Origin: Sphingopyxis sp. LC81
Lineage (GTDB): Bacteria > Pseudomonadota > Alphaproteobacteria > Sphingomonadales > Sphingomonadaceae
Assembly (NCBI RefSeq): GCF_000756375.1
Contig: NZ_JNFD01000030.1
Span: 62,001 to 126,000 of the forward strand
Direction: 5' to 3'
Length of the DNA stretch: 64,000 bases
Part shown: positions 1 through 64,000 of the stretch, in pieces
How positions within the stretch are numbered: position 1 is the stretch's first letter
Layout of the letters: each line of letters opens with the position of its first letter
Notes under the pieces: generated by a model
The model's database searches: none
What the model was told of the DNA's origin: nothing
Seen by the model: the letters and a program-made list of their open reading frames with translations, nothing else
Translations under genes and position numbers: made by a program

Positions 1-195
1 CCGGACCGTTCCGCGCTGTTTCGCCAACTCAATCGCACGCTCGCGCAATGACAAACGAGGCTCCGGTTTCGAGGTCTCGGCGGCCTTGAAAGCTACCTTC
101 GCTGGAGTACTCCCATGTTTTTGAGGCTTTTCAATGTCTTCCGACCACAGGTCCTCGTGACTATAGTCGCCGGGGAGCCATTTCTTTCCAGACAT
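1..195 (-). CDS. AbiEi-like antitoxin, 5' end only (cut by window edge)
   Basis: Open frame of 65 codons read leftwards from ATG at 195 with no stop before the edge, so only the N-terminus is present. It begins MSGKKWLPGD, followed by a charged linker and then a helix LSLRERAIELAKQRGTVR (residues 48-65). The helix resembles the opening of the winged-helix domain of type IV AbiEi-family antitoxins, where a 'RA..LA...G.VR' segment precedes the recognition helix. AbiEi antitoxins repress their own operon and counter an AbiEii nucleotidyltransferase toxin, which would lie off the left edge. The start region is duplicated at 31.7 kb. Family assignment rests on a short match and is tentative. Confidence 0.5.
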   Translation of the reverse strand, partial: MSGKKWLPGDYSHEDLWSEDIEKPQKHGSTPAKVAFKAAETSKPEPRLSLRERAIELAKQRGTVR

Positions 196-230
196 ACGAA
201 AGACTACGCCAAAGCACTCTGGCTTTGCGC
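177..230. repeat. 54-bp direct repeat, left copy
   Basis: Matches 31694-31747 in the same orientation with 5 mismatches in 54 bases. It spans the first codons and leader of the AbiEi-like gene. Similarity stops abruptly beyond both copies. The pair encloses about 31.5 kb. Confidence 0.75.
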
Positions 231-519
231 GACGTTTGCCGACGGCACTCCCCCGTATTCCGGGGCAGCGATGAGAAGAGCCTCAACTCTTATCGCAGAG
301 CAGAATATCGTAGGTCGCCCCGACACTGCAACGGGGAAATCGACTTCGCGTAGGCTAGCGAAGAAATACAAGCCATAGAGCCGCCTAGCGCGCCCGTGGA
401 CACAGCAGCGTCGCCCTGTGGGGCTTCTCCGGTTACACTGGCGTAGCGTCCCAGGCCAACAAGCCGATGAACGACGTTCTGCTTTTGGCCGGTTGCGGAC
501 TGTCCAGCAAAAGCAGCCG
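196..519. other. Intergenic region between the AbiEi-like gene and HxlR
   Basis: About 320 bases without a convincing gene. It holds the rest of the left direct repeat (to 230), a small inverted repeat near 290 (AGAG/CTCT arms), and the hairpin at 479-516 described separately. Nothing else recognised. Confidence 0.5.
479..516 (-). terminator. Hairpin downstream of the HxlR gene
   Basis: CTGCTTTTG at 479-487 pairs with CAAAAGCAG at 508-516 (9 bp perfect, 20-nt loop). It begins 3 bases after the minus-strand stop at 520. No strong U tract follows, so termination is likely but unproven. Confidence 0.4.
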
Positions 520-1008
520 TTAATCTGTCGGTGATCGCCTCCCCTCCCGCTCAGCAGCATAGCCCGATCCCATTGTGACCGCAGCATCCCGAGCGCCAAT
601 GGGCTGGCTGCAACCATCGCAAGACACAGAGAGCGACACTTCATGGCCGCAGGCCTTGTGTCTTATTATTAACGCGGGTTCGTCATCAATATTGTGGACC
701 CAGCGCTCGCCCCAAGTTTTGAGGCCCAAGAGCACGGGGTAGAGGCCGAGACCTTTTTCGGTCAGACGATACTCATAGCGCGCCGGCCGTTCACTGTAGA
801 GTTTACGAGCAATGACGCCCTCTTGCTCCAGCGATTTCAGTCTCACCGAAAGCAGATGCGGCGACATGCCCGTCTGGATCTGCAGGTCGTCAAATCTTCG
901 CCCGCCGAGGAAAAGCTCTCGCAGCACGAGGATCGTCCATCTTTCGCCGACAACCGCAAGCGCGCCTGCGATTGGGCAAAGCGTGTCGCCGACATTCGAC
1001 CAGGCCAT
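520..1008 (-). CDS. HxlR-family transcriptional regulator
   Basis: Winged-helix DNA-binding protein of 162 residues. The HxlR core is clear: 'CPIAGALAVVGERWTILVLRELFLG' style N-terminus, then 'RFDDLQ..TGMSPHLLSVRLKSLEQEGVI' for the recognition helix and wing. A C-terminal CGH...CDGC segment could bind metal or sense redox, and is seen in some HxlR proteins. The start is set at ATG 1008 because AAGGGAG lies 6-7 bases upstream; an in-frame TTG at 1023 lacks this. It is divergent from the MaoC-like gene, with a palindrome next to its ribosome site, so it probably represses itself and that gene. Effector unknown. Confidence 0.9.
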   Translation of the reverse strand: MAWSNVGDTLCPIAGALAVVGERWTILVLRELFLGGRRFDDLQIQTGMSPHLLSVRLKSLEQEGVIARKLYSERPARYEYRLTEKGLGLYPVLLGLKTWGERWVHNIDDEPALIIRHKACGHEVSLSVSCDGCSQPIGARDAAVTMGSGYAAEREGRRSPTD

Positions 1009-1018
1009 ATTGACTCCC

Positions 1019-1031
1019 TTCAATTATTGAA
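1019..1031. promoter_or_regulatory. Candidate HxlR operator
   Basis: TTCAAT-T-ATTGAA, a perfect 6-bp inverted repeat with a one-base centre, in the 64-bp gap between the divergent HxlR and MaoC-like genes. It abuts the HxlR ribosome-binding site, so bound protein would cover it. Confidence 0.5.
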
Positions 1032-1072
1032 GCTACCATATGCGACGCCGACGGTAGGCTCAAGGAGTATTT

Positions 1073-1600
1073 ATGACGGACCATGCTGGCGGGATCAGCG
1101 GGCGAGCACCTTTCTGGGATGACCTTGCGCCCGGATACTCCGTGGAAACCGGGGAAGCGGTTATCTCAGCGGAAGCGCTTCATGCGTTTGCCGCCGAATA
1201 TGACCCTCAGCCACAGCACTTGGACGCAACCGCCGCCGGGCGAACGATATTAGGACAGGTCGTCGCGAGCGGTTGGCAAACCTTAGCAATGACGATGCGT
1301 CTCGTGGTCGATGCAAGGCTGCTTGGAGATACTCCGATAATCGCAGCCGAGTTCGGACGGACTCGCTTTCACGGCCCCGTGCGCGCCGGCGACCGGATCA
1401 AGGCCGACGCCAAGATTCTGAGTATTCGTCCGATGACATCACGCGACGATCGCGGATTTCTCGATATCGAGGTCGTGACGAGCACGACTGCGGGCACGGC
1501 GCTCATCACACAGCTCTGGACTCTCGTTGTACCACGCCGGCCCAAGCCGAACGGACCGACGAAACCGCTCGTTTCAAACCAGGAAGGACAATCATGCTGA
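1073..1600 (+). CDS. MaoC-like hot-dog hydratase/dehydratase
   Basis: Protein of 175 residues with the (R)-specific enoyl-CoA hydratase signature: 'FAAEYDPQPQHLD' at about residues 39-51. Asp44 and His49 occupy the positions of the Asp/His pair that adds water to enoyl-CoA. The pattern 'FGRTRFHGPVRAGDRI' is also typical of MaoC hot-dog folds. AAGGAG precedes the ATG. Its last codons overlap the next gene, so the two are co-transcribed. Substrate cannot be read from sequence; an acyl-CoA or acyl-carrier thioester is expected from the family. Confidence 0.85.
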   Translation: MTDHAGGISGRAPFWDDLAPGYSVETGEAVISAEALHAFAAEYDPQPQHLDATAAGRTILGQVVASGWQTLAMTMRLVVDARLLGDTPIIAAEFGRTRFHGPVRAGDRIKADAKILSIRPMTSRDDRGFLDIEVVTSTTAGTALITQLWTLVVPRRPKPNGPTKPLVSNQEGQSC

Positions 1601-2259
1601 CCCCTGAACAATTGCAGGTGAGGACCGAACTGACGCGCGCTGTCGCCGAGCTGGGCCATGCGCCTAGTAACGCCGACTTGGCGGAGCGTGCCGGCCTCCC
1701 CGTTCCGGTCGTTGAAGCGGCGCTTCACGCACTGCACGAAGCCCATGCGCTGCTTCTTCATCCGGGAAAGACCGAACCTTGGGCCGTCCACCCGTTCGCC
1801 CTGTCGCCCGGCTCCTGCTGGGTCGAGACTGGAGACAAGGGTTACTGGGCGAACTGCGTATATTGCGGCTTCGGGATCGCGGCCGCCCTAGACGAGGATG
1901 CCACGATCTATACGCGCATCGGTGGCGAACGTGAGCCTGTAGAAATCCATGTCCGCAATGGCGAACTCGTCGAGCGGGACCTGCTGTTCCACCTCTCAAC
2001 GCCGCCGCGGGCCTGGTGGGATAATGTGATCCATGCGTGCGCGAGTTTCCAGCCGTTCAGGACGGAAGCCGACGTCGAAGACTGGTGCGCTCGCCACGCC
2101 CTTCCCAAAGGCGCGGTCGTTCCGATGCCCACGATGTGGGCCTTCGCGCGCGACTGGTATGGGGACGCGATACGCAAGCCGTGGCGAAAAAGGTCCGCAG
2201 ATGAGGTTCGGACGGTATTCGAGCGACATGGATTCACGTCGCCATTCTGGTCCGTCTAG
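1594..2259 (+). CDS. MerB-like (alkylmercury lyase family) protein
   Basis: Protein of 221 residues with the MerB layout: an N-terminal winged helix (about 1-60) and a C-terminal domain beginning 'PFALSPGSCWVETGDKGYWANC'. MerB cleaves C-Hg bonds using two cysteines and an aspartate. Here Cys88, Cys91 and Cys149 are the candidate residues: the C-x-x-D of classical MerB reads C-V-Y-C, and Cys149 (in HACASF) matches the second catalytic Cys. Start ATG 1594 has AGGAAGGA upstream and overlaps the preceding stop. No merA, merT or merR is nearby, so it may act on something other than organomercurials. Confidence 0.75.
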   Translation: MLTPEQLQVRTELTRAVAELGHAPSNADLAERAGLPVPVVEAALHALHEAHALLLHPGKTEPWAVHPFALSPGSCWVETGDKGYWANCVYCGFGIAAALDEDATIYTRIGGEREPVEIHVRNGELVERDLLFHLSTPPRAWWDNVIHACASFQPFRTEADVEDWCARHALPKGAVVPMPTMWAFARDWYGDAIRKPWRKRSADEVRTVFERHGFTSPFWSV

Positions 2260-2330
2260 GCCCAAATGAGTGGGTGTAATGGCCGGTTGAGACCCGCTGT
2301 ATTTGGGTTCCAAACTTAGCGAAGCAGACG

Positions 2331-2350
2331 CCGGGCAAGTCTTTGCCCGG
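2331..2350. terminator. Bidirectional hairpin between convergent genes
   Basis: CCGGGCAA (2331-2338) and TTGCCCGG (2343-2350) form an 8-bp perfect stem with a GTCT loop, between the convergent MerB-like and amine-oxidase genes. No clear U tract. Confidence 0.5.
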
Positions 2351-2358
2351 AGGCAGGC

Positions 2359-3699
2359 CTAAGCCAACTCCTTAAGGCCCAGCATAGCTCGCGCAGCGGC
2401 GCGTTTTCCCATGATAATTCCCGACTCTAGCGAGACGAGATTATAGTCCGCATTCGCATAGGACAGCCCGGCGTATCGAGCGGCGTCGTCACGGAACTCC
2501 AGAAGGCGCCGGCAGTCTCCGGGTGCGTGCCGCGAATAGCCCCATGCGTGACGGACCACCTCGTTGTGCTCGATCCATTCATGCGAAAGACCCGGATAAA
2601 AGAGCTTCAGTTCCTCGAAGGCCCGCCCGGCGATTTCCTCGTCGGACTTCGCGAGCATTTCAGGGGAGTCAGGATAGGCTGACCAGGCCGAGATGATGGC
2701 CTTGCCGCTCGGTACAAGAAACGGACGCGTCACCGTGTGGTTGATCGACAGGTTGAAGAAGCGCTTCTCGGGATAGGCAATGCCGAAGCTCACCCCTGCA
2801 CTTCTGACCGGCCGGTCGAGGTGGAAAAAGGCCAGGGCCAAAGGGCTGTGATGAAAGTCGTCGAGAAGCGCCCTAGGGCGCGTGAACGCTTCCGGCGTGA
2901 TGCGCGCCGCCGCATCGGGCGTCGTACAGAGTATGACGTGCCTTGCCTCCACGCTGCGTCCATCGGCCAGCTGTACGCCGACTACCGTATCGTCGCGGGT
3001 AAGGAGCCCGCTGACCTTGACATTGAGAACAACCGGCACTTGCTCGGCGAGCTTCTTGGGGAAGGACAGATTGCCTTGCCTGAAAGCAAAATGTTTCGGC
3101 TTCTTCAGGTGGCTGCGGAACATGCGTGTCGCGTCGAACAGGCTCAAATGATCGAGCGACGTCCCCGCATTGCCGTAGCACATCGGGCGCAGGACGAAGT
3201 CGCGGAACTTTTCGCCCGCCCACGCCAGCCCCTCATTCGCGGTCACATTGTCATATTCCTCAACGCAGGTTTCGAGATCGTAGGTCGGATAGGGTTTGCC
3301 GAGGGTTCCGAGCTGCAAGGTCGCGCGAGCAAGGTCAGCAGCGCCGCGCACGCCGAGAAGGCGCAGCAGATCGGTTTCGCCGTCGAGGACATGCGATCGG
3401 CCCTTCTTGTCGATATATTGATAGGCTTCCCGGCTTTCCTCGATCAGCTCGCCGCTCATTCCCAGTTCTTCGATCAGCGCCAACGCATTATCGTAGGTCG
3501 AGAGGAGATATTGCTGCCCGACCTCGACCTTGTCGCCGTTCCGCTCGCGCGTCATGATCCGGCCGCCGACGTGATCCGACGCTTCGAGGACCAGGACATT
3601 GCCCCCCGCTTTCTGGACGGCATAGGCGGTGGAAAGGCCGGTAATGCCCGCGCCGACGACGATCACATCGACTTTGCTGACTTCGGAAACGATCGGCAT
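2359..3699 (-). CDS. FAD-dependent amine oxidase / protoporphyrinogen-oxidase-like
   Basis: Flavoprotein of 446 residues. The N-terminus has the dinucleotide-binding fold 'VIVVGAGITGLSTAYAVQKAG' (residues 12-33, split in the middle) followed by 'VLEASDHVGGRI', the amine-oxidase FAD-binding signature. The C-terminus carries 'YAGLSYAN..Y...SLESGIIMGKRAAAR', the usual flavin-contacting end of the family. AGGAGGG precedes the ATG. It is divergent from a Rid-family gene, with two palindromes between them. Family members oxidise amines to imines or dehydrogenate cyclic substrates; the Rid neighbours favour an amine substrate, by inference. Confidence 0.85.
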   Translation of the reverse strand: MPIVSEVSKVDVIVVGAGITGLSTAYAVQKAGGNVLVLEASDHVGGRIMTRERNGDKVEVGQQYLLSTYDNALALIEELGMSGELIEESREAYQYIDKKGRSHVLDGETDLLRLLGVRGAADLARATLQLGTLGKPYPTYDLETCVEEYDNVTANEGLAWAGEKFRDFVLRPMCYGNAGTSLDHLSLFDATRMFRSHLKKPKHFAFRQGNLSFPKKLAEQVPVVLNVKVSGLLTRDDTVVGVQLADGRSVEARHVILCTTPDAAARITPEAFTRPRALLDDFHHSPLALAFFHLDRPVRSAGVSFGIAYPEKRFFNLSINHTVTRPFLVPSGKAIISAWSAYPDSPEMLAKSDEEIAGRAFEELKLFYPGLSHEWIEHNEVVRHAWGYSRHAPGDCRRLLEFRDDAARYAGLSYANADYNLVSLESGIIMGKRAAARAMLGLKELA

Positions 3700-3790
3700 C
3701 CTCTACCCTCCTGATCTTCGAGAAGCGGGGCGTTTATCGAGGCGATTAACGGCGAGCAGATCGCCCCCCTCGGCGCCACCGCCACATCTT

Positions 3791-3808
3791 AAACATAACA
3801 ATCGTTGT
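3791..3808. promoter_or_regulatory. Operator of the ACAANNNTTGT family (site 1)
   Basis: ACAA-TCG-TTGT at 3798-3808, inside AAACATAACAATCGTTGT. The left 11 bases recur at 7001-7011. It lies between the divergent amine-oxidase and Rid genes. Confidence 0.6.
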
Positions 3809-3884
3809 CTATTTGTCAAACGGGAAGCGGAGAGTGCGTTTTCGCCCGTCCCAGTCGGCTGGAACGATGCGCATATTTTTTACA

Positions 3885-3896
3885 CAACATATGTTG
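3885..3896. promoter_or_regulatory. Perfect 12-bp palindrome CAACATATGTTG
   Basis: Second palindrome in the amine-oxidase/Rid gap, about 97 bases before the Rid start. The half-sites resemble the ACAANNNTTGT family but the spacing is wider (6 rather than 3), so it is a related or independent operator. Confidence 0.45.
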
Positions 3897-3992
3897 CTAT
3901 ATTTATCCGATACCGATAGCTGACGACGGCAAGGCATCGCGTTCGATAATCCCGAGAGCCACTCGCGGCTCTCTTGCCAGAAGGACTGACAG

Positions 3993-4409
3993 ATGAGTGC
4001 ACCCGGCAAGAAGCAATCGTTCAATCCGCCCGGAACGCAGGCGTCGGCGGACAAATACCGGCTGTCGCAAGCGATGCGCGTCGGCGACATGATCTGGGTT
4101 TCAGGGCAGGTCGGCGTCACCGCCGAGCGGACGGTACCCGACGGCATCGAAGCGCAGACGCGCCTGACCTTTGAAAATCTGAAGAGAGTATTGGAATCGG
4201 CCGGCGCAACGCTCGACGATATCGTCGAGCTCACGCTGCTCCTGACCGACAACACAATCGATATGGCACCCTTTTACCGGGTGAAGGACGAGTATATCCG
4301 ACCACCCTATCCGGCGATCACCGGCTTCGGCGTATCGAGCCTCGCCCTGCCCGGCCTGTTGCTGGAAGTTCGCGCGGTCGCCGTCGCGGGATCCGCAGCC
4401 AACAAATAG
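3993..4409 (+). CDS. Rid-family (YjgF/YER057c/UK114) protein, first copy
   Basis: Protein of 138 residues with the Rid chorismate-mutase-like fold: 'VGDMIWVSGQVGV' near residue 30, 'RLTFENLKRVLESAGATLDDIVELTLLL', and 'LLLEVRAVAVAG' at the end. Archetypal RidA hydrolyses 2-aminoacrylate and other reactive imines using an arginine (Arg105 in E. coli) in a P-x-R motif. Here that stretch reads P-A-I-T, so the arginine is absent, as in other Rid subfamilies. Co-occurrence with two flavin amine oxidases suggests handling of an imine or related intermediate. AGAAGGA precedes the ATG. Confidence 0.9.
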   Translation: MSAPGKKQSFNPPGTQASADKYRLSQAMRVGDMIWVSGQVGVTAERTVPDGIEAQTRLTFENLKRVLESAGATLDDIVELTLLLTDNTIDMAPFYRVKDEYIRPPYPAITGFGVSSLALPGLLLEVRAVAVAGSAANK

Positions 4410-4486
4410 GCTGCCGATCGGGGGGCTCGCGTCGGAGATGCGGTGTCCGCTCGTTTCGGTACATGGGGCCGGCGCCTGACCGCCGC

Positions 4487-5155
4487 TCAGTTCGCGCGCG
4501 CGCTGTTCGCACCTTGTCCTTCCGCTCCGATAGCGACCCCGGCCGCGAGCAATGTCTCGAAATAATGCAGCATGACGGCTCTCTGACGGCTGGCGCCAAA
4601 AGTCTCGGGGCTGACGGTGCCATGCACCCCGACCCCTTCGAACAGGCAGAGCAGCGTGTCGGCCGCGAGGATCGGGTCGGTGTCCGCCCTTATGATCCCC
4701 CGCCCGATCAGCGACCGGATCATCATCGCCCACGCCTTGCGCCACCGATCGAAATCGGATGCGTAGTGCGCAGCTTTTTCGGGGTTCGGAAAGATATAGA
4801 CCAGAAAGGCGAAGAAGACCTTCCACCCGTCGCGGCTTTCCTCGTCATGCGGCAGCGTTGATGTCAGTGCGTCGACGAGATCACCAATTTGCGTGTCGGC
4901 CGGAAAACGTCCGTCATATTTCCCGTACCGGGTCGCATGGAGGACAAGGTCGAGTATCTCCTCCTTATTGCGAAAATGGTGCGTCAGCACGCCCGTCGTC
5001 GTGCCGAGTTCACGGGCAATCGCACGCATCGATGCCTTGTCGAAACCTTCGCGCGCGATGACCCGCCGGGTCGCGCGCAGCACCTCGAGCCTCCGCTCCG
5101 GCGGAGCCGCATCCGTTTCGCGGCGCTGCAACTTGTCACTGACTTTCCCGGCCAT
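4487..5155 (-). CDS. TetR/AcrR-family regulator (likely master repressor of the 2.3-18.9 kb regulon)
   Basis: Protein of 222 residues. The N-terminal helix-turn-helix is clear: 'RREVLRATRRVIAREGFD'-type helix 1 and 'MRAIARELGTTTGVLTHHFRNKEEIL' for helices 2-4, the BetI-like subgroup. The remainder is the helical ligand-binding domain. The start is set at ATG 5155 because GGGGAG lies 6 bases upstream; an ORF extension to 5203 has no such signal. A perfect ACAACTGTTGT lies at 5248-5258 in its own promoter, and the same motif precedes most surrounding operons, so it is the best candidate for the regulon repressor. It converges with the Rid gene. Ligand unknown. Confidence 0.9.
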   Translation of the reverse strand: MAGKVSDKLQRRETDAAPPERRLEVLRATRRVIAREGFDKASMRAIARELGTTTGVLTHHFRNKEEILDLVLHATRYGKYDGRFPADTQIGDLVDALTSTLPHDEESRDGWKVFFAFLVYIFPNPEKAAHYASDFDRWRKAWAMMIRSLIGRGIIRADTDPILAADTLLCLFEGVGVHGTVSPETFGASRQRAVMLHYFETLLAAGVAIGAEGQGANSARAN

Positions 5156-5247
5156 AAAAATCTCCCCGTCGGTCATGCCGAATAAGCGATAGCGGCTGAG
5201 CACGGTCGCTGGCTCGCCGGCATGAAAGGCGATTCGCCGACAGCATT

Positions 5248-5258
5248 ACAACTGTTGT
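5248..5258. promoter_or_regulatory. Operator ACAACTGTTGT (site 2, TetR promoter)
   Basis: Symmetric ACAA-CTG-TTGT, 93 bases upstream of the TetR start; suggests autoregulation. Confidence 0.6.
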
Positions 5259-5459
5259 CATATTGATGCGCCGAGTGGTTGGCAATCGCGGCCATATTTG
5301 CTCTGCGGAGGGCGAAGACGATTGAGAAACCCGAGAGATCATCGATCCTATAACACGGTTATACCACAATTTATCTGACATTCCACTAACGCGGCGCGCT
5401 CGACTCATGCGACCGCGATCCCGCGCCTTGACAAGAACGAGCCGCACCTCATAACAATG

Positions 5460-5470
5460 ACAACTGTTGT
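5460..5470. promoter_or_regulatory. Operator ACAACTGTTGT (site 3, MFS promoter)
   Basis: Identical 11-mer to site 2, directly followed by an AT-rich stretch that could hold the -10 of the MFS transporter gene starting at 5679. Confidence 0.6.
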
Positions 5471-5678
5471 TATTATAATTATCGCCGTAGTGAGCGGCGG
5501 GAGAGCGGACAATGCATCGTGCCGGTCGTCTCTATGGGAAATCGATGGCAAGAGCCGCGTCGCGGCTCCCGCTATGCCCCCGGTGCATGCGCGTGAATCT
5601 GAGACGGACCTGGGCGATGTCCCCAAGCCATGGGCTCGGACGTCATATCCGCACCGCTAGCGGTCGGAGCCTGCGATC

Positions 5679-6956
5679 ATGACCGGACGGATGCGCATCC
5701 CGACATATGATTTCGGCTGGAACGTCGTTGCGGTTCTCTTCCTCTGCACCGCGTCGCTGATGGGCACGTCGATCTACGGCTTCATCATGATCGCCGACAG
5801 CATGGCGCGAACGCACGGCTGGTCCGATATGGCCGCAGGCGGCCTCGTATCCGCCATGTGGCTCATCGCGCCGCTTGCCCTGTTCAGCGCGCCCGCGATC
5901 GAGCGCTATGGCCCGTGGCGACTGATCGTCGCGGGTCTATTGATCCTTGCCCTTGCCTTTGCCGGCCTCGCGATCGCCACGGAGTTCTGGCAAGTCTACG
6001 CGCTCCGAGTCCTGATGGGGTTCGGCAAGGTCGCGATCATGACGTCGGTCCCCGTCGTCGTGACGCGCTGGTTCGACCTTCGTTTCGGGACCGCTATCTC
6101 GATCGTATGGGCAGGAGGCAGCGCAGGCGGAATCGCCGTGGCGCCGCTCGTCGAATATCTCGACCGCACCGCGGGCTTCCAGTTCACCACCCTGGCTCTT
6201 GCCAGCGGGATCGCCGCCGTCGCCATGCTCGCGGCCCTGACCGCACGTGCGAAGCCGACGCCGCGTGCCACGGCGGCCCCGGCTTCCAAGGCCGGGCATG
6301 GCACGGAACGCGGAGATGGCGCAGTCCGTCCTGCCGACGCGAGCCGGGCGATTATCGCCTGCATCGTGGTAGCGACGACCGCGCTGGGCTGCGCCAATGT
6401 GGCTTTCCTCGCACTGAAGCCGCAGCTTTTCGGAAGCTTCGGATTCGACTCCCATACGACGGCGCTGATCGTGGGGTTCAATGCCGCCGCGTCAATGACC
6501 GGGGCCCTCGCAATCGGCTGGCTGACCGACCGCTTCGGTCTCGCCTGGCCGGGCGTCGCAGTCGGGGGCGTGTACCTCGCCGGCATGACGACCTACCTTT
6601 TCCTCACCGCCGCGCCGTTGACGTCGGTGGCGGTAATCGCGGCGATGCTTGCCGGTCTCGGCGGCGGCGCGGCGGAAGTTCTCTGGATGGGCCTCCTCAA
6701 GCGCGAGGCGAGCGGCCTGCGCTTCCCTGTGGTCTACGGCGCCTGGTATTTCGCGATCCAGGTCGGTTACGCCGTCGGCGGCTTTGTCGGCGGGTGGGCG
6801 CTGGCCCATCTCGGTGCCGCCGGGTTCATCCTCGTGGCAGCGCTTGCGTTCAGCGCGACGCCGCTGTTCTCGACCTGGCGATCGATACGGCTGTCCGACT
6901 GGGGCACCGGGCGTCCGGCGCCACCCGCCGAACCACGGGTCGCCGCTCTCAAATAA
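5679..6956 (+). CDS. MFS transporter (OFA/monocarboxylate-type)
   Basis: Hydrophobic protein of 425 residues with 12 predicted membrane segments in two halves split by a charged loop near residues 190-215. 'GFGKVAIMTSVPVVVTRWFDLRFGTAISIVWAGGSAGG' is the loop after helix 4 typical of the oxalate/formate antiporter-like MFS subgroup that moves organic anions. It is preceded by site 3 and followed by a TBDR with further copies of the operator, so it may take the TBDR's substrate or a breakdown product across the inner membrane. ATG 5679 is chosen; ATG 5691 is an alternative. Confidence 0.85.
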   Translation: MTGRMRIPTYDFGWNVVAVLFLCTASLMGTSIYGFIMIADSMARTHGWSDMAAGGLVSAMWLIAPLALFSAPAIERYGPWRLIVAGLLILALAFAGLAIATEFWQVYALRVLMGFGKVAIMTSVPVVVTRWFDLRFGTAISIVWAGGSAGGIAVAPLVEYLDRTAGFQFTTLALASGIAAVAMLAALTARAKPTPRATAAPASKAGHGTERGDGAVRPADASRAIIACIVVATTALGCANVAFLALKPQLFGSFGFDSHTTALIVGFNAAASMTGALAIGWLTDRFGLAWPGVAVGGVYLAGMTTYLFLTAAPLTSVAVIAAMLAGLGGGAAEVLWMGLLKREASGLRFPVVYGAWYFAIQVGYAVGGFVGGWALAHLGAAGFILVAALAFSATPLFSTWRSIRLSDWGTGRPAPPAEPRVAALK

Positions 6957-6961
6957 TATCA

Positions 6962-6973
6962 TGACAATTGTTA
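6962..6973. promoter_or_regulatory. Operator TGACAATTGTTA (site 4, TBDR promoter)
   Basis: Near-perfect palindrome around ACAATTGT, just after the MFS stop and 119 bases before the TBDR start. A compact variant of the ACAANNNTTGT family. Confidence 0.5.
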
Positions 6974-7000
6974 TTTTAACTGTAACACAGGTGCGCATTG

Positions 7001-7018
7001 AAAACATAACAACCGTCA
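7001..7018. promoter_or_regulatory. Operator half-site (site 5, TBDR promoter)
   Basis: AAACATAACAACCGTCAT shares its first 11 bases exactly with site 1 (3791-3801). The right half is degenerate. Confidence 0.45.
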
Positions 7019-7091
7019 TGGAAATCCGTTCACGGGTCCGTGACCGCTCCTCAGGCGGGACGTGATGAAGCATCGATAAGGGAGACTAGCG

Positions 7092-9638
7092 GTGATTAAA
7101 CAGCAAGCATTCGCGGCGCGCCGTCGCAAGGCAGTCCTCGGGACCACGGGTTGCATGATGGCCCTGACGGCCGTGTTGTCGACCACCCCGGCGATGGCGC
7201 AGGACTCGGCGCAGGCATCGGAACCTTCCGGCGATGGCGACATCATCGTGACCGCGAGCCGCCGCGAGCAACGGGTCACAGACCTCCCATTCAACATCTC
7301 CGCCTATGGCGGCGAGCAGATCGAGCGCGCCAACATCAGCAGCGTCGCGTCACTCACAAGACAAGTTCCCAACTTCAATATCGTCGATGCCGGCGCGCGC
7401 ACGGCAGCGGCGCAGATTCCGATCATCCGCGGCCTCAACGCGTCGCAGACCAGCACAAACGCCGCGCGCTATTTCCAGTCGCCCGTCGGCTTCTATTCCG
7501 GCAATGCGCCGGTAACAGGCTCTTTGCCGCTCTATGACATCTCGCGCGTCGAGGTTCTGCGCGGCCCGCAGGGCACCCTCTATGGCGCCGGGTCGCTGTC
7601 AGGCGCGGTCCGCGTCGTGCCAACCGATCCCAAGCTTGGCGAAGTGAGCGGATCGGTTACCGGCTCGGTCGGCAAGCTCTCGCATTCGAAGGACCCGTCC
7701 TACGCCTTCGGCGGCATCGTCAACCTGCCGGTCGGCGACACGATCGCGATCCGATTGGTCGCGAGGCAGGAACATCAGGGCGGCTTCATCGACACCCGCG
7801 ACGTGCTGAAACGTCAGGGCGACAGCTATATCACCGGCGTGCCGGTTCTCGCCAATACGGCGGACGTCGCCAACAGCCCCGCCGTCTACTTCACCGAGAA
7901 GGATTATAATTACGCCGACACGACGTTCGCGCGCGCGGCGATCCGCTGGGAACCGAGCGACGATTTCTCGGTCGGCCTCGCCTATAATTTCGCCAAGTCC
8001 AAGGGTGTCGGCGGCAATATCGACAATGACAGCTTCGGCGGCGGCCCCTCGCCGCTCGATCCGCGCATCCAGCTCGAGCCGACCGGCGAATATGAGCGCT
8101 CGGTCCCGATGCTCGAACCCTGGAACCGGCGGACCGAACTGGCGTCGCTTGATGCAAGCTACGATCTCGGGTTCGCGACGGTCTCGGCGACGGTCGCCTA
8201 TGGCAAGACCAGGGGCCGATCGTCGAACGACTCCACGGTCAGCCTCCTCGGCTCACCCTACGGCTTCTTCTACACGGGCGCGCCGGCGAACCCGCGCGCG
8301 GTGATCCCGGTCGCCAACAACGACCGCGACCAGTCGTGGACCGAGGAACTGCGGATCGTGTCGAAGGAAGGCGGCTTCATTGACTACACCGCCGGCGTCT
8401 TCCTGCAGCAGCAGAAGCGACGGATCGACCTCGTTGTCTATGCGCCCGGTGCCGGCGAGCAGAGCTTCGCGGCGGGTGGCAGCCGGACCCCGATCTACCA
8501 GGGCTATTTCGGGCTTCCGGACGCGACCTATATCCCGACGCTTGCCGATGGAACGGCCTACAGCCAGATCACCCACCAGAAGTTCCGGGAAGTTTCCTTC
8601 TTCGGGGACGTCACGCTCAATCTCAGCGACAACTGGTCTGTCACCGGTGGCGCACGCGTCTTCAAGCAGAAATTCTCGTCCAATCTGAACTCGTTCAGCA
8701 CCCTTTTCGCCCCTCCGGGGTCGCCGGAGGTCGACGGGGTCGGCGTGCAGTCACGCAGTTCGTCAAACGCCACCAAGGGAACCGATCAGATCTTCAAGGT
8801 GAACACGTCGTACAAGCTCAGCGGCGGCGGGCAGGTTTATGCGACCTTCTCGCAGGGCTTCCGCCGCGGCGGCGCGAACGCCTTCTCGACGCCCGCGGAC
8901 AACCCGATCATCTTCGAACCGGCCCAGCTGCTGACCTACAAACCGGACCGGACCAACAATTTCGAGGTTGGCATCAAGGGCTCGATGTCACGCATCTACT
9001 ATTCGCTCAGCGCCTTCTACGTCGACTGGAAGAATCCGCAGATCGACCTGCAGACCCCATTCAATCTCTTCCCGGTCGTGGTGAATGGATCGAAGGCGGA
9101 ATCGAAGGGGTTCGAGCTTGAGCTGTCGGGACCGATCGCGGTCGACGGGTTGAGCTTCAATCTTGGTCTTGCCTATGCGCGCGCACGCCTCAGCGAAGAC
9201 TTCGGCCTGCCGGCGGGCGACGGCGGCGGGAGTGAGGTCCCGAACGCGATCAGGGGCGCCAAGGGCGACCAGTTGCCGGGGGCGCCGGACTGGAGCGGCG
9301 CGGGCTCGCTGACCTACCGGCACGCGGCCGGGAAAGGCGAGATGACCTATAATCTCGGCTTCGATTTCCGAAGCGGGACATGGAACCAGCTTCGCAGCCA
9401 GAGCACGAACACCCCGGCCAGCAAGCAGTCAGGCTATATCATGTTCAACGGCAGCATCGGCTATGCGATCGACGACTGGAACATCGAGCTTTACGGCACC
9501 AACCTGCTCGACAAGCGGGCGGTATACACCGCCAACCTCCGGACGCTGAACTCGATCGCGACGCTCGGCAACTGGGGCAATGCCTATTCGGTCTCGCGCC
9601 CGCGCGAAGTCGGCATCCGCCTCAGCAAGAGCTGGTAA
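7092..9638 (+). CDS. TonB-dependent outer-membrane receptor
   Basis: Protein of 848 residues. The signal peptide is a basic N-terminus, a hydrophobic core (residues 14-32) and cleavage after AMA-Q (about residue 36). The TonB-box/plug region starts 'GDIIVTASRREQRVTDLP', and 'RVEVLRGPQGTLYGAGSLSGAVRVV' marks the plug. A 22-strand barrel follows, ending in an aromatic residue (SW). The start is GTG 7092 with AAGGGAGA upstream. Sphingomonad receptors of this type import many organic substrates. It lies behind two operator copies and is probably the outer-membrane entry point of this module. Confidence 0.93.
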   Translation: MIKQQAFAARRRKAVLGTTGCMMALTAVLSTTPAMAQDSAQASEPSGDGDIIVTASRREQRVTDLPFNISAYGGEQIERANISSVASLTRQVPNFNIVDAGARTAAAQIPIIRGLNASQTSTNAARYFQSPVGFYSGNAPVTGSLPLYDISRVEVLRGPQGTLYGAGSLSGAVRVVPTDPKLGEVSGSVTGSVGKLSHSKDPSYAFGGIVNLPVGDTIAIRLVARQEHQGGFIDTRDVLKRQGDSYITGVPVLANTADVANSPAVYFTEKDYNYADTTFARAAIRWEPSDDFSVGLAYNFAKSKGVGGNIDNDSFGGGPSPLDPRIQLEPTGEYERSVPMLEPWNRRTELASLDASYDLGFATVSATVAYGKTRGRSSNDSTVSLLGSPYGFFYTGAPANPRAVIPVANNDRDQSWTEELRIVSKEGGFIDYTAGVFLQQQKRRIDLVVYAPGAGEQSFAAGGSRTPIYQGYFGLPDATYIPTLADGTAYSQITHQKFREVSFFGDVTLNLSDNWSVTGGARVFKQKFSSNLNSFSTLFAPPGSPEVDGVGVQSRSSSNATKGTDQIFKVNTSYKLSGGGQVYATFSQGFRRGGANAFSTPADNPIIFEPAQLLTYKPDRTNNFEVGIKGSMSRIYYSLSAFYVDWKNPQIDLQTPFNLFPVVVNGSKAESKGFELELSGPIAVDGLSFNLGLAYARARLSEDFGLPAGDGGGSEVPNAIRGAKGDQLPGAPDWSGAGSLTYRHAAGKGEMTYNLGFDFRSGTWNQLRSQSTNTPASKQSGYIMFNGSIGYAIDDWNIELYGTNLLDKRAVYTANLRTLNSIATLGNWGNAYSVSRPREVGIRLSKSW

Positions 9639-9670
9639 TCGAAGGTCGGCCGAATGCCACCGGCATCAGG

Positions 9671-9697
9671 AACGGCGCGCGGCCTACGCGCGCCGTT
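9671..9697. terminator. Terminator between TBDR and sulfotransferase
   Basis: AACGGCGCGC (9671-9680) pairs with GCGCGCCGTT (9688-9697): 10-bp perfect stem, 7-nt loop, between convergent genes. Confidence 0.6.
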
Positions 9698-9703
9698 TCC
9701 GTA

Positions 9704-11149
9704 TCAGCTCCCCGCGCTCCGTGTCCTTCGTGGATCTATGCCGGCCGCCTCCAACGCATCGGCGAGCGGCCGGAGATGCCGCTCATAATTGCGCCAGCGG
9801 CCTGCGGCGGTCCGATAGATCGGACGGCGGATCTGAACCGCGCTGGCGGTGGCCGACGCCGTCCGGTTCCGCTCGATCCGGACCATGGCATCGTCCCATC
9901 CAACGCCCATGTGGCCTGCGATCCGCTGGCCAGTCTCACGCGGGTCGCATACGACATCTTCATAGGCGACCTCGAGGAGCTGCGTCCCCGCCACAGCGCG
10001 CCAATGATCGAGGAGGCCGCTGTAAGCGCGATAATAGGCCGCCAGGTCGCCAAGCGAATAGCTGAACGGATAGGCACTCCCGAAGAGCGTCGAGTACATG
10101 GCAAACAGATTGTCGAGCGGGGCGCGGTTTACCAGCAACGTCCGGGCGCCGGGCATCGTCAGCCGGATCGCGCCTACGTAGAGATAGTTGAACGGCAGCT
10201 TCTCCAGAATCACGTCGCCCGCCGCCGGCGTTCCCGCGCGCCGGGCATAGGCTGACAGAACGCGCGCAGGATCGGCGTTGGCGACGCGCTCGAAGATATC
10301 GCCTCCGTCCGCCGCTGCTCCTTCGGCAAGCGCGCCGAAAAGATTCTCGGTCTCGCCGTTGCTTCGCGCCTGCGGGGCTCCGGTGAGGATCCGCTCGATC
10401 ATGGTCGTGCCCGATCGCGGCAGTCCGACGATGAAGCCATAGCGCGGCGGTGTCAGTTCGGGCGCTTGCGCGATGCGCACCGCATCGAAACTCTCCACGA
10501 TGCGCCCAAACTTCCACACATCGTCCGCGACATCGTACCGCAACATCTCCCGCCGCGTCTTCGCGCCGGCCGAGAAATGATCGAAGGCGGCGTCATAGTC
10601 GCCGAGATCGTCATGCTCCTTGCCGAGCGCATAGTGCAAATAGACGGCCGCACCCGGCTCGTTTGATGCTCGTGCAAGCATCGCCCGCAGCTCATCGATA
10701 TGATTGCGGTCCGCGGCCTGATTGCGAAGCTGCGAGCGAAACATCGCGGCCTCAACCATGTCCGGCGACAGACGAAGCGCCTGGTTGCTGGCTTCTTCGG
10801 CTGCCTCCAATCGTCCGATGTTCCGTTCGCCGGTCGCCAGATTATACCATGCGAGCGCGTCGCCCGGTCGGGCCTCGACCACTTTTGCATACCAGTCGCG
10901 CGATCGCTGGTGCGCTCCGGCCTCGAACGCGGCGAAGCCGAGCGCCTCGCTGTCTTCGGCCGTCCCTTGCGCCATTGCGGCAAGCTCTTCGATCAGCGTC
11001 GCCGCCCCGGGATGGCGGCCAAGCGCGCGCAATATCTGCACCGCGACCGCGTGATCGCGCGACGCACAATGCCTCTGCGCCCCACTTGCAAGATGAACCG
11101 CGAGCGCCGCTTCAAGCTCGGCCTGCCGGGGATGCGTACCGGGCGACAC
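9704..11149 (-). CDS. TPR-domain sulfotransferase
   Basis: Protein of 481 residues. The N-terminal half (about 1-200) is helical with TPR-like repeats ('ALAWYNLATGERNIGRLEAAEEASNQALRL' style). The C-terminal half is a sulfotransferase with the PAPS-binding loop 'GLPRSGTTM' at 242-250. The family moves a sulfuryl group from PAPS to a hydroxyl or amine; TPR fusions often modify peptides or polysaccharides. GTG 11149 is preceded by AAGGGAG. It is divergent from an MFS gene across an operator half-site. Its link to catabolism is unclear: it might conjugate or detoxify the substrate. Confidence 0.85.
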   Translation of the reverse strand: MSPGTHPRQAELEAALAVHLASGAQRHCASRDHAVAVQILRALGRHPGAATLIEELAAMAQGTAEDSEALGFAAFEAGAHQRSRDWYAKVVEARPGDALAWYNLATGERNIGRLEAAEEASNQALRLSPDMVEAAMFRSQLRNQAADRNHIDELRAMLARASNEPGAAVYLHYALGKEHDDLGDYDAAFDHFSAGAKTRREMLRYDVADDVWKFGRIVESFDAVRIAQAPELTPPRYGFIVGLPRSGTTMIERILTGAPQARSNGETENLFGALAEGAAADGGDIFERVANADPARVLSAYARRAGTPAAGDVILEKLPFNYLYVGAIRLTMPGARTLLVNRAPLDNLFAMYSTLFGSAYPFSYSLGDLAAYYRAYSGLLDHWRAVAGTQLLEVAYEDVVCDPRETGQRIAGHMGVGWDDAMVRIERNRTASATASAVQIRRPIYRTAAGRWRNYERHLRPLADALEAAGIDPRRTRSAGS

Positions 11150-11212
11150 AGTCTATCGCTCCCTTCGCAATTCAAATGTCGCCAAGCCCAAATCGTCGCT
11201 TCCCTTTTTCGA

Positions 11213-11224
11213 GACGATTGTTAT
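11213..11224. promoter_or_regulatory. Operator half-site (site 6)
   Basis: GACGATTGTTAT; on the minus strand it reads ATAACAATCGTC, matching the TAACAATCGT of site 1. It lies 64 bases upstream of the sulfotransferase start and 144 upstream of the MFS start. Confidence 0.45.
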
Positions 11225-11367
11225 CTAAATTAATGTCGCATGGGCAGCAAGCTGCTTGCGAACCGTCTGGCGATCCCCGCCGACAAGCGCAAAGGGTCTG
11301 CCACAATGACGGTCGGAGATATAGCAGCACCAGCCTCCCCCACCTTGCAGTCTGGACTGCGCGGATC

Positions 11368-12582
11368 ATGACGGACGCCGTGGCAGCGCCCGAGTTGGCG
11401 ACCGCACCCGCGCGCTATTCCGGATTCTCGGCCGGAGCGCTTTGGTCGGTCGGAATCCTCCTTCCCAACATCCTGTCGATCATCTTCCAGGCGACGCAGC
11501 AGAGCCGCGGTATCGGCGCGGGCGACCTCGGCACGCTTGGCGCGGCCTTTGTCCTCGGCCGCGGCATTGTCATCGGCACGGCCCCGTTCTGGGTTTACCG
11601 AACAAATCCGCGGCAGATCACCGCCGGCGCGATCATCGCGACCGTGGCTGCGCTTATGGCCGTTGTTTTCCTCATCGGCACCAACCGGCTCGGACTGGGC
11701 TGGTTCATCGTCGGGCTGACGAGCGGCTGCGTCGCGCCTCCCGCCTATACCGCGCTCGGCAATGCGCGCGATCCGCTGCGATCCTATAGCATCGCGCTCT
11801 TCGGATCATCGCTCATTGCGGCAATCGTCGCCTATCTCCTCCCCACCCTTATCGTCCCTCACTATGGCGAGAAGGGTGTACTGATCGTGATTGCGGCGCT
11901 GTTTCTCGTCGCGCTCCCTTGCGCATGGGCGCTGCGCGACACGCAATTCGTCGGCAAGAGAAATGCGCCGTCCGCACTATCGGGGAAGGACGCGCCCTCC
12001 ACTGGATCGGGCCGATACGCCGCACCGGTGATCGCGGCCATCGCCGGAGCGGTCTTCACGGGCGTCTTCATGGGAGGCGCCGGCGCCTTCGTCGCATCTA
12101 TCGCGGCAGCGAACGGTATCGGAGCCAAATCGGTCGGCCTGTTCGTCGCCTTTGCCTTGATGGCATCTCTCGTGGGGGCACTCACTCCCTCCATCGTCGG
12201 CAATCGCATGTCGCCGATAGCAATGATCGGCGTGGCGACCGCCGGGATCATTGCCAGCTATGCCGGCATGACCAGCGCTTCGCCGTTGATATTTGGCGCC
12301 GGCTATGTCGCGCACGCGATATTCGCGACCATCGGCTATGTCTATTTCCTCGGTGTCGTGCGGTCACTCGACTTCACCGACCGCATTTATGTTGCCTACC
12401 CCGCGATGGACGCCGCCGCCTTTGCAGCGAGTGCGGAACTTGCCGGCGCCCTGCTTTCGCGCTCGACGCCGACGGCGCTGTTCCTGATCTCCGCCGTCTT
12501 GATGGTCATCTGCTGGTTCGCTGCAGTCGCCGCGAGCCGGATCGCGGCATCGGGCAGCCCAGCCGCCCTCGAACCAATTTGA
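11368..12582 (+). CDS. MFS transporter
   Basis: Hydrophobic protein of 404 residues with about 12 membrane segments. A polar central loop (about 195-215, 'RNAPSALSGKDAPSTGSG') separates the halves. ATG 11368 is chosen because the coding-like hydrophobic pattern starts just after it; the frame is open far upstream but that part is arginine-rich and antisense to the sulfotransferase gene. It is followed after 16 bases by a thioesterase with its own ribosome site. Substrate unknown; probably moves a pathway compound across the inner membrane. Confidence 0.8.
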   Translation: MTDAVAAPELATAPARYSGFSAGALWSVGILLPNILSIIFQATQQSRGIGAGDLGTLGAAFVLGRGIVIGTAPFWVYRTNPRQITAGAIIATVAALMAVVFLIGTNRLGLGWFIVGLTSGCVAPPAYTALGNARDPLRSYSIALFGSSLIAAIVAYLLPTLIVPHYGEKGVLIVIAALFLVALPCAWALRDTQFVGKRNAPSALSGKDAPSTGSGRYAAPVIAAIAGAVFTGVFMGGAGAFVASIAAANGIGAKSVGLFVAFALMASLVGALTPSIVGNRMSPIAMIGVATAGIIASYAGMTSASPLIFGAGYVAHAIFATIGYVYFLGVVRSLDFTDRIYVAYPAMDAAAFAASAELAGALLSRSTPTALFLISAVLMVICWFAAVAASRIAASGSPAALEPI

Positions 12583-12598
12583 AACGGAGTGACACTAT

Positions 12599-13111
12599 AT
12601 GAAGGAGCCGCCCTATGGCCTCGAAACGCCCAATCTCGACGCGCCGTTCGACGTCTTTCGCGGAACGGTCCTGAACGCCTGGACCGACTGGAACGGGCAT
12701 ATGAACGTCGGTTACTATGTCGTCGCGTTCGATCACGCGACCGGCCAGATATTCAACAATCTCGGCCTTCCCTACGAATATACGAGCAACAAGATCGGCA
12801 TGTATTTCGTGCTTGAGGCGCATGTGAATTATGTGAGCGAAATGAAGGAGGGCGACGGCTTCAGCGTCCGGAGCCAGATTCTCGACCACGACCACAAGCG
12901 CGTCCATCTATTTCACACGATGTTCGCGGAGGACGACGGACGGCTCGTTGCCACCAATGAGCTGATGCTGATGAATATCGACTATGCCTCGCGTCGTTCG
13001 GCGCCTTGGCCCGACTGGGCGATGCAGCGCATCGAGGCGATGGCGGCCGCGCATTCCGCGCTGCCGCGGCCAAGCCAGATGGGCAACCTCATCGCAATAC
13101 GCAAATCCTGA
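12599..13111 (+). CDS. Acyl-CoA thioesterase, hot-dog fold (4-hydroxybenzoyl-CoA/betainyl-CoA thioesterase-like)
   Basis: Protein of 170 residues. 'WTDWNGHMNVGYYVVAFDHATGQIF' is the catalytic helix region of the hot-dog thioesterase family, with Asp31 and His35 in the D-x-N-x-H-x pattern (here D-W-N-G-H-M-N). The closest family resemblance is to thioesterases linked to carnitine/betaine metabolism, although that assignment is not certain. Start ATG 12599 follows ACGGAG. It is probably co-transcribed with the MFS gene. It would release a free acid from a CoA thioester made by upstream steps. Confidence 0.85.
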   Translation: MKEPPYGLETPNLDAPFDVFRGTVLNAWTDWNGHMNVGYYVVAFDHATGQIFNNLGLPYEYTSNKIGMYFVLEAHVNYVSEMKEGDGFSVRSQILDHDHKRVHLFHTMFAEDDGRLVATNELMLMNIDYASRRSAPWPDWAMQRIEAMAAAHSALPRPSQMGNLIAIRKS

Positions 13112-13178
13112 GACACGTTGGCCCGAACGCAGCGAGGCGGCGGCTCGCAAGCCGCCCCTCGAACGAAAGCCAATAGTA

Positions 13179-13955
13179 TCAGACGCGGGCGCGGATCGTC
13201 ATGCCGCCGTCGACGACAATGCCCTGCCCGTTGACGTAGCGGCCAGCGTCCGACGCCAGGAACAGGGCGGTCCCGGCGATCTCTTCGGGCTCGCCGATGC
13301 GTCCGAGCGGAACGGCGTGCCGAAGCGCCGCTTCGGCTTCCGGATCTTCCCAAAGGGCTCGCGCAAAATCGGTGCGGATGACGCCGGGCGCGATCGCATT
13401 GACGCGAATATTCTGCCGCCCGAGTTCGAGCGCGAGATTGCGAACCAGCTGGAAGTCGGCCGCCTTCGATATGTTGTAGGCGCCGATCGTATCCGAGGCG
13501 ATCAAACCGCCGACCGAGGACACGATTATGATGGCGCCCGAATGTCGCGCCGCCATTTCGGGCGCGACCATCGTGATGAGCCAGTGGTTGGACAGGACAT
13601 TATTGTCGAAAATCTTGCGGAACTGCTCGTCGCTGATCCCCGCCATCGGCCCGTAATAGGGATTGGTCGCCGCGTTGCAGACCAGAATGTCGATCGGCCC
13701 GAATTGCTCGCGGGTGCGATCGACCAGATGCTGCAGCGCCTCTTTGTCGGAAATGCTGGCCGCCACCGCGAGAGCGCGGCCCGCACCGAACTTCGCTTCG
13801 ATCTCGGCGGCCACAGCGTCGCAGGCATCTTGCTTGCGGCTCGATATCACCACGCGCGCCCCGGCCTCGGCAAAGGCCTCCGCGATCGCGCGGCCGATAC
13901 CCCGGCTCGAGCCGGTTATGACCGCGGTCTTGCCGGAGAGATCGAACATTTTCAT
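13179..13955 (-). CDS. Short-chain dehydrogenase/reductase (SDR)
   Basis: Protein of 258 residues with a classical SDR layout: 'TGSSRGIGRAIAEAFAEAGARVV' for NAD(P) binding, 'LVCNAATNPYYG' (NNAG-like), 'IIIVSSVGG' with the catalytic Ser, and 'YNISKAA' with the catalytic Tyr/Lys. 'VNAIAPGVIRTDFA' and 'YVNGQGIVVDGGMTI' complete the fold. ATG 13955 is chosen for the GAAGGAC upstream and the typical 'MKMFDLSGKTAVITG' start; the frame is open to 14063. It lies downstream of the second Rid gene in the same direction. It would oxidise or reduce an alcohol/ketone intermediate. Confidence 0.9.
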   Translation of the reverse strand: MKMFDLSGKTAVITGSSRGIGRAIAEAFAEAGARVVISSRKQDACDAVAAEIEAKFGAGRALAVAASISDKEALQHLVDRTREQFGPIDILVCNAATNPYYGPMAGISDEQFRKIFDNNVLSNHWLITMVAPEMAARHSGAIIIVSSVGGLIASDTIGAYNISKAADFQLVRNLALELGRQNIRVNAIAPGVIRTDFARALWEDPEAEAALRHAVPLGRIGEPEEIAGTALFLASDAGRYVNGQGIVVDGGMTIRARV

Positions 13956-14065
13956 GGCCAGTCCTTCATGTCGGGGAACGAGGGAAAAGCCGCGTGCGAG
14001 GCGGCGTGCCCCTGCCGCCTCGCACGCGCCGGGTGGGAGAGTGCCCCGGATCGAGATTGGCAAGT

Positions 14066-14473
14066 TCAGGCCGCGCCGGAGTCCGCCACGGCGACAACGC
14101 GGATTTCGACCTTATACTCGGGCGCCGCGAGCTGGGTGACGCCGATGGCGGTCCAGCACGGATAATCTTTCGGAAAATAGACGTCCTTCACCTTGACGAA
14201 GTCGGCGATTTCCCCGCGCAAATCGGTGTGGAAGCTCATCAGCTCGACGACATCGGCAAGGCTTGCGCCCGCGGCCTCGAGCGTCGCCTTGATCGCCTCG
14301 AAAGCGAAGCGTGCCTGCTCTTCCATATCCTTGCCGGCGACAAAATTGGCATCGATGCCGACCTGGCCCGAAAGCCAGATCCGGTCCCCGACGCGGGTCG
14401 CCGGAGCGAAGTGATAATTGTCGTAGAGGGGCTGCGCGCCCGCCGGGACAATCTGTTGCCGCTTGTCGCTCAT
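14066..14473 (-). CDS. Rid-family protein, second copy
   Basis: Protein of 135 residues with the Rid core: 'VGDRIWLSGQVGIDANFVAG', 'ARFAFEAIKATLEAAGASLADVVELMSF', 'VEIRVVAVAD'. The catalytic-arginine position of archetypal RidA is a tryptophan here (P-C-W-T), so it is not a standard imine deaminase. GAGGAGA precedes the ATG. It is clearly related to the copy at 3993 but well diverged, so the two are not a recent duplication. It is first in an operon with the SDR and is divergent from the DAO-type oxidase across operator site 7. Confidence 0.9.
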   Translation of the reverse strand: MSDKRQQIVPAGAQPLYDNYHFAPATRVGDRIWLSGQVGIDANFVAGKDMEEQARFAFEAIKATLEAAGASLADVVELMSFHTDLRGEIADFVKVKDVYFPKDYPCWTAIGVTQLAAPEYKVEIRVVAVADSGAA

Positions 14474-14584
14474 ATTCGTCTCCTCTCAATGCCGCGCGAG
14501 CGTCGGAGGCGGTAAATTTCCTCGCCACGCTGCGCCCTCGATTCGGCCGATAGATCACCCCGTAGCGCCTCTCGACGAATTAAT

Positions 14585-14595
14585 ACAACATTTGT
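14585..14595. promoter_or_regulatory. Operator ACAACATTTGT (site 7)
   Basis: ACAA-CAT-TTGT between the divergent Rid/SDR operon and the oxidase gene, 71 bases from the oxidase ATG. Confidence 0.6.
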
Positions 14596-14666
14596 TTTGT
14601 AAATTAGGTGCACTGTGCGATAGTGCCGGTCGAATTGAGGAAATGCTGTAAAACGGGAGGGTCATC

Positions 14667-16040
14667 ATGACGGCCGAACATGCTTCAACACGCGAGCGGG
14701 CGAAGTCCGCGATCGCCAGATATCGCCCGATCGGGGGCTGGGTCGAACAGCCCGCCGACCGTCAGCCGCGCCTGACCGGGAATGTCGAGGCCGACGTCGT
14801 TATCGCTGGCGGCGGTTTCGCCGGTCTCTCGGCCGCACTCGAACTGACCGCGGCGGGTGCGAAGGTGGTGCTTCTCGAACGCGACTTCTGCGGCTTCGGT
14901 GCCAGCGGCCGGAACGCGGGCTATCTGTCGGGCGGCCAAGGCCTGAAGTTCGGACTCTTCGCCAAGCGTCTCGGCGACGAGAAAACCCGCGAGATCACCC
15001 GCTTTTACCAAGAGGGCGTCACCTATGTGGAGGAGCGCCTTCGAAAATACGGGATCGACTGCGACTATTTGCAGACCGGCCTGCTTCGCGCCGCCATCCA
15101 CCCCTCGCAGCGAGCGCCGCTTCGCGAGAAGATGGAAGCCGGCGTCCGCTATGGCGCGCCCGCGACCTTCCTCGAATCCGACGAACTGCGCCGCCGCGGC
15201 ATTCCGCCCGCTTTCCTTTGCGCCGTGCACACCCCCAATGGCGGCACGCTCCATCCCGGCAAATATGTCATGGGGCTCCGGCGCGCGGCGATCGAAGCCG
15301 GGGTAAGGATCTTCGAGGACAGCGCCCTTCTGTCGTGGGACGAAGGAAGGCGGATCACCTGCCGAACGGCTGGCGGAACGGCGCGAGCACCGTTTCTGGT
15401 CCTCGCGACCAATGCCTACACACCCGGACTTGGCGCCCTTGGAAACAGGATCAGCCCGATCCGGGTGTCCGGCCTCGAAACCGAACCGCTTTCAGCGGAA
15501 CAGCTGGCGGCGCTCGGATGGGCCGGACGCGAGGGGATTGTGACCCCGCACATCACCATGGAGAGCCATCGCCTCACCGTCGACAACCGGCTCGTGCTCA
15601 CAACGAAGCGGATCGATTATCTCTATGGATCGCGAACACCGAACGAACCGGACGAGACGGCCTATCGGGCGCTCGCCGAAGCGCTGTACACGCGCTTCCC
15701 GATGATCGGCGATGTTGCGATCAATGCATGCTGGAGCGGCTATATCAGCCTCGCGCAAGATGGACTTCCGGTCGTCGGCGAAACGGGCGGGAACGCCAAT
15801 ATTCTCCACACGGCAGGTTGTAGCGGGCACGGTGTCGGCACCCAGTCGCTGATCGGGCGCTTGCTTGCCGAGCATATCGGCGGAAGCAAACCTCCTCTGC
15901 TGGCAGCCATCCGCCACGCGACACCGCGCGTTCCGCCGGAGCCTGCGCGCTGGATCGGTCTCAAGTCTGCACTTCGTGCCGCTGACCTGATGGACGCCCG
16001 CGTCGATCGCAAGGCGCGCAGCCGCGCGCAGGCTAGATAG
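14667..16040 (+). CDS. DAO-family FAD oxidase (gamma-glutamylputrescine-oxidase-like)
   Basis: Protein of 457 residues. The FAD fold 'ADVVIAGGGFAGLSAALELT' starts near residue 42, after an N-terminal arm ('RYRPIGGWVEQPADRQPRL') usual in PuuB-like oxidases. 'GFGASGRNAGYLSGG' follows, and the C-terminus has 'TAGCSGHGVGTQSLIGRLLAEHI', the flavin-closing motif. Family members oxidise secondary amines or gamma-glutamyl-polyamines to imines or aldehydes. GGGAGG precedes the ATG. Together with the amine oxidase at 2359 it makes amine oxidation the most likely chemistry of the module, by inference. Confidence 0.88.
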   Translation: MTAEHASTRERAKSAIARYRPIGGWVEQPADRQPRLTGNVEADVVIAGGGFAGLSAALELTAAGAKVVLLERDFCGFGASGRNAGYLSGGQGLKFGLFAKRLGDEKTREITRFYQEGVTYVEERLRKYGIDCDYLQTGLLRAAIHPSQRAPLREKMEAGVRYGAPATFLESDELRRRGIPPAFLCAVHTPNGGTLHPGKYVMGLRRAAIEAGVRIFEDSALLSWDEGRRITCRTAGGTARAPFLVLATNAYTPGLGALGNRISPIRVSGLETEPLSAEQLAALGWAGREGIVTPHITMESHRLTVDNRLVLTTKRIDYLYGSRTPNEPDETAYRALAEALYTRFPMIGDVAINACWSGYISLAQDGLPVVGETGGNANILHTAGCSGHGVGTQSLIGRLLAEHIGGSKPPLLAAIRHATPRVPPEPARWIGLKSALRAADLMDARVDRKARSRAQAR

Positions 16041-16089
16041 CAAGTGTCATGATAATTGAGTCTCCGGGAAATATCGTTACGCTGAGGCG

Positions 16090-16764
16090 ATGAGCGAAAC
16101 CGGAACCGCAACGCGCACCGCCGTCACCGAACGTCCTGCAACCAAGGCCGCGACACGCGGCCGACGCGGGAGACCTGTCGGCGACCGCGAGGCGCAGCGC
16201 ACGAAATTGCTGCGCGCCGGGATCAAGGTCATCGCCGACGAGGGCTATGCCGGTGCCTCTCTCCGCAAGGTTGCCAAGCAGGCGGGCCATACGACCGGCG
16301 CGATCACCTATTATTTCGCCGACAAGGAAGAGATGGTCGGCGCGATCATCGAATTCATGTTCGACGGGTTCGACTCGATGCTCGATTCGGGCGACGAGGT
16401 CGCCGACCATCGCAAACGGCTCAAGCGCTGGGTCGAGCTCAACTCGAACTCCGATGGCTGGATCGCAGGCTTTCAGCTCCTCGCCCGGGCGCGGCACGAG
16501 CCCAAGTTCGCGGCCATCTATGCCGACCGCTATTCGCGTTACCGCGAACGCCTCGCCGGCATTCTCGCGAAGCAACAGGCCGCGGGCGATGTGCGCAACG
16601 ACATATCGCCCGACATCCTCGCCGATCTGATCGGGTCGATTGCCGACGGCTGGACGATCATGCTGCCGATCGAAATCGAACGCTTCGCGCCCGAACGCGT
16701 CGACGCACTCATCGACGCCATCATCAAACTGCTGCAACCGCCCGTGGCGGCGCGGAAAGGCTGA
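16090..16764 (+). CDS. TetR/AcrR-family regulator
   Basis: Protein of 224 residues. A basic low-complexity N-terminus of about 35 residues (TKAATRGRRGRPVG) precedes the helix-turn-helix 'LLRAGIKVIADEGYAGASLRKVAKQAGHTTGAITYYFADKEEM'. It is BetI-like, as is the TetR protein at 4487, and may share its operator class. No copy of ACAANNNTTGT was found in its own 49-bp leader, and it follows the oxidase gene closely, so it may be co-transcribed. Whether it or the 4487 protein binds the repeated operators is open. Confidence 0.88.
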   Translation: MSETGTATRTAVTERPATKAATRGRRGRPVGDREAQRTKLLRAGIKVIADEGYAGASLRKVAKQAGHTTGAITYYFADKEEMVGAIIEFMFDGFDSMLDSGDEVADHRKRLKRWVELNSNSDGWIAGFQLLARARHEPKFAAIYADRYSRYRERLAGILAKQQAAGDVRNDISPDILADLIGSIADGWTIMLPIEIERFAPERVDALIDAIIKLLQPPVAARKG

Positions 16765-16810
16765 GGAACGAGCCTTGCTCGCGCCGCCGACGAGCGGCGA
16801 CCAGTATGCT

Positions 16811-17650
16811 TCAGACCATCTGCGCGAAGACCGGTGCGCGGAACGGCGCGCCGGGCTCCATCTGGGCGATCTCTTTCTTGAACAGATTGCCGTTACGCTC
16901 GTAGCCCGACCTGCTGATGCCGGGCAGCGGGCTGAAGGTCGCATCGTCCCCAAAGAAACGGAAGACGAGCGTGTGGCGCTCGGGGCAATCGGCATCGATG
17001 TTGGCGCCGCCGTGGAGCGAGCCGGGATGCAGGAAGAGCACGTCGCCCGGCTCGGTCGCCCAGGAGAGAATGTCATATTTGCCCGGATCGGCCTTGCGCT
17101 CGGCCTCGATGTCGGGAAGGCGCGGCAGCGCGTCGCCGCCGTGCAGCGGGTCGGTCGGATCGGCCGGGCTGAAGGTCGTGCCGTCGTAGAGCTGCCCGCG
17201 GTGCGAGCCGCGAATAATCTCGAGACCATTTTTCTTGGGAACCGAGCCGAAGCTGATCCAGGCATTGCCCCAATGGTGACCGGCCCACGGCAGATAGGAC
17301 GTATCCTGATGCCAGTAGGTGCGCGTGCCCTCGCCGCCTGCCTTCAGGAACACTTCCTCAGCGAAGTACCAGACATTCTTCGACCCCCAGAGCTCGGCGA
17401 ACAATTTGCCGAACGGAAGCGTCGCCACCAGCTCGTCGAGGCGTTCCTTGGCATGCGGATTGGCGTTGTCGACGTGCGACTTCACATGCTGCTTCTGGTC
17501 GCCGCGATACAGCCCGTGGCCGTTCGGGCCGGGGTTGGCGACGATCCAGTCATAGACCTCGCGGCATGCCGCGAGCTGCTCGGCATTGAGCACATTCTTC
17601 ATCAGAACTGCGCCGTCCTCGAAATAGGCCTTCCGCACCGATTCTTCCAT
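16811..17650 (-). CDS. Phytanoyl-CoA dioxygenase (PhyH)-family Fe(II)/2-oxoglutarate oxygenase
   Basis: Protein of 279 residues. The metal triad is visible: 'YWHQDTSY' with His114 and Asp116, and 'LHPGSLHGGANI' with His213. A distal arginine for 2-oxoglutarate lies in 'RHTLVFRFFGDDA'. Family members hydroxylate acyl-CoA chains or small lipophilic molecules next to a carbonyl. GGGAG precedes ATG 17650. The promoter carries operator site 8. It is a monocistronic unit converging with the TetR gene. Confidence 0.9.
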   Translation of the reverse strand: MEESVRKAYFEDGAVLMKNVLNAEQLAACREVYDWIVANPGPNGHGLYRGDQKQHVKSHVDNANPHAKERLDELVATLPFGKLFAELWGSKNVWYFAEEVFLKAGGEGTRTYWHQDTSYLPWAGHHWGNAWISFGSVPKKNGLEIIRGSHRGQLYDGTTFSPADPTDPLHGGDALPRLPDIEAERKADPGKYDILSWATEPGDVLFLHPGSLHGGANIDADCPERHTLVFRFFGDDATFSPLPGISRSGYERNGNLFKKEIAQMEPGAPFRAPVFAQMV

Positions 17651-17710
17651 GTTCCGCTACTCCCGATAACTGTCGCGACTCTCGATAGCCGAAACCTAGC
17701 TATTTTGCAA

Positions 17711-17731
17711 ACAATTGTTGTGTTAATTAAC
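17711..17731. promoter_or_regulatory. Operator ACAATTGTTGT plus GTTAATTAAC palindrome (site 8)
   Basis: ACAA-TTG-TTGT at 17711-17721 overlaps a perfect AACAATTGTT, and abuts a second perfect palindrome GTTAATTAAC at 17722-17731. It lies 61 bases upstream of the PhyH start. Confidence 0.6.
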
Positions 17732-17756
17732 AATGCCGGAAATGCCCGCATCTCCG

Positions 17757-18641
17757 TCACATCTCGAGCTTGCATCCGCGCGCGACGAGGATCGGCCGCA
17801 TTTCCCAGTACGCGGCCGGCGTCCGCGTCAGCGGGATGTAGGGGTGAAGGTGATGGACGATGTGGAACTGCATTCCCATCGAGCCGATATTGCCGACCTT
17901 GGACCGCCAGTTCTTGGTGTCACGGTAGCGCCCCTCCTGCATGCCGGGGCTGTGCGGCGCGTAGGAGAGGAAGAAGTTCGTATAGGTGGCGGCGATCTGA
18001 TAGGGCAGCCACCATAGGAAGAACGCCTCCAGCGCGTGCCCCGTCCAGGCGAGGGCGATCAGAATCCCGAAATAGGCGAGCCGATAGACGAGCGTCAGCC
18101 GGATCAGGTCTTCGCGCTTCGATCGGGCCAGACAGCCCAGATAGTCGCCGACCCGCTTCGCGCCGGGCTGGCGCTGCTGGATCGAGACCCATATCGCCGA
18201 CAGCGGACCATCCGCATGATTGGTGATATCGGGATCGAGGTCGGGATTGTTCGAAAAGCGGTGGTGGTCGAGGTGCGTGACGCGCAGCACTTCGAAGGGA
18301 TACAGAAACATCCATGAGGTGGCATGGCCGACGAGCTCGTTCAGCCAGTGCCATCTCGTCCCCGGCCGCCCGATGATGTGATGCTGCGCCTCGTGCGTCG
18401 GCAGATAGACGAGCGATATGTTGAGGCTCGCGATGACAAAGCCGAGCCACAGCGGAATGACCTCCAGGAAAACGAGCGGCCAGAGCGCAAGCCAGCAGAG
18501 AAGATTGGCAAAGGCCCAGGCGACGATTCCCCAAGGAACCATGCCGCTGTGCTTCTGCGCGATCTGGCGCTCGAGCCGGACGAGTTCGGCGTTCGAAAGG
18601 CCCGTAAGATCGACAGCCGTCATCTGCTGCGACGCGCTCAT
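17757..18641 (-). CDS. Membrane fatty-acid desaturase/hydroxylase
   Basis: Integral membrane di-iron enzyme of 294 residues. The three histidine boxes are present: HEAQHH (83-88), HLDHH (123-127) and HIVHH (260-264), with hydrophobic segments at about 35-80 and 185-225. Such proteins desaturate or hydroxylate acyl chains or carotenoid-like rings using O2. The start ATG 18641 overlaps the TGA of the upstream small gene (ATGA), indicating translational coupling. A longer frame to 18677 exists but lies inside that gene. The promoter with operator site 9 is upstream of the small gene. Confidence 0.88.
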   Translation of the reverse strand: MSASQQMTAVDLTGLSNAELVRLERQIAQKHSGMVPWGIVAWAFANLLCWLALWPLVFLEVIPLWLGFVIASLNISLVYLPTHEAQHHIIGRPGTRWHWLNELVGHATSWMFLYPFEVLRVTHLDHHRFSNNPDLDPDITNHADGPLSAIWVSIQQRQPGAKRVGDYLGCLARSKREDLIRLTLVYRLAYFGILIALAWTGHALEAFFLWWLPYQIAATYTNFFLSYAPHSPGMQEGRYRDTKNWRSKVGNIGSMGMQFHIVHHLHPYIPLTRTPAAYWEMRPILVARGCKLEM

Positions 18642-18826
18642 ATCCAGCGCCCCGTAATCGAAGCCAGAAGCCCCCATCCCCCGCCAACCGCAAGGCCGAC
18701 AGCGAGACGCTGCTCCGGATCCAGAAGTCCCGCCACCGCCATAGCTTGGGCAAAAAGCGGCGCGAGAAATCCGATGCCGAAGACCAGCGGCAGAATCCGG
18801 GTCAGATATTTGAGAGTGGCTTCCAT
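18638..18826 (-). CDS. Small two-helix membrane protein coupled to the desaturase
   Basis: Protein of 62 residues, unrecognised. Two hydrophobic stretches are visible: residues 10-32 (ILPLVFGIGFLAPLFAQAMA, trimmed) and about 41-58 (glycine-rich LAVGLAVGGGWGLLA). GGAGAAGGG precedes the ATG. The stop overlaps the desaturase start by four bases. It could be an accessory or assembly subunit of the desaturase; this rests on position alone. Confidence 0.7.
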   Translation of the reverse strand: MEATLKYLTRILPLVFGIGFLAPLFAQAMAVAGLLDPEQRLAVGLAVGGGWGLLASITGRWI

Positions 18827-18912
18827 CTTCCCTTCTCCAAATTCGCCAGCGTTGGATTGCCGCCGATCGTGGGTGTCGATGAAGCTTCCTTTATCCGATT
18901 CCCACTTTTAAG

Positions 18913-18923
18913 ACAACGATTGT
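18913..18923. promoter_or_regulatory. Operator ACAACGATTGT (site 9)
   Basis: ACAA-CGA-TTGT, 87 bases upstream of the small membrane protein start. It is the rightmost copy of the motif. Confidence 0.6.
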
Positions 18924-19077
18924 TCTGTTAAATTGGTGCAACGATGTTGGCGGGCTAATCGCCGCTCGGCCCCGACTGCTGCAGATTGGCCGGTTATGGC
19001 CGTTTGCGGTCCAGCCGCTTTTGCGCGCTGATCGTAAAAAGCGGACATGAGCCGCAGCGTCAGCGCCGTGGCCTAAT

Positions 19078-19245
19078 ATGGCTGCGGCGCCCTCATACAT
19101 CCCTGCCCAGCTTTGCGATGCGCCCGCCCTCTTATCGCGATCACGCCTGAACGCGCGCATTGCCCCAGCGATCGGCTTACTGATCGGCGAATATAACGCC
19201 AAACCCGACGTGTACGAGTGGCTGCAGCGGGGGTCATCCGGATGA
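19078..19245 (+). CDS. Small hypothetical protein, 55 aa
   Basis: Open frame of 55 codons starting ATG 19078, with natural-looking composition ('ARIAPAIGLLIGEYNAKPDVYEWLQ'). Its TGA overlaps the ATG of the AlpA-like fragment by four bases (ATGA). Family not recognised. The neighbourhood suggests a mobile-element origin. No obvious ribosome site. Confidence 0.4.
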   Translation: MAAAPSYIPAQLCDAPALLSRSRLNARIAPAIGLLIGEYNAKPDVYEWLQRGSSG

Positions 19246-19340
19246 TTACCTCCCCCCTTATCTCGATGAAGCAGGCAACCGAGCTGACCTCACCTTCTCG
19301 CTCAACGATCTACCGCATAGTGGCAGACATCCCCGCATGA
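19242..19340 (+). pseudogene. AlpA-like helix-turn-helix regulator, truncated
   Basis: Frame of 32 residues: 'PLISMKQATELTSPSRSTIYRIVAD' is the front half of an AlpA/excisionase-type helix-turn-helix, where 'SRSTIYR' is the recognition helix. Normal members continue with a G-x-F-P wing and 30 or more further residues; here a stop follows at once. AlpA-type proteins control excision of prophages and integrative elements, so this is a mobile-element remnant. Confidence 0.55.
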
Positions 19341-19903
19341 CGACGATCAGGTGAGAAGCAGGTGCAGTGTCCGCGTGACAATAGAACGTCCATGAGTTCG
19401 GCTTCCGGCCGAGAATGCATGTCAGGAAAGCGCTCAAGCCATTCCGCGGCAAGGAGACTGACGATTTTAGGGTGCCTTTCGGCGCCATCGGTCAATAGTT
19501 CGTGGGAACCTGCAACATGTTCCTTTTCGCGAGCAAGCGAAGGCTCGAAAAGGAGGCGGGCAAAGCGCTCAAATATGTGCGCGTCGGACAGCGTTGCAGC
19601 CCAGACCGCATCTTTGACATCTTTCCACTCGTCAGAAGACAGAGCATGATTTGAGAAGTGCAATTGGACCTGAAGAAGTTGGTCTTCGTCCAGGTAGCCC
19701 AACGAGCCGGTCGAGCGCACTCGCTCCGCCAGCGCGGCGAGCAGAACATATCCTGCGGACCAGGCGTTGTTCTCGGCGTAGCTCCCCGCGATGAGCGCTG
19801 CGTGCGGGTGAGCACGTGAACAGGCGGCGCCATTCCCGCGAGATCGCCGCCGATCATGCCCAAAAAGAACTCCGCGTATCCGTCGCTGATTCCCGCTTGC
19901 CTG
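19310..19903 (-). pseudogene. Degraded gene of unknown function
   Basis: A stretch of natural-looking protein ('SYAENNAWSAGYVLLAALAERV', trimmed; then 'LGYLDEDQLLQVQLHFSNHALSSDEW', trimmed) is read from about 19800 to 19340. The best upstream continuation ('AEFFLGMIGGDLAGMAPPVHVL') lies in another frame, so a frameshift appears near 19805-19815, and no clean start was found. Family not recognised. It overlaps the AlpA-like fragment and seems to be part of the same scar. Confidence 0.4.
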
Positions 19904-19920
19904 AAGGATCAAGCCAAGTT

Positions 19921-19946
19921 ACTTACAAGCAATTCTGATTGTAAGT
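19921..19946. promoter_or_regulatory. TACAAGC-family operator A (GH1 promoter)
   Basis: ACTTACAA (19921-19928) and TTGTAAGT (19939-19946) are perfect arms around a 10-base centre. It contains TACAAGCAATTCTGA, shared in consensus with sites at 27933 and 28939. It ends 9 bases before the GH1 ATG, so bound protein would block initiation. Confidence 0.65.
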
Positions 19947-19955
19947 GGAGAGAGT

Positions 19956-21251
19956 ATGGAACGGCGCGATTTCCTGAGCATAGCAAGTACCGCAGCGGGT
20001 GCCGCGCTGATGGTAGCGCCGGCGATGGCGGCGACCAAGAAGAAGCGTCCAGATTTCCTTTGGGGAACCGCCGGTGCGGCGTATCAGGTCGAGGGTGGGA
20101 ATATCGCCAGCGACCTCTGGGTGATGGAACATGTGACGCCGCCTCTGTTCGCCGACAAATCCGGCGATGCCTGCGACGTCTATCATCGCTATGAGGGAGA
20201 CATCGCCCTCGCCGCGTCGCTAGGCTTCAACACCCATCGCTTTGGCATCGAATGGGCGCGGATCGAGCCCGAGCGCGGGCAGATTTCGGACGCGGGCCTC
20301 TCCTATTACCGCAGCGTCCTCGAAACCTGCCGTCGGCACGGGATGAAGGCGGTCGTGACGCTGAGCCATTTCACCGTCCCGCGCTGGGTCGCGGCGACCG
20401 GCGGCTTCACCGACCCCGCCAATGTCAGGGCCTTTGCCGCCCATTGCGCGCGGATCGTCGACGCGCTGGGCGATCTGATCCATCTCGCGATCACCTTCAA
20501 CGAACCCAATCTGGCGACCGTCGTGCGCTGGAGCGGGCTTTCCGAAAAATATCGCCCCTATATCGAGGCGGCGCAGAAAGCGGCGGGGGTCGCGCAAAAC
20601 GCCCCCGCCTGGTCGAGCCCGATGCTGGCGGGCGAACGCCAATATGACGGCATCGTCGCCGCGCATAGCAAGGCGTTGGAAGCAATGCGCACGGCAAAGG
20701 CGCGCTTCCCGATCGGCCTGTCGCTCGCCATCCCAGCCGACACCGCGGCGGGCGGCGACGATCGCGGGCTGAAGCGCAAGCAGGCGGACATGCTCGATCG
20801 CTGGCTCGCCGCGCCCGGCGATTTCGTCGGCATCCAGACCTATACCGGCGGCGAGGTTGGCCCCGATGCCGACATGCCGCCCGCCCCCGGAACCGAAGTC
20901 ACGCAAATGGGCTATGCCTTCACTCCCGCAGCGATCGAAGGCGCGATCCGGCTCGTCGCGACACGAACCGACCGCCCGCTTTATGTCACCGAAAATGGCG
21001 TCGCGACCGAGGATGACAGCCGCCGCATCGCCTATATCGACGGCGCGGTCGCCGGAGTCGAACGCTGCCTCGCCGACGGCATTGATCTCCGCGGTTATAT
21101 CCACTGGTCGCTGCTCGACAATTGGGAATGGGTCGCGGGTTATCGCCCCAAATTCGGGCTCGTCGCGATCGAGCCGAAAACCTTCCGCCGCCTGCCCAAG
21201 CCATCGGCGCATCACCTGGGCAAGATTGCCAAGCGCGGCGGCCTCGGCTGA
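19956..21251 (+). CDS. Glycoside hydrolase family 1, exported
   Basis: Protein of 431 residues. It begins MERRDFLSIAST, a Tat-type twin-arginine signal, with cleavage near AMA-A (about residue 25). The GH1 acid/base is Glu183 (TFNEPN) and the nucleophile is Glu346 (YVTENGVA). 'FLWGTAGAAYQVEG' is the family start. GH1 enzymes are retaining beta-glycosidases, mostly beta-glucosidases. The Tat signal implies periplasmic action on folded enzyme. The promoter carries operator A. Confidence 0.92.
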   Translation: MERRDFLSIASTAAGAALMVAPAMAATKKKRPDFLWGTAGAAYQVEGGNIASDLWVMEHVTPPLFADKSGDACDVYHRYEGDIALAASLGFNTHRFGIEWARIEPERGQISDAGLSYYRSVLETCRRHGMKAVVTLSHFTVPRWVAATGGFTDPANVRAFAAHCARIVDALGDLIHLAITFNEPNLATVVRWSGLSEKYRPYIEAAQKAAGVAQNAPAWSSPMLAGERQYDGIVAAHSKALEAMRTAKARFPIGLSLAIPADTAAGGDDRGLKRKQADMLDRWLAAPGDFVGIQTYTGGEVGPDADMPPAPGTEVTQMGYAFTPAAIEGAIRLVATRTDRPLYVTENGVATEDDSRRIAYIDGAVAGVERCLADGIDLRGYIHWSLLDNWEWVAGYRPKFGLVAIEPKTFRRLPKPSAHHLGKIAKRGGLG

Positions 21252-21297
21252 ACGATCGGGCGGAGCGCGACCTCGCGCTCCGCCGCTATTCCCTGCC

Positions 21298-23460
21298 CTA
21301 TTTTGCCGCCGCGGCGTCGACCAGCGTGCGAACGCCCGGGCCGATCTTGACGATCAGGTCGGCGGCGGGCTGCGGCCGGATGAAGGCATCGAACGGACGC
21401 CACGACGCCGCCTCTTCCTGCTCCAGCCGCGCGAGCAGCTTGTTTGCCGCGTCGACCTCAGCTGGCGACAATTTGCGCCCTGCCTCCACCGCGTCGACTG
21501 CATCGAGACCAGCGCACGCCAATGCCGCAATCAGTTCGGACGTCGGACGCGCCGCCTCGAGCATCCGATTGCCCGCCGCAACCTCCTGAAAGCGCGCGTC
21601 ATTGTCGCGCCAATCGGCAAGCTGCGCCTTCAGCGCCCCGGCCAGCGCGCGCTCACCCCCGGCATAGCGCGCCGCATCGTCGGCGAAACGCCGCGCGACA
21701 AGGCTGTCGACCGGCGCGGCATCGGCGAGCGCGTTGAGCGGCTGAACGAAGCGCTTTCCCGCAAGCATCGCCTTGATGCGATGGTCGTGCGCCATGTTGC
21801 GCACCGGACCGGTGACCGCGAGCAGATTGGCGACGGCACCGCTGTCGTTCGGCGCGATGCGCGCCGCGATCCGCTGCTGGTTGGCGCGGTCGTCGAGGCC
21901 GCTGACCGTTAGCTGTTCGGCGACAACCGCGAGGCGGCGGTACATGTCGGCCTTGTCGGTCACCGTGGCGGGCGACCAGAAACGCTCGGCGAGCGCGGCG
22001 GCGCGCGGCCAGAGATGATGGTCGATCAACTGGTCGGGCGCGATTTCGCCCCACAGCGGTGCCTCGGCCCCGATCAGCAGTTTCTCCTGCTCGGGTGACA
22101 GCGCCGCGTGCGGAAAATCGACCAGCGCATCGGTGACGAAATTGGCGAGCAGCGGGCTGAGCCCGCGCAACATCTTCGCATGCTCCGGCGTCAATCCGGC
22201 GGCGGAAGTCGCAGCGGGATCAATGCCATAACCATAGTCGGCGGGCATCAGCAGGTTGAGATAATAGCCCGCCGACATGATCGTGCGATGCCCCGTGGCG
22301 GTCGCGTCGGCCATCGCGTTCGACGTCTGCCAAGCCTGAACGATGGTGTCCTTGGGCAGCCCGGCGCCGGTGACCTCCTCCCACCCGATCATCGTCTTGC
22401 CGAGCCGGCGCACGATCGCGGCGGCACGGCGGAGGAAATGGGCCTCGACCGCCTTGTAATCGGCGAGCTTCTCACGCGCCATCAAGGCCTTCATGCCGGC
22501 ATCGTCGGCCCAGACGGTCTTGCTGACCTCGTCGCCACCGATATGGAAATGCGGGTCGGGAAACAGCGGCGCCATCTCGCCAAACAGGCGCTCAAGGAAG
22601 CGATAAGTCGCATCGGATGCCGGATTGAGCGCCATTTCGGGCTGGCCGAGGAACAGCGTCTTCGACACCGAGCCTACCTCGGGATAGGCCTCGACGATCG
22701 CACGACTGTGACCCGGAACGTCGAATTCGGGAATGATGCGAATGCCGCGGTCGGCGGCATAGGCGACGAGATCGCGGATCTCGGCCTGGCGATAATATTC
22801 GCCCCCGGCGTTGAGTTTCGGATAGCGCAGGCTCTCGACGCGGAAACCCTGATCGTCGGACAGATGAAGGTGCAGCGTGTTGAGCTTCAGCCGTTCCATC
22901 GCGTCGATCTGGCGCTTAATCGTCGCGACAGAAATAAACTGCCGTGCCGTGTCGAGCATCACGCCGCGCCAGCCAAAGCGCGGTGCGTCGCCGATCGTCT
23001 GATGCGGAATTTCAATGCCGAGCGGCGACAGGCCGACGAGTTGCCGCACGGTCGCAAAAGCGCGCAGCACCCCGGTCGGACCGTCGGCGTCGATCGCGAT
23101 GCCGCTCGCCCCGACTGTCAGGCGATAAGCCTCGCCCGCATCGACCCCGCCCGTGGCATCGCGGCACGTCACGCTCACCGCGACCGGGGTTTTGGCATCG
23201 AGGATCAGGCCGGTATGCTTGAACACATCGCGGTTGAGCCGCGCGGCGGCGCGGTCGAGCGGCGTGGCATCACCGCACCCGCGCATGTCGGCGCGGAGCG
23301 GACCCGCGATCGCGAGCATCTTATCGCCGTTCAGTGTCACCGACTGCGGCAGCGGCATCAATGCGGGCGCGGCGTGCGCCGGCGCCGCGAGCAGCAAACC
23401 CGCCCATAGTCCCAGGCTCTTGGTCACGCCCTGTCCCTTTCGTTCAATTCGGAAATTCAT
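21298..23460 (-). CDS. Glycoside hydrolase family 20 (beta-N-acetylhexosaminidase)
   Basis: Protein of 720 residues with signal peptide (cleavage near AHA-A, residue 31), a GH20 N-terminal domain (about 35-155) and the catalytic barrel from 'RFGWRGVMLDTARQF' on. The adjacent Asp310-Glu311 in 'FHIGGDEVSK' are the substrate-assisted catalytic pair. Typical role is release of terminal GlcNAc or GalNAc. Its ATG overlaps the stop of the esterase gene (ATGA), so it is the third structural gene of the TetR-GH3-esterase-GH20 operon. A C-terminal helical extension (about 560-720) goes beyond the barrel. Confidence 0.92.
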   Translation of the reverse strand: MNFRIERKGQGVTKSLGLWAGLLLAAPAHAAPALMPLPQSVTLNGDKMLAIAGPLRADMRGCGDATPLDRAAARLNRDVFKHTGLILDAKTPVAVSVTCRDATGGVDAGEAYRLTVGASGIAIDADGPTGVLRAFATVRQLVGLSPLGIEIPHQTIGDAPRFGWRGVMLDTARQFISVATIKRQIDAMERLKLNTLHLHLSDDQGFRVESLRYPKLNAGGEYYRQAEIRDLVAYAADRGIRIIPEFDVPGHSRAIVEAYPEVGSVSKTLFLGQPEMALNPASDATYRFLERLFGEMAPLFPDPHFHIGGDEVSKTVWADDAGMKALMAREKLADYKAVEAHFLRRAAAIVRRLGKTMIGWEEVTGAGLPKDTIVQAWQTSNAMADATATGHRTIMSAGYYLNLLMPADYGYGIDPAATSAAGLTPEHAKMLRGLSPLLANFVTDALVDFPHAALSPEQEKLLIGAEAPLWGEIAPDQLIDHHLWPRAAALAERFWSPATVTDKADMYRRLAVVAEQLTVSGLDDRANQQRIAARIAPNDSGAVANLLAVTGPVRNMAHDHRIKAMLAGKRFVQPLNALADAAPVDSLVARRFADDAARYAGGERALAGALKAQLADWRDNDARFQEVAAGNRMLEAARPTSELIAALACAGLDAVDAVEAGRKLSPAEVDAANKLLARLEQEEAASWRPFDAFIRPQPAADLIVKIGPGVRTLVDAAAAK

Positions 23461-25010
23461 TCACCGCCCGCGGCATTGGCTTCGGTCGCGTCGAGCCGCG
23501 CCTGCCATGGATCGCGCTTGGCCCGCGGCGTTCCGTCGGACTGGAAATCGAGCAGGGGATCATCCTTCGGCGTCACCGCCGGCCAGTCGGGCAGACCGCC
23601 ACCGTTGGGGTTCCCCGTCTTGGCGAATTGGACCCAATAGCCGTGCATCGCGCTCGCCACCGCGCTGTCTTGCGCGGTCAGTTTGTCGCCAAGCAGCGCC
23701 GACAAAGTGTCGAACGCATAGACGACCTCGCTCGAATGTTCGGCACCCTTGATCGGCTTTCCGCGCAGCGATGCCGCGACATAGGAAAAGCGGAACAGCC
23801 ATGCCGGCTTGCCCTTGGCGGCGATCGTCCGCGCGACCAGCCGCGCGGGCTCGATCATCGTGCGGTCGCGGCCGATCATGTCGTTGATGTCGGCGAGCGT
23901 CGCGGTTCCGTCGGGGTCGTAGGCGCTTCGGGCCTGTGCCGCGTGCGGGCCGAACGCGGCGAAGGCGGCGTCCTTGTCGGGGGCGCGGTTGAGGCCGAGG
24001 TCGGCCTCGTCGGCGCCGACGATGGTCGGCAGCGGCGGCGCGGCCTTCAGCGCTTCGGCGGGCTGCGCGGTGACGATGCGGCCATCGACGATCGGCCCCG
24101 AAAAGCGCTTCCGCTCGCCGAGGAACAACATGCCGAGCGCGGTCAGATTGCCCGCGACCTTTTCGGCGGGAAGCGCTCGCAGCTGCGCGAGCGCCGCGGC
24201 GTCGGAGCCTTCAACCCCAACACTAGCTGCGAAGGCGACGCCGATCTTCTCGGCCGACGGGTGCGCCTTGCTATCCTCGGCGAGCTTCTGCGCGCCGAGC
24301 AACTGCGTCCGGCCGCCGCCCGACTGGGCGACCACCCGCCCGAACAGCCCGCGCGCCAAGGGTGAGGCCGCAAGCGCGAGCACCGATTCCCCGCCCGCCG
24401 AGGCACCCGTGATCGTGACATTGGCCGGATCGCCGCCGAACGCCGCGATGTTGCGCTGCACCCATTGGAGCGCGGCGATCTGATCGAGATAGCCGTAATT
24501 GCCCTTGGGCTCGTACGCATGTTCGGCCGACAGCGCGGGGTGCGCGAAGAAGCCGAAGCGACCAAGGCGGTAATTGGGCGCAACAAAGATCACCCCGTCG
24601 CGCGCGAAGGGCGCGCCCGAAGCCTCGGGCGGGACATTCGATCCCGACACGAAAGCGCCGCCGTGAATCCACACGAGCACCGGCAGCTTGCCCTTTTGTG
24701 CGCCCGCGGGACGCCAGACGTTGAGGGTCAGGCAATCCTCCGACGGCTCGAACGCGGGGTCCGCGGCGGGGCGCATGCAATCATGGCCGGGCCGGGTCGC
24801 ATCGCGCACGTCCGCCCACGGCGCCACCGGCTGCGGCGCGCGCCAGCGCAATTCGCCGACCGGCGGCGCGGCAAAAGGCAGGCCCTTGAAGACCTCGATG
24901 CCCGCCTCGGTCGCGCCCCGCACCTTGCCGTCGCGCGTTGTGACATCCTGCGCCGCAGCGGGCACCGCCGCGACAAGGGACAGGCTGGCGAGCCACAGCG
25001 CCCGGCTCAT
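23457..25010 (-). CDS. Type-B carboxylesterase
   Basis: Protein of 517 residues, signal peptide cleaved near AAA-Q (residue 21). The alpha/beta-hydrolase features are clear: 'EDCLTLNVWRP', oxyanion loop 'VWIHGGAFVSGS', and nucleophile elbow 'TGASAGGES' with Ser204. A late 'GAEHSSEV' holds the probable catalytic His. It begins 3 bases after the GH3 stop and overlaps GH20, so it is translated with both glycosidases. It would remove acyl groups from the glycoside substrate; the exact ester is unknown. Confidence 0.92.
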   Translation of the reverse strand: MSRALWLASLSLVAAVPAAAQDVTTRDGKVRGATEAGIEVFKGLPFAAPPVGELRWRAPQPVAPWADVRDATRPGHDCMRPAADPAFEPSEDCLTLNVWRPAGAQKGKLPVLVWIHGGAFVSGSNVPPEASGAPFARDGVIFVAPNYRLGRFGFFAHPALSAEHAYEPKGNYGYLDQIAALQWVQRNIAAFGGDPANVTITGASAGGESVLALAASPLARGLFGRVVAQSGGGRTQLLGAQKLAEDSKAHPSAEKIGVAFAASVGVEGSDAAALAQLRALPAEKVAGNLTALGMLFLGERKRFSGPIVDGRIVTAQPAEALKAAPPLPTIVGADEADLGLNRAPDKDAAFAAFGPHAAQARSAYDPDGTATLADINDMIGRDRTMIEPARLVARTIAAKGKPAWLFRFSYVAASLRGKPIKGAEHSSEVVYAFDTLSALLGDKLTAQDSAVASAMHGYWVQFAKTGNPNGGGLPDWPAVTPKDDPLLDFQSDGTPRAKRDPWQARLDATEANAAGGE

Positions 25011-25012
25011 GC

Positions 25013-27271
25013 TCAGCGCTCCCGCTTTTCGGTCGCCGCGGTCAGCACCGCCGCGCCGTCCAGCATCGGCTCGCCCGCCGACTTGCCGACGAAGAAGTGA
25101 TATTCACCGCGCGGCCGGGCCCATTGACCCGCCGCCTCGTCATACGAGAGCAGCAGCCAGGGATCGGCGTCGATCGTCACCTCCCGGCTTTCGCCAGGCT
25201 TCAGGCTGATCTTTGCCCAACCCGCGAGCCGGTGCGTCCGCCCGGGGGCCGCGACATAAAGCTGTGCGACCTCGGTGCCTTCGCGCGCGCCGGTGTTGGT
25301 GACCCGCGCCTTGACACTGAGCGCCTTGCCGCCGCGAAATTCCAGCGCGTCATAGCCGAAGCTGGTGTAGGTCAGGCCGAAACCGAACGGAAACAGCGGC
25401 TCGGCGCCGGTCCGTTCGAACCAGCGATAACCGATGTCGCTGCCCTCGACATAGTCGATCGGGAACGGATCATATTGCACCCCGATGCCCAGCGGACGCT
25501 GTTTCGCGGGATCATAGCCGACAACCATCTTGTGCGGCAGATGGTCGGCGGAGGCGGGAAAGCTGATCGGCAGACGGCCCTGCGGCGCGCTTTTTCCGGT
25601 CAGGATCGCCGCCATCGCCTCACCGCCGCGCTGGCCCGAGAACCAGGCTTCAAGCACCGCGCCGACCTTGCCAAGCCACGGCATCGCGACCGGATTGCCC
25701 GTCTGGAGAACGACGACGGTCTTCGCATTGGCGGTGGCGACCGCGTCGATCATCGCGTCCTGACCATAGGGCAGCGCGAAATCGGCGTGGTCGATGCCTT
25801 CCATTTCGGGCTTCACGGCGTAGACGATGACCAGATCGGCCGCTTTCGCGACGTCGGCGGCGCGCGCCGCGTCGCTGCCGCCGTCGAACACAATCGTCGC
25901 GGCGGGCAGCGCGGCTTGCAGCGCTTTCAGCGGCGACGACAGGCCATAGCTCGGCGCGAGGAGCGCCGACAGCGGGTTGGCGCCCGGCGCATCGCGATAG
26001 ACCCCGCCCCACGGAATGACTTGCGACGATCCGCCGCCGAGCGGCACGCCCTTGTCGGCGTGGCGGCCGATCACCGCGATCGATTTCGCAGTGGCCGCGA
26101 GCGGCAGGACGCCGTCATTCTTGAGCAGCACCATCCCCGCTTCGGCGAGCGCCTGCGCGCGCGCGCTATGCGCTTCCTTGTCGATCGCACCGCCGGGGGC
26201 CGCGCGGTTATCGAGCGCACCGACGGCCTCCATCGAGCGAACGACGCGAAACGCCATGTCGCGCACCCGTGCCGAACTGATCTCGCCCGCCTTCACTGCG
26301 GCGGGAAGCCCTGCGAAATAATCCTGGTCCTGCGGCGATTGCTGGTCGAGCCCGGCGTCGACCGACGGTTTCAGGCTGTGGACTGCGCCCCAGTCGGACA
26401 TCACCCAGCCGCGATATTTCCAGTCGCCCTTCAGCACGTCGCGCATAAGAAATTCATTCTCGCACGCATAGGTGCCGTTGACCTTGTTATAGGCGCACAT
26501 GATCGACGCGGGCTGGCCGCGCTTGATGCCGATTTCGAAGGCGAGGAGGTCGGATTCGCGAAGGGCCGCCTCGCCAATGCGCGCGTCATAGACGAACCGG
26601 CCGCTTTCCTGCGGGTTCAGCGTATAATGCTTGATCGTCGAGGCGACATGATGATCCTGAATCCCGCGGATCTGTTCGGCGACGAGCGCACCCGCGAGCA
26701 GCGGATCTTCGCCCAGATATTCGAAATTGCGCCCGTTGCGCAGCTCGCGCGCCAGATTGACCCCGCCTGCGAGCATCACATTGATGCCCTTGGCAAAGGC
26801 TTCGGCGCCGACGATCCGGCCCGCCTCGCGCGCCATCGCGGGGTCGAAGGTCGCGGCGAGCGAGAGCGTCGCGGGCAGCGCGGTCGATTGCTGACCAGGG
26901 CGCAGATAGCCGATGTCGGCGACTCCCAGGCTGGCGTCGGCGAGATGCAGCGCCGGAAAATTCACGCGGCCGATCGCGGCGACATAGCCCGCGGTCCCGA
27001 GCGCGCCGGCGGGCTTCGGCTGGCGCATCGCTTCGGGAATGAAGGACGGCAGCGGAATCCCCAGGTCGAGCAGGCTGCCGCCCGCCTGCGACCGGGTGAG
27101 CGAAACCTGTTCGTCGAACGTCATCGCATCGACGATCGCCGCGGCGCGCGCATCGACGGCCTTTTGTTCCTTATCGTTCATCTTGTCCGCCTGTTTGGCC
27201 ATCGCGGGGCCCGCCGGCCCGGCGAGTATCGTCGCAGCCGCCAGCATGGTGGCGGTCATGGTGCGTCCCAT
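25013..27271 (-). CDS. Glycoside hydrolase family 3 (beta-glucosidase-like)
   Basis: Protein of 752 residues with a signal peptide (cleavage near AMA-K). GH3 layout: an N-terminal TIM barrel with nucleophile Asp293 in 'VMSDWGA', a C-terminal alpha/beta sandwich, and a fibronectin-III-like end ('VTNTGAREGTEVAQLYV'). 'STIKHY' carries conserved Lys-His. The start is ATG 27271, with GGAG 6 bases upstream; a TTG at 27283 is less likely. It directly follows the TetR gene. Secreted exo-acting beta-glycosidase of the module. Confidence 0.92.
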   Translation of the reverse strand: MGRTMTATMLAAATILAGPAGPAMAKQADKMNDKEQKAVDARAAAIVDAMTFDEQVSLTRSQAGGSLLDLGIPLPSFIPEAMRQPKPAGALGTAGYVAAIGRVNFPALHLADASLGVADIGYLRPGQQSTALPATLSLAATFDPAMAREAGRIVGAEAFAKGINVMLAGGVNLARELRNGRNFEYLGEDPLLAGALVAEQIRGIQDHHVASTIKHYTLNPQESGRFVYDARIGEAALRESDLLAFEIGIKRGQPASIMCAYNKVNGTYACENEFLMRDVLKGDWKYRGWVMSDWGAVHSLKPSVDAGLDQQSPQDQDYFAGLPAAVKAGEISSARVRDMAFRVVRSMEAVGALDNRAAPGGAIDKEAHSARAQALAEAGMVLLKNDGVLPLAATAKSIAVIGRHADKGVPLGGGSSQVIPWGGVYRDAPGANPLSALLAPSYGLSSPLKALQAALPAATIVFDGGSDAARAADVAKAADLVIVYAVKPEMEGIDHADFALPYGQDAMIDAVATANAKTVVVLQTGNPVAMPWLGKVGAVLEAWFSGQRGGEAMAAILTGKSAPQGRLPISFPASADHLPHKMVVGYDPAKQRPLGIGVQYDPFPIDYVEGSDIGYRWFERTGAEPLFPFGFGLTYTSFGYDALEFRGGKALSVKARVTNTGAREGTEVAQLYVAAPGRTHRLAGWAKISLKPGESREVTIDADPWLLLSYDEAAGQWARPRGEYHFFVGKSAGEPMLDGAAVLTAATEKRER

Positions 27272-27283
27272 CAGTTTCTCCAA

Positions 27284-27916
27284 TTATTTGTCTTGTTTGG
27301 CGCCCACCGACAGAACGCCGGTTTCGAGCCCCGCGGCCATCAGGCGGCGAAGCAGCTTTACCGAATCGCGCACGCTGCCCGGCGCCGGGGCAAGCACCTG
27401 CGCGACCGAGAGACCGCGCACCGCCCAAACGACCAGGCGCATGAGCGCCATCGCGCCGCGAACGTCGCCGGGTGCGGCGAGACGCGTGAACGCCAGCGCC
27501 TGCTCCTCGATCCGCGCCTGGACCGGCGCCAGCTTCTCGCAAAGTTGGGGGTCACTGCGCGATCCCAGAAAAATTTCGAGCACCGCGACGCCCGATGGCC
27601 GGCTCAACACATCCCACGCCATTTCGGGATAGGCGAGCAGGCGCTGTTCGGGATCCTTGATGCTCGTCAGATATTCGCTGTAACGCTCCAATTCTTCATC
27701 GAACACCGCTTCGACGACAAAGGTCATCAGGTCGGCTGCGGTACGAAACTGGTGCAGCATCGCACCGCGGCTGACGCCCGCCTTTTCGGCGACGAGCATC
27801 GTCGAGGTCGCGGCATAGCCATGCTCGTGAAGCGCGTCGATCGCGGCCGCCAGTAAGACCTCCCGTGTTCCGGCGCTTCTTTCCGCCTGCGTCCGTCTCC
27901 GCGCTTTCTCGGCCAT
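27284..27916 (-). CDS. TetR-family regulator of the glycosidase module
   Basis: Protein of 210 residues. Helix-turn-helix: 'VLLAAAIDALHEHGYAATSTMLVAEKAGVSRGAMLHQF' (trimmed in reading), then the helical effector domain. The start is ATG 27916, with GGAGAG upstream; the frame is open to 27985 without a ribosome site. Operator B sits at 27932-27953, 16 bases before the start, so it is autoregulated, and it is the first gene of the TetR-GH3-esterase-GH20 operon. Sites A and C, with the same consensus, precede GH1 and the SGNH/TBDR pair. Inducer unknown, probably a sugar or aglycone released by these enzymes. Confidence 0.9.
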   Translation of the reverse strand: MAEKARRRTQAERSAGTREVLLAAAIDALHEHGYAATSTMLVAEKAGVSRGAMLHQFRTAADLMTFVVEAVFDEELERYSEYLTSIKDPEQRLLAYPEMAWDVLSRPSGVAVLEIFLGSRSDPQLCEKLAPVQARIEEQALAFTRLAAPGDVRGAMALMRLVVWAVRGLSVAQVLAPAPGSVRDSVKLLRRLMAAGLETGVLSVGAKQDK

Positions 27917-27931
27917 GAATTTCTCTCCGCA

Positions 27932-27953
27932 TTTACAAGCAGTATTGACCGTA
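27932..27953. promoter_or_regulatory. TACAAGC-family operator B (TetR-GH operon promoter)
   Basis: Contains TACAAGCAGTATTGA at 27933-27947; outer TTAC/GTAA arms. It lies just upstream of the TetR ribosome site. Confidence 0.65.
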
Positions 27954-28029
27954 ACATATGGCAGCCATAAAAGCATGGCAAGCATAAAGGAGAAGCCGCC
28001 ATCGGCCCGCCTATCGCGGCCTGCCGGGA

Positions 28030-28884
28030 CTATGACCCTTTGCGCGCCGCCTCAGTGAGCGCGCTTTCGGCGATCGGCTGCATGACAGCATAGCCCGCAG
28101 CGGTGGGGTGGACGCCGTCCGCCGCATGCGCCTTTGACAGCCCGCGGCGACCATCATCGAGCGCTCGATGATAATCGGCATAGACGAGACCCTTTTCGGC
28201 CGCGAGCGCGCGGAGGCGCGCGTTGAGCGCCACGATCGATTCCGCCGGGTCGATGCCGGGCCGCCAGTCGAAGCGGTTGGCGGGCAGGACCGACCCCAGC
28301 ACGACCGCGATATTGTTCGCAGCGGCGAGATCGATCATGCTGCGGATATTATCCTCGACGGCATCGAGCGAGGTCGGGCCGCCATTGCCGGCGATGTCGT
28401 TGGTGCCCGCCATGATGTGTACGATGCGCGGTTTCAGGTCGACGACGTCGGCGCGAAAGCGCGCGACCATCTGAGTGGTCGTCTGGCCGCTGATGCCGCG
28501 ATCGATACGGTCGCCGGTGAAAAAGCCGGGCTGTTCGTTCAGCCAGCCTTCGGTGATCGAATCGCCGATGAAGACGATCCGGTTGGGCGTCGCCGGCGGC
28601 AGCGCGGCATTGTCCTTGCGATAGCGGCAACGGCCGGGATAGTCGGCGAGCAGCAGATCCTGCTGCCATTTCGCATAGAGCGCCATCCCCTCGGCGGATC
28701 GCGGCGGCGGCGATTCGCCCGCTGTCAGCGCGGCCTTTGCACGAGCCATATAGTCCGCAATCACCGCCGGCATGGCGGGCAAGGCGCCGCAAGGATCGGC
28801 AACGACACCGGCTTGCGGCGCGGGTTCGGCCGCGGCGAGCGGCGCCGCCGCCAAGGCAAGAAGCAGATAAATCGACCTTTTCAT
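28030..28884 (-). CDS. SGNH/GDSL-family esterase, exported
   Basis: Protein of 284 residues, signal peptide cleaved near AAA-E (residue 19). The SGNH blocks are 'IVFIGDSITEGW' (nucleophile Ser), 'GISGQTTTQM' (Gly), 'IMAGTNDIAGN' (Asn) and 'DGVHPTAAGY' (Asp/His). It resembles acetylxylan-type or lysophospholipase-like SGNH hydrolases. Start ATG 28884 has AAGGG upstream; the longer frame to 29055 runs across the promoter. It is divergent from a TBDR, sharing operator C. It probably deacylates the imported or surface-bound glycoside. Confidence 0.88.
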   Translation of the reverse strand: MKRSIYLLLALAAAPLAAAEPAPQAGVVADPCGALPAMPAVIADYMARAKAALTAGESPPPRSAEGMALYAKWQQDLLLADYPGRCRYRKDNAALPPATPNRIVFIGDSITEGWLNEQPGFFTGDRIDRGISGQTTTQMVARFRADVVDLKPRIVHIMAGTNDIAGNGGPTSLDAVEDNIRSMIDLAAANNIAVVLGSVLPANRFDWRPGIDPAESIVALNARLRALAAEKGLVYADYHRALDDGRRGLSKAHAADGVHPTAAGYAVMQPIAESALTEAARKGS

Positions 28885-28932
28885 AACCAGCCCTTCTTTC
28901 CCGACATTGACGCGACGGTAGTTCCGATATCC

Positions 28933-28968
28933 GCAACATACAAGCGATCTTGACTGCTTGTATGTTGC
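28933..28968. promoter_or_regulatory. TACAAGC-family operator C (SGNH / TBDR divergent promoter)
   Basis: GCAACATACAAGC (28933-28945) and GCTTGTATGTTGC (28956-28968) are perfect 13-bp arms with a 10-base centre. It contains TACAAGCGATCTTGA. It is the most symmetric member and probably the strongest site. Confidence 0.7.
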
Positions 28969-29028
28969 AGGCCTATCTGGCGCCATTAACGACATCGGCG
29001 TCCAGAACGTCAAATTGGGGAGGTTAGC

Positions 29029-31308
29029 ATGGTTCACAAAACAGCGGCGCGACATCTGTTGCTCGGATCGGCGGCGGCGATGACGCTGTTCGCGGCGCCC
29101 GCGACGGCGCAGGACGCCGGCGGCAGCGCGGCGTCCGCGAACGACGGCGACGAAATCATCGTCACCGCCACCCGCCGCGAGGAACGGTTACAGGATGTTC
29201 CGGTTTCGGTGACCGCCGTGTCGGCTCAGGACCTCGCCCGTTCGGGGTTGAAGGAAGTCAGCGACATTCAGTATCTGGCGCCGAACATCACCTTTTCGGC
29301 GACCAACCCGGTGTCGAACGGCGGCGGCTACCAGATCCGCGGCGTCGGCACGCAAACCTATGACAGCGGCGTCGAACAGACCGTCGGCCTCGTCATCGAC
29401 GGCGTCGTCATCGGCCTGTCGCGCGATCCCGGTTCGACCGGATTTTCGGACATCGAGCGGCTTGAGGTGCTTCGCGGCCCGCAGGGTACGCTGTTCGGCA
29501 AAAATTCCAGCGCCGGCGTGATCCAGGTCATCACCAAGAAACCGCGTCTCGGCGAATCCTCGATGTCGCTCGACCTCAAATATGGCGAACGCAACGACCG
29601 CGCGGTGCAGGCGAGCGCCAATGTCCCGCTGGGCGACACGCTTGCCCTTCGCCTTTCGGGCTATAGCAATGCGCAGGACGGCGCGATCCCCTATGTGCTC
29701 GACAAATCGCGCGCCGTGGGCGACCGCCGGAACAACGGTCTTCGCGCAAAATTGCTGTGGGAAGCCGGCGAGAATGTCTCGGTCCTGCTGTCGGGCGAAT
29801 ATCAGACGGCGTTCGCGCGCGACGGCGCGATCATCGAATCGCTGGGAACCAGCGCGCTCTATAATTCGCAGTTCGCCCGATTTGCGGTGAAGCCGGGTTC
29901 GAACGTCTATGCCAGCTATATGGACGGCGACTGGACCGCCGACACCTCGCTCTATGCGGGGTCGGCCGAGATCAATGTCGGGCTTGGCGATCACACGCTG
30001 ACCTCGATCACTTCCTATCGCCACCTCAAGACGCTGCAGCTGTCCGACATCGACGCTTCGCCCGCCAATGTGTTCAACAACAGCGACGGCGGCGTCGACA
30101 GCAACCAGTTCACGCAGGAACTGCGCCTGACCTCGCCGGGCGGGCAGCGGCTCGAATATGTGCTCGGCCTCTATTATTATCGCACCGAAAATTCCGGTTA
30201 TGCGGCGCAATATGGCAATTATTACGGGCTGTTCGGGGCCCCCGTCGTCATCGGCGGCGGGCGCCGCGACGGGACGAACAAGGTGCGCAGCCTCGCCGCA
30301 TTCGGCAATATCACCTTCGAAATCACCGACGCCGTCAAGCTGATCGGCGGCCTCCGCTACACCAACGACCGCAACCATGGCACGCTGGTCGTGACGCCGC
30401 TGCCCTTCCCCGCCGTGCCGCTCGGCCGGCTCCCCAATTACGACGGCACGGTGCGCGCCGATAATCTCTCGGGCAAGGTCGGCGTCCAGTTCGAACCGAG
30501 CCGCGACGTCATGATGTACGCCACCTATTCGACCGGGTTCAAGGGCCCGGCGATCGACGGTACCGGCGGTGTCATCCGCGAAGTTCGTCCCGAAACCGTC
30601 AAAAGTTGGGAAATCGGCGCCAAGACGAGCTTCCTCGATGGCAAGGCCACCTTCAACCTAGCGCTCTATTGGTCGAATTTCCGCAACTTCCAGGCGCAGA
30701 CCTTCGACACCACGATCACCCCGCCGGCCTTCTATCTGTCGAACGCCGGCATGCTCCGCGCGCGCGGGGTCGAGGTCGAAACCAGCTTCCGTGTCACCCC
30801 GGCGCTCCGTCTTTCGGCCAGCGGAGCCTATAATGACTCGACCTTCCGCGATTATGACGGCCAATGCTATCCGGGCCAGCCGATCTCGCCGGTCGTCGGC
30901 GAGGGATGCTATGTCGCGCCGGGGACGACCACGACGGTCGCCAATTATCGCGGCTATCCCCTGCCCAATGCGCCCAAATGGTCCTATATCCTGCGCGCCG
31001 ATTACAAGCAGGCGGTGGGCGGCGACACGGCGATCGATGCCGCGGCCAATTGGGCCTGGCGTTCGAAGACCCAGGCGGTGATTGGCGATCCCAAAGCCGA
31101 GATCACGTCCTATGGCCTGCTCAACGGCACATTGGGCATCGGTGCCGAGGACGGCAGCTGGCGTTTTGGCATCTATGCCCGCAACCTGCTCGACAAGCGT
31201 TTCTATGCCCCCTACGCGGCCGGCGTCATCAACCCCGGCGGCTATGCAAAGATCGTGATGCCGGAGGCGTTCCGGACGATCGGCGGGACTTTGAGCTTCC
31301 GGTTCTGA
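29029..31308 (+). CDS. TonB-dependent receptor of the glycosidase module
   Basis: Protein of 759 residues. Signal peptide cleaved at ATA-Q (about residue 27), plug start 'GDEIIVTATRREERLQDVPVSVTAV', 'RLEVLRGPQGTLFGKNSSAG', and a C-terminus ending in SFRF, the aromatic barrel end. GGGAGG precedes the ATG. Its promoter shares operator C with the SGNH esterase. It should import the glycoside, or its oligomers, handled by GH1, GH3 and GH20. Confidence 0.93.
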   Translation: MVHKTAARHLLLGSAAAMTLFAAPATAQDAGGSAASANDGDEIIVTATRREERLQDVPVSVTAVSAQDLARSGLKEVSDIQYLAPNITFSATNPVSNGGGYQIRGVGTQTYDSGVEQTVGLVIDGVVIGLSRDPGSTGFSDIERLEVLRGPQGTLFGKNSSAGVIQVITKKPRLGESSMSLDLKYGERNDRAVQASANVPLGDTLALRLSGYSNAQDGAIPYVLDKSRAVGDRRNNGLRAKLLWEAGENVSVLLSGEYQTAFARDGAIIESLGTSALYNSQFARFAVKPGSNVYASYMDGDWTADTSLYAGSAEINVGLGDHTLTSITSYRHLKTLQLSDIDASPANVFNNSDGGVDSNQFTQELRLTSPGGQRLEYVLGLYYYRTENSGYAAQYGNYYGLFGAPVVIGGGRRDGTNKVRSLAAFGNITFEITDAVKLIGGLRYTNDRNHGTLVVTPLPFPAVPLGRLPNYDGTVRADNLSGKVGVQFEPSRDVMMYATYSTGFKGPAIDGTGGVIREVRPETVKSWEIGAKTSFLDGKATFNLALYWSNFRNFQAQTFDTTITPPAFYLSNAGMLRARGVEVETSFRVTPALRLSASGAYNDSTFRDYDGQCYPGQPISPVVGEGCYVAPGTTTTVANYRGYPLPNAPKWSYILRADYKQAVGGDTAIDAAANWAWRSKTQAVIGDPKAEITSYGLLNGTLGIGAEDGSWRFGIYARNLLDKRFYAPYAAGVINPGGYAKIVMPEAFRTIGGTLSFRF

Positions 31309-31324
31309 TCGACTTAGACATAAG

Positions 31325-31356
31325 GCGGCCTCCTCACGACAAAGCGAGGAGGCCGC
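31325..31356 (+). terminator. Terminator after the glycosidase-module TBDR
   Basis: GCGGCCTCCTC (31325-31335) and GAGGAGGCCGC (31346-31356): perfect 11-bp stem, 10-nt loop, 16 bases after the stop. Confidence 0.6.
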
Positions 31357-31591
31357 GGCGGCGGCGCCGATTGTAACGTACCAACCGAGGCATTCCCCTG
31401 TCCTATCTCTTTTGCTCCATCCTCAAATGGGGCGCGTTCCATATCCCCGTCGGATCAAATGCAACGGCGGCTTCTGGTCGTCCGTATGAGATGTGCGGAT
31501 GGCCGACATTGAGGCGCAAAGTAGCCATCGAAATATGTCGCGAGAGCAAGTGAGTTGAGTCAGGCGCGCCAATCCGGCGTTTGTCTGAAGG
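31357..31591. other. Non-coding stretch before the HTH remnant
   Basis: No gene, clear promoter or repeat recognised. Confidence 0.4.
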
Positions 31592-31789
31592 ATGCTCATG
31601 ATGACTTTGAAAGCCCCACCATTTCGCTATTTGCGTACACCCGAGGCTGCACGTTTCCTCAGCCTATCGCCGCGAACGATGGAGAAACACCGGGCCATTT
31701 CTTTCCAGACATGCGAAAGACCGCGCCAAAGCAGCCTGGCTTTGCGCAACAAGCGCCGACATATCGTTGTTACCATGGAACGGCGATGA
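31592..31789 (+). pseudogene. Truncated HTH regulator fused to the AbiEi leader repeat
   Basis: The first 34 residues ('PPFRYLRTPEAARFLSLSPR' then TMEKHR) are the start of a MerR/excisionase-like helix-turn-helix protein common on alphaproteobacterial integrative elements, whose normal continuation is a wing such as 'YGTGP.Y.K.GGRVVY' and a short C-terminus. Directly after EKHR the sequence becomes the 54-bp repeat (from 31694), read in a frame giving an unrelated tail. The junction marks a deletion or recombination. GAAGGATG lies just before the start cluster; ATG 31598 or 31601 are also possible. Confidence 0.6.
31694..31747. repeat. 54-bp direct repeat, right copy
   Basis: Same orientation as 177-230, 5 mismatches. 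On the minus strand it would encode only MSGKKW before similarity ends. It sits at the junction with the truncated HTH gene. Confidence 0.75.
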
Positions 31790-31885
31790 AAGAGGCATAG
31801 CGCCTATTTTACGGCAATGTGCCGATTGCGGCCCGCCGGCTTTCAGCAGAATTGGAAAAAATCAGCCGCGCACGCTTGTTCGGAA

Positions 31886-33115
31886 TCAGGCTTCTATCGC
31901 CTGGATTCTGCGGCGGAGCAGGAAGAGACCGCCCGCGAGCATCGCCGTCGGGACAAGCATCAACGTGAACGCGGTGCGCCCGTCGAGATGCGCGAAGAGC
32001 TGGCCGGTGACCAGCGACCCCGTCGTGCCGCCAAGCGCCGAAAAAACAACGACAAGCCCCATCAGCGGTGGATGGCTGCGCCCCGGCATCGCGCTCAGCA
32101 TCACCGAGACGATCGTCGGATAGATGGGCGCGAGCGCGAAGCCGATCAGCGGGAACAGGAAAGCGGCGAGCGGGGCATCGCCCCAGCTGGCGATCGGGCC
32201 AGGCCGCAGCCCGTCAGCGAGCGGCAGAACGAGGATGATCAGCGCCGCGAGCAAGGCAAGGCAGATGTTGAGCACCGGATACCAGTCGAAACGCGCCATC
32301 ACCGCACCCGCACCGAAGCGCCCGAGCGCGATGCACGCCGCGAACAGGCTGGCCGCCTGCACGCTCATCTGCGCGGGAAGATGCAGCACTTCGTTGTTGA
32401 AGGTCGGCAGCCAGGTTCCGATCCCCTGCTCGATCAGGACGAAGATGAAGGCGCACAGGATGAAGATGAGGACGAGCGGCAGCGCGGCGAGTTTCAGCAT
32501 GGCAAGGATCGGCGCGCTTTCGGCCTCGACCGCATCGCCCCCCTCGTGCGCGCGCTGCGCGTCGACGGGCGCCGAGAGCAAAAGCGCCAGCGCCATCGCG
32601 GTTATACCGCCGAGGACCCAATAGGCATTCAGCCAGCGCAGCCCCGTGGGATCGATGAAGGCGCTGAACACCCAATAGGAGGAGAGGACGCCGACCATGA
32701 ACATGCCTTCGATCAGGCTGGTCAGGCTGGCATGCTTTCGCGGGCTGTCGGTGACGAGGCCGATCATCGAATAGACGACGACCTTGGCAACCGCAAAGGC
32801 CGCGCCGACCATCGCGAAATGGAGCTGCGCGGCGCCGAAGCTACCGACCAGCGGCATCACGATACAGCCGGCGATCGCGAGGATGAGCGCGCCGATCAAC
32901 GCGTTGCGAAGGCCAAAACGCGGCAAGTAGCTCGCGGTCACAAACGACACGACCGCGATCGTGATGTCCTTGAAGCCTTCGAGCGTGCTCGCCTGCGGCT
33001 TGGTGACATCGAAACTGGAAATCGACTGAAGGATCACCGTCCCGACGCTGTTGAGCAACATCGCAAAAGCGACATAGGTCAGGATCAGCGCGGCGATCAG
33101 TCGGGTGCGGGCCAT
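31886..33115 (-). CDS. MFS sugar transporter
   Basis: Protein of 409 residues with about 12 membrane segments and a polar central loop (about 195-212, 'QRAHEGGDAVEAESA'). The overall pattern ('MLLNSVGTVILQSI...LEGFKDITIAVVSF') resembles FucP/glucose-galactose type MFS proteins. It is downstream of the TBDR and GH65 genes, separated from the TBDR by a terminator-like hairpin. It probably carries alpha-glucosides or glucose across the inner membrane to the cytoplasmic phosphorylase. Confidence 0.85.
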   Translation of the reverse strand: MARTRLIAALILTYVAFAMLLNSVGTVILQSISSFDVTKPQASTLEGFKDITIAVVSFVTASYLPRFGLRNALIGALILAIAGCIVMPLVGSFGAAQLHFAMVGAAFAVAKVVVYSMIGLVTDSPRKHASLTSLIEGMFMVGVLSSYWVFSAFIDPTGLRWLNAYWVLGGITAMALALLLSAPVDAQRAHEGGDAVEAESAPILAMLKLAALPLVLIFILCAFIFVLIEQGIGTWLPTFNNEVLHLPAQMSVQAASLFAACIALGRFGAGAVMARFDWYPVLNICLALLAALIILVLPLADGLRPGPIASWGDAPLAAFLFPLIGFALAPIYPTIVSVMLSAMPGRSHPPLMGLVVVFSALGGTTGSLVTGQLFAHLDGRTAFTLMLVPTAMLAGGLFLLRRRIQAIEA

Positions 33116-33141
33116 CGGCTGTCCTTAGCAGAAAAAGAAGG

Positions 33142-33170
33142 GGTGGCCGCGAAGAGGCCGCGGCCACCCA
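33142..33170 (-). terminator. Rho-independent terminator/attenuator between TBDR and MFS
   Basis: GGGTGGCCGCG (33142-33152) and CGCGGCCACCC (33160-33170) give a perfect 11-bp stem with a 7-nt loop. On the minus strand the 3' side reads CCTTCTTTTTCTG, a good U tract. It may lower MFS expression relative to the TBDR. Confidence 0.7.
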
Positions 33171-33185
33171 GGGAGGGATGATCCT

Positions 33186-35549
33186 TTAGAATTTATACGC
33201 GGCGCTGAAACGGAACGACCGGCCGAGGATCGGGCGTGCGTTGACGACTTCGCCCCCCGTCTGCCCCAATGTGCGCGGATCGCCTTCGGTCAGGCCGACC
33301 TTGTCGGTCAGATTGTCGGCGGTCACCGCAAAGGTCAGCGCGTCGTTGACGTCGACCGTCACCCCCGCATCGATCTTGAAATAATGCGGCAGCGACTGGG
33401 TGTTCGCGGTGTCGGAGAAGCGGTCGCCGACATAGCTGAAGGTCGAATAGAGCGAGACCTTGCTATTGTCGCCGAACTCGATGTCATACGACGGCGTCAC
33501 GCGCCATTGCCATTTCGGCTGGCGTTGCACGCGGTTGCCGCTGAGGTCGATCGTCCCGCCGCCAGCGAAGAAATCGCGGTACTTCGCATCGAGCCAGGTG
33601 CCCGAAAAAGCGATGGCGAAATTGTCGATCGGCCGGATCTGCCCTTCGAGCTCGATCCCCGTGCTGCGCGCGCCGCCGATGTCGGCAACCGGCGCGCCAT
33701 TCTGGATCACCGTGGTCACCAGCCCCTTGAACTTGGTATGGAACAGCGTGGCATAGAGCGACACGAGATCGGTGCGGACTTTCACCCCGCCCTCGAAATT
33801 GTCGACGCGCGGCGACACGAAAATCCCGTCGCGCAGATTGTCGAAGAAGGGGTTGGTGTTGCCGCGGTTGTAGCGGGCATAGACGCCAACCGACGACGAG
33901 ATGTCGTAGTTCAGCCCCGCGGTCCACGACCAGGCGCCCTTCTTGTACGCGATATTGCGGAAGGTGCCGTTGAGCACCGCGGTGCCGTTATTGTACAGCG
34001 TGTTGGGGTTGTTGTCGGTGTCGACCGAGCTGTTGTTCTCGATCGTGCCCGTCGCCTTGTAATTCTGGTAGCGGATGCCGGCATCGAAACGCAGCTCGGG
34101 CGTGATCTGGAACTCGTCGACCGCATAGAAGGCATATTCGCGGCCGTCATAGGCAGCGTTGACGTTGAAGAACGACCCTTGGGTAAAGCCGTTGCTCGAC
34201 GCGACCCGGCCGTCGGCGAGCGTCAGGTTGAGCAGGCGTCCGTGGTTTTCGGCGGTCAGCAGGTGGACGTTGCCGAGGTTCCATTGATCGTTCGACGAAA
34301 AGTCCGAATAATAGGCGCCGACGGTGAACTTGTTGCTCCCGCTTTCCCATTCGACCGCGAGGTCGTTGGTGAAATCCTCGATCTGCTTGCGCACGATCCA
34401 TGTGCCCGCGCGGATCACCTGCTGGGTGCCGGCGACCGCCTGCCCGCCATTGACATAGGTCAGGCTGCCCACCGTGCTGCCGAGCGAGGCGGCATAGGCG
34501 TTCGCGGTGGTCGCGGTGCTGGCGGGGACGAGACCGGTCGTGTCGGCATCGCCCTTGAGATAGCTCGCGCGATAACGCAGCTGGAAACCCTCGCCGATCT
34601 CGTAATCGAAATTGGTGCCGAGGTTGATGAGCTTGGCGCCGCGACCGTCGGCGAGGTCGGCGCGCGTCCCGTCGGGAAGCGTGCTGAGCCGCGTTTCGGG
34701 GCCCGCGAGCACACCGGTGCCGGGGTCGATATTGCCGAACTGGCGCACCTTGTTGCCGTCGCGGATCACCGGGATCGGCAGCAGCCACTGGCCGCGATCG
34801 TTGAGGTAGCGCGCGAAGACGAGGATCGAGCCCTTATCGAGATCGTGGCGGACGTTGGCGGTGATCTGGCCGCCCTTTTCGGCGGTGAAGCCGGGGCTGC
34901 GGATGCCCTCGCCGCTCGAATAATAGCCGCCGACCATGAAGCTGGTGTTCTCGCCGAGCGGGCCCGAGAGCAGCATGTCACCGCGCAGGTCGCCATAATC
35001 GGTGATGCTGGCCTTCACGAGACCCTCGAAATCGCGCCCGCCTTCCTTCTGGACGAAGTTGACGGTGAGGCCGGGCTGGCCGCTGCCGAACAGCGCGCCG
35101 GTGCCGCCGCGAACCGCCTCGACGCGCTCGATCGTCTCGTCGATGCGGATCAGCTGGGTGTTTTCGAGGAACGACAAGGTCGGCGGCGAGAAGAAGGGAA
35201 CGCCCTGCACCATCAGCGTGACGAATTCGGCGTCGCCACCCGACGGATAGCCGCGCACGAAGATGTTGGCGCCATTCTGGCCGCCCGAGCTTTCGGCCGA
35301 CACGCCCGGGATGACCTTGAACAGGTCGGCGGTGCTGTTCGGCGCGGCGCGATCGATCGCGTCCGAGTTGATGCTGGTGATCGCGAACGCCGCGTCCTGG
35401 CGGTTGACGCCGCCGCCGGCGGTGCCGGTGACGATGATTTCTTCATTGGCCGCCGCCGCGTCGTCGGGCTGAGGCGCTTCCTGGGCGAAAGCCGTGGCCG
35501 GCAGCGCGAGCAGCGCAATCGACGACAGCAGATAGGTCCGATTCAACAT
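33186..35549 (-). CDS. TonB-dependent receptor of the alpha-glucoside cluster
   Basis: Protein of 787 residues. Signal peptide cleaved at AFA-Q (about residue 22), plug start 'NEEIIVTGTAGGGVNRQDAAF', 'ERVEAVRGGTGALFGSGQPG', and a C-terminal FRFSAAYKF barrel end. Its ATG overlaps the GH65-fusion stop by seven bases (ATGTTGA), so translation is coupled. The plug resembles siderophore-receptor-type plugs less than carbohydrate-type ones. By context it imports an alpha-linked glucose disaccharide or oligosaccharide. Confidence 0.93.
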   Translation of the reverse strand: MLNRTYLLSSIALLALPATAFAQEAPQPDDAAAANEEIIVTGTAGGGVNRQDAAFAITSINSDAIDRAAPNSTADLFKVIPGVSAESSGGQNGANIFVRGYPSGGDAEFVTLMVQGVPFFSPPTLSFLENTQLIRIDETIERVEAVRGGTGALFGSGQPGLTVNFVQKEGGRDFEGLVKASITDYGDLRGDMLLSGPLGENTSFMVGGYYSSGEGIRSPGFTAEKGGQITANVRHDLDKGSILVFARYLNDRGQWLLPIPVIRDGNKVRQFGNIDPGTGVLAGPETRLSTLPDGTRADLADGRGAKLINLGTNFDYEIGEGFQLRYRASYLKGDADTTGLVPASTATTANAYAASLGSTVGSLTYVNGGQAVAGTQQVIRAGTWIVRKQIEDFTNDLAVEWESGSNKFTVGAYYSDFSSNDQWNLGNVHLLTAENHGRLLNLTLADGRVASSNGFTQGSFFNVNAAYDGREYAFYAVDEFQITPELRFDAGIRYQNYKATGTIENNSSVDTDNNPNTLYNNGTAVLNGTFRNIAYKKGAWSWTAGLNYDISSSVGVYARYNRGNTNPFFDNLRDGIFVSPRVDNFEGGVKVRTDLVSLYATLFHTKFKGLVTTVIQNGAPVADIGGARSTGIELEGQIRPIDNFAIAFSGTWLDAKYRDFFAGGGTIDLSGNRVQRQPKWQWRVTPSYDIEFGDNSKVSLYSTFSYVGDRFSDTANTQSLPHYFKIDAGVTVDVNDALTFAVTADNLTDKVGLTEGDPRTLGQTGGEVVNARPILGRSFRFSAAYKF

Positions 35550-38503
35550 GGCATATCCTCCACTTTACCTGTTCTGATTGAAAGGCGTCCGCGCGCCGCC
35601 GCTTCCTGTTCTGTCGACAGGATCTGGCCGAGCGTGAGTTCGCCGATGGCGGGGACGTGCAGGTCGGCATCGGGCAGCGCCTCTTCCGACCCGATGCCAA
35701 TCGCCACCATGCCCGCCGCATGGATGGCCGAAATTCCCGCTTGTGCATCTTCGATGCCGACGCACTGGTTCGGGGCGAGGCCCATGCCATCGGCACAGGC
35801 CAGAAAGATGTCGGGCGCCGGCTTTCCTTGCGCGACCGCGCCAGCGTCGGCGACGAAGTCGAACTGGTCGGCAATACCAAGCAGTCGCACGACGTCACCG
35901 GCGTTGCGGCTCGCCGATGCAAGGCCGATTTTCAACCCGGCGGCGCGCAGCTCGGCAAACAGGCCGGTGACGCCCGCGAAGAGATTGGCGGGCGAATAAT
36001 CGGCCAGCCGCGCCCGGTAGAGCGCATTTTTTTCCGCGAGCATCGCATCGAACGCCTCGGCATCGATCGCGGCGCCGGCCTGATCGAGGATCAACCGCAG
36101 CGACCCCGCGCGGTCGACCCCCTTCAACCGCTCGTTCACCGCGCGGTCGAAAGCAAAGCCATATGTATCGGCGAGCGCCTGCCACGCCTGATAATGATCC
36201 TCCGCGGTGTCGGTCAGCACGCCGTCGAGGTCGAAGATCGCCCCCTTCACCGTCGGCCGCGCCAGCGTCGAGGGCGCCGCGCCGACGCGCAGCGAACGCC
36301 CATGATCGAGAATGTCGAGCGGCGCGCCCGACAACAGGCGATAGGTGCAGCCCGCCGCGTGGACCGCAAGCTCGATCACGCTGCCGCGCCATTGCAGGCG
36401 GAAGCGGTAGCCTTGCCAAGCCGACGGAAGCGTCGGCGCGAACGCCGGCACCCGCCCGTCGAGCCGCAATCCGCCCCACCCCTGCGCCAAGACCAGCCAG
36501 CTTCCCGCCAGCGCGGCCATATGCAAGCCGTGCGACGTATTGCCGTGGCGATCTTCCAGATCGACGAACGCGCATTCGCGCATGAAATCGAGCGCCGCCG
36601 TCTCGTCGCCGAGCCGTGCCGCAGCGATCGCGAAAGACACCGACGAGAGCGTCGAATCATGCGTCGTGACGCGGCCATAATAGTCGAGGTTGCGCCGTTG
36701 CTGCGACACCGGCATCGACACCAGGTCCATCGCCATCGCCTGGACGACATTACCCTGCTTCGCCACCTGGTGCCGGAACAGGATCATCGGGTGATAAATC
36801 ATCAACAGCGGTCCGTCGTGAACGGGCGATTTCAGACCGGGCAGTTCGGGGCGCCCCAGAAAGGCGTCGTCCTGCGGATTGATGCCGAGCACCGCGTCAA
36901 CGGGCAGCCACATCGCGTCCGCCGCCTTGCGCCACGTCGCGATCTCGTTCTCATCGAGACCGATCGCGTCCGCCAGCGCCCCGAGATCACCCCGCGCGCG
37001 CAGCCAGTCCGCCGTTTCGGCCGCATAGCCAAGGTGCCGGCGCGCGATCGCGTTGGTGTAGAAATCATTGTCGACGAGCGCCGAATATTCGTCGGGCCCG
37101 GTCACGCCATGGATGCAGAAAGCGCCGCCGCGCCGCGCATCAAACGCCCCGATCTCGATCCACATGCGCGCGGTTTCGAACAGCATTTCGGCCGCGCGCA
37201 GACGAAACGCCTCATCGCCCGTCGCCGCAACGTAAAGCGCGAGCGCATAGGCGATGTCGCCATTGATGTGATATTGCGCCGACCCCGTCGGATAGTGCGA
37301 CGAGCATTCGTCGCCCGCGATCGTCCGCCACGGATAGAGCGCGCCCCGCGCATGGCCAAGCGCCCTTGCGTGTGCCCGCGCCCGGTCGAGCTTGCCGATG
37401 CGATAGGCCAGCAAGGTGCGCGCCTTGGCGGGCGCCTGCAACGCAAGCACCGGCAGCATGAAGGTTTCGGCGTCCCAGAAATAATGGCCTTCATAGCCTT
37501 CGCCGGTCAGCCCCTTGGCGCCGATACTGTGGTCCGGATCGCGGCTCGCCGACTGGTGGAGCTGGAACAGGTCGAAGCGCAGCGCCTGGGTCAGCGCGTC
37601 GTCGCCGTCGATCGCGAAAGCCGCGCTGTCCCAGAGCGCCTCGACTGCGGCATTCTGGCCTTCGGCGATCGCGTCGAAATCGGTTGCCGCATCGTCGAAC
37701 ACCGCGGGGCCGACCGGGCGGCCGCGCGCGGATGCCAGCGCGACCACCCGGTCGATCGTCAGGGTGCCGCCGGCGACCAGCGTGCCGCGCACGACATGCC
37801 CCGCGCCCTCGTCCGCCACTTCGGCGGCGGGGGCGGCGACATGCTGGCGATAGGCGAGCTCGACGGCATCCTGCGCGAACCGGGTGACCGTGGACGGGTC
37901 GCCCGGCAGGGGGGATATGGTGGTCCAGACCGGCCGCAACCGCGCCGAGATGCGCGGATCGTCGACCTCGGCGCCGCCAGCGCCCATGCCTTCGACCCCG
38001 TAGGTCAGCCGCACCTCGACCGCGCCGCCGAAATCGATCGGCCGGAGGCGGATGCGCGACGCGACACAAGCGCCGCCAGCGAGCGGGACGATGCGATCGA
38101 CTGCAATTTCGAGCGTGCGCCCCCCGGCAAGCCGCCAGCGCGAGAGGCGGCGAAGCTGGCCGGTCGCGAAATCGAGCGCGCTTTCGGTTTCGACAAGGTC
38201 GGCGCCGCCGAAATCGACCGGCTCGCCGTCGATATGCAGGCGCAGCAGCACCGGGCTGGGACACGGAACGCGCGTATCGGTCGCGCTCGCATAGCCGGGA
38301 AAGCTTTCATGATAGGCGATCGGCCGGCTGACATAAGCGTCGGGCAGATAGGCGCAGGGCCGGTCCGCGCGCTCGTCGATCAGGCCTTCGACGCCGACCA
38401 GCCCGTTGGCGAGCGCAAAGAGCGCCGCCGCCTGCGCGCCGGTCGCGGCATCGCCATGGCGGACAAGCCGCATCGCTTCTGAAGGATTTTCGATTGTCGC
38501 CAC
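35543..38503 (-). CDS. GH65 disaccharide phosphorylase fused to beta-phosphoglucomutase-like HAD domain
   Basis: Protein of 986 residues. Residues 1 to about 740 are GH65: 'GEGYEGHYFWDAETFMLPVL' (334-353) and 'GVTGPDEY' with the general acid Glu472. Residues 751-965 are an HAD phosphatase/mutase domain: 'AIFDLDGVLTDTAEDHYQAW' with nucleophile Asp and acid/base Asp, 'LASASRN', and 'GIEDAQAG'. GH65 phosphorolyses trehalose, maltose, kojibiose or nigerose to beta-glucose 1-phosphate; beta-PGM turns it into glucose 6-phosphate. The fusion therefore joins consecutive steps. No signal peptide, so cytoplasmic. The linkage specificity cannot be told from sequence. Confidence 0.93.
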   Translation of the reverse strand: MATIENPSEAMRLVRHGDAATGAQAAALFALANGLVGVEGLIDERADRPCAYLPDAYVSRPIAYHESFPGYASATDTRVPCPSPVLLRLHIDGEPVDFGGADLVETESALDFATGQLRRLSRWRLAGGRTLEIAVDRIVPLAGGACVASRIRLRPIDFGGAVEVRLTYGVEGMGAGGAEVDDPRISARLRPVWTTISPLPGDPSTVTRFAQDAVELAYRQHVAAPAAEVADEGAGHVVRGTLVAGGTLTIDRVVALASARGRPVGPAVFDDAATDFDAIAEGQNAAVEALWDSAAFAIDGDDALTQALRFDLFQLHQSASRDPDHSIGAKGLTGEGYEGHYFWDAETFMLPVLALQAPAKARTLLAYRIGKLDRARAHARALGHARGALYPWRTIAGDECSSHYPTGSAQYHINGDIAYALALYVAATGDEAFRLRAAEMLFETARMWIEIGAFDARRGGAFCIHGVTGPDEYSALVDNDFYTNAIARRHLGYAAETADWLRARGDLGALADAIGLDENEIATWRKAADAMWLPVDAVLGINPQDDAFLGRPELPGLKSPVHDGPLLMIYHPMILFRHQVAKQGNVVQAMAMDLVSMPVSQQRRNLDYYGRVTTHDSTLSSVSFAIAAARLGDETAALDFMRECAFVDLEDRHGNTSHGLHMAALAGSWLVLAQGWGGLRLDGRVPAFAPTLPSAWQGYRFRLQWRGSVIELAVHAAGCTYRLLSGAPLDILDHGRSLRVGAAPSTLARPTVKGAIFDLDGVLTDTAEDHYQAWQALADTYGFAFDRAVNERLKGVDRAGSLRLILDQAGAAIDAEAFDAMLAEKNALYRARLADYSPANLFAGVTGLFAELRAAGLKIGLASASRNAGDVVRLLGIADQFDFVADAGAVAQGKPAPDIFLACADGMGLAPNQCVGIEDAQAGISAIHAAGMVAIGIGSEEALPDADLHVPAIGELTLGQILSTEQEAAARGRLSIRTGKVEDMPC

Positions 38504-38551
38504 GCACCCTCACCCACGGCGAAGGCTGCTTGGCCCTCCGCTCTGGGGTTC

Positions 38552-38607
38552 GGTTTCCCGCAAAATGGTATCGATGTCAAGGTATCGATACCATTTTGCG
38601 GGAAACC
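38552..38607. promoter_or_regulatory. LacI-type operator inside a long perfect inverted repeat
   Basis: Arms 38552-38575 and 38584-38607 are 24 bases each and perfectly complementary, around GTCAAGGT. The right side contains GGTATCGATACC (38581-38592), the form of a LacI-family operator; the left holds a partner half ATGGTATCGAT. It lies 49-104 bases upstream of the GH65-fusion start, downstream of the LacI stop. As RNA it would also form a strong hairpin. Confidence 0.75.
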
Positions 38608-38638
38608 CCTGGAAAGCAACGATAAGCGACCCTGTCAG

Positions 38639-39637
38639 CTAGCTGTCGCGGACGATTAGCGCGACCGGCATCGCACGCGAGTCGACCGCTTTTCCGGCCA
38701 CCATGGCGAGCACCTTTTGCGCGAGCAACTCGCCGCCGACGCCCCAATCCTGCCGGATGCTCGTCAGGCGGGGCGAAAACAACGCCGCGCCGGGCGAATC
38801 GTCGAAGCCGACCACCGACACGGCACCCGGCACATCATGTCCGCGCGCCTGCAGCGCCTCGATCGCGCCCATCGCAATCGCATCGCTGCTCGCAAAAATG
38901 CCGTCGAAGCCGGGGTTGCCGCCTTCGAGCAGCGGCGCGACCGCGTCGCGGCCCGCGGCGAGGGTGAAGGCGCAGGGAATATTGGCGACCAGCACCGCGT
39001 CCGAACCCGCGAGCCCGGCATGGAAACCATTGAGGCGATCCTCGGCCTCGCCATGCTCCGCGTCGCCGAGGAACAGGAGCCGGCGCCGTCCGCGGCCAAG
39101 CAGATATTCGGCCGCCAGGCGCCCGCCCTCGCTATTGTCGCTGCCGACGACGATCCGTTCGGGCGGGCCATGTTCGGCGCCCCAGACCACATAGGGCAGC
39201 CCGGTCGCCTCGATCACGGCAGCGGCGTCGTCATGCACCCCCTGCCCCAGCAGGATCACGCCGTCGGCCGAGGGTGGCGCTTCCGAAAACAGGTCGATGG
39301 TGGTGAGCACCATATTCTGTCCCGCCGCAGTCAATTCCTGCAGGATGCCGCCGAGCAGCAGCAACGGATAGGGCTCGCTCATCAGGCGCTCGTGCGACGG
39401 CGTCATTTCGATCACGACCGCGATCGTTCGCGTGCGCTGTTGCCGCAGGTTGCGCGCCGACACGTTGAGCCGGTAACCCATGCGCTCGGCGGTCTCGCGG
39501 ATCAGCGTGCGCGTACTTTCTTTAACCGTCGAATGGTTCGACAGCGCGCGCGAAACGGTGATTTTCGCGACGCCCAGTTCGCGAGCGACATCCGCCATCG
39601 TCGGCCGCGCGCCGTCGTTGGCCTTTCCTTTACTCAC
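38639..39637 (-). CDS. LacI-family regulator of the alpha-glucoside cluster
   Basis: Protein of about 332 residues. 'MADVARELGVAKITVSRALSN' is the LacI helix-turn-helix with hinge 'RLNVSARNLRQQRT', followed by the periplasmic-binding-protein-like domain ending 'SVVGFDDSPGAALFSPRLTSIRQDW'. GTG 39637 is chosen (ATG 39598 is the alternative); the frame is open to 39748 but that part is not family-like. It precedes the GH65 gene on the same strand, and the long inverted repeat with its operator lies between them. Probably relieved by the disaccharide or a sugar phosphate. Confidence 0.9.
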   Translation of the reverse strand: MSKGKANDGARPTMADVARELGVAKITVSRALSNHSTVKESTRTLIRETAERMGYRLNVSARNLRQQRTRTIAVVIEMTPSHERLMSEPYPLLLLGGILQELTAAGQNMVLTTIDLFSEAPPSADGVILLGQGVHDDAAAVIEATGLPYVVWGAEHGPPERIVVGSDNSEGGRLAAEYLLGRGRRRLLFLGDAEHGEAEDRLNGFHAGLAGSDAVLVANIPCAFTLAAGRDAVAPLLEGGNPGFDGIFASSDAIAMGAIEALQARGHDVPGAVSVVGFDDSPGAALFSPRLTSIRQDWGVGGELLAQKVLAMVAGKAVDSRAMPVALIVRDS

Positions 39638-39789
39638 CCGCAACGTCGCACGGTGTCGGATGGCGAGAATCGATGCGCTGAGCCATGCCGCACCCCTAAC
39701 GCCCGACGGCCGGCTTTCACAAGCCGCTTCGCAGCCAGCGGCATCCATGACGGTTGACGCTCCCCCATGCCGGCGCCAAGCCTGCGCGC

Positions 39790-40968
39790 GTGACGATCAC
39801 CCTCTCTCTCAAGGAAGCGCGCCGCATCGCGCTTGCCGCGCAGGGATTCGGCGCCCGCCGCCCCGACCAGCCGACGGCCCTCCATTTGCGCAAATCGCTG
39901 GGCCGTCTGGGACTTTTCCAGATCGATAGCGTCAATGTCCTGGCGCGCGCGCATTATCTTCCCGCCTTCTCGCGGCTCGGCGGCTATGACCGCACTTTGC
40001 TCGAGCGCGATGCTTGGGGTCCCACCCGCCAGCGACGCCTGTTCGAATATTGGGCGCACGAAGCCTCGCTGCTTCCGCTCGACCTTCATCCGCTGCTCCG
40101 CTGGCGAATGGCGCGCGCCGAGCGCGGCGAGATCGGCTATCAGGCGCTGAAGCGCTTTGCGACCGAGCACCGCGCCGAAGCACAGGCCGTGCTCGACCGG
40201 ATCATCGCCGAAGGGCCGCTGGCGGCCGCCGATTTCGAGAATGGATCGAGCAAAAGCGGCTGGTGGGAATGGAGCCACACCAAGCACGCCCTCGAATTTC
40301 TGTTCTGGTCGGGCCGGATCACCACCGCGACGCGACGCGGCAGCTTTGCGCGGGTCTATGACCTGCCCGAACGCGTATTGCCCAAGGCCGTTCTCGACCT
40401 GCCCACCCCCGATGCCGCAAGCGCGCAACGCGCGTTGATCGAACGGAGCGCCCGCGCGCTCGGCGTCGCGACCGCTTCGGATTTGCGCGACTATTATCGC
40501 CTGAAGCCCGACGAAGCCGATCATGCGATCGCTGCCGAGGCCGAGGAGGGCACCCTCATCTCCGCACGCGTCGAAGGCTGGAGCCAGAAGGTCTGGTTAC
40601 ACCGCGACGCCCGCGTGCCCCGCCGCATGACCGGCGCGGCGCTGCTCGCGCCGTTCGACCCCCTGATCTGGGAGCGCAGCCGCACCGAACGGCTGTTCGG
40701 ATTCCGTTACCGCATCGAAATCTATGTCCCGCAGGGCAAGCGCACGCATGGCTATTACGTCCTGCCCTTCCTGATGGACGACGCGCTGGTGGCGCGCGTC
40801 GATCTCAAGGCCGACCGCCAGGCCGGCGTCCTGCTCGCGCACCGGATCACGATCGAACCGGGCGCGCCCGCCGAAACGCTGGAGCGTCTCGCGATCGAAC
40901 TCGATCGGATGGCGGCATGGCTGGGCTTGGGAGGCGTCCGGATCGGCGTGACGATCGCGTCATCCTGA
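39790..40968 (+). CDS. YcaQ-family DNA glycosylase-like winged-helix protein
   Basis: Protein of about 392 residues of the AlkZ/YcaQ family (crosslink-repair DNA glycosylases with tandem winged helices). 'LGLFQIDSVNVLARAHYLPAFSRLG' (trimmed when aligned) holds the catalytic Q-hydrophobic-D motif characteristic of the YcaQ branch rather than the Q-x-Q of AlkZ. 'LLAPFDPLIWERSRTERLFGF' is another conserved block. It would excise alkylated or crosslinked bases. GTG 39790 is chosen; a TTG at 39754 is possible. No relation to the neighbouring sugar cluster is evident. Confidence 0.85.
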   Translation: MTITLSLKEARRIALAAQGFGARRPDQPTALHLRKSLGRLGLFQIDSVNVLARAHYLPAFSRLGGYDRTLLERDAWGPTRQRRLFEYWAHEASLLPLDLHPLLRWRMARAERGEIGYQALKRFATEHRAEAQAVLDRIIAEGPLAAADFENGSSKSGWWEWSHTKHALEFLFWSGRITTATRRGSFARVYDLPERVLPKAVLDLPTPDAASAQRALIERSARALGVATASDLRDYYRLKPDEADHAIAAEAEEGTLISARVEGWSQKVWLHRDARVPRRMTGAALLAPFDPLIWERSRTERLFGFRYRIEIYVPQGKRTHGYYVLPFLMDDALVARVDLKADRQAGVLLAHRITIEPGAPAETLERLAIELDRMAAWLGLGGVRIGVTIASS

Positions 40969-41060
40969 GCGGCAGGGTCCCGCGCCGCCGGGTTCACTTC
41001 CGCATCATTAGCGATTAGGCCGATGATCCGTCACACGCCGGTTTGGCAGAGGAGGACGTC

Positions 41061-41972
41061 TTGCGGCAGCTCGCCAGATTCGATCTCAACCTGCTGCGGA
41101 TATTCGACGCCATCTTCGTCAAGGGCGGCGTATCGGCGGCGGCGCGCCATCTGAACCTGTCGCAGCCGGCGATCAGCCACGCCCTGACACGCCTGCGAAC
41201 GCAGTTCGACGACCCGCTCTTCGTGCGGCAGGGCAACGGGCTGGTGCCGACCCCGGCGGCGCGCGCGATCGCCGGGCCGGTGCGCGAGGCATTGCGCGGA
41301 CTCGACGCCGCGCTCGACGCCGCCGCCTCATTCGACCCCGCCGAGGCGACGCGCGAATTCCGTATCGGGGTGCGCCTGTCGGGTGAGATGCCGCGCTTCT
41401 CCTCGCTCGTCGCGCGCGTCCGGCGCGAAGCCCCGCACGTCGCACTCGCGAGCGTGACCTTCCGCCGCCGCGACCTCGTTATGATGCTCGCGAGCGGCGA
41501 CCTCGACCTCGCGCTCGATGTCGCGCTGCCCGCCGACGACCGGCTCCAGCGCCATTATCTCGGGACCGAGCCCATCGTCGTCGTCGCGCGCAAGGGCCAT
41601 CCGCGCGTCGACGGCGCGATCGATCTCGACACCTATCTCGCGCTCGAACATATCATCGCGACGTCGCGGCCCTATGGCCCGGGGATCGAGGATATGGCGC
41701 TCGGCCGCATGGGCCTCGCGCGGCGCGTCGCGGTGCGCTGCCAGCATGCGATCACCGCGTGGCAGATCGTCGCCTCCTCCGACATGCTGTTTTCGCTACC
41801 GCGCTCGCACGCCGAAGTGCTCGCCGCGATGGGACCAATGCAGCTCGTCGACCTGCCGCTGCCGGTCGAACAAGGCGGAAGCTATCTTTACTGGCACCAG
41901 GCCGCGCAGGCCGATCCGGGGCTTGGCTGGCTGCGCACGATCATCGCTGACGAGCTCGCGCAGACCGCATAG
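41061..41972 (+). CDS. LysR-family transcriptional regulator
   Basis: Protein of about 303 residues. The N-terminal helix-turn-helix is 'NLLRIFDAIFVKGGVSAAARHLNLSQPAISHALTRLR' (read in pieces), followed by 'FDDPLFVRQGNGLVPTPAA', the standard LysR link. The rest is the two-lobed effector domain. TTG 41061 is chosen because AGGAGG lies 5 bases upstream; TTG 41043 is the alternative. A palindrome of LysR type lies just after its stop, before the acyl-CoA dehydrogenase gene, which is therefore its likely target. Confidence 0.88.
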   Translation: MRQLARFDLNLLRIFDAIFVKGGVSAAARHLNLSQPAISHALTRLRTQFDDPLFVRQGNGLVPTPAARAIAGPVREALRGLDAALDAAASFDPAEATREFRIGVRLSGEMPRFSSLVARVRREAPHVALASVTFRRRDLVMMLASGDLDLALDVALPADDRLQRHYLGTEPIVVVARKGHPRVDGAIDLDTYLALEHIIATSRPYGPGIEDMALGRMGLARRVAVRCQHAITAWQIVASSDMLFSLPRSHAEVLAAMGPMQLVDLPLPVEQGGSYLYWHQAAQADPGLGWLRTIIADELAQTA

Positions 41973-41982
41973 TCATTCGCCT

Positions 41983-42003
41983 TGCGAATAAACTATATTC
42001 GCA
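41983..42003. promoter_or_regulatory. Candidate LysR operator
   Basis: TGCGAATA-AACTA-TATTCGCA: perfect 8-bp arms, 5-base centre, with T-N11-A symmetry. It lies 65 bases upstream of the acyl-CoA dehydrogenase ATG. Confidence 0.6.
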
Positions 42004-42067
42004 CCTATCATTTTCCTTGATGACATGGCGCGGCTAGACTGCGGGCGAAACCCAGCGGAGGATTGCC

Positions 42068-43312
42068 ATGACCGAGATCGAACTCGAAGCCGAACTCAAC
42101 GACCTCAGAATGTCGAAGGAAGCACAGCCGCTGTTCGATGCGGTCAAGCGCCACATCGCCGAGAATGTCGATCCGATCACCGAGGAGTTCTTCCGGCTCG
42201 GCGAAGGCCGCGCCGACCGCTGGAGCTGGGCGCCGGGGCAGCTCGAACTGCTCGAAGGTGCGAAGGACAAGGCGAAGGCCGCGGGCCTGTGGAACTTCTT
42301 CCTCCCGCATGGTGACACCGGGACCCCGCTCAGCAACCTCGACTATGCCTATATCGCCGCCGAGCTCGGCAAGTCGCCGCTCGCGTCGGAATCGCTGAAC
42401 TGCTCGGCGCCCGACACGGGCAATATGGAAGTGCTCGAAATGGTCGGCACGCCCGAACAGAAGGAAATGTGGCTCAAACCGCTGCTGAACGGCGAAATCC
42501 GTTCGGCCTATGTGATGACCGAACCCAACGTCGCCTCGTCGGATGCCAGCAACCTCGAAACGCGTGCGCGTCTCGAAGGCGATGAGTGGGTGATCAACGG
42601 CGAGAAATATTTCATCAGCGGCGCCGGCGATCCGCGCTGCAAGATCCTGATCTGCATGGTGAACACCAACCCCGAGGCGGCGCGAAAGGCGCAGCATTCG
42701 CAGATCCTCGTGCCGATGGACACGCCCGGCGTGCAGGTGCTCGGCCCGATGCACGTCTTCGGCGCCGACCATGCGCCGCAGGGGCATATGCACATGCGCT
42801 TCGACAATGTCCGCGTGCCCAAGGACAATATTCTGCTCGGCGAGGGCCGCGGGTTCGAGATTTCGCAGATGCGCCTCGGGCCGGGGCGCATCCATCACTG
42901 CATGCGCACGATCGGCAAGGCCGAGCGCGCGCTCGACCTGATGGTGAAGCGCGGCAATTCGCGCACCGCTTTTGGCCGCCAGATCTCGCAGCTCGGCAAG
43001 AATCTGGAGGTGATCGCGCGTGCGCGGATCGAGATCGAGGCGATGCGCCTGATCGTGCTCAAGGCCGCGAAGGCGATGGACCTGCTCGGCAACCGCGAAG
43101 CGCGCGTCTGGGTCAGCATGGCGAAGGCGATGGTGCCCGAACGGACGTGCCAGATCATCGACCAGGCGATCCAGATCCACGGCGCGACCGGCATCTCGCA
43201 ATGGACCCCGCTCGCCGATCTTTACGCCGACGTGCGCCACCTGCGTTTCGCCGACGGTCCCGACGAGGTCCATTATATGGTGGTCGGCCGCGAGGAACTG
43301 GGGCGGCACTGA
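42068..43312 (+). CDS. Acyl-CoA dehydrogenase
   Basis: Protein of 414 residues. Family blocks: 'YVMTEPNVASSDASNLET' (FAD/substrate loop), 'WVINGEKYFISGAGDP', 'GFEISQMRLGPGRIHHCMR', and 'QIIDQAIQIHGATGISQWTPLA'. This pattern fits the ACAD10/11-like branch, which acts on long or modified acyl-CoAs. FAD-dependent, oxidises acyl-CoA at the alpha-beta bond. GGAGG precedes the ATG. It stands alone behind a LysR gene and converges with the exopolysaccharide operon. Confidence 0.92.
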   Translation: MTEIELEAELNDLRMSKEAQPLFDAVKRHIAENVDPITEEFFRLGEGRADRWSWAPGQLELLEGAKDKAKAAGLWNFFLPHGDTGTPLSNLDYAYIAAELGKSPLASESLNCSAPDTGNMEVLEMVGTPEQKEMWLKPLLNGEIRSAYVMTEPNVASSDASNLETRARLEGDEWVINGEKYFISGAGDPRCKILICMVNTNPEAARKAQHSQILVPMDTPGVQVLGPMHVFGADHAPQGHMHMRFDNVRVPKDNILLGEGRGFEISQMRLGPGRIHHCMRTIGKAERALDLMVKRGNSRTAFGRQISQLGKNLEVIARARIEIEAMRLIVLKAAKAMDLLGNREARVWVSMAKAMVPERTCQIIDQAIQIHGATGISQWTPLADLYADVRHLRFADGPDEVHYMVVGREELGRH

Positions 43313-43318
43313 GGGCGC

Positions 43319-44680
43319 TTACAGCGACGGCCGCACCTTCGCGCCCGGGATCAGGCGCCGCGAACGCTTCTGCGGACGCGGCGCCGCCCGCGCGGCATGG
43401 ATAGTGTAGCCGCAGAGCAGCCCATAGAGCGCCAGTCCCTCGACCTGCCAGAACGGCATCGTCGCCATATTGAGCAGGAAGAAGGCGAAATGCGCCGCGA
43501 GCAGCTTGAAGCGCTCGCCGTGCGCCGAAGCCGCCGCGGCGAACATGACCGTCCACAGCGCGATCATCGCCGCCACGCCGAACCAGCCGAGTTCGTAGAG
43601 CGTCGCGATCAGTGTGTTGTGCGGATAGACTTTGAACACGCCCTCCCAGCTCTCCGGCCCGAGGCCGAACAGATGCTGAAGCGGCGCCCCCTCGGCCCAG
43701 GCATAGATATAGCTGCTCCAGATCAGCGGCCGCCCGGACATCACCTGCCGTTCGAGCAGGTCGAAGTCGCGCGGCGGTTTGATCAGCCCGGCGGGGTCCG
43801 CGAGGAAGGCGGAAAGGTCCGCGAAACTCGCGCTGTACGACAAGGCGGCGACCGAGACGAGTAGCACGCCCGCGACCATGGCCGTCACCGCCATCGGCGC
43901 GCGCTGGTCGCGCCGCACGCTCAGCGTCAGCCCGCTTAGGAAGGCGGCGAGCGCGAGCGGCGCGAACGCGAGGATCGTCGTGCGATAACCCGCGAGCAGG
44001 ATGCCGATCAACGTCGCGAGCAGGAAGGCGATGCGCACCGCGCGCGGCGCCGATTTGGCGAAACAGCCGACCAGAAACCCCGTCATCATCGCGACCGAGA
44101 AGGCCGCTTCGTGATTATAGCCGCCGATCCAGACCAGCCCGTCGCCGTCCTCCGATCCCTTGGGCAGGTTGAGCGCCAGCGACAGCGCCTGAAACACGAG
44201 CAGCGGAAGGAACGAAACCATCGCCCAGCTCAGGAACCGCGCGTCGGGATCGCTGCGCAGCGCCTGGAACACCGCGAGCATGATGACGATCATATAGGCA
44301 TATTTGACCGCCACGTTGATCCCGCCGGCCGCATCGCCGTTGAGCGCGGCGCTGAACAGCGCGAGCCCGACCAGCGCGTAGACGGGCAGCAGCCATTTGA
44401 GCGCCAGATTGGCCGGCCGCACCACAAAGAGCAGCCCGAACGCGGTCACCCCGATCGAAAGCAGGGCATTGCCCGAAAGCCCGCCCGCGAGCGGCTGGAA
44501 CATATAGAGATGATAGGCGCCCGCCGTGTAGCGCATCCACAGCGCCACCACGACGAATGCGCCCGCGACGCTGCCCGCCCGCCGCGCCGCGATGACGAGC
44601 GAAACGAGTAGCACCGCCGTCACCGGCAGCAGGATGCCGAGCCCGAACGCCGGGCCGTAAGGTAGCGCCTGCGTGGTCAC
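43319..44680 (-). CDS. O-antigen ligase / Wzy-type polymerase family membrane protein
   Basis: Protein of 453 residues with about 12 membrane segments. A large periplasmic loop (about 285-355, containing 'SGRPLIWSSYIYAWAEGAPLQHLFGLGPESWEG', read in pieces) carries the Wzy_C-type 'GRPLIW..' and 'H.LIATLYELGWFG' signatures. It polymerises lipid-linked repeat units or ligates polysaccharide. It ends 6 bases from the acyl-CoA dehydrogenase and follows the GumC/BY-kinase gene by 12 bases, consistent with a Wzy polymerase. Confidence 0.85.
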   Translation of the reverse strand: MTTQALPYGPAFGLGILLPVTAVLLVSLVIAARRAGSVAGAFVVVALWMRYTAGAYHLYMFQPLAGGLSGNALLSIGVTAFGLLFVVRPANLALKWLLPVYALVGLALFSAALNGDAAGGINVAVKYAYMIVIMLAVFQALRSDPDARFLSWAMVSFLPLLVFQALSLALNLPKGSEDGDGLVWIGGYNHEAAFSVAMMTGFLVGCFAKSAPRAVRIAFLLATLIGILLAGYRTTILAFAPLALAAFLSGLTLSVRRDQRAPMAVTAMVAGVLLVSVAALSYSASFADLSAFLADPAGLIKPPRDFDLLERQVMSGRPLIWSSYIYAWAEGAPLQHLFGLGPESWEGVFKVYPHNTLIATLYELGWFGVAAMIALWTVMFAAAASAHGERFKLLAAHFAFFLLNMATMPFWQVEGLALYGLLCGYTIHAARAAPRPQKRSRRLIPGAKVRPSL

Positions 44681-44692
44681 GGCGCCGCAGGA

Positions 44693-46870
44693 TCAATCGG
44701 CATAATAGGGACGGTACGACTTCAGGAAGGTGCCGCCATCTTCATAGCCAGCCCGCTCCTGCTCGCGCACGTCGACCAGCGTAAGCACCGCGCCCAGCAT
44801 CTCGGCATGGACATCGTACAATCGCCGCAGCGCCACCGACGCCGCCTTGGCCGGTGTCTTGCGCCAGCGCACGAGGAACACCACCCCGTCGGCCATGCTC
44901 GCGATCACGCGCGCCTCGTCGACCGGCAGCACCGGCGGCGTGTCGAGGATCACGAGGTCGTACCGCCCACGCACTTCCTCGATCAGCTCGGCGAGCCGCG
45001 GACTCTCGGTCAACCCGACGCCCTTGGAATCGAGCCGCTGCGGCAGCAGAAAGGCGCCCGACATGCTGTCCTTGACGATCGCCTGTTCCAGCGTCGCCTG
45101 CCCCGCCAGCACTTCGTCCAGCCCCAGCTTCACGCCGTCGGCGAACTGCCGGCTGGACGCGCGCCGCCGTGCATCGGCGTCGATCAGCAGCACCTTGCCA
45201 CCCGCCGCCGCCACCGCGCGGGCCAGCCCCATCGCGGTCGTGGTCTTGCCCTCACCCGGAACCGCCGAGGTGATCGCGACGACACGGATCGGGCCCGCCG
45301 CCTCGGCAAACTGGATCGACGTACGGAGCGTGCGGAACGCCTCGGCATAGGTCGATTGGGGCCGCTTGAGCAGTAACTCCGCCGGGGGCGCCGGCGGACC
45401 CAGCTTGCGATAGCCGGGCAGCGTGTTGGCGTCGGGGATCGAAGCAAGCGTCGACAGCCCCAGCGTTTCCTCGATCGCATCGCTCGTTTCGATGCCGCGT
45501 TCGAGCAGCTGGAGCAGGACAACGAGCAGCACGCCGATGCCGAGCCCGCCGACCACGGCCATCGCCGCATAGATCAGCATGTTCGGCGAACTCGGCGCGC
45601 TGGGAACGCGCGCGCGGCTGACGATATAGGCATCGCTGCGCTCCAGCCCCGATTGCGCGACCGTCTGGCGATAGCGATCGAGGAACGCCTGATAGAGCGT
45701 CCGCGCCGATTCGGCGTTGCGCTCCAGCTCGTTCAGCCGCACCGACGCCGCATTGTCGCTCGCGAGCTTACCCTCGGACTGCGCCACCGACCCCGCGAGC
45801 GAACCCGCGCGCTGGTTGGCGATACTCGCCTGGATCGCGACGTTGGAGACGATGCGCTGCACCTCGGCCGCGATCTGCTGATCGGCGACGCGGAGCTGGC
45901 TCTGCGCGCGAACGAGATCGGGATGCCGCGGGCCATAGCGTTTTTCGAGCGCCCCGACCTCGCGCGCCACCTCGGCACGCTGCGCGCGCAACTGGCTGAC
46001 CACGGGGGAATCGAGCGAATCGCCGAGCTCCTCGCCGGTCCGCCCGCCGCTCAGCTGCGCGCGCGCGGCCGAAAGGCGCGCCTGCGCCGCGGCATTCTCG
46101 GCCTTGGCTTGGGCAAGCTGGGTCGACAGCCCCGACAGCTCCTGCTGCGTCACACTGCTCGCTTCGGAGACCGCGAAAAGATTGTGCGCGGCGCGATAGT
46201 CCGCGACTTCGCGCTCGGCGCCGACCACCTGCGCGCGAAGATCCTGAAGCCGTTGCTCCAGAAATCCGCGCGCCCGATGCGTCGCCTCGGTCTTCGATCC
46301 GACCTGCCCCGATACATAATCGTCGACCAGCGCATTGGCGATCTGCGCCGACTGCACCGGCGTGCCGCCTTCGAACGAGACGCTGATCGCATAGGAGAGC
46401 CCGTCGCGCTTCACCGTCAGCCCGCTCAGCAGCGTACCGATCGCGCGCTGGCGCCCGATCAGGTCGGGCTGCGCCGTCGGCCGGCCCTGTCCGGCGGCCT
46501 CGTTGAACGCCGGGTCGCGTTCGAGCTTCAGCCGATCGACCACCCGCCCGATGAGTTCGGGCGAGCGCAAGACCTGCACCTCGGTATCGACCGCCGCCGA
46601 ATCGGGATCGGTCGTCGGGATCACCGAATCGACCTTGATGACCTGCTCGGCCGTCCGTTCGAGCGCAACCTGCGCGGTGGCAAGGTAGCGCGGTTCGGCG
46701 GCGAGATAGGCGGCCGCGGCGATCACGATCGCCGCGGCCATCGCCGCACATAGGATCATCCATCGCCGGCGCAGCACCCCGCCGACCCGGCGCAGGTCGA
46801 TCAGTGCACCGCGATCGACCTCAGGGTCCGCTTCCCGGCCGCGCGGGATATGCCGTGTAACTGCGTCCAT
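44693..46870 (-). CDS. Polysaccharide co-polymerase fused to BY-kinase (GumC/Wzc-like)
   Basis: Protein of 725 residues. Membrane segments at about 38-58 and 432-455 enclose a Wzz-type periplasmic domain with long coiled coils (about 200-410) and a proline-rich pre-TM segment 'RVPSAPSSPN'. The cytoplasmic end is a BY-kinase: Walker A 'SAVPGEGKTT' (535-544), A' 'LLIDADARR' (561-569), Walker B 'LVILDTPPV' (639-647), and a C-terminal tyrosine cluster (SYRPYY). It sets chain length and controls export by cyclic autophosphorylation. It is first in the operon with the polymerase, 1 base after GalU. Confidence 0.93.
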   Translation of the reverse strand: MDAVTRHIPRGREADPEVDRGALIDLRRVGGVLRRRWMILCAAMAAAIVIAAAAYLAAEPRYLATAQVALERTAEQVIKVDSVIPTTDPDSAAVDTEVQVLRSPELIGRVVDRLKLERDPAFNEAAGQGRPTAQPDLIGRQRAIGTLLSGLTVKRDGLSYAISVSFEGGTPVQSAQIANALVDDYVSGQVGSKTEATHRARGFLEQRLQDLRAQVVGAEREVADYRAAHNLFAVSEASSVTQQELSGLSTQLAQAKAENAAAQARLSAARAQLSGGRTGEELGDSLDSPVVSQLRAQRAEVAREVGALEKRYGPRHPDLVRAQSQLRVADQQIAAEVQRIVSNVAIQASIANQRAGSLAGSVAQSEGKLASDNAASVRLNELERNAESARTLYQAFLDRYRQTVAQSGLERSDAYIVSRARVPSAPSSPNMLIYAAMAVVGGLGIGVLLVVLLQLLERGIETSDAIEETLGLSTLASIPDANTLPGYRKLGPPAPPAELLLKRPQSTYAEAFRTLRTSIQFAEAAGPIRVVAITSAVPGEGKTTTAMGLARAVAAAGGKVLLIDADARRRASSRQFADGVKLGLDEVLAGQATLEQAIVKDSMSGAFLLPQRLDSKGVGLTESPRLAELIEEVRGRYDLVILDTPPVLPVDEARVIASMADGVVFLVRWRKTPAKAASVALRRLYDVHAEMLGAVLTLVDVREQERAGYEDGGTFLKSYRPYYAD

Positions 46871-46871
46871 A

Positions 46872-47729
46872 CTATGCGGCAGCCAGGAAAGCGCGCACCG
46901 CGGGCGCGATGTCGGGACGGGCGAGCGCCAGCGCGAGCGTCGCGGTCACAAAGCCGCTCTTGTCGCCGCAATCATAGCGCTTGCCCTGGAAAGTGACCCC
47001 GTGGAACGGCTGCTGGCCGATCATCCGCGCCAGCGCATCGGTGAGCTGGATCTCGCCGCCCGCGCCTTCCTCTTGGCTGCCGAGGACGTTCATCACCTCG
47101 GGCTGGAGGATGTAGCGGCCGATGACGGCAAGCCGCGACGGCGCAACGTCCGGAGCCGGCTTCTCGACCAGTCCCCTGACTTCGGTAATCGCCCCCGTGC
47201 GCGAGCCGGGCGTGACGATGCCATATTTTTGCGTGTCCTCCGCCGCGACTTCCTCGGTGCAGATCAGATTGCCGCCGAGATCGGCATAGGCTTCGACCAT
47301 CTGCTTGAGGCAGCCGGGCTCGCCGACCATCAGATCGTCGGGCAGCAGCACCGCAAAGGGCTCGTCGCCAACGAGGCGGCGCGCGCACCACACGGCATGG
47401 CCCAGCCCGAGGGGCTCCTGCTGCCGCACGATGTTGATGTCGCCCGGCGGCGGCCGGGTGCCGTCGAGCGCGGAAAGCGACTTGCCGCGCCGGGCCATCG
47501 CTTCCTCAAGCTCGAAAGCATGATCGAAATGGTCCTCGATCAGGCTCTTGCCGCGGCTGGTGACGAAGATGAACTGCTCGATGCCCGCCTCGCGCGCCTC
47601 ATCGACCGCATATTGGATGAGCGGCCGGTCGACGACGGGCAGCATTTCCTTGGGCATCGACTTGGTCGCCGGAAGGAACCGGGTTCCAAGGCCGCCGATG
47701 GGGAACACGGCCTTGCGTATTTTTCGCAT
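46872..47729 (-). CDS. galU: UTP-glucose-1-phosphate uridylyltransferase
   Basis: Protein of 285 residues. The nucleotidyltransferase signature 'FPIGGLGTRFLPATKSMPKE' (8-27) with 'MLPVVDRPLIQYAVDEA', 'LPDDLM', and 'GEIQLTDALARM' is typical of GalU. It makes UDP-glucose from UTP and glucose 1-phosphate, feeding the Ugd/epimerase steps at 50.5-52.8 kb. ATG 47729 is chosen for the AAAAGGGTG upstream; the frame is open to 47777. Confidence 0.95.
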   Translation of the reverse strand: MRKIRKAVFPIGGLGTRFLPATKSMPKEMLPVVDRPLIQYAVDEAREAGIEQFIFVTSRGKSLIEDHFDHAFELEEAMARRGKSLSALDGTRPPPGDINIVRQQEPLGLGHAVWCARRLVGDEPFAVLLPDDLMVGEPGCLKQMVEAYADLGGNLICTEEVAAEDTQKYGIVTPGSRTGAITEVRGLVEKPAPDVAPSRLAVIGRYILQPEVMNVLGSQEEGAGGEIQLTDALARMIGQQPFHGVTFQGKRYDCGDKSGFVTATLALALARPDIAPAVRAFLAAA

Positions 47730-47887
47730 CTTTTCACCCTTTTCTGGTCGCTGGGTTCCCCCCCAATTAACCAGCATTCGGATCGGCAGACACGATCGCC
47801 GCGTGCTGCCAAGGAGCGACCTGCGCCTTTACGCTGCATTGCAGCAAGAGCCCGGCGTCGAAACGTGTCCAAAGTGCGCCAAGCCAT

Positions 47888-48826
47888 TCAGAGCTTGGGC
47901 GGTGTCCCGGCAAAGGACACTCCGCCCGGCACCGAGCCCCCGCCGCGCGAGCGGACCAGCGGCGTGCCCGGCGGCACCTGGATATCGTGCGAGCCGATGA
48001 TGATTTTCGCCGGTCCGTGATGCACGTCGAAGATCGGCCAGCCCCGGTCGCTCTTTACCGTCAGATGCTCGATATGGATGACCAGCGGTTCGCTTGCCCC
48101 TTTCGCCGCCATGATCGTGAAATGGTTGGTGTCGCCGATCCCGCCGATCTTGACGGGATTGATACTGCTGAGCCGCGTCGCGCGGATGCTCGACCAGAGG
48201 CGGAAATTGCGCGCGTTGCGGCCGCTGACGCAATCGTCGAGCAAAGTCTCGGTCGACTTCAGGTCGAACCCGCCGTCGCTATTGTCCCACGCGGCGCATT
48301 GGCGAAACAGAATCCGCGCATTGCCGCGTTCGGTCGAGAAACCGTCGCCGTTCCAATATTGCCTGGCTTTGCGCTGCCATTGAAAGCCGCGCATCGAGCA
48401 GCGCTCGACCCGGAAGTCGTGCGCGGTGCCGTCGAAGGCGATGCCGACCGGCAGGTCGGTCGCGCCCGTCGTCCGCATGCCGCTCGCGCTGACATCCTCG
48501 ATCACCCCGTCGTGGCTGTCATAACGGATGCGCGCGAAGCTGCGTTCGAGATTGCTCGCCTTCGCCCCGCGCACGCGGAGCCCGACGCTCCCCGCCCCCG
48601 CCAGTTCGGGTGCCGCCTTGTTCTCGATCACCCGGTAGCCGCCCTCCACCCGGACATTGGCGATCTGCACATTGCGAACCGGCTCGCGGATCACGAACAG
48701 GCCGTTGCCGACATCGCGGGCGCGCACGCCGCGATAGACGGCGCCCGACTCCACGAAATAGACCGGTTCGCCTCCTGCATTGATCTGAACCGCCTTCGCG
48801 GCGAAGCGAGAGGATGGATTGTCCAT
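47888..48826 (-). CDS. Predicted right-handed parallel beta-helix protein
   Basis: Protein of 312 residues with repeated short beta-strand turns ('VRNVQIANVRVEGGYRVIEN', 'GVIEDVSASGMR', 'FRVERCSMRGF', 'ARILFRQCAAWDN') typical of pectate-lyase-like beta-helices. No signal peptide is visible. In polysaccharide loci such proteins are lyases, epimerases or tailspike-like binders, but no catalytic set could be assigned. Asp-rich 'WNGDGFSTERG' and 'WDNSDGGFDLKST' segments could form an active-site or calcium site. It lies between GalU and the ALDH-like gene on the same strand. Confidence 0.6.
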   Translation of the reverse strand: MDNPSSRFAAKAVQINAGGEPVYFVESGAVYRGVRARDVGNGLFVIREPVRNVQIANVRVEGGYRVIENKAAPELAGAGSVGLRVRGAKASNLERSFARIRYDSHDGVIEDVSASGMRTTGATDLPVGIAFDGTAHDFRVERCSMRGFQWQRKARQYWNGDGFSTERGNARILFRQCAAWDNSDGGFDLKSTETLLDDCVSGRNARNFRLWSSIRATRLSSINPVKIGGIGDTNHFTIMAAKGASEPLVIHIEHLTVKSDRGWPIFDVHHGPAKIIIGSHDIQVPPGTPLVRSRGGGSVPGGVSFAGTPPKL

Positions 48827-48894
48827 GCGGCCGCGCTAATCGGCGCGCACCGATCAAGGCCAGCGCGATGCGGCGCGGCGTGGCGCGTCCGGGG

Positions 48895-50166
48895 TCAGTG
48901 CAGCGCGGGCGCCGCTCCACCCAGATCGTCGCCGCCGTCGCGCGCGGATGCCCGCGCGAAACCGGCCAAAGGCTGGCGACAAACGTGCCGCGTCCGGCTA
49001 AATCGCCGGAAACCGGCTTCGCCGTGATCGATGTTGAGCGTCATGCCCGCATCGGCCTTCGCCGCGGACGGAACGCGCCCGTCGATCGCGATCGCCGAAG
49101 ACAGCGTATGTTCCAGCACGTGCCGGCGTTCGGCGGCATCACGGCCGAAATAAGTGATGGCGAGCGGCGGCGGTCGCCGATGGATCGTGGCGATCGCATC
49201 CTCGATCCGCGCATAATTGCGCAGAGGCAGGATCAGCCCCCGAAACTCCTCCTGCATCACCAGCATGTCTTCGCTGGCGTGGCGAATGATGTGGAGCGGC
49301 ATTCCCGCCCCGCGCGGCTCCGCCGTCATCACCTCGCCTCCGCGCGCGCGCGCGTTATCCAATAGCCGCGCCAGCCGTTGCTGTTCGGCGCCCGGCAGCG
49401 CCGCTTCGTTCGCCCCGGGCTGCATCGCGGCGCGCCACAGCCAGGACGCAATCGCCTCTTCCTGCTCTTCGGGCACGAGAAGATAGTCGGGCGCGAGCGG
49501 TGCGCTTCCGCCCTTGAGGCGCTTGCGTGCGATCACATTGTCGGCCGCCTTGGCAAAATCGGCCGAGCGTCCGAGGATGACCGGCGACGGGCCCGAGCGC
49601 GCAATCATAACCCCATCGCCTTCCTGCGGTTCGCTTGTCACCAGCAGGTCGAACGGCTGCTGTGCAAAGTCGCCATCGGACGCGACCGCCAGTTCGAGCG
49701 GATCGAAAAAATCGGGCGCGAGTTCGCCGATCAGCCGGCCCAACTGCTCCGAGGCCGCGTCGAATTTCAACGTCACCCGGTTGCCTGCGGCGAGCGCCCC
49801 CGCGAGGATGCCCGCCGTCCGGAGCAGCGGCAGCGACGCCGGCGCCGCGATGCCGATCACCCCGACCGGCAGATATTCCACATAGTCGCCGGCCCCGCGC
49901 AGCCGCGCGAGCAGGCTGCGCCCGCCTTTGGGGCGCATCCAGCGGCCCACTCCGTCGATCGCTGTCCGCAGCGCCGCCAGCGCCGGCGCCACTTCGATAA
50001 GCCTGGCGGAGTCCGAATCCTGATTCGGCTGGTCGGCGGCGAGCGCGTCGCACAGCGCGTCGGCGTTTTTTTCGATCATCAGCACCGCACGCCGCAGCCG
50101 GTCGCGGCGAAGGGCCAACGACACCGGCAAGTCGGCGAAAAATGCCCCACGTTGCGCTTCCAGCAT
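48895..50166 (-). CDS. Aldehyde-dehydrogenase-like protein lacking catalytic residues
   Basis: Protein of 423 residues with recognisable ALDH framework ('PVGVIGIAAPASLPLLRTAG', 'PSPVILGRSADF', 'LAPDYLLVPEE', 'FRGLILPLRNYARIEDAI'), closest to the coniferyl-aldehyde branch. At the catalytic site, where family members read G-Q-x-C-V-A-P-D-Y, this one has G-S-A-P-L-A-P-D-Y (Pro223 for Cys). The L-E-L-G-G block with the general base Glu is also missing, and the oxyanion Asn is a Ser. It is probably not an active dehydrogenase. First gene of the minus-strand operon. Confidence 0.75.
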   Translation of the reverse strand: MLEAQRGAFFADLPVSLALRRDRLRRAVLMIEKNADALCDALAADQPNQDSDSARLIEVAPALAALRTAIDGVGRWMRPKGGRSLLARLRGAGDYVEYLPVGVIGIAAPASLPLLRTAGILAGALAAGNRVTLKFDAASEQLGRLIGELAPDFFDPLELAVASDGDFAQQPFDLLVTSEPQEGDGVMIARSGPSPVILGRSADFAKAADNVIARKRLKGGSAPLAPDYLLVPEEQEEAIASWLWRAAMQPGANEAALPGAEQQRLARLLDNARARGGEVMTAEPRGAGMPLHIIRHASEDMLVMQEEFRGLILPLRNYARIEDAIATIHRRPPPLAITYFGRDAAERRHVLEHTLSSAIAIDGRVPSAAKADAGMTLNIDHGEAGFRRFSRTRHVCRQPLAGFARASARDGGDDLGGAAPALH

Positions 50167-50477
50167 CTCACCCTTCCCGCATTTTATCCCGTCCAGCTTC
50201 TACTCCGACGCTGACCCGTGGCAAGTTCAAGTCGAAGCGTTTCGTCGCATTGCAGCCAATTCGGCTGGCCGTCGTTTAGGCAAAGCCTCGAATTATCCGC
50301 TTCTAAACTATCGCATTTTTTCTCCCTGTCCCGTTCTGGGTCGGGATTTTGGGAACGATCATTTCGCCTTTCAATTGCCTCCGCTCAAAGCTGGCAAGTT
50401 GACCGTTAACCGTTGCGACGCGATTGTTCGCACGTGCAGCAAAAAGCCGACTTCATATAAAAAGGGAGCAACGCGTA
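50167..50477. other. Divergent promoter region of the exopolysaccharide locus
   Basis: About 310 bases without a gene, noticeably more AT-rich than the flanks. A TTGACC at 50398-50403 followed 17 bases later by GATTGT is a weak plus-strand promoter candidate for ugd. An imperfect inverted repeat (CGTTC...GAACG) lies near 50333-50357. AAGGGAGC at 50462-50469 is the ugd ribosome site. Confidence 0.4.
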
Positions 50478-51830
50478 ATGCGTATCGTAATGATCGGGTC
50501 CGGCTATGTCGGGCTCGTTTCGGGCGCGTGTTTTGCCGATTTCGGCCATCATGTGACCTGCGTCGACAAGGACGCGAACAAGATCGCCCGCCTGCAGGCC
50601 GGCGGCATCCCCATCTATGAGCCCGGTCTCGACGATCTGGTCGCCCGCAACGTCGCGGCGGGCAATCTCGCCTTTACCACCGAGTTGTCCGAGGCCGTCG
50701 GCGCCGCCGACGTCGTGTTCATCGCGGTCGGCACTCCCAGCCGCCGCGGCGACGGCCACGCCGACCTGTCCTATGTCCACGACGCGGCGCGCGAGATCGC
50801 CGGCGCGCTCTCCGGCTTCACCGTGATCGTCACCAAATCGACCGTGCCCGTCGGCACCGGCGACGAGGTCGAGCGGATCGTCCGCGAGTGCAACCCCGCC
50901 GCCGAATTCGCCGTCGCCTCCAACCCCGAATTCCTGCGCGAAGGCGCCGCGATCGAGGACTTCAAGCGCCCCGACCGCGTCGTGATCGGCATCGAGGATG
51001 CTCGTGCGCGCGCGCCGATGGAAGAAGTCTATCGCCCGCTGTCGCTCAACAAGGCGCCGATCGTCTTCACGAGCCGGCGCACCAGCGAGCTGATCAAATA
51101 TGCCGCCAACGCCTTCCTCGCGATGAAGATCACCTACATCAACGAGATGGCCGACCTGTGCGAGCAGGTCGGTGCCGACGTTCAGGAGGTCGCCAGCGGC
51201 ATCGGGCTCGACAACCGGATCGGCGCGAAGTTCCTGAATGCCGGTCCCGGCTATGGCGGCTCCTGCTTCCCCAAGGACACGCTCGCGCTGATGAAGACCG
51301 CGCAGGACCACGACGCGCCGCTGCGGCTGATCGAGGCGACGGTCGCGGTGAACGAACAGCGCAAGCGCGCGATGGGCCGCAAGGTCATCGCCGCGATGAA
51401 CGGGCAGGTGCGCGGCCGCACCGTCGCGGTGCTCGGCCTGACCTTCAAACCCAACACCGACGATATGCGCGACGCGCCGTCGATCGCGATCATCCAGACG
51501 CTGCAGGATGCGGGCGCCAAGGTCCGCGCCTATGACCCCGAGGGCATGGACGCGGCCAAAGCCGTGCTGTCCGACGTCGAATATGCATCCTCCGCCTATG
51601 CCGCCGCCGAAGGTGCGGCGGCGACAGTGATCGTCACCGAATGGGACGCGTTCCGCGCGCTCGACCTGGCGCGCCTCAAGGCCGCGATGGCCGAGCCGGT
51701 GCTCGTTGACCTCCGCAACATCTACCCGCCCGCGCGGGCCGAGGAAGCGGGGCTGCGCTATGTCGGCATCGGCCGGCCGGGCCAGCCCGCGGACGAAGCC
51801 GAGGCCGCGAACGAAAGGCACGCCGCGTGA
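50478..51830 (+). CDS. ugd: UDP-glucose 6-dehydrogenase
   Basis: Protein of 450 residues. NAD fold 'MIGSGYVGLVSGACFADFG' at the start, 'GTPSRRGDGHADLSYV', and catalytic Cys263 in 'GPGYGGSCFPKD'. It oxidises UDP-glucose twice to UDP-glucuronate. The start is ATG 50478 with AAGGGAGC 8 bases upstream; a frame from 50424 is a non-coding extension. Its TGA overlaps the GTG of the epimerase gene. With GalU across the divergent promoter it forms the UDP-sugar acid branch. Confidence 0.95.
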   Translation: MRIVMIGSGYVGLVSGACFADFGHHVTCVDKDANKIARLQAGGIPIYEPGLDDLVARNVAAGNLAFTTELSEAVGAADVVFIAVGTPSRRGDGHADLSYVHDAAREIAGALSGFTVIVTKSTVPVGTGDEVERIVRECNPAAEFAVASNPEFLREGAAIEDFKRPDRVVIGIEDARARAPMEEVYRPLSLNKAPIVFTSRRTSELIKYAANAFLAMKITYINEMADLCEQVGADVQEVASGIGLDNRIGAKFLNAGPGYGGSCFPKDTLALMKTAQDHDAPLRLIEATVAVNEQRKRAMGRKVIAAMNGQVRGRTVAVLGLTFKPNTDDMRDAPSIAIIQTLQDAGAKVRAYDPEGMDAAKAVLSDVEYASSAYAAAEGAAATVIVTEWDAFRALDLARLKAAMAEPVLVDLRNIYPPARAEEAGLRYVGIGRPGQPADEAEAANERHAA

Positions 51831-52840
51831 CCGACGACAGCCCCATCCTGGTAACCGGCGCCGCGGGCTTCATCGGCCATGCGGTGTCCGAACGGCTCCT
51901 CGCGCGCGGCGAACGCGTGCTCGGGCTCGACAATTTCACCGACTATTACGACGTTTCGCTCAAGAAGGCGCGCACCGCGCGGCTCGTCGATAATTTCAAC
52001 TTCCGGCTGATCGACGGCGACATCGCGAGCCCCGGGCTGATCAGCGAGCTGGTCGAAGCGAACGGCATCCGCCGGATCGTCCATCTCGCCGCGCAGGCGG
52101 GTGTTCGCTACAGCCTCGAAAACCCCTTCGCTTATGAGCATAGCAATCTCAAAGGGCATCTCGCGGTGCTCGAGGCGGCGCGCCACGCGGGCAATATCGA
52201 GCATCTCGTCTATGCCTCGTCGAGCTCGGTCTATGGCGACCGCCCGCTCGGCGGCACCGGCTTTCGCGAGGACGAGCCCTGCACCGCGCCGGTCTCGCTC
52301 TATGCGGCGACGAAGCGCAGCTGCGAGCTGATGAGCGAAAGCTATGCCAAGCTCTATCACCTGCCGCTCAGCGGGCTGCGCTTCTTCACCGTCTATGGCC
52401 CGTGGGGCCGGCCCGACATGGCCTATTATGGCTTCGCGCAGAAGATCCTCCTCGGCCAGCCGATCGAGGTGTTCGGCGAAGGCCGGATGGCGCGCGACTT
52501 CACCTATATCGACGATATCGTCGACGGCGTGGTCGGTGTGCTCGACCGCCCGCCGGCGGGCGGCGAAAACCGGCTGCTCAACATCGGCGACTGCAATCCC
52601 GTCGGGCTGATGGACATGATCGCGGTGCTCGAACGCGCGCTCGGCCGGCCGGCGATCAAGCTGATGCGGCCGATGCAGCCGGGCGACGTGACCGCGACCT
52701 ACGCCGACATCTCGGCGATCAACGCGCTCACCGGATACAGCCCGAAGGTCCCGCTTGCCCGCGGGATCGAGCGGTTCGTCGACTGGTATCTGGGCGAAAT
52801 AGAAAATGGTGGAAGAGGGCCGATGGCAGCGGTGGCCTGA
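51827..52840 (+). CDS. NAD-dependent epimerase (UDP-glucuronate 4-epimerase-like)
   Basis: Protein of 337 residues of the extended SDR class: 'TGAAGFIG' (10-17), 'LDNFTDYYDVSLK', 'YASSSSVYG', catalytic Tyr159 and Lys163 in 'YAATK', 'FFTVYGPWGRPDMAYY', and 'RDFTYIDDI'. The 'DYYD..LK' and 'VYGPWGRPDMA' blocks fit UDP-glucuronate 4-epimerases making UDP-galacturonate. GTG 51827 overlaps the ugd stop (GTGA), so the product and substrate enzymes are coupled. Confidence 0.9.
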   Translation: MTDDSPILVTGAAGFIGHAVSERLLARGERVLGLDNFTDYYDVSLKKARTARLVDNFNFRLIDGDIASPGLISELVEANGIRRIVHLAAQAGVRYSLENPFAYEHSNLKGHLAVLEAARHAGNIEHLVYASSSSVYGDRPLGGTGFREDEPCTAPVSLYAATKRSCELMSESYAKLYHLPLSGLRFFTVYGPWGRPDMAYYGFAQKILLGQPIEVFGEGRMARDFTYIDDIVDGVVGVLDRPPAGGENRLLNIGDCNPVGLMDMIAVLERALGRPAIKLMRPMQPGDVTATYADISAINALTGYSPKVPLARGIERFVDWYLGEIENGGRGPMAAVA

Positions 52841-52877
52841 GCCGGAAAATCCGGCCGGGCGCTAATGGAGTTTGACA

Positions 52878-54068
52878 ATGCTGCAACGGACAAGTCTGTC
52901 TTCCGGCGCCCCCGCGGACGCGCCCGTCATCTGCGTGACCGGCCTTCGCGGCTTCCCGCATGTGATGGGCGGGATCGAAAGTCACTGCGAGGAGCTTCTC
53001 CCGCGGATCAAGGCGATCTGGCCCGATCACCGTTCGGTGGTGCTCGGCCGCGCGCCCTATCTGCCCGAGCCGGTGGGCGAGCATCGCGGCGTCGAGATCG
53101 TCGGCATCCCCTGCCCGCGCTCGCAAAATCTGGAGGCAGTGGTGTCGACCCTGCTCGCGGTCCTTTCCGCCCGCAAGCGCGGCGCCGGGCTGATCCATAT
53201 CCATGCGATCGGCCCCGGCCTGCTCGCGCCGCTGGCCCGGCTGCTCGGTTTGAAGGTCGTCGTGACGCACCATGGCACCGATTATCACCGCGCCAAATGG
53301 GGCCTCGCCGCGCGCACCGCGCTGCGCGCCGGCGAGTGGCTGGCGCTCAGCTTCGCCAATCGCGTCATTGCCGTCTCACCCTCGCTGGCGGCGCAGCTGC
53401 GGCAAAGCTTCCCGAAACGCGCGCACGCGATCGCCTATATTCCCAACGGCACATCGGACCTGCCCGGCGATGCCGACCCGGCGCTCGTGCTCGAACGGCT
53501 GGGCCTCGAGGACGGCAACTTCCTCCTCGCCGTCGCGCGGCTCGTTCCCGAGAAGGGCCTGCACGACCTGATCGACGCCTATGAGCGGTCGAATTGCACG
53601 GCGAAGCTGGTCATCGCGGGTTCGGCCGATCACGAAAGCGAATATGCCCGCGAGCTTCTCGAACGCGCGAGCGACCGCGTGACCTTTGCCGGCGTCCAGT
53701 CGCGCGCGACGCTGAAGTGCCTCTATGAACATTGCGCGCTGTTCGTGATGCCCTCCTATCACGAAGGCCTGCCGATCGCGGCGCTCGAGGCGGCGAGCTG
53801 CGGCGCGCGGATGCTGCTGAGCGACATCCCGGCCAACCTCGACATCGGGCTCGACGCGCCGAACTATTTTCCGGTCGGCGATGTCACGGCGCTCGCCGAG
53901 CGGCTGAACGCCGATTGCGCCGATTTTCAGGTCGACCGCGACGCCGTGCGCGCGCGCTTCAGCTGGGACAAGGCGGCGGAGGACACGCTCGACGTCTATC
54001 GCGCCACGCTCGCGCCGGGCCGGACCGCCCCGCGCACGCCCAATTATTCCGACGCGGTGGAAGCCTAG
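52878..54068 (+). CDS. Glycosyltransferase family 4 enzyme
   Basis: Protein of 396 residues with GT-B fold. N-terminal 'VTGLRGFPHVMGGIESHCEELLPRI' and C-terminal 'LLAVARLVPEKGLHDLIDAY', 'MPSYHEGLPIAALEAASCG' with the E-x7-E nucleotide-sugar binding motif. Retaining transferase, adds a sugar to a lipid-linked repeat unit on the cytoplasmic face. The start is ATG 52878 with GGAG 7 bases upstream; a TTG at 52872 is less likely. Donor sugar unknown. Confidence 0.9.
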   Translation: MLQRTSLSSGAPADAPVICVTGLRGFPHVMGGIESHCEELLPRIKAIWPDHRSVVLGRAPYLPEPVGEHRGVEIVGIPCPRSQNLEAVVSTLLAVLSARKRGAGLIHIHAIGPGLLAPLARLLGLKVVVTHHGTDYHRAKWGLAARTALRAGEWLALSFANRVIAVSPSLAAQLRQSFPKRAHAIAYIPNGTSDLPGDADPALVLERLGLEDGNFLLAVARLVPEKGLHDLIDAYERSNCTAKLVIAGSADHESEYARELLERASDRVTFAGVQSRATLKCLYEHCALFVMPSYHEGLPIAALEAASCGARMLLSDIPANLDIGLDAPNYFPVGDVTALAERLNADCADFQVDRDAVRARFSWDKAAEDTLDVYRATLAPGRTAPRTPNYSDAVEA

Positions 54069-54349
54069 GCGCCGAGCCGGGCGACGACTTTCGCCCGGTC
54101 CGCCGCATCGATCGGCCCACTGACTTCGATACCCGCACCGGTCCGCGCCGCGCGCGCGATCCGCGGGTGCCACGCATTTTCCCGCCACGCCCAGCTGCGA
54201 ACTCGCCAGCGCCCCGGCCCGTCGGACTCGATCGCCAGCGTCGGCCGTCCGGTCTTGTCGGACCCGGAACCGGCGTCCTTTGCGGTGCAGGCGCTGCCGG
54301 CGGCCGCGGCGGCCATCGAAGTCAGAAGCGTTCGTCGATCCATTTCCAT
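54065..54349 (-). CDS. Small exported protein, unknown function
   Basis: Protein of 94 residues (or 92 from the second Met). The N-terminus 'MDRRTLLTSMAAAAAGSAC' is a short Tat-like or lipoprotein-like signal; Cys at residue 21 is possible lipidation site although the preceding residues (AGSA) fit a lipobox poorly. The mature part ('RWRVRSWAWRENAWHPRIA', then a KVVARLGA end) has no known domain. It converges on the glycosyltransferase, with stops overlapping, and lies next to the acyltransferase gene. Family not recognised. Confidence 0.55.
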   Translation of the reverse strand: MEMDRRTLLTSMAAAAAGSACTAKDAGSGSDKTGRPTLAIESDGPGRWRVRSWAWRENAWHPRIARAARTGAGIEVSGPIDAADRAKVVARLGA

Positions 54350-54358
54350 ATCCTGTGG

Positions 54359-55519
54359 CTAGGGCGCCGCGATCTTTTCGGGCACCGTCTGAAGCGCGCG
54401 CGGCGTGCTGCCCCCGGCCACACGCTTGATCATCGCCTTGCCCAGCCGCTGCCCGGGCAGCTCGACGAGCTTATAGGTCACAAAAGCAAGGGCGTAGGTC
54501 ACCGGCACCACGATCGCCCCGGTCAGGACGAACCGCCCCGCGGCGCCGAGCCCGGTGCCGAACTGTCCGATCACCGCCGCCGCGACCGGCTGCAGGATCA
54601 GCAAATGGATGAGGTACGTCCCGTAAGAAAGCTCGCCCAGCCAATAAAAGGGCCGGCTGCCGAGCAGGCGCGAAACCCAGCCGATCGCCCCGAGCGAGCG
54701 CCAATGGACCAGCGCGAAAAAGCCGAACACGAGCAGTTCGCGCACCGCGAAATGGAGCAGGTCCTGATCGCCCCCGATCGGGATCGCGGCGAGCAGCATC
54801 GCGGCGCCAAGGCGCACCCATAGCCACGCAAGGCTCTCCCCCGGACCGGCGGCGATCAGCATGCCGGCGAGGAAAAGCTGGAGCTTCAATGGCAGGAAGG
54901 ACGGCATCGGATAGTCGAGCCCCGCCGCTCCGGCGAGCAAGGCGATGGCCACACCGCCGCCCGCCGCGACCAGCGCCGCGGGAATCCAGCCGATCCGCCG
55001 TCCGAGCAGGATCAGGAAAGGAAAGAGCAGATAGAATTGCATTTCGAGCCCGAGGCTCCAGTCGGGCAGCGGCGTGCGAAAGGCATAATCGGGCAGCAGT
55101 CCGAACAGGAAGGTCAGATGCATCACGATATTGGTGAGGCTCGCATCGGTATAGCGCTCGGCCGGCTGGAGCGCCTGGCCGAGGAAGCTGTCGATCGCGA
55201 CGCGGTCGGCATAGATCGACGGCCCCGCGATCAACGCCGCGGCGAGCGTCACATAAAAAAGCGGCGCCAGCCGGAAAAAGCGGCGCGTCCAGAAAGCCGC
55301 CCAGGTGCCGGGCGCGTCCCAGTCTTCGCTGCCCGCACGCAGCCGGTACTGGTACATCATCAGGAAGCCCGAGAGCAGGATGAACAGGTCGACGCCGAGG
55401 TCGGGCTTGCCGATCAGCGGCAAGCGGAAACCGGTCAGAATCATCATATGCCCGATGAGCACCCAGAGGGCCGCGACGCCGCGCAGGCCATCCAGACACT
55501 CGACTCGCCGAATGTCCAT
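54359..55519 (-). CDS. Membrane acyltransferase (family 3, OafA/NodX-like)
   Basis: Protein of 386 residues with about 10 membrane segments. 'CLDGLRGVAALWVLIGHMMIL' at the start has the conserved Arg and catalytic His of acyltransferase-3. It transfers an acyl group, usually acetyl, to a sugar of the polysaccharide. ATG 55519 follows GGAGG; the frame is open to 55714 but that part is antisense to the promoter region. A gene 9 bases downstream is the small exported protein. Confidence 0.9.
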   Translation of the reverse strand: MDIRRVECLDGLRGVAALWVLIGHMMILTGFRLPLIGKPDLGVDLFILLSGFLMMYQYRLRAGSEDWDAPGTWAAFWTRRFFRLAPLFYVTLAAALIAGPSIYADRVAIDSFLGQALQPAERYTDASLTNIVMHLTFLFGLLPDYAFRTPLPDWSLGLEMQFYLLFPFLILLGRRIGWIPAALVAAGGGVAIALLAGAAGLDYPMPSFLPLKLQLFLAGMLIAAGPGESLAWLWVRLGAAMLLAAIPIGGDQDLLHFAVRELLVFGFFALVHWRSLGAIGWVSRLLGSRPFYWLGELSYGTYLIHLLILQPVAAAVIGQFGTGLGAAGRFVLTGAIVVPVTYALAFVTYKLVELPGQRLGKAMIKRVAGGSTPRALQTVPEKIAAP

Positions 55520-55705
55520 TAAATACCTCCGCAAAATCGTTCGTCGATGTCCGCCCTGATAGACGTATCGCGGCGCGAAACCCTTTGAAATCGGCCAGAT
55601 GCCCCGCCGAGACGATGAAGCGGGCGCCGCTGTGTGCACTGCAACAAATGCCCGTGGTAGGAGTTCTCCAGAGGCGAATTCCGCCCGAAACTCCAGCGAG
55701 GAACC

Positions 55706-56887
55706 ATGCTGCACCGAAAGCGGATTTTATTCGCGATCAACTCGCTCGCGGGGGGCGGCGCCGAGCGCGTCCTCGCCACCCTGCTGGCAGGATCCGTGCC
55801 TTGGCGCGCGCGCTACGATATCCATCTCGCGCTGCTCGACGACGAGCCGCGCGCCTATGACGTACCCGAATGGGTCGAGGTTCATCAGCTCGATGCCCGG
55901 CACAAATTGCTGCCGAGCCTGACCCAGCTTCGCGCGCTCGTCGGGCGCGTGTCGCCCGATGCGACGCTCAGCTTCCTGACCCGCGCTAATATCGCCAATG
56001 CCTGGGCGATGGCGGGGCGCGGCCGGCCCTGGCTGATCAGCGAGCGGGTCAACACCAGCGCCCATCTGGGCAATGCGCGCGCCGCCAAGGCGATGGTCCG
56101 CATCGTCTATCCGCGCGCCGCGCATGTCATCGCGGTGTCCGAAGGCGTGGTCGACGATCTTGCCGCCAATTTCGGCGTCGCGCGCGCGCGCATGTCGGCG
56201 ATCGCCAATCCGGTCGACCATCGGCGCATCGCCGAACTGGCTGCCGAACCGCCCGCCTTCGTGCCTGCCGATCGCTATATCGTCTCGGCCGGACGGCTCA
56301 TGCCGAACAAGAATTTTCCGCTCTTGCTGCGCGCCTATGCGCAGGCCTCGCCGCACGAACGCCTCGTCATCCTTGGCGAAGGACCGGAGCGCGGCGCGCT
56401 TCAAGCACTCACCGCCTCGCTTGGAATCGCCGACCGGGTCGACATGCCGGGCTTCGTCGCCAATCCCTTCGCGGTGGTCGCGCGCGCGCAAGCTTACGCG
56501 ATGCCCTCCAATGCGGAGGGCTTCCCCAACGGACTGGTCGAGGCGATGGCGTGCGGCGTCCCCGTCGTCGCGACCAATTGCGCGTCGGGTCCGTCCGAAA
56601 TTCTGGCCGGCCGGTCGCGCGATACGATCAGCGGCAGGATCGATGTCGATGCCGGTGCGTTGGTGCCGACCGATGACGTTGAAGCCTTTGCCGCAGCACT
56701 CGTCGATGTGCTCGCCGAGCCGCGCCGCAGCGCTTGCGGCGCGCGGGCGCGCGATCGCTCGCTGGCTTATGGCGTCGAACAGGCGGCCGCAAATTACTGG
56801 GCGCGGATCGAGGCGGCGCTGCGCGCGCCGTCCGCCACGTCCGAAATCGAAGATATATCAGCCTATCGTCCGGGAGTAAGTTCATGA
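55706..56887 (+). CDS. Glycosyltransferase family 4 enzyme
   Basis: Protein of 393 residues. 'FAINSLAGGGAERVLATLLAG' at the start, 'VSAGRLMPNKNFPLLLRAYA', and 'MPSNAEGFPNGLVEAMACG' (E-x7-E-like) mark a GT4 transferase. 'VVATNCASGPSEILAG' completes the nucleotide-sugar site; this pattern is common in enzymes adding N-acetyl or galactose-type sugars. Its stop overlaps the Wza-like gene (ATGA), tying assembly to export. Confidence 0.9.
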   Translation: MLHRKRILFAINSLAGGGAERVLATLLAGSVPWRARYDIHLALLDDEPRAYDVPEWVEVHQLDARHKLLPSLTQLRALVGRVSPDATLSFLTRANIANAWAMAGRGRPWLISERVNTSAHLGNARAAKAMVRIVYPRAAHVIAVSEGVVDDLAANFGVARARMSAIANPVDHRRIAELAAEPPAFVPADRYIVSAGRLMPNKNFPLLLRAYAQASPHERLVILGEGPERGALQALTASLGIADRVDMPGFVANPFAVVARAQAYAMPSNAEGFPNGLVEAMACGVPVVATNCASGPSEILAGRSRDTISGRIDVDAGALVPTDDVEAFAAALVDVLAEPRRSACGARARDRSLAYGVEQAAANYWARIEAALRAPSATSEIEDISAYRPGVSS

Positions 56888-57447
56888 AATGGCACATGCA
56901 GATCGCACTGGCGGGGGCGCTGATGGCGCTCGGCGGGGGCGCCGGCCAACCCCCGCCCGCGGGCAGCGGCGCCGCGCCGCCCCCCGCCACGGCTTTCGTC
57001 CTTTCGCCGGGCGACAAGATCAAGGTCGCGACCTATGGCGAAGAGAAACTCACCGGCGATTTCGAGGTTTCGCCCGCAGGCACGATCGCCTTCCCGCTGA
57101 TCGGCGAGGTCAAGGCGGCGGGACTCCAGACTGAGGAGCTGTCCAAAGCGATCGAGGCAAAACTCGGCGACGGCTATCTGCTCGAACCGCAGGTTTCGGT
57201 CCAGGTCGCCAATTTCCGCCCCGTCTACATCCTCGGCGAAGTGAACAAGCCCGGCGAATATCCTTATACGCAGGGCCTCACCATCCGCGGCGCGGTCGCG
57301 AAAGCCGACGGCTTCACCTATCGCGCGAACGAGAAGCGCGTCTTCCTCAAACGCGCGGGCGAAGCTGGCGAGCAGGAATATCCGATGAGCGCCGATTTCG
57401 CGGTGCTTCCCGGTGACACGATCCGTTTCGGCGAGCGCTATTTCTGA
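56884..57447 (+). CDS. Polysaccharide export protein (Wza/GumB-like)
   Basis: Protein of 187 residues: N-terminal hydrophobic signal, the poly-export domain 'LSPGDKIKVATYGEEKLTGDFEVSPAGTIAFPLIG' (read in pieces) and one SLBB segment 'YILGEVNKPGEYPYTQGLTI'. It forms the outer-membrane channel with the GumC/BY-kinase protein. Relatives are lipoproteins with a Cys at the end of the signal; here the stretch reads 'MALGGGAGQPPP' with no cysteine, so it is probably not lipidated. The start overlaps the preceding stop. Confidence 0.9.
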   Translation: MKWHMQIALAGALMALGGGAGQPPPAGSGAAPPPATAFVLSPGDKIKVATYGEEKLTGDFEVSPAGTIAFPLIGEVKAAGLQTEELSKAIEAKLGDGYLLEPQVSVQVANFRPVYILGEVNKPGEYPYTQGLTIRGAVAKADGFTYRANEKRVFLKRAGEAGEQEYPMSADFAVLPGDTIRFGERYF

Positions 57448-58202
57448 TGGATATGGCCACCGCATCGCTGACGCCCGTTCCGGCGTTCGAGGAACCCGTG
57501 TCCGACGAGGCGGGCAAGCCGCATCGGCGCGGTTGCCCGGTGAGCTTCGCCAAATTGAAGGCGCTGCTCGCCGCCGACCTTTACCGCTATGCGGGACGCG
57601 TCGGCTTCGGCGCCTTCGCCAAGCATTATGCCTTCACCCCGGGGTATAAATATACGGTGCTGATGCGCACGACGGGCTGGCTCAAACTCAAGCCCGCCAA
57701 GGCGTTCGGCCTCTATCCCTTTGCCAAATGGCTGCTGCTGCGCGCGCGCTATAAATATGGCTTCGCGATCCCCGAATATATGGAGATCGGGCCGGGCCTG
57801 TTCCTCAATCGCTTCGGCGGCTTCTATTTTCACGGCGACACGGTGCTCGGCAGCAACGTCAACATCACGCACGGCGTCGTGCTCGGCTATATGAACCGCG
57901 GCGGCAGGCGCGGCGCGCCGGTAATCGGCGACCGCACCTTCCTGGGGTCGGGCGCGAAGGTAATCGGCGGGATTCATGTCGGCGCGGAGGCGGCGATCGG
58001 CGCCAACGCCGTGGTGACGAAGGACGTGCCCGAGCGCGGCGTCGTCGGCGGCATCCCGGCGAAGCTGCTCTCCGATCAGGGGTCCGACGGCTATATCAAC
58101 CGCCTTGCGCCGCCCGAACTGCTCGCGGCGTGCGAGGGTGCGCTCTACGGATCGCGCCGAGCGTCTCAAACCGAAATCCGCCCAGAGCACAGCCATCTGT
58201 AA
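57447..58202 (+). CDS. Serine-acetyltransferase-like hexapeptide acyltransferase
   Basis: Protein of 251 residues. The C-terminal half has hexapeptide repeats of the left-handed beta-helix ('IGPGLFLNRFGGFYFHGDTVLGSNVNITHGVVLGY', read in pieces; 'AVIGANAVVTKDVPERGVVGGIPAK'). The N-terminal 110 residues are an extra helical region. CysE-like members in polysaccharide loci acetylate sugars. Its ATG overlaps the TGA of the export gene by one base (TGATG). The C-terminus ends just before an inverted repeat. Confidence 0.88.
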   Translation: MDMATASLTPVPAFEEPVSDEAGKPHRRGCPVSFAKLKALLAADLYRYAGRVGFGAFAKHYAFTPGYKYTVLMRTTGWLKLKPAKAFGLYPFAKWLLLRARYKYGFAIPEYMEIGPGLFLNRFGGFYFHGDTVLGSNVNITHGVVLGYMNRGGRRGAPVIGDRTFLGSGAKVIGGIHVGAEAAIGANAVVTKDVPERGVVGGIPAKLLSDQGSDGYINRLAPPELLAACEGALYGSRRASQTEIRPEHSHL

Positions 58203-58215
58203 TTGAAAAAGCCGC

Positions 58216-58299
58216 GTGCTCCCGCGAAGGCGGGAGCCCATCTCCGGCCGGTGCCATTTTGAACCCGCAGGAGATGGGTCCCTGCCTTCGCGGGGACAC
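58216..58299. repeat. Imperfect inverted repeat, 30-bp arms
   Basis: Arms 58216-58245 and 58270-58299 are complementary with about 5 mismatches and enclose 24 bases. The arm type (CCCGCGAAGGCxGGGxxCCCATCTCC) resembles the small intergenic palindromic repeats scattered in sphingomonad genomes. Between convergent genes it could also act as a terminator. Confidence 0.7.
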
Positions 58300-58318
58300 A
58301 CAGCTCTAGGTGAACGCC

Positions 58319-59617
58319 TCACAAGCCTGAGAAGGTCAGCCCCACCGAAACCCGATTGTCCGTAAATTCGCGGCCCGCCGTCGCGCCCCAGCTCGACTGG
58401 GTGCGTCGCTGGACGTCGAGCCGCAGCGCCAACCGCTTGCTCACGAGGTACGACGCGCTGCCGCGCCAGGTCCAGCGGTCGTCGCGCCGGTCGATATTGT
58501 TGAAATCGCGCTTTTCCAGCTCGCCACCCGCACTGATGATCAGATTGCGCAGCAGCTCGTAATCGGCACGCAGCGTCATATTGGTCGCGAGATAGCCCGT
58601 CGCGCCATTGACGCCGGTTTCCTTGATGCCGCGGTCGACCGTTCCGGTGATTGTCACCAGCGGGGTGAGGAAATAGGCCAGCTCGCCGCGCACGAGGAGG
58701 CCCGAGACGTCCTCGAACTCGACCGGCCGGTAATCCTGCTGGAAATAGCCAAGCCGCAGCGCCCCGCGCGCCTTGCGGCCCAGTTCGAAACTCGCGCCGC
58801 CGGCAAGCTCGAAACCTTTGGAATCGCGCGCCGGCACCGGCCCGATGCGCTCACGATAGTCGCGCTTGTTGAGCGAGCCCGCGACGAACAGCGCGATGCT
58901 CGGGCTTAGCGCATATTCGCCGACCGCGGTGCCGGTGTAGGTCGTGTGGTCGCGGAAATCCTGGTCGATCGGATCGCCGAGCGGCGTTACGCTGTCGCTG
59001 TAATTGCGGTTCTCGACATCGACGACGCCGCGCACGCGCAGCCGGTTGAAGACATGCGTATAGGTCGCCGTCCCCCCGCTCAGCGTGAAGCGCACCGGCC
59101 GCGACGCCTGCGTCGGACTATCGGGCGAGACGCGTTCCTGGCTGTAGCGCCCGTTGCGCAGCGTCAGGTTCAGCGTGTCCGACTTGCTGATCGTATAAAG
59201 CGCCCCCGCATTCACCGAATATTGCGTAGCATTCTCGCTTGCCCGGTCGGCGTAGCGCAAGAGGTCGAGTTCGCCATCGAGCGACAGTTTGAGCGTTGGC
59301 GAAGGCCGCACCAGCGAAACGCGCGGGCGAAGGCGCAGATAGGCGTCGCCGATCCGGTCATTCTCCTGCGCATAGAGATTGTCGTCATAGCCCGCACCGA
59401 TCGCCATGCGCGGCATCAGTTCGAGGACGCCGAGCTGGATCGGTTCGGGCGTGTAATCGGGCCGGCGGCGTTCGAGCACACCGATATTGCGGTCGCGCCC
59501 GTAACTATTCTCGCTCGAAACCGATCCGAGCCCGTCGGTCGCATCCGATTGCTGGGCGAGCGCGGGCACCGCAAAACCGCAGCTGCCGAGCAGCGCAAAG
59601 GTGATCGCGCGCTTCAT
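58319..59617 (-). CDS. Outer-membrane beta-barrel protein (BBP2-type)
   Basis: Protein of 432 residues. Signal peptide 'MKRAITFALLGSCGFAVPALAQ' (cleaved after ALA, written in two parts here: MKRAITFALLG and SCGFAVPALAQ), then repeated amphipathic strands of about 10-16 residues ending in 'VSVGLTFSGL'. It fits the putative beta-barrel porin 2 group found in sphingan-type exopolysaccharide loci. ATG 59617 overlaps the preceding TGA (ATGA). It may help the polysaccharide cross or attach to the outer membrane; that role is inferred. Confidence 0.85.
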   Translation of the reverse strand: MKRAITFALLGSCGFAVPALAQQSDATDGLGSVSSENSYGRDRNIGVLERRRPDYTPEPIQLGVLELMPRMAIGAGYDDNLYAQENDRIGDAYLRLRPRVSLVRPSPTLKLSLDGELDLLRYADRASENATQYSVNAGALYTISKSDTLNLTLRNGRYSQERVSPDSPTQASRPVRFTLSGGTATYTHVFNRLRVRGVVDVENRNYSDSVTPLGDPIDQDFRDHTTYTGTAVGEYALSPSIALFVAGSLNKRDYRERIGPVPARDSKGFELAGGASFELGRKARGALRLGYFQQDYRPVEFEDVSGLLVRGELAYFLTPLVTITGTVDRGIKETGVNGATGYLATNMTLRADYELLRNLIISAGGELEKRDFNNIDRRDDRWTWRGSASYLVSKRLALRLDVQRRTQSSWGATAGREFTDNRVSVGLTFSGL

Positions 59618-60531
59618 CGGCGCGCCAGCGTCACGAGCAGCGGCAGATGGTCCGACCCGGTGGCGGGAAACCGCCGTGCCGACACAAGTCCCCAATCGGG
59701 CCCGGCATAAAGCTGGTCGATCGGCAGCACGGGAAAGGCGCGCGGCCAGCTAGGCAGCGCGCGCGTCATGCGGGTGAGCGGTGCGAAGGCGCGGTCCTGC
59801 TCACGCATCGCCGCGGCCCAGGGGGTCAGGTTCATGTCGCCTCCAACGATCAAGGAGCCGCGTTCGATCCGTGCCAGCGCGCGCGCTACATCGTGTCTGC
59901 GCACCGCCTGATCGCGCGATGTCGGGCGGAGATAGTGGAGCGTCACCACGGTAAACGGATCGCCGCCGGGCTCCGCAACCCGCGCCCAGAGCATCGCGGG
60001 ACCGAATTTGCGGCCTCCGGGATCCTTCAGGAAATAGTCGCTGTCCGCGATCGGCCAGCGCGAGAAGATCGCGAGGTCGCAGCCCGGCGGGCATTTGGTG
60101 GCAAAGGCGAAATGCTGGTCCAGCGCCGCGAGCATCGGGCGGAAACTGCCGTCGACCTCCTGCAGCATCACGACATCGGGCTTGGCGTCGATGATCGCCT
60201 GCGCGGTATCGGCGGGGTCGCGATTGCTCTGCCAGACATTGTGGGTCAGCAGCCGGATCCGGGTCGTGCTCTTTTGCGCGGTCGGTATCGCGCGCGTCAG
60301 CTCGGGCATCACGCCAATCGCGACCGGCGTCAGGCCAACCAGCGCTGCGACGACAGCCCAGCGCAGGCGCGGCCGGGCGAGGAGCAATCCGACCAGCACC
60401 GCCACGCCAAATATCGGCAGGAACGACGCCAGCACATCGAGCATTGGCACCAGCCCGCCGGCGAGCGAAAGCCATGCAGCAAGGCACGCCCCGCCGGTGA
60501 GCAGGATGCCAAAGATGCGGGCCAGCTTCAC
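59614..60531 (-). CDS. Membrane-anchored endonuclease/exonuclease/phosphatase-family protein
   Basis: Protein of 305 residues. Three hydrophobic segments in residues 4-80 anchor an EEP domain: 'LLTHNVWQSNRDP', 'DVVMLQEVDG', 'GGDMNLTPWAAAMREQ', and 'GSDHLPLLVTL' with the catalytic His. In polysaccharide loci EEP proteins are thought to hydrolyse phosphodiester or pyrophosphate bonds, for instance lipid pyrophosphates, but that is not shown. GTG 60531 overlaps the GT2 stop (GTGA), and its stop overlaps the barrel gene, so it sits in a tightly coupled operon. Confidence 0.85.
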   Translation of the reverse strand: MKLARIFGILLTGGACLAAWLSLAGGLVPMLDVLASFLPIFGVAVLVGLLLARPRLRWAVVAALVGLTPVAIGVMPELTRAIPTAQKSTTRIRLLTHNVWQSNRDPADTAQAIIDAKPDVVMLQEVDGSFRPMLAALDQHFAFATKCPPGCDLAIFSRWPIADSDYFLKDPGGRKFGPAMLWARVAEPGGDPFTVVTLHYLRPTSRDQAVRRHDVARALARIERGSLIVGGDMNLTPWAAAMREQDRAFAPLTRMTRALPSWPRAFPVLPIDQLYAGPDWGLVSARRFPATGSDHLPLLVTLARR

Positions 60532-61493
60532 GCCCGCGCGCGAATCCGGTTGCGCAGGGCATAGCTCGATTGCCGGACCGATGCGGGGATCAGCTTCGCG
60601 GCGAGCAGCAGCGCCGCGGTGCCCGCCCCCTCGGGCAGATAAAGATCGCCGACCCGGATCGCCGTGCGGCCCGGATATTTCATCGCATAACGCGCATAAT
60701 GCGCGATTTCCTGGTTCACGAGCCGCCGCAGCAACGCCGTCTCGCGCCCGCCCGCTCCGGCAAGCATCGCGCGCGCGGTCGCAACGAGGCAGGGCACGTC
60801 GAGCGTTGTCGTCGACTTGCTGACCTTATTGTCGCTGTCGCGGTGAAAGACCGCGGTGACGCGCGGATCGTACCGCAGCGCGCCTTTGGCGAGCACGCGC
60901 AGCCACAGATCCTTGTCGCCGCCGCGCACCGCACGGCCTTCGGGGAACAGCCCCGCCTCGAACAAAGTATCGCGCCGGATCGCGATCGCGCCGGTCCACA
61001 TCGGGCATTCGCGCACCGCCAGCCAGGCGGCAAGAAAGCCAGCTAGGTCCAAGCTTTGCGGCTGCTCCAGTTCCGGCGCGATCCGCTGGGGTTGAGAGCG
61101 ATCCTCGAACACATGGTCGAACCGCGTCGCCGCCGCGCGCACATCCGGGTCGGCGCTTATGCCTTCGGCCAGCACTGCAAGATGATCGGGCTGCCAAAGA
61201 TCGTCGGCGTCGAGAAAGGCGATCCAGTCGCCGCGCGCCGCGCGGATGCCGATGTTGCGCCCGGCATAGCCGCCCGGCCCCGGCGTCGACAGGTCGAGCA
61301 GCTGGATCCGCGCGTCGCCGATCGCGGCAACGATCTCGCGCCCGCCATCGGTCGAGCGATTATCGATCACCAATATTTCGTGCGGCGGAAACGTCTGGGC
61401 AAATACGCTCTCGATCGCCGCACGGACATGCGCGGCTTTGTTATAGAGCGGCATCACCACGGAAAAACGGGGAGCGTCATGGGGAGGAGTCAT
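60528..61493 (-). CDS. Glycosyltransferase family 2 enzyme
   Basis: Protein of 321 residues. GT-A fold: 'FSVVMPLYNKAAHVRAAIES', 'ILVIDNRSTDGG', and DxD-like 'AFLDADDLW'. 'MWTGAIAIRRDTLFEAGLFPE' and 'GGDKDLWLRV' are the acceptor-side motifs. ATG 61493 shares one base with the upstream TGA; the frame is open to 61574 but inside the next gene. Inverting transferase for the repeat unit. Confidence 0.9.
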   Translation of the reverse strand: MTPPHDAPRFSVVMPLYNKAAHVRAAIESVFAQTFPPHEILVIDNRSTDGGREIVAAIGDARIQLLDLSTPGPGGYAGRNIGIRAARGDWIAFLDADDLWQPDHLAVLAEGISADPDVRAAATRFDHVFEDRSQPQRIAPELEQPQSLDLAGFLAAWLAVRECPMWTGAIAIRRDTLFEAGLFPEGRAVRGGDKDLWLRVLAKGALRYDPRVTAVFHRDSDNKVSKSTTTLDVPCLVATARAMLAGAGGRETALLRRLVNQEIAHYARYAMKYPGRTAIRVGDLYLPEGAGTAALLLAAKLIPASVRQSSYALRNRIRARA

Positions 61494-62362
61494 CAGTCGC
61501 GTGCTGCCTTTCGTCCCCCCGCGAGATTGAGATATTCGCTCACCGCCACCCCGGCGAGTTCCAATGTCAGCCACATCACGGCCAGCCGCCGCTGAAACGA
61601 TAACTCGCGCGAGATCGCCGCGCGGCGCAGCCGCCGGATCGTATCGACCGCGGTAATCCCGAGCACATGGATCAGGCGCGGACGCCGCCGGGTGCGATCC
61701 CAGCGCCCGCCGCTCAGCCGCTGGCGCTTGCGTACCAGTTCGGCGCGGCTCGCGCGTACCGGATGGCGCACCACCATCGCCGGCACATAGATCAGCGGAT
61801 GGCCGCTATCGCGAATGCGCAGCGCCATCTGCCGGTCGCCGCCCGATTTCAGCGCCGCATCGAACCCCCCGAGCGCCTTTAGCAACGCCGTCTCGCTCGC
61901 CCAATTGGCGGTCGCGCAATTGCCGCGCGCGGCATGCGCCTGCGGAAAGCTGAACAGCCGCTCGTAATCGCCGAACACCTCACGCTCCTGCGCGATCTCG
62001 TCGAACAGCTCGATCTCGCCCGCGAGCACCCCGAACCCCGGATTCGCCGCCGCCGCGCGCAGCACCTGCTCGAGCCAGTCGGGCGCGGGTTCGCAATCGG
62101 CGTCGGTAAACGCGATGATCGGCGCGCGGACGCGCCCGATCGCGAAGTTGCGCGCCGCATAAGAGCCCGGGCGGCGCTCTTCGAGCAGCTCGACACCCAG
62201 ATAGCTGCGCGCAATCTCGCGCGTTGCGTCGCTCGATCCATTGTCGACGACGATGATCTGATAGGCGTCATGCGGAAGCGTCTGGCGCGCGAGCGCGTCG
62301 AGGCAACGGCCGAGCACCTTTTCGCCGTTCCACACGGGTATGACGACTGCGACTTGAAACAT
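61493..62362 (-). CDS. Glycosyltransferase family 2 enzyme
   Basis: Protein of 289 residues. 'VAVVIPVWNGEKVLGRCLDA', 'IIVVDNGSSDATREIARS', 'AFTDADCEPAPDWL' with the DxD, and 'ALGGFDAALKSGGDRQMALR'. A C-terminal hydrophobic stretch (about 250-280) may touch the membrane. ATG 62362 begins the natural N-terminus 'MFQVAVVIP'. First gene of the coupled minus-strand operon. Confidence 0.9.
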   Translation of the reverse strand: MFQVAVVIPVWNGEKVLGRCLDALARQTLPHDAYQIIVVDNGSSDATREIARSYLGVELLEERRPGSYAARNFAIGRVRAPIIAFTDADCEPAPDWLEQVLRAAAANPGFGVLAGEIELFDEIAQEREVFGDYERLFSFPQAHAARGNCATANWASETALLKALGGFDAALKSGGDRQMALRIRDSGHPLIYVPAMVVRHPVRASRAELVRKRQRLSGGRWDRTRRRPRLIHVLGITAVDTIRRLRRAAISRELSFQRRLAVMWLTLELAGVAVSEYLNLAGGRKAARD

Positions 62363-62585
62363 AGATACGCCTGTCCAGTGCCCCCGCACCGTTCCAATCG
62401 GCTGTCGACGGCATGCCGGTCAACAATATGCTGCACCTGCGAAGACGAGTTGCCCCGTTGACCGGACGACCGGAGCGCCGGTGCCTTCGCTCTCAAATAA
62501 TTGCCCGCTACCAAGGATCGCGTCGGCCCGTCGTTGGTTCTGAACCGCGCAGCCATGCGCAACCGCAAGCAAAAAGGCGATCCAA

Positions 62586-63347
62586 GTGGGTGATTCCCTA
62601 CCCGAATCGGGCAAAACCACCGAAGTTCTGGTGGTGTCGCTCGAATCAGCCGCGGCCCGCCGGGCGGCCTTTGCCGCGCGCGCGGCGGACACGTCGCTTG
62701 TGTGGCGTTTCTTCGATGCCTGCACCGGCCCGGCGCCGGGGATGACGATCGACGAGCCCGCGATCCGCAGCAACAAGGGCCGGCCGATGAGCAAGGGCGA
62801 GATCGGCTGCTATGCCAGCCATTTCTCGATCTGGCAGGACATGGTCGCGCGCGGCGTGCGGCAGGCGATCGTCCTCGAGGATGATACGGTGGTCGACTGG
62901 GCGTATCTCGAACCGCTCGCGCGCACCGACCTTCACGCCGAGGGTATTGACTATCTTCGGCTCTACGCCAAACGCCCGACCTGGCAGCGCGTGGTGCGGC
63001 GCGACTTCCTCCAGCATTCGCGCGCGATCGTCGAGCTGGTCGGGCTCGCCTATGGCACGCAGGGCTATGCGATCACGCTCGAAGGGGCGCGGCGGCTCGC
63101 AGGGCATTGCCGCACCGTCCGCCGCCCGATCGATGACGAGATGGACCGGTCATGGGCGCACGGCCTGCCCAATCTCGCGCTCTATCCGGCGCCGATCCTC
63201 GAAGCCGCGATCGTCTCCGACATCGGCAATTCGCGCTTCGGGCCCAAGACCGATCCGCTCTATCATTCGATGCGGCAAAGGGTGTGGCGGCAGGTCGAAC
63301 GCGCGCGCATGCGGATGCTGAAAGCGAGACGCCTGCTTGAACGCTGA
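62586..63347 (+). CDS. Glycosyltransferase family 25 (LPS-type) protein
   Basis: Protein of 253 residues. 'VLVVSLESAAARRAAFAARA' (N-terminal GT25 pattern), 'KGEIGCYASHFSIWQDMVAR', 'AIVLEDDTVVDW' with the donor-site acidic cluster, and 'GTQGYAITLEGARRLAGH'. GT25 enzymes are LPS beta-galactosyl/glucosyl-transferases or similar. GTG 62586 is the likely start, with a weak upstream AAAGGCGA. It is divergent from the GT2 operon and overlaps the flippase start. Confidence 0.88.
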   Translation: MGDSLPESGKTTEVLVVSLESAAARRAAFAARAADTSLVWRFFDACTGPAPGMTIDEPAIRSNKGRPMSKGEIGCYASHFSIWQDMVARGVRQAIVLEDDTVVDWAYLEPLARTDLHAEGIDYLRLYAKRPTWQRVVRRDFLQHSRAIVELVGLAYGTQGYAITLEGARRLAGHCRTVRRPIDDEMDRSWAHGLPNLALYPAPILEAAIVSDIGNSRFGPKTDPLYHSMRQRVWRQVERARMRMLKARRLLER

Positions 63348-64000
63348 CCTTCCCGCCCGCTTCGACGACGGGTTACGCGCGCGCAGCCGCAGCTCGATCG
63401 GCTGGACGATCACGCGTTTCCTGTCGGACCAGATCTTCTCGTTCGTCGTCTTCGTGATCCTCGCGCGGCTGCTGACGCGCGCCGACATCGGCGCCTTCGC
63501 GGTGATGGCGGTGACCGCCGAGGCGTTCCGCATCATCGCGACTGCGGGTCTGGTGCAGACGATCGCGCGAAAGAAGGAGCTGAGTCCGGCCTTCCTCGAC
63601 ACCATCTATCGGTCGCAGCAGGCCTTCTCCTTCCTCTCGGCGATCTTGATCATGGCGCTGGCGCAGCCGATCGCGAACTGGATGGGCGCGCCCGATATCG
63701 CGCTGCCGCTCGCGGTGATGAGCCTCGCGCTGCCAATCTCCTCCTTCGGCGCCACGCATATGGCGCTGCGCCTGCGCGAGTTCGGGCATCGCACCACGGC
63801 GCTCCGCTCGGTCGTCGGCGGGCTGATCGGCGGCACCTGCGCGGTCGCCGCCGCCTTTGCCGGGCTCGGCCTCTGGAGCCTCGTCATCCAGCGCCTCGTG
63901 ACCGAAATCGTCGGGGTCATATTGTCGCGCGCCTCCTATGACTGGAAGCCCGGCTGGCAATTCGACTGGGTCATATTGCGCGGTAATCTGATGCTCAACG
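63337..64000 (+). CDS. Oligosaccharide flippase (Wzx/PST), partial
   Basis: Open to the right edge, 221 codons visible. It starts at TTG 63337, overlapping the GT25 end by 11 bases, or a little later. 'SSIGWTITRFLSDQIFSFVVFVILARLL' (read in pieces) then 'GAFAVMAVTAEAFRIIATAG' and several hydrophobic segments are typical of the PST/Wzx family, which moves lipid-linked repeat units across the inner membrane. The remaining half, and any initiating transferase, lie beyond the window. Confidence 0.85.
   Translation, partial: MNADLPARFDDGLRARSRSSIGWTITRFLSDQIFSFVVFVILARLLTRADIGAFAVMAVTAEAFRIIATAGLVQTIARKKELSPAFLDTIYRSQQAFSFLSAILIMALAQPIANWMGAPDIALPLAVMSLALPISSFGATHMALRLREFGHRTTALRSVVGGLIGGTCAVAAAFAGLGLWSLVIQRLVTEIVGVILSRASYDWKPGWQFDWVILRGNLMLN

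Follow-up and report, generated by a model that had tools for sequence, protein, structure and literature searches.

BetI is a choline-binding repressor. KstR, a TetR-family regulator of mycobacterial lipid and cholesterol catabolism, has the operator TAGAAC-N2-GTTCTA, and MbdR, a TetR-family regulator of 3-methylbenzoate catabolism in Azoarcus, has 3-methylbenzoyl-CoA as inducer, according to the available portions of the two reports (PMC1995591; PMC4424350). No description of a TetR regulator with an ACAAC-N-GTTGT operator was found among the listed titles and abstract openings of openly licensed papers. Such a palindrome stands upstream of most genes in a cluster of about 15 kb for degradation and uptake, located in a window of 64,000 nucleotides from Sphingopyxis sp. 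LC81. The palindrome is very probably the operator of a TetR protein encoded in the module, here called TetR-A, a dimer of which would block RNA polymerase at its own gene and at the module units until an inducer releases it.

The window contains six exact copies of ACAANNNTTGT compared to 0.13 expected, and none of 100 shuffled windows reaches six. All lie within 3798-18923, with none in the remainder of the window, and start at 3798, 5248, 5460, 14585, 17711 and 18913, exactly where the initial annotation had placed them. Among 3,328 gapped palindromes in the intergenic DNA of the module, ACAANNNTTGT ranks first with six copies; the second-ranked has three. The loose one-mismatch form is found at nine places in the window, all but one (56307) inside the module, versus 4.9 expected, which is not significant window-wide, since 5 of 100 shuffles reach nine. 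A score matrix built from eight sites, all outside this genome, places its 14 top window positions (10 places after merging of overlapping registers) within 3792-18913. The next-best position, at 37256, scores only 5.8, and 64 kb of simulated sequence yields about one score of 10 or more, with a maximum of 16.0.

The genome-wide search that had been proposed, with equal frequency in unrelated intergenic regions as the outcome speaking against a regulon, found the exact motif concentrated here and at background level elsewhere. The genome of 4,397,290 bases contains 15 exact copies (14 for the reversed-pattern control), of which six fall in the 15.1 kb of the module; the nine outside fit the extended site poorly. 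At the outside rate the probability of six or more in the module is about 1e-12, an overstated figure because the interval was picked from the sites themselves. Pattern searches together with small stretches extended the search to three mismatches from the 17-mer. The three-mismatch form gives 43 matches in total versus 27 for the reversed control, with 36 places outside the module, the best 16 of which have matrix scores of 10.8-15.4. Apart from the two at tetR-A and MFS1, the module sites score 9.0-17.3 and overlap this range, so that by score alone the weaker ones are undistinctive genome-wide. Fifteen of these 16 outside places sit in stop-free frames of 262 amino acids or more, an imperfect filter since the module site at 17708 itself lies in a 531-residue frame. 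One possible further site lies outside the window.

The strong sites are ATGACAACTGTTGTTAT (5457..5473, matrix score 28.6, exact copy at 5460) in the promoter of the transporter MFS1 (5679..6956, plus strand, PF07690) and ATTACAACTGTTGTCAT (5245..5261, score 23.9, exact copy at 5248) in that of tetR-A itself (4487..5155, minus strand, ATG at 5155). Between the flavin amine oxidase family protein AmOx (2359..3699, minus strand, PF01593) and the Rid-family protein RidA (3993..4409, plus strand, PF01042) lies ATAACAATCGTTGTCTA (3795..3811, score 10.9, exact copy at 3798). The TonB-dependent receptor TBDR (7092..9638, plus strand, PF00593 and PF07715) is preceded by a variant around ACAATTGTTAT (6958..6977, scores 17.3 and 13.7 in two registers), which starts at 6964 with one mismatch, and by the half-site ATAACAACCGTCATGGA (7006..7022, score 9.0, with ACAACCGTCAT at 7009). 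RidB, a second Rid-family protein (14066..14473, minus strand, PF01042), and the FAD oxidoreductase DAO (14667..16040, plus strand, PF01266) share AATACAACATTTGTTTT (14582..14598, score 12.9, exact copy at 14585). CAAACAATTGTTGTGTT (17708..17724, score 11.1, exact copy at 17711) is upstream of the PhyH-family gene (16811..17650, minus strand, PF05721). AAGACAACGATTGTTCT (18910..18926, score 10.8, exact copy at 18913) is upstream of a unit formed by a 62-residue ORF without Pfam match (18638..18826, minus strand) and a fatty-acid desaturase family gene (17757..18641, minus strand, PF00487).

The TPR-sulfotransferase (9704..11149, minus strand, PF13469) and the transporter MFS2 (11368..12582, plus strand, PF07690 at a sub-cut-off 27.8 bits versus 33.4) have one common weak half-site (11208..11224, score 4.3, with ACGATTGTTAT at 11214), and RidA starts 185 nt from the 3798 site that it shares with AmOx. 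These three genes have no good site of their own, only weak, distant or half-sites. The initial annotation had described the motif as preceding nearly every unit, which holds for AmOx, TetR-A, MFS1, TBDR, RidB/DAO, PhyH and the small-protein/desaturase unit and weakly at best for RidA, the sulfotransferase and MFS2. The variants and half-sites that it gave at 6962, 7001 and 11213 are present, displaced by 1-8 bases to 6964, 7009 and 11214. Two uncertain candidates add to its list. CAACATATGTTG (3884..3900, score 12.1), a palindrome upstream of RidA, was rejected as a regular operator because its half-sites are differently spaced. ATAGCAAGTGTCATGAT (16037..16053, score 11.8), with a core unlike ACAACNGTTGT, lies between DAO and the second TetR gene, tetR-B (16090..16764, plus strand), whose leader had been described as free of the motif and indeed has no exact copy. 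The module also includes a thioesterase family protein downstream of MFS2 (12599..13111, plus strand, PF13279) and an SDR oxidoreductase (13179..13955, minus strand, PF13561). No substrate of the module follows from protein families or solved structures: AmOx matches a monoamine oxidase in the PDB over residues 9-82, the PhyH protein matches MysH, and DAO has no PDB match at E 1e-10.

The link between palindrome and regulator comes from relatives of TetR-A in other bacteria. A domain search on 4487-5203 identified TetR_N (PF00440, 54.6 bits, cut-off 24) and the C-terminal ligand-binding domain TetR_C_6 (PF13977, 63.9 bits, cut-off 27) in this protein of 222 residues. All six of the closest relatives found (33-38% identity) have ATNACAACNGTTGTNAT, at 17 nt longer than ACAANNNTTGT, 61-92 nt upstream of their own tetR gene; the distance in the window is 103 nt. 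They come from two genomes of the same family as the window, one of its class, and plasmids of Ochrobactrum and two Nostoc, and represent about four lineages, as the G269 and G390 loci are near-identical and the Nostoc plasmids resemble each other. In TetR-A the recognition helix, placed by family position, presumably includes TTGVLTHHF. The corresponding stretch is TTGVLTHYF in G269, G390 and Ochrobactrum, TTGVLSHYF in G652 and STGVVTHYF in Nostoc. As far as sequences can tell, this comparison favours the gene at 4487 over that at 16090, in agreement with the initial annotation.

In the loci scanned, the association is confined to close relatives. ACAACNGTTGT is absent in seven of seven further TetR-A relatives, and G777 and G914 lack the motif despite a fairly similar helix, STGVLNHYF. 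It is likewise absent anywhere in 63 distant-relative loci from a contig scan with TetR-A (25-47% identity over partial segments). In two of these loci, L080 and L081, an AT-rich ACAAAATTTGT lies 276 nt upstream. Apart from the window's genome, a phylum-wide search seeded with five aligned motif-bearing TetRs returned three matches, all of which lack the motif: two distant TetR-A-like proteins (one, G1169, with an internal stop) and one TetR-B homologue. The TetR of G390 matched 31 plasmid records, of which eight were analysed: Ochrobactrum, two Nostoc, two Streptomyces, Novosphingobium P6W, Cupriavidus P-10 and P. aeruginosa H15. The last two encode TetR-B homologues; for the Streptomyces and P6W proteins the match is to the TetR of G390 and was not made with TetR-A itself.

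The top two predicted promoters of the module (10/12 each) both contain the operator core in the spacer. At 5451-5479 the operator 5457..5473 fills the interval between the -35 and -10 boxes, and in the predicted AmOx promoter, 3819-3792, the core of 3795..3811 lies within it. The core begins at +8 from the predicted -35 box at AmOx, at tetR and SDH of G390 and at SDH of Ochrobactrum. The promoter scan overall is near chance (5 found versus 3.6 expected), and for most of the remaining module sites the top predicted boxes are weak and in other positions. The location of the palindrome at the two best predicted promoters makes repression the best reading. A TetR-A dimer would bind ATNACAACNGTTGTNAT, or weaker variants of it, inside or across the -35/-10 region and bar RNA polymerase, repressing its own gene and, with about seven good places in all, AmOx, MFS1, TBDR, RidB/DAO, PhyH and the small-protein/desaturase unit. 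Release would come from an inducer, for which the substrate or an amine/imine or acyl intermediate is the likeliest candidate. With strong sites at tetR-A and MFS1 and weaker sites at the enzyme genes, repression may be graded across the module.

Nearly as probable as its opposite is two-signal control, in which TetR-A acts through the palindrome and TetR-B through a different operator on the DAO, RidB and PhyH subset; this is compatible with TetR-A as the best explanation of the palindrome. TetR-B adjoins DAO and has relatives near DAO, PhyH and RidB homologues in several genera, which implies that it may regulate these genes through another site, but no exact four-base palindrome (spacer 0-12) is common to at least three of seven TetR-B upstream stretches. 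The motif is absent from 167,004 bp in four regions elsewhere with homologues of these enzymes, so perhaps the three genes came under TetR-A in this genome. Bacteria as distant from each other as Ochrobactrum and Nostoc have TetR-A-type regulators together with their operator, plasmid-borne in both. In other bacteria, homologues of DAO, PhyH and RidB have homologues of TetR-B, a different TetR, nearby. It is possible, though less likely than not, that a mobile regulator-operator pair captured the catabolic module and that the operator was laid over DAO, PhyH and RidB here.

That the BetI-like TetR-B itself binds the palindrome is improbable. It is encoded inside the module directly after the weak candidate at 16037, has the same Pfam domains as TetR-A and has homologues near those of DAO, PhyH and RidB in other bacteria. 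However, ACAANNNTTGT occurs in none of seven TetR-B homologues (six at 42-55% identity, one at 48%), upstream or anywhere in the scanned loci (seven plasmid records had such homologues, five of them scanned for the motif), the four enzyme regions lack it, and the putative helix stretch of TetR-B, TTGAITYYF, differs from that of TetR-A. A reader encoded elsewhere, or the nearby HxlR protein (520-1008), is more improbable still: the HxlR gene is 2.8 kb from the nearest site and a first search gave 20 other TetR-like candidates in the genome, but in about four other lineages the motif accompanies close relatives of TetR-A. Weak matches and the window-wide number of one-mismatch forms could arise by chance or as a by-product of AT-rich intergenic DNA, an origin that would hardly explain six exact copies of the first-ranked palindrome at places recovered by a matrix trained on other species.

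TetR-A as reader of the palindrome would provide a testable operator for a TetR subfamily present in the family and class of the window and on Ochrobactrum and Nostoc plasmids, and would place about 13 genes under a single switch, whose 17-bp site would allow their substrate to be sought by screening compounds for TetR-A release. The locus is also a possible case of enzymes moving between clusters of different regulators.

BetI resembles TetR-A in combining TetR_N with a BetI-type C-terminal Pfam domain, but TetR-A does not qualify as a BetI equivalog, with 34.3 bits versus a cut-off of 201.3 (TIGR03384) and 32.6 versus 118 (NF001978). MbdR, like TetR-A, is a local TetR repressor with several sites in one catabolic cluster, and its operators span the start site and -10 boxes (once also the -35 box) of the cluster promoters, a likeness to the module; its operator in the available part of the report is ATAC-N10-GTAT, whereas the module sites are ATNACAACNGTTGTNAT-like (PMC4424350). 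In the accessible text on KstR, 83 genes are predicted in M. smegmatis, compared to a TetR-A regulon that looks single-locus with perhaps one outlier, and the operator differs in that the AAC/GTT halves here are one base apart with AC/GT flanks (PMC1995591). The control type proposed for TetR-A is ordinary, and its subfamily is apparently uncharacterised. The same text describes KstR, like TetR-A, as a TetR repressor with one palindrome upstream of its own gene and of many catabolic units, with an AAC...GTT core, and with a motif that partly overlaps the -10 region and was derived, as here, from cross-species alignment of the regulator's own promoter (PMC1995591).

Six full copies of one short palindrome, ACAANNNTTGT, had been placed by the initial annotation at 3798, 5248, 5460, 14585, 17711 and 18913, in a catabolic module. 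All six positions are exact, with 0.13 copies expected in the window and six reached in none of 100 shuffles. With one mismatch the palindrome occurs at nine places in the window, eight of them within 3798-18923; 4.9 are expected and nine were reached in 5 of 100 shuffles, so the count alone gives the relaxed version no significance across the window. To guard against post hoc choice of the motif, all 3,328 four-base palindromes with spacers of 0-12 were counted in nine module intergenic stretches (2,411 bases). ACAA-N3-TTGT ranks first, with six copies in five stretches, compared to three for the runner-up. The whole assembly (4,397,290 bases in 48 contigs) contains 15 exact copies versus 14 of the reversed pattern, and the genome as a whole is therefore without enrichment. 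Six of the 15 lie within the 15.1 kb of the module (P about 1e-12 at the outside rate, an overstated value because the interval was drawn around the sites). Of the nine outside copies, eight sit in open frames of >200 aa; on a matrix for the extended site the nine score -9.4 to 1.6, against 10.8 to 28.6 for the six in the module. Exact matches to the stricter pattern ACAAYNRTTGT number eight in the genome, five of them in the module; allowing one mismatch gives 93, versus 79 in the control.

The module encodes two TetR proteins, TetR-A (4487-5155, minus strand) and a second BetI-like protein, TetR-B (16090-16764, plus strand). It is established practice to compare the promoters of a regulator's own gene between species (PMC10858194). 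TetR-A is rare: relatives were found in one of 297 other genomes of the family (E 1e-20), two of 395 of the order (E 1e-18; one is the family match) and three of 384 of the class (E 1e-18). Six relatives, with 33-38% identity, come from G269 and G390 (same family), G652 (same class) and plasmids of Ochrobactrum quorumnocens and two Nostoc strains. In all six, a 17-nt site, ATNACAACNGTTGTNAT, precedes tetR, its core starting 61-92 nt from the start codon used; in the window the core begins 103 nt before the tetR-A start codon. In G269 and G390 a flavin-monooxygenase-like gene carries a second copy at its 5' end, and each Nostoc promoter has two operator copies. Because the G269 and G390 loci are nearly identical and the Nostoc pair is alike, the six represent about four lineages besides the window. 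The motif is found in none of five further relatives (G873, G777, two Streptomyces plasmids and Novosphingobium P6W), nor in G914 and G1169 from the phylum search, the latter with an internal stop. ACAACNGTTGT occurs nowhere in 63 more distant loci from a scan of genome contigs with TetR-A, two of which have AT-rich ACAAAATTTGT upstream. ACAANNNTTGT is likewise absent at the TetR-B homologues examined, in G498, three Cupriavidus, Pseudomonas aeruginosa H15 and Rhodococcus (0 of 6) and in G1276. These comparisons support the proposal that the TetR at 4487 is the likely regulator. The aligned motif-bearing relatives (five rows, the second Nostoc left out) share SMRAIA and a stretch close to TTGVLTHHF of TetR-A, the likely recognition helix by its position in the TetR family; TetR-B has SLRKVA and TTGAITYYF. 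G777 and G914, both lacking the motif, carry STGVLNHYF, so this stretch alone is not decisive.

The G269 and G390 tetR loci, themselves nearly identical, share a neighbouring transposase-like gene (L085 12790-13506 and L090 11653-12369), probably akin to an IS6-type element; its presence suggests that the regulator is mobile. A MerB-domain protein (PF03243) is encoded near the TetR-A locus in the window (1594-2259) and in G390 (L090 7695-8441); no exact palindrome copy precedes the window gene.

A matrix trained solely on sites from the other species, eight in number, was applied to the window. Its 14 top positions (10 places after merging overlapping registers) all fall within 3792-18913, with a score of 5.8 for the one that follows, at 37256. 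Scores are highest, 28.6 and 23.9, for the pair lying between tetR-A and the transporter gene MFS1; they range over 9.0-17.3 at the remaining eight places, and the half-site before the sulfotransferase and MFS2 reaches only 4.3. In simulated sequence matched for trinucleotide composition, a score of at least 10 arises about once per 64 kb (maximum over 20 runs, 16.0). A weaker site is therefore not compelling singly, but a set of ten positions at nine places within 15 kb is.

The only two exact genomic copies of ATNACAACNGTTGTNAT lie between tetR-A and MFS1; none occurs with one or two mismatches, and 41 occur with three, five of them in the module (reversed control, 27). Among the 36 outside places the best 16 (scores 10.8-15.4) were examined, and for 15 the surrounding stop-free frame is at least 262 aa long. 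The remaining one, ATAACGATTGTTGTCTT on contig C43 of the same genome (10574-10590; L094 5574-5590), is about 87 nt before a gene for a PQQ-dependent alcohol dehydrogenase of the methanol/ethanol family (L094 3301-5487, minus strand), a possible regulon member outside the window. The same test on module sites gives frames of 74-197 aa at six places but 531 aa at 17708, and is therefore a rough filter. From this genome search, with up to three mismatches to ATNACAACNGTTGTNAT, the regulon looks confined to the module locus, perhaps with one outlying gene.

Promoter prediction in the module gave its two best matches (10/12 each) at 5451-5479 (MFS1) and 3819-3792 (the flavin amine oxidase), and both contain the operator core inside the spacer. 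The promoter scan overall is barely above chance (5 found versus 3.6 expected), and predicted boxes at most other module sites are weak and differently placed. The amine oxidase layout is TTGACA-5 nt-core-TATGTT, and TTGACA-5 nt-core-TATTTT precedes a saccharopine-dehydrogenase-like gene in Ochrobactrum. In G390, with poorer boxes, the core likewise begins at +8 from the predicted -35, both ahead of such a gene and ahead of tetR. A TetR-A dimer on the spacer operator would exclude RNA polymerase. On the minus strand between the genes for the Rid protein RidB and the SDR, a G+C-rich hairpin of 15 pairs precedes a T-rich stretch (13991-14028); expression from a promoter common to both may therefore be lower for the SDR than for RidB.

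Homologues of the FAD oxidoreductase DAO, RidB, PhyH and TetR-B occur together, wholly or partly, in G498 and on plasmids of Cupriavidus, Caballeronia, Pseudomonas aeruginosa and Rhodococcus, and PhyH and DAO homologues also in Burkholderia records. ACAANNNTTGT is absent from four such regions (G498, Caballeronia NK8, P. aeruginosa p12939-PER and Cupriavidus oxalaticus; 167,004 bp), whereas the homologous DAO, RidB and PhyH genes in the Sphingopyxis genome have it; the motif therefore follows TetR-A, not the enzymes. This suggests that the enzymes came under TetR-A in the Sphingopyxis genome, a possible regulatory takeover. Clusters of DAO, RidA, PhyH and TetR-B homologues recur on large Cupriavidus and Caballeronia plasmids and partly in P. 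aeruginosa (L104, L105, L106 and the G498 region), and the two records that have annotation show DUF1329 and RND-transporter genes next to them.

The module genes encode an amine oxidase, two Rid proteins, DAO oxidase, a thioesterase, an SDR, a PhyH protein, a TonB receptor and two MFS proteins. TetR-A relatives are divergent from a saccharopine-dehydrogenase-like gene (PF03435) in three loci, with the operator between (L090 10368-11591, L088 10694-11863 and L091 2206-3486). Gene set and neighbours suggest that the substrate is an amine or resembles an amino acid. For the PhyH protein (16811-17650), the sole relatives with solved structures at E 0.001 are MysH dioxygenases (E about 1e-12, residues 7-151), enzymes linked to the mycosporine pathway.

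Catabolic clusters governed by a local TetR repressor are well known. In the part of the literature searched, by title and abstract start, no TetR with a ACAANNNTTGT-type operator was found in print. The KstR operator is TAGAAC-N2-GTTCTA (PMC1995591) and that of MbdR is ATAC-N10-GTAT (PMC4424350), and the TetR-A operator differs from both. The KstR and MbdR operators also overlap promoter boxes; by analogy with both, and with the TetR family, TetR-A would repress the module, regulate its own gene and be released by a ligand.
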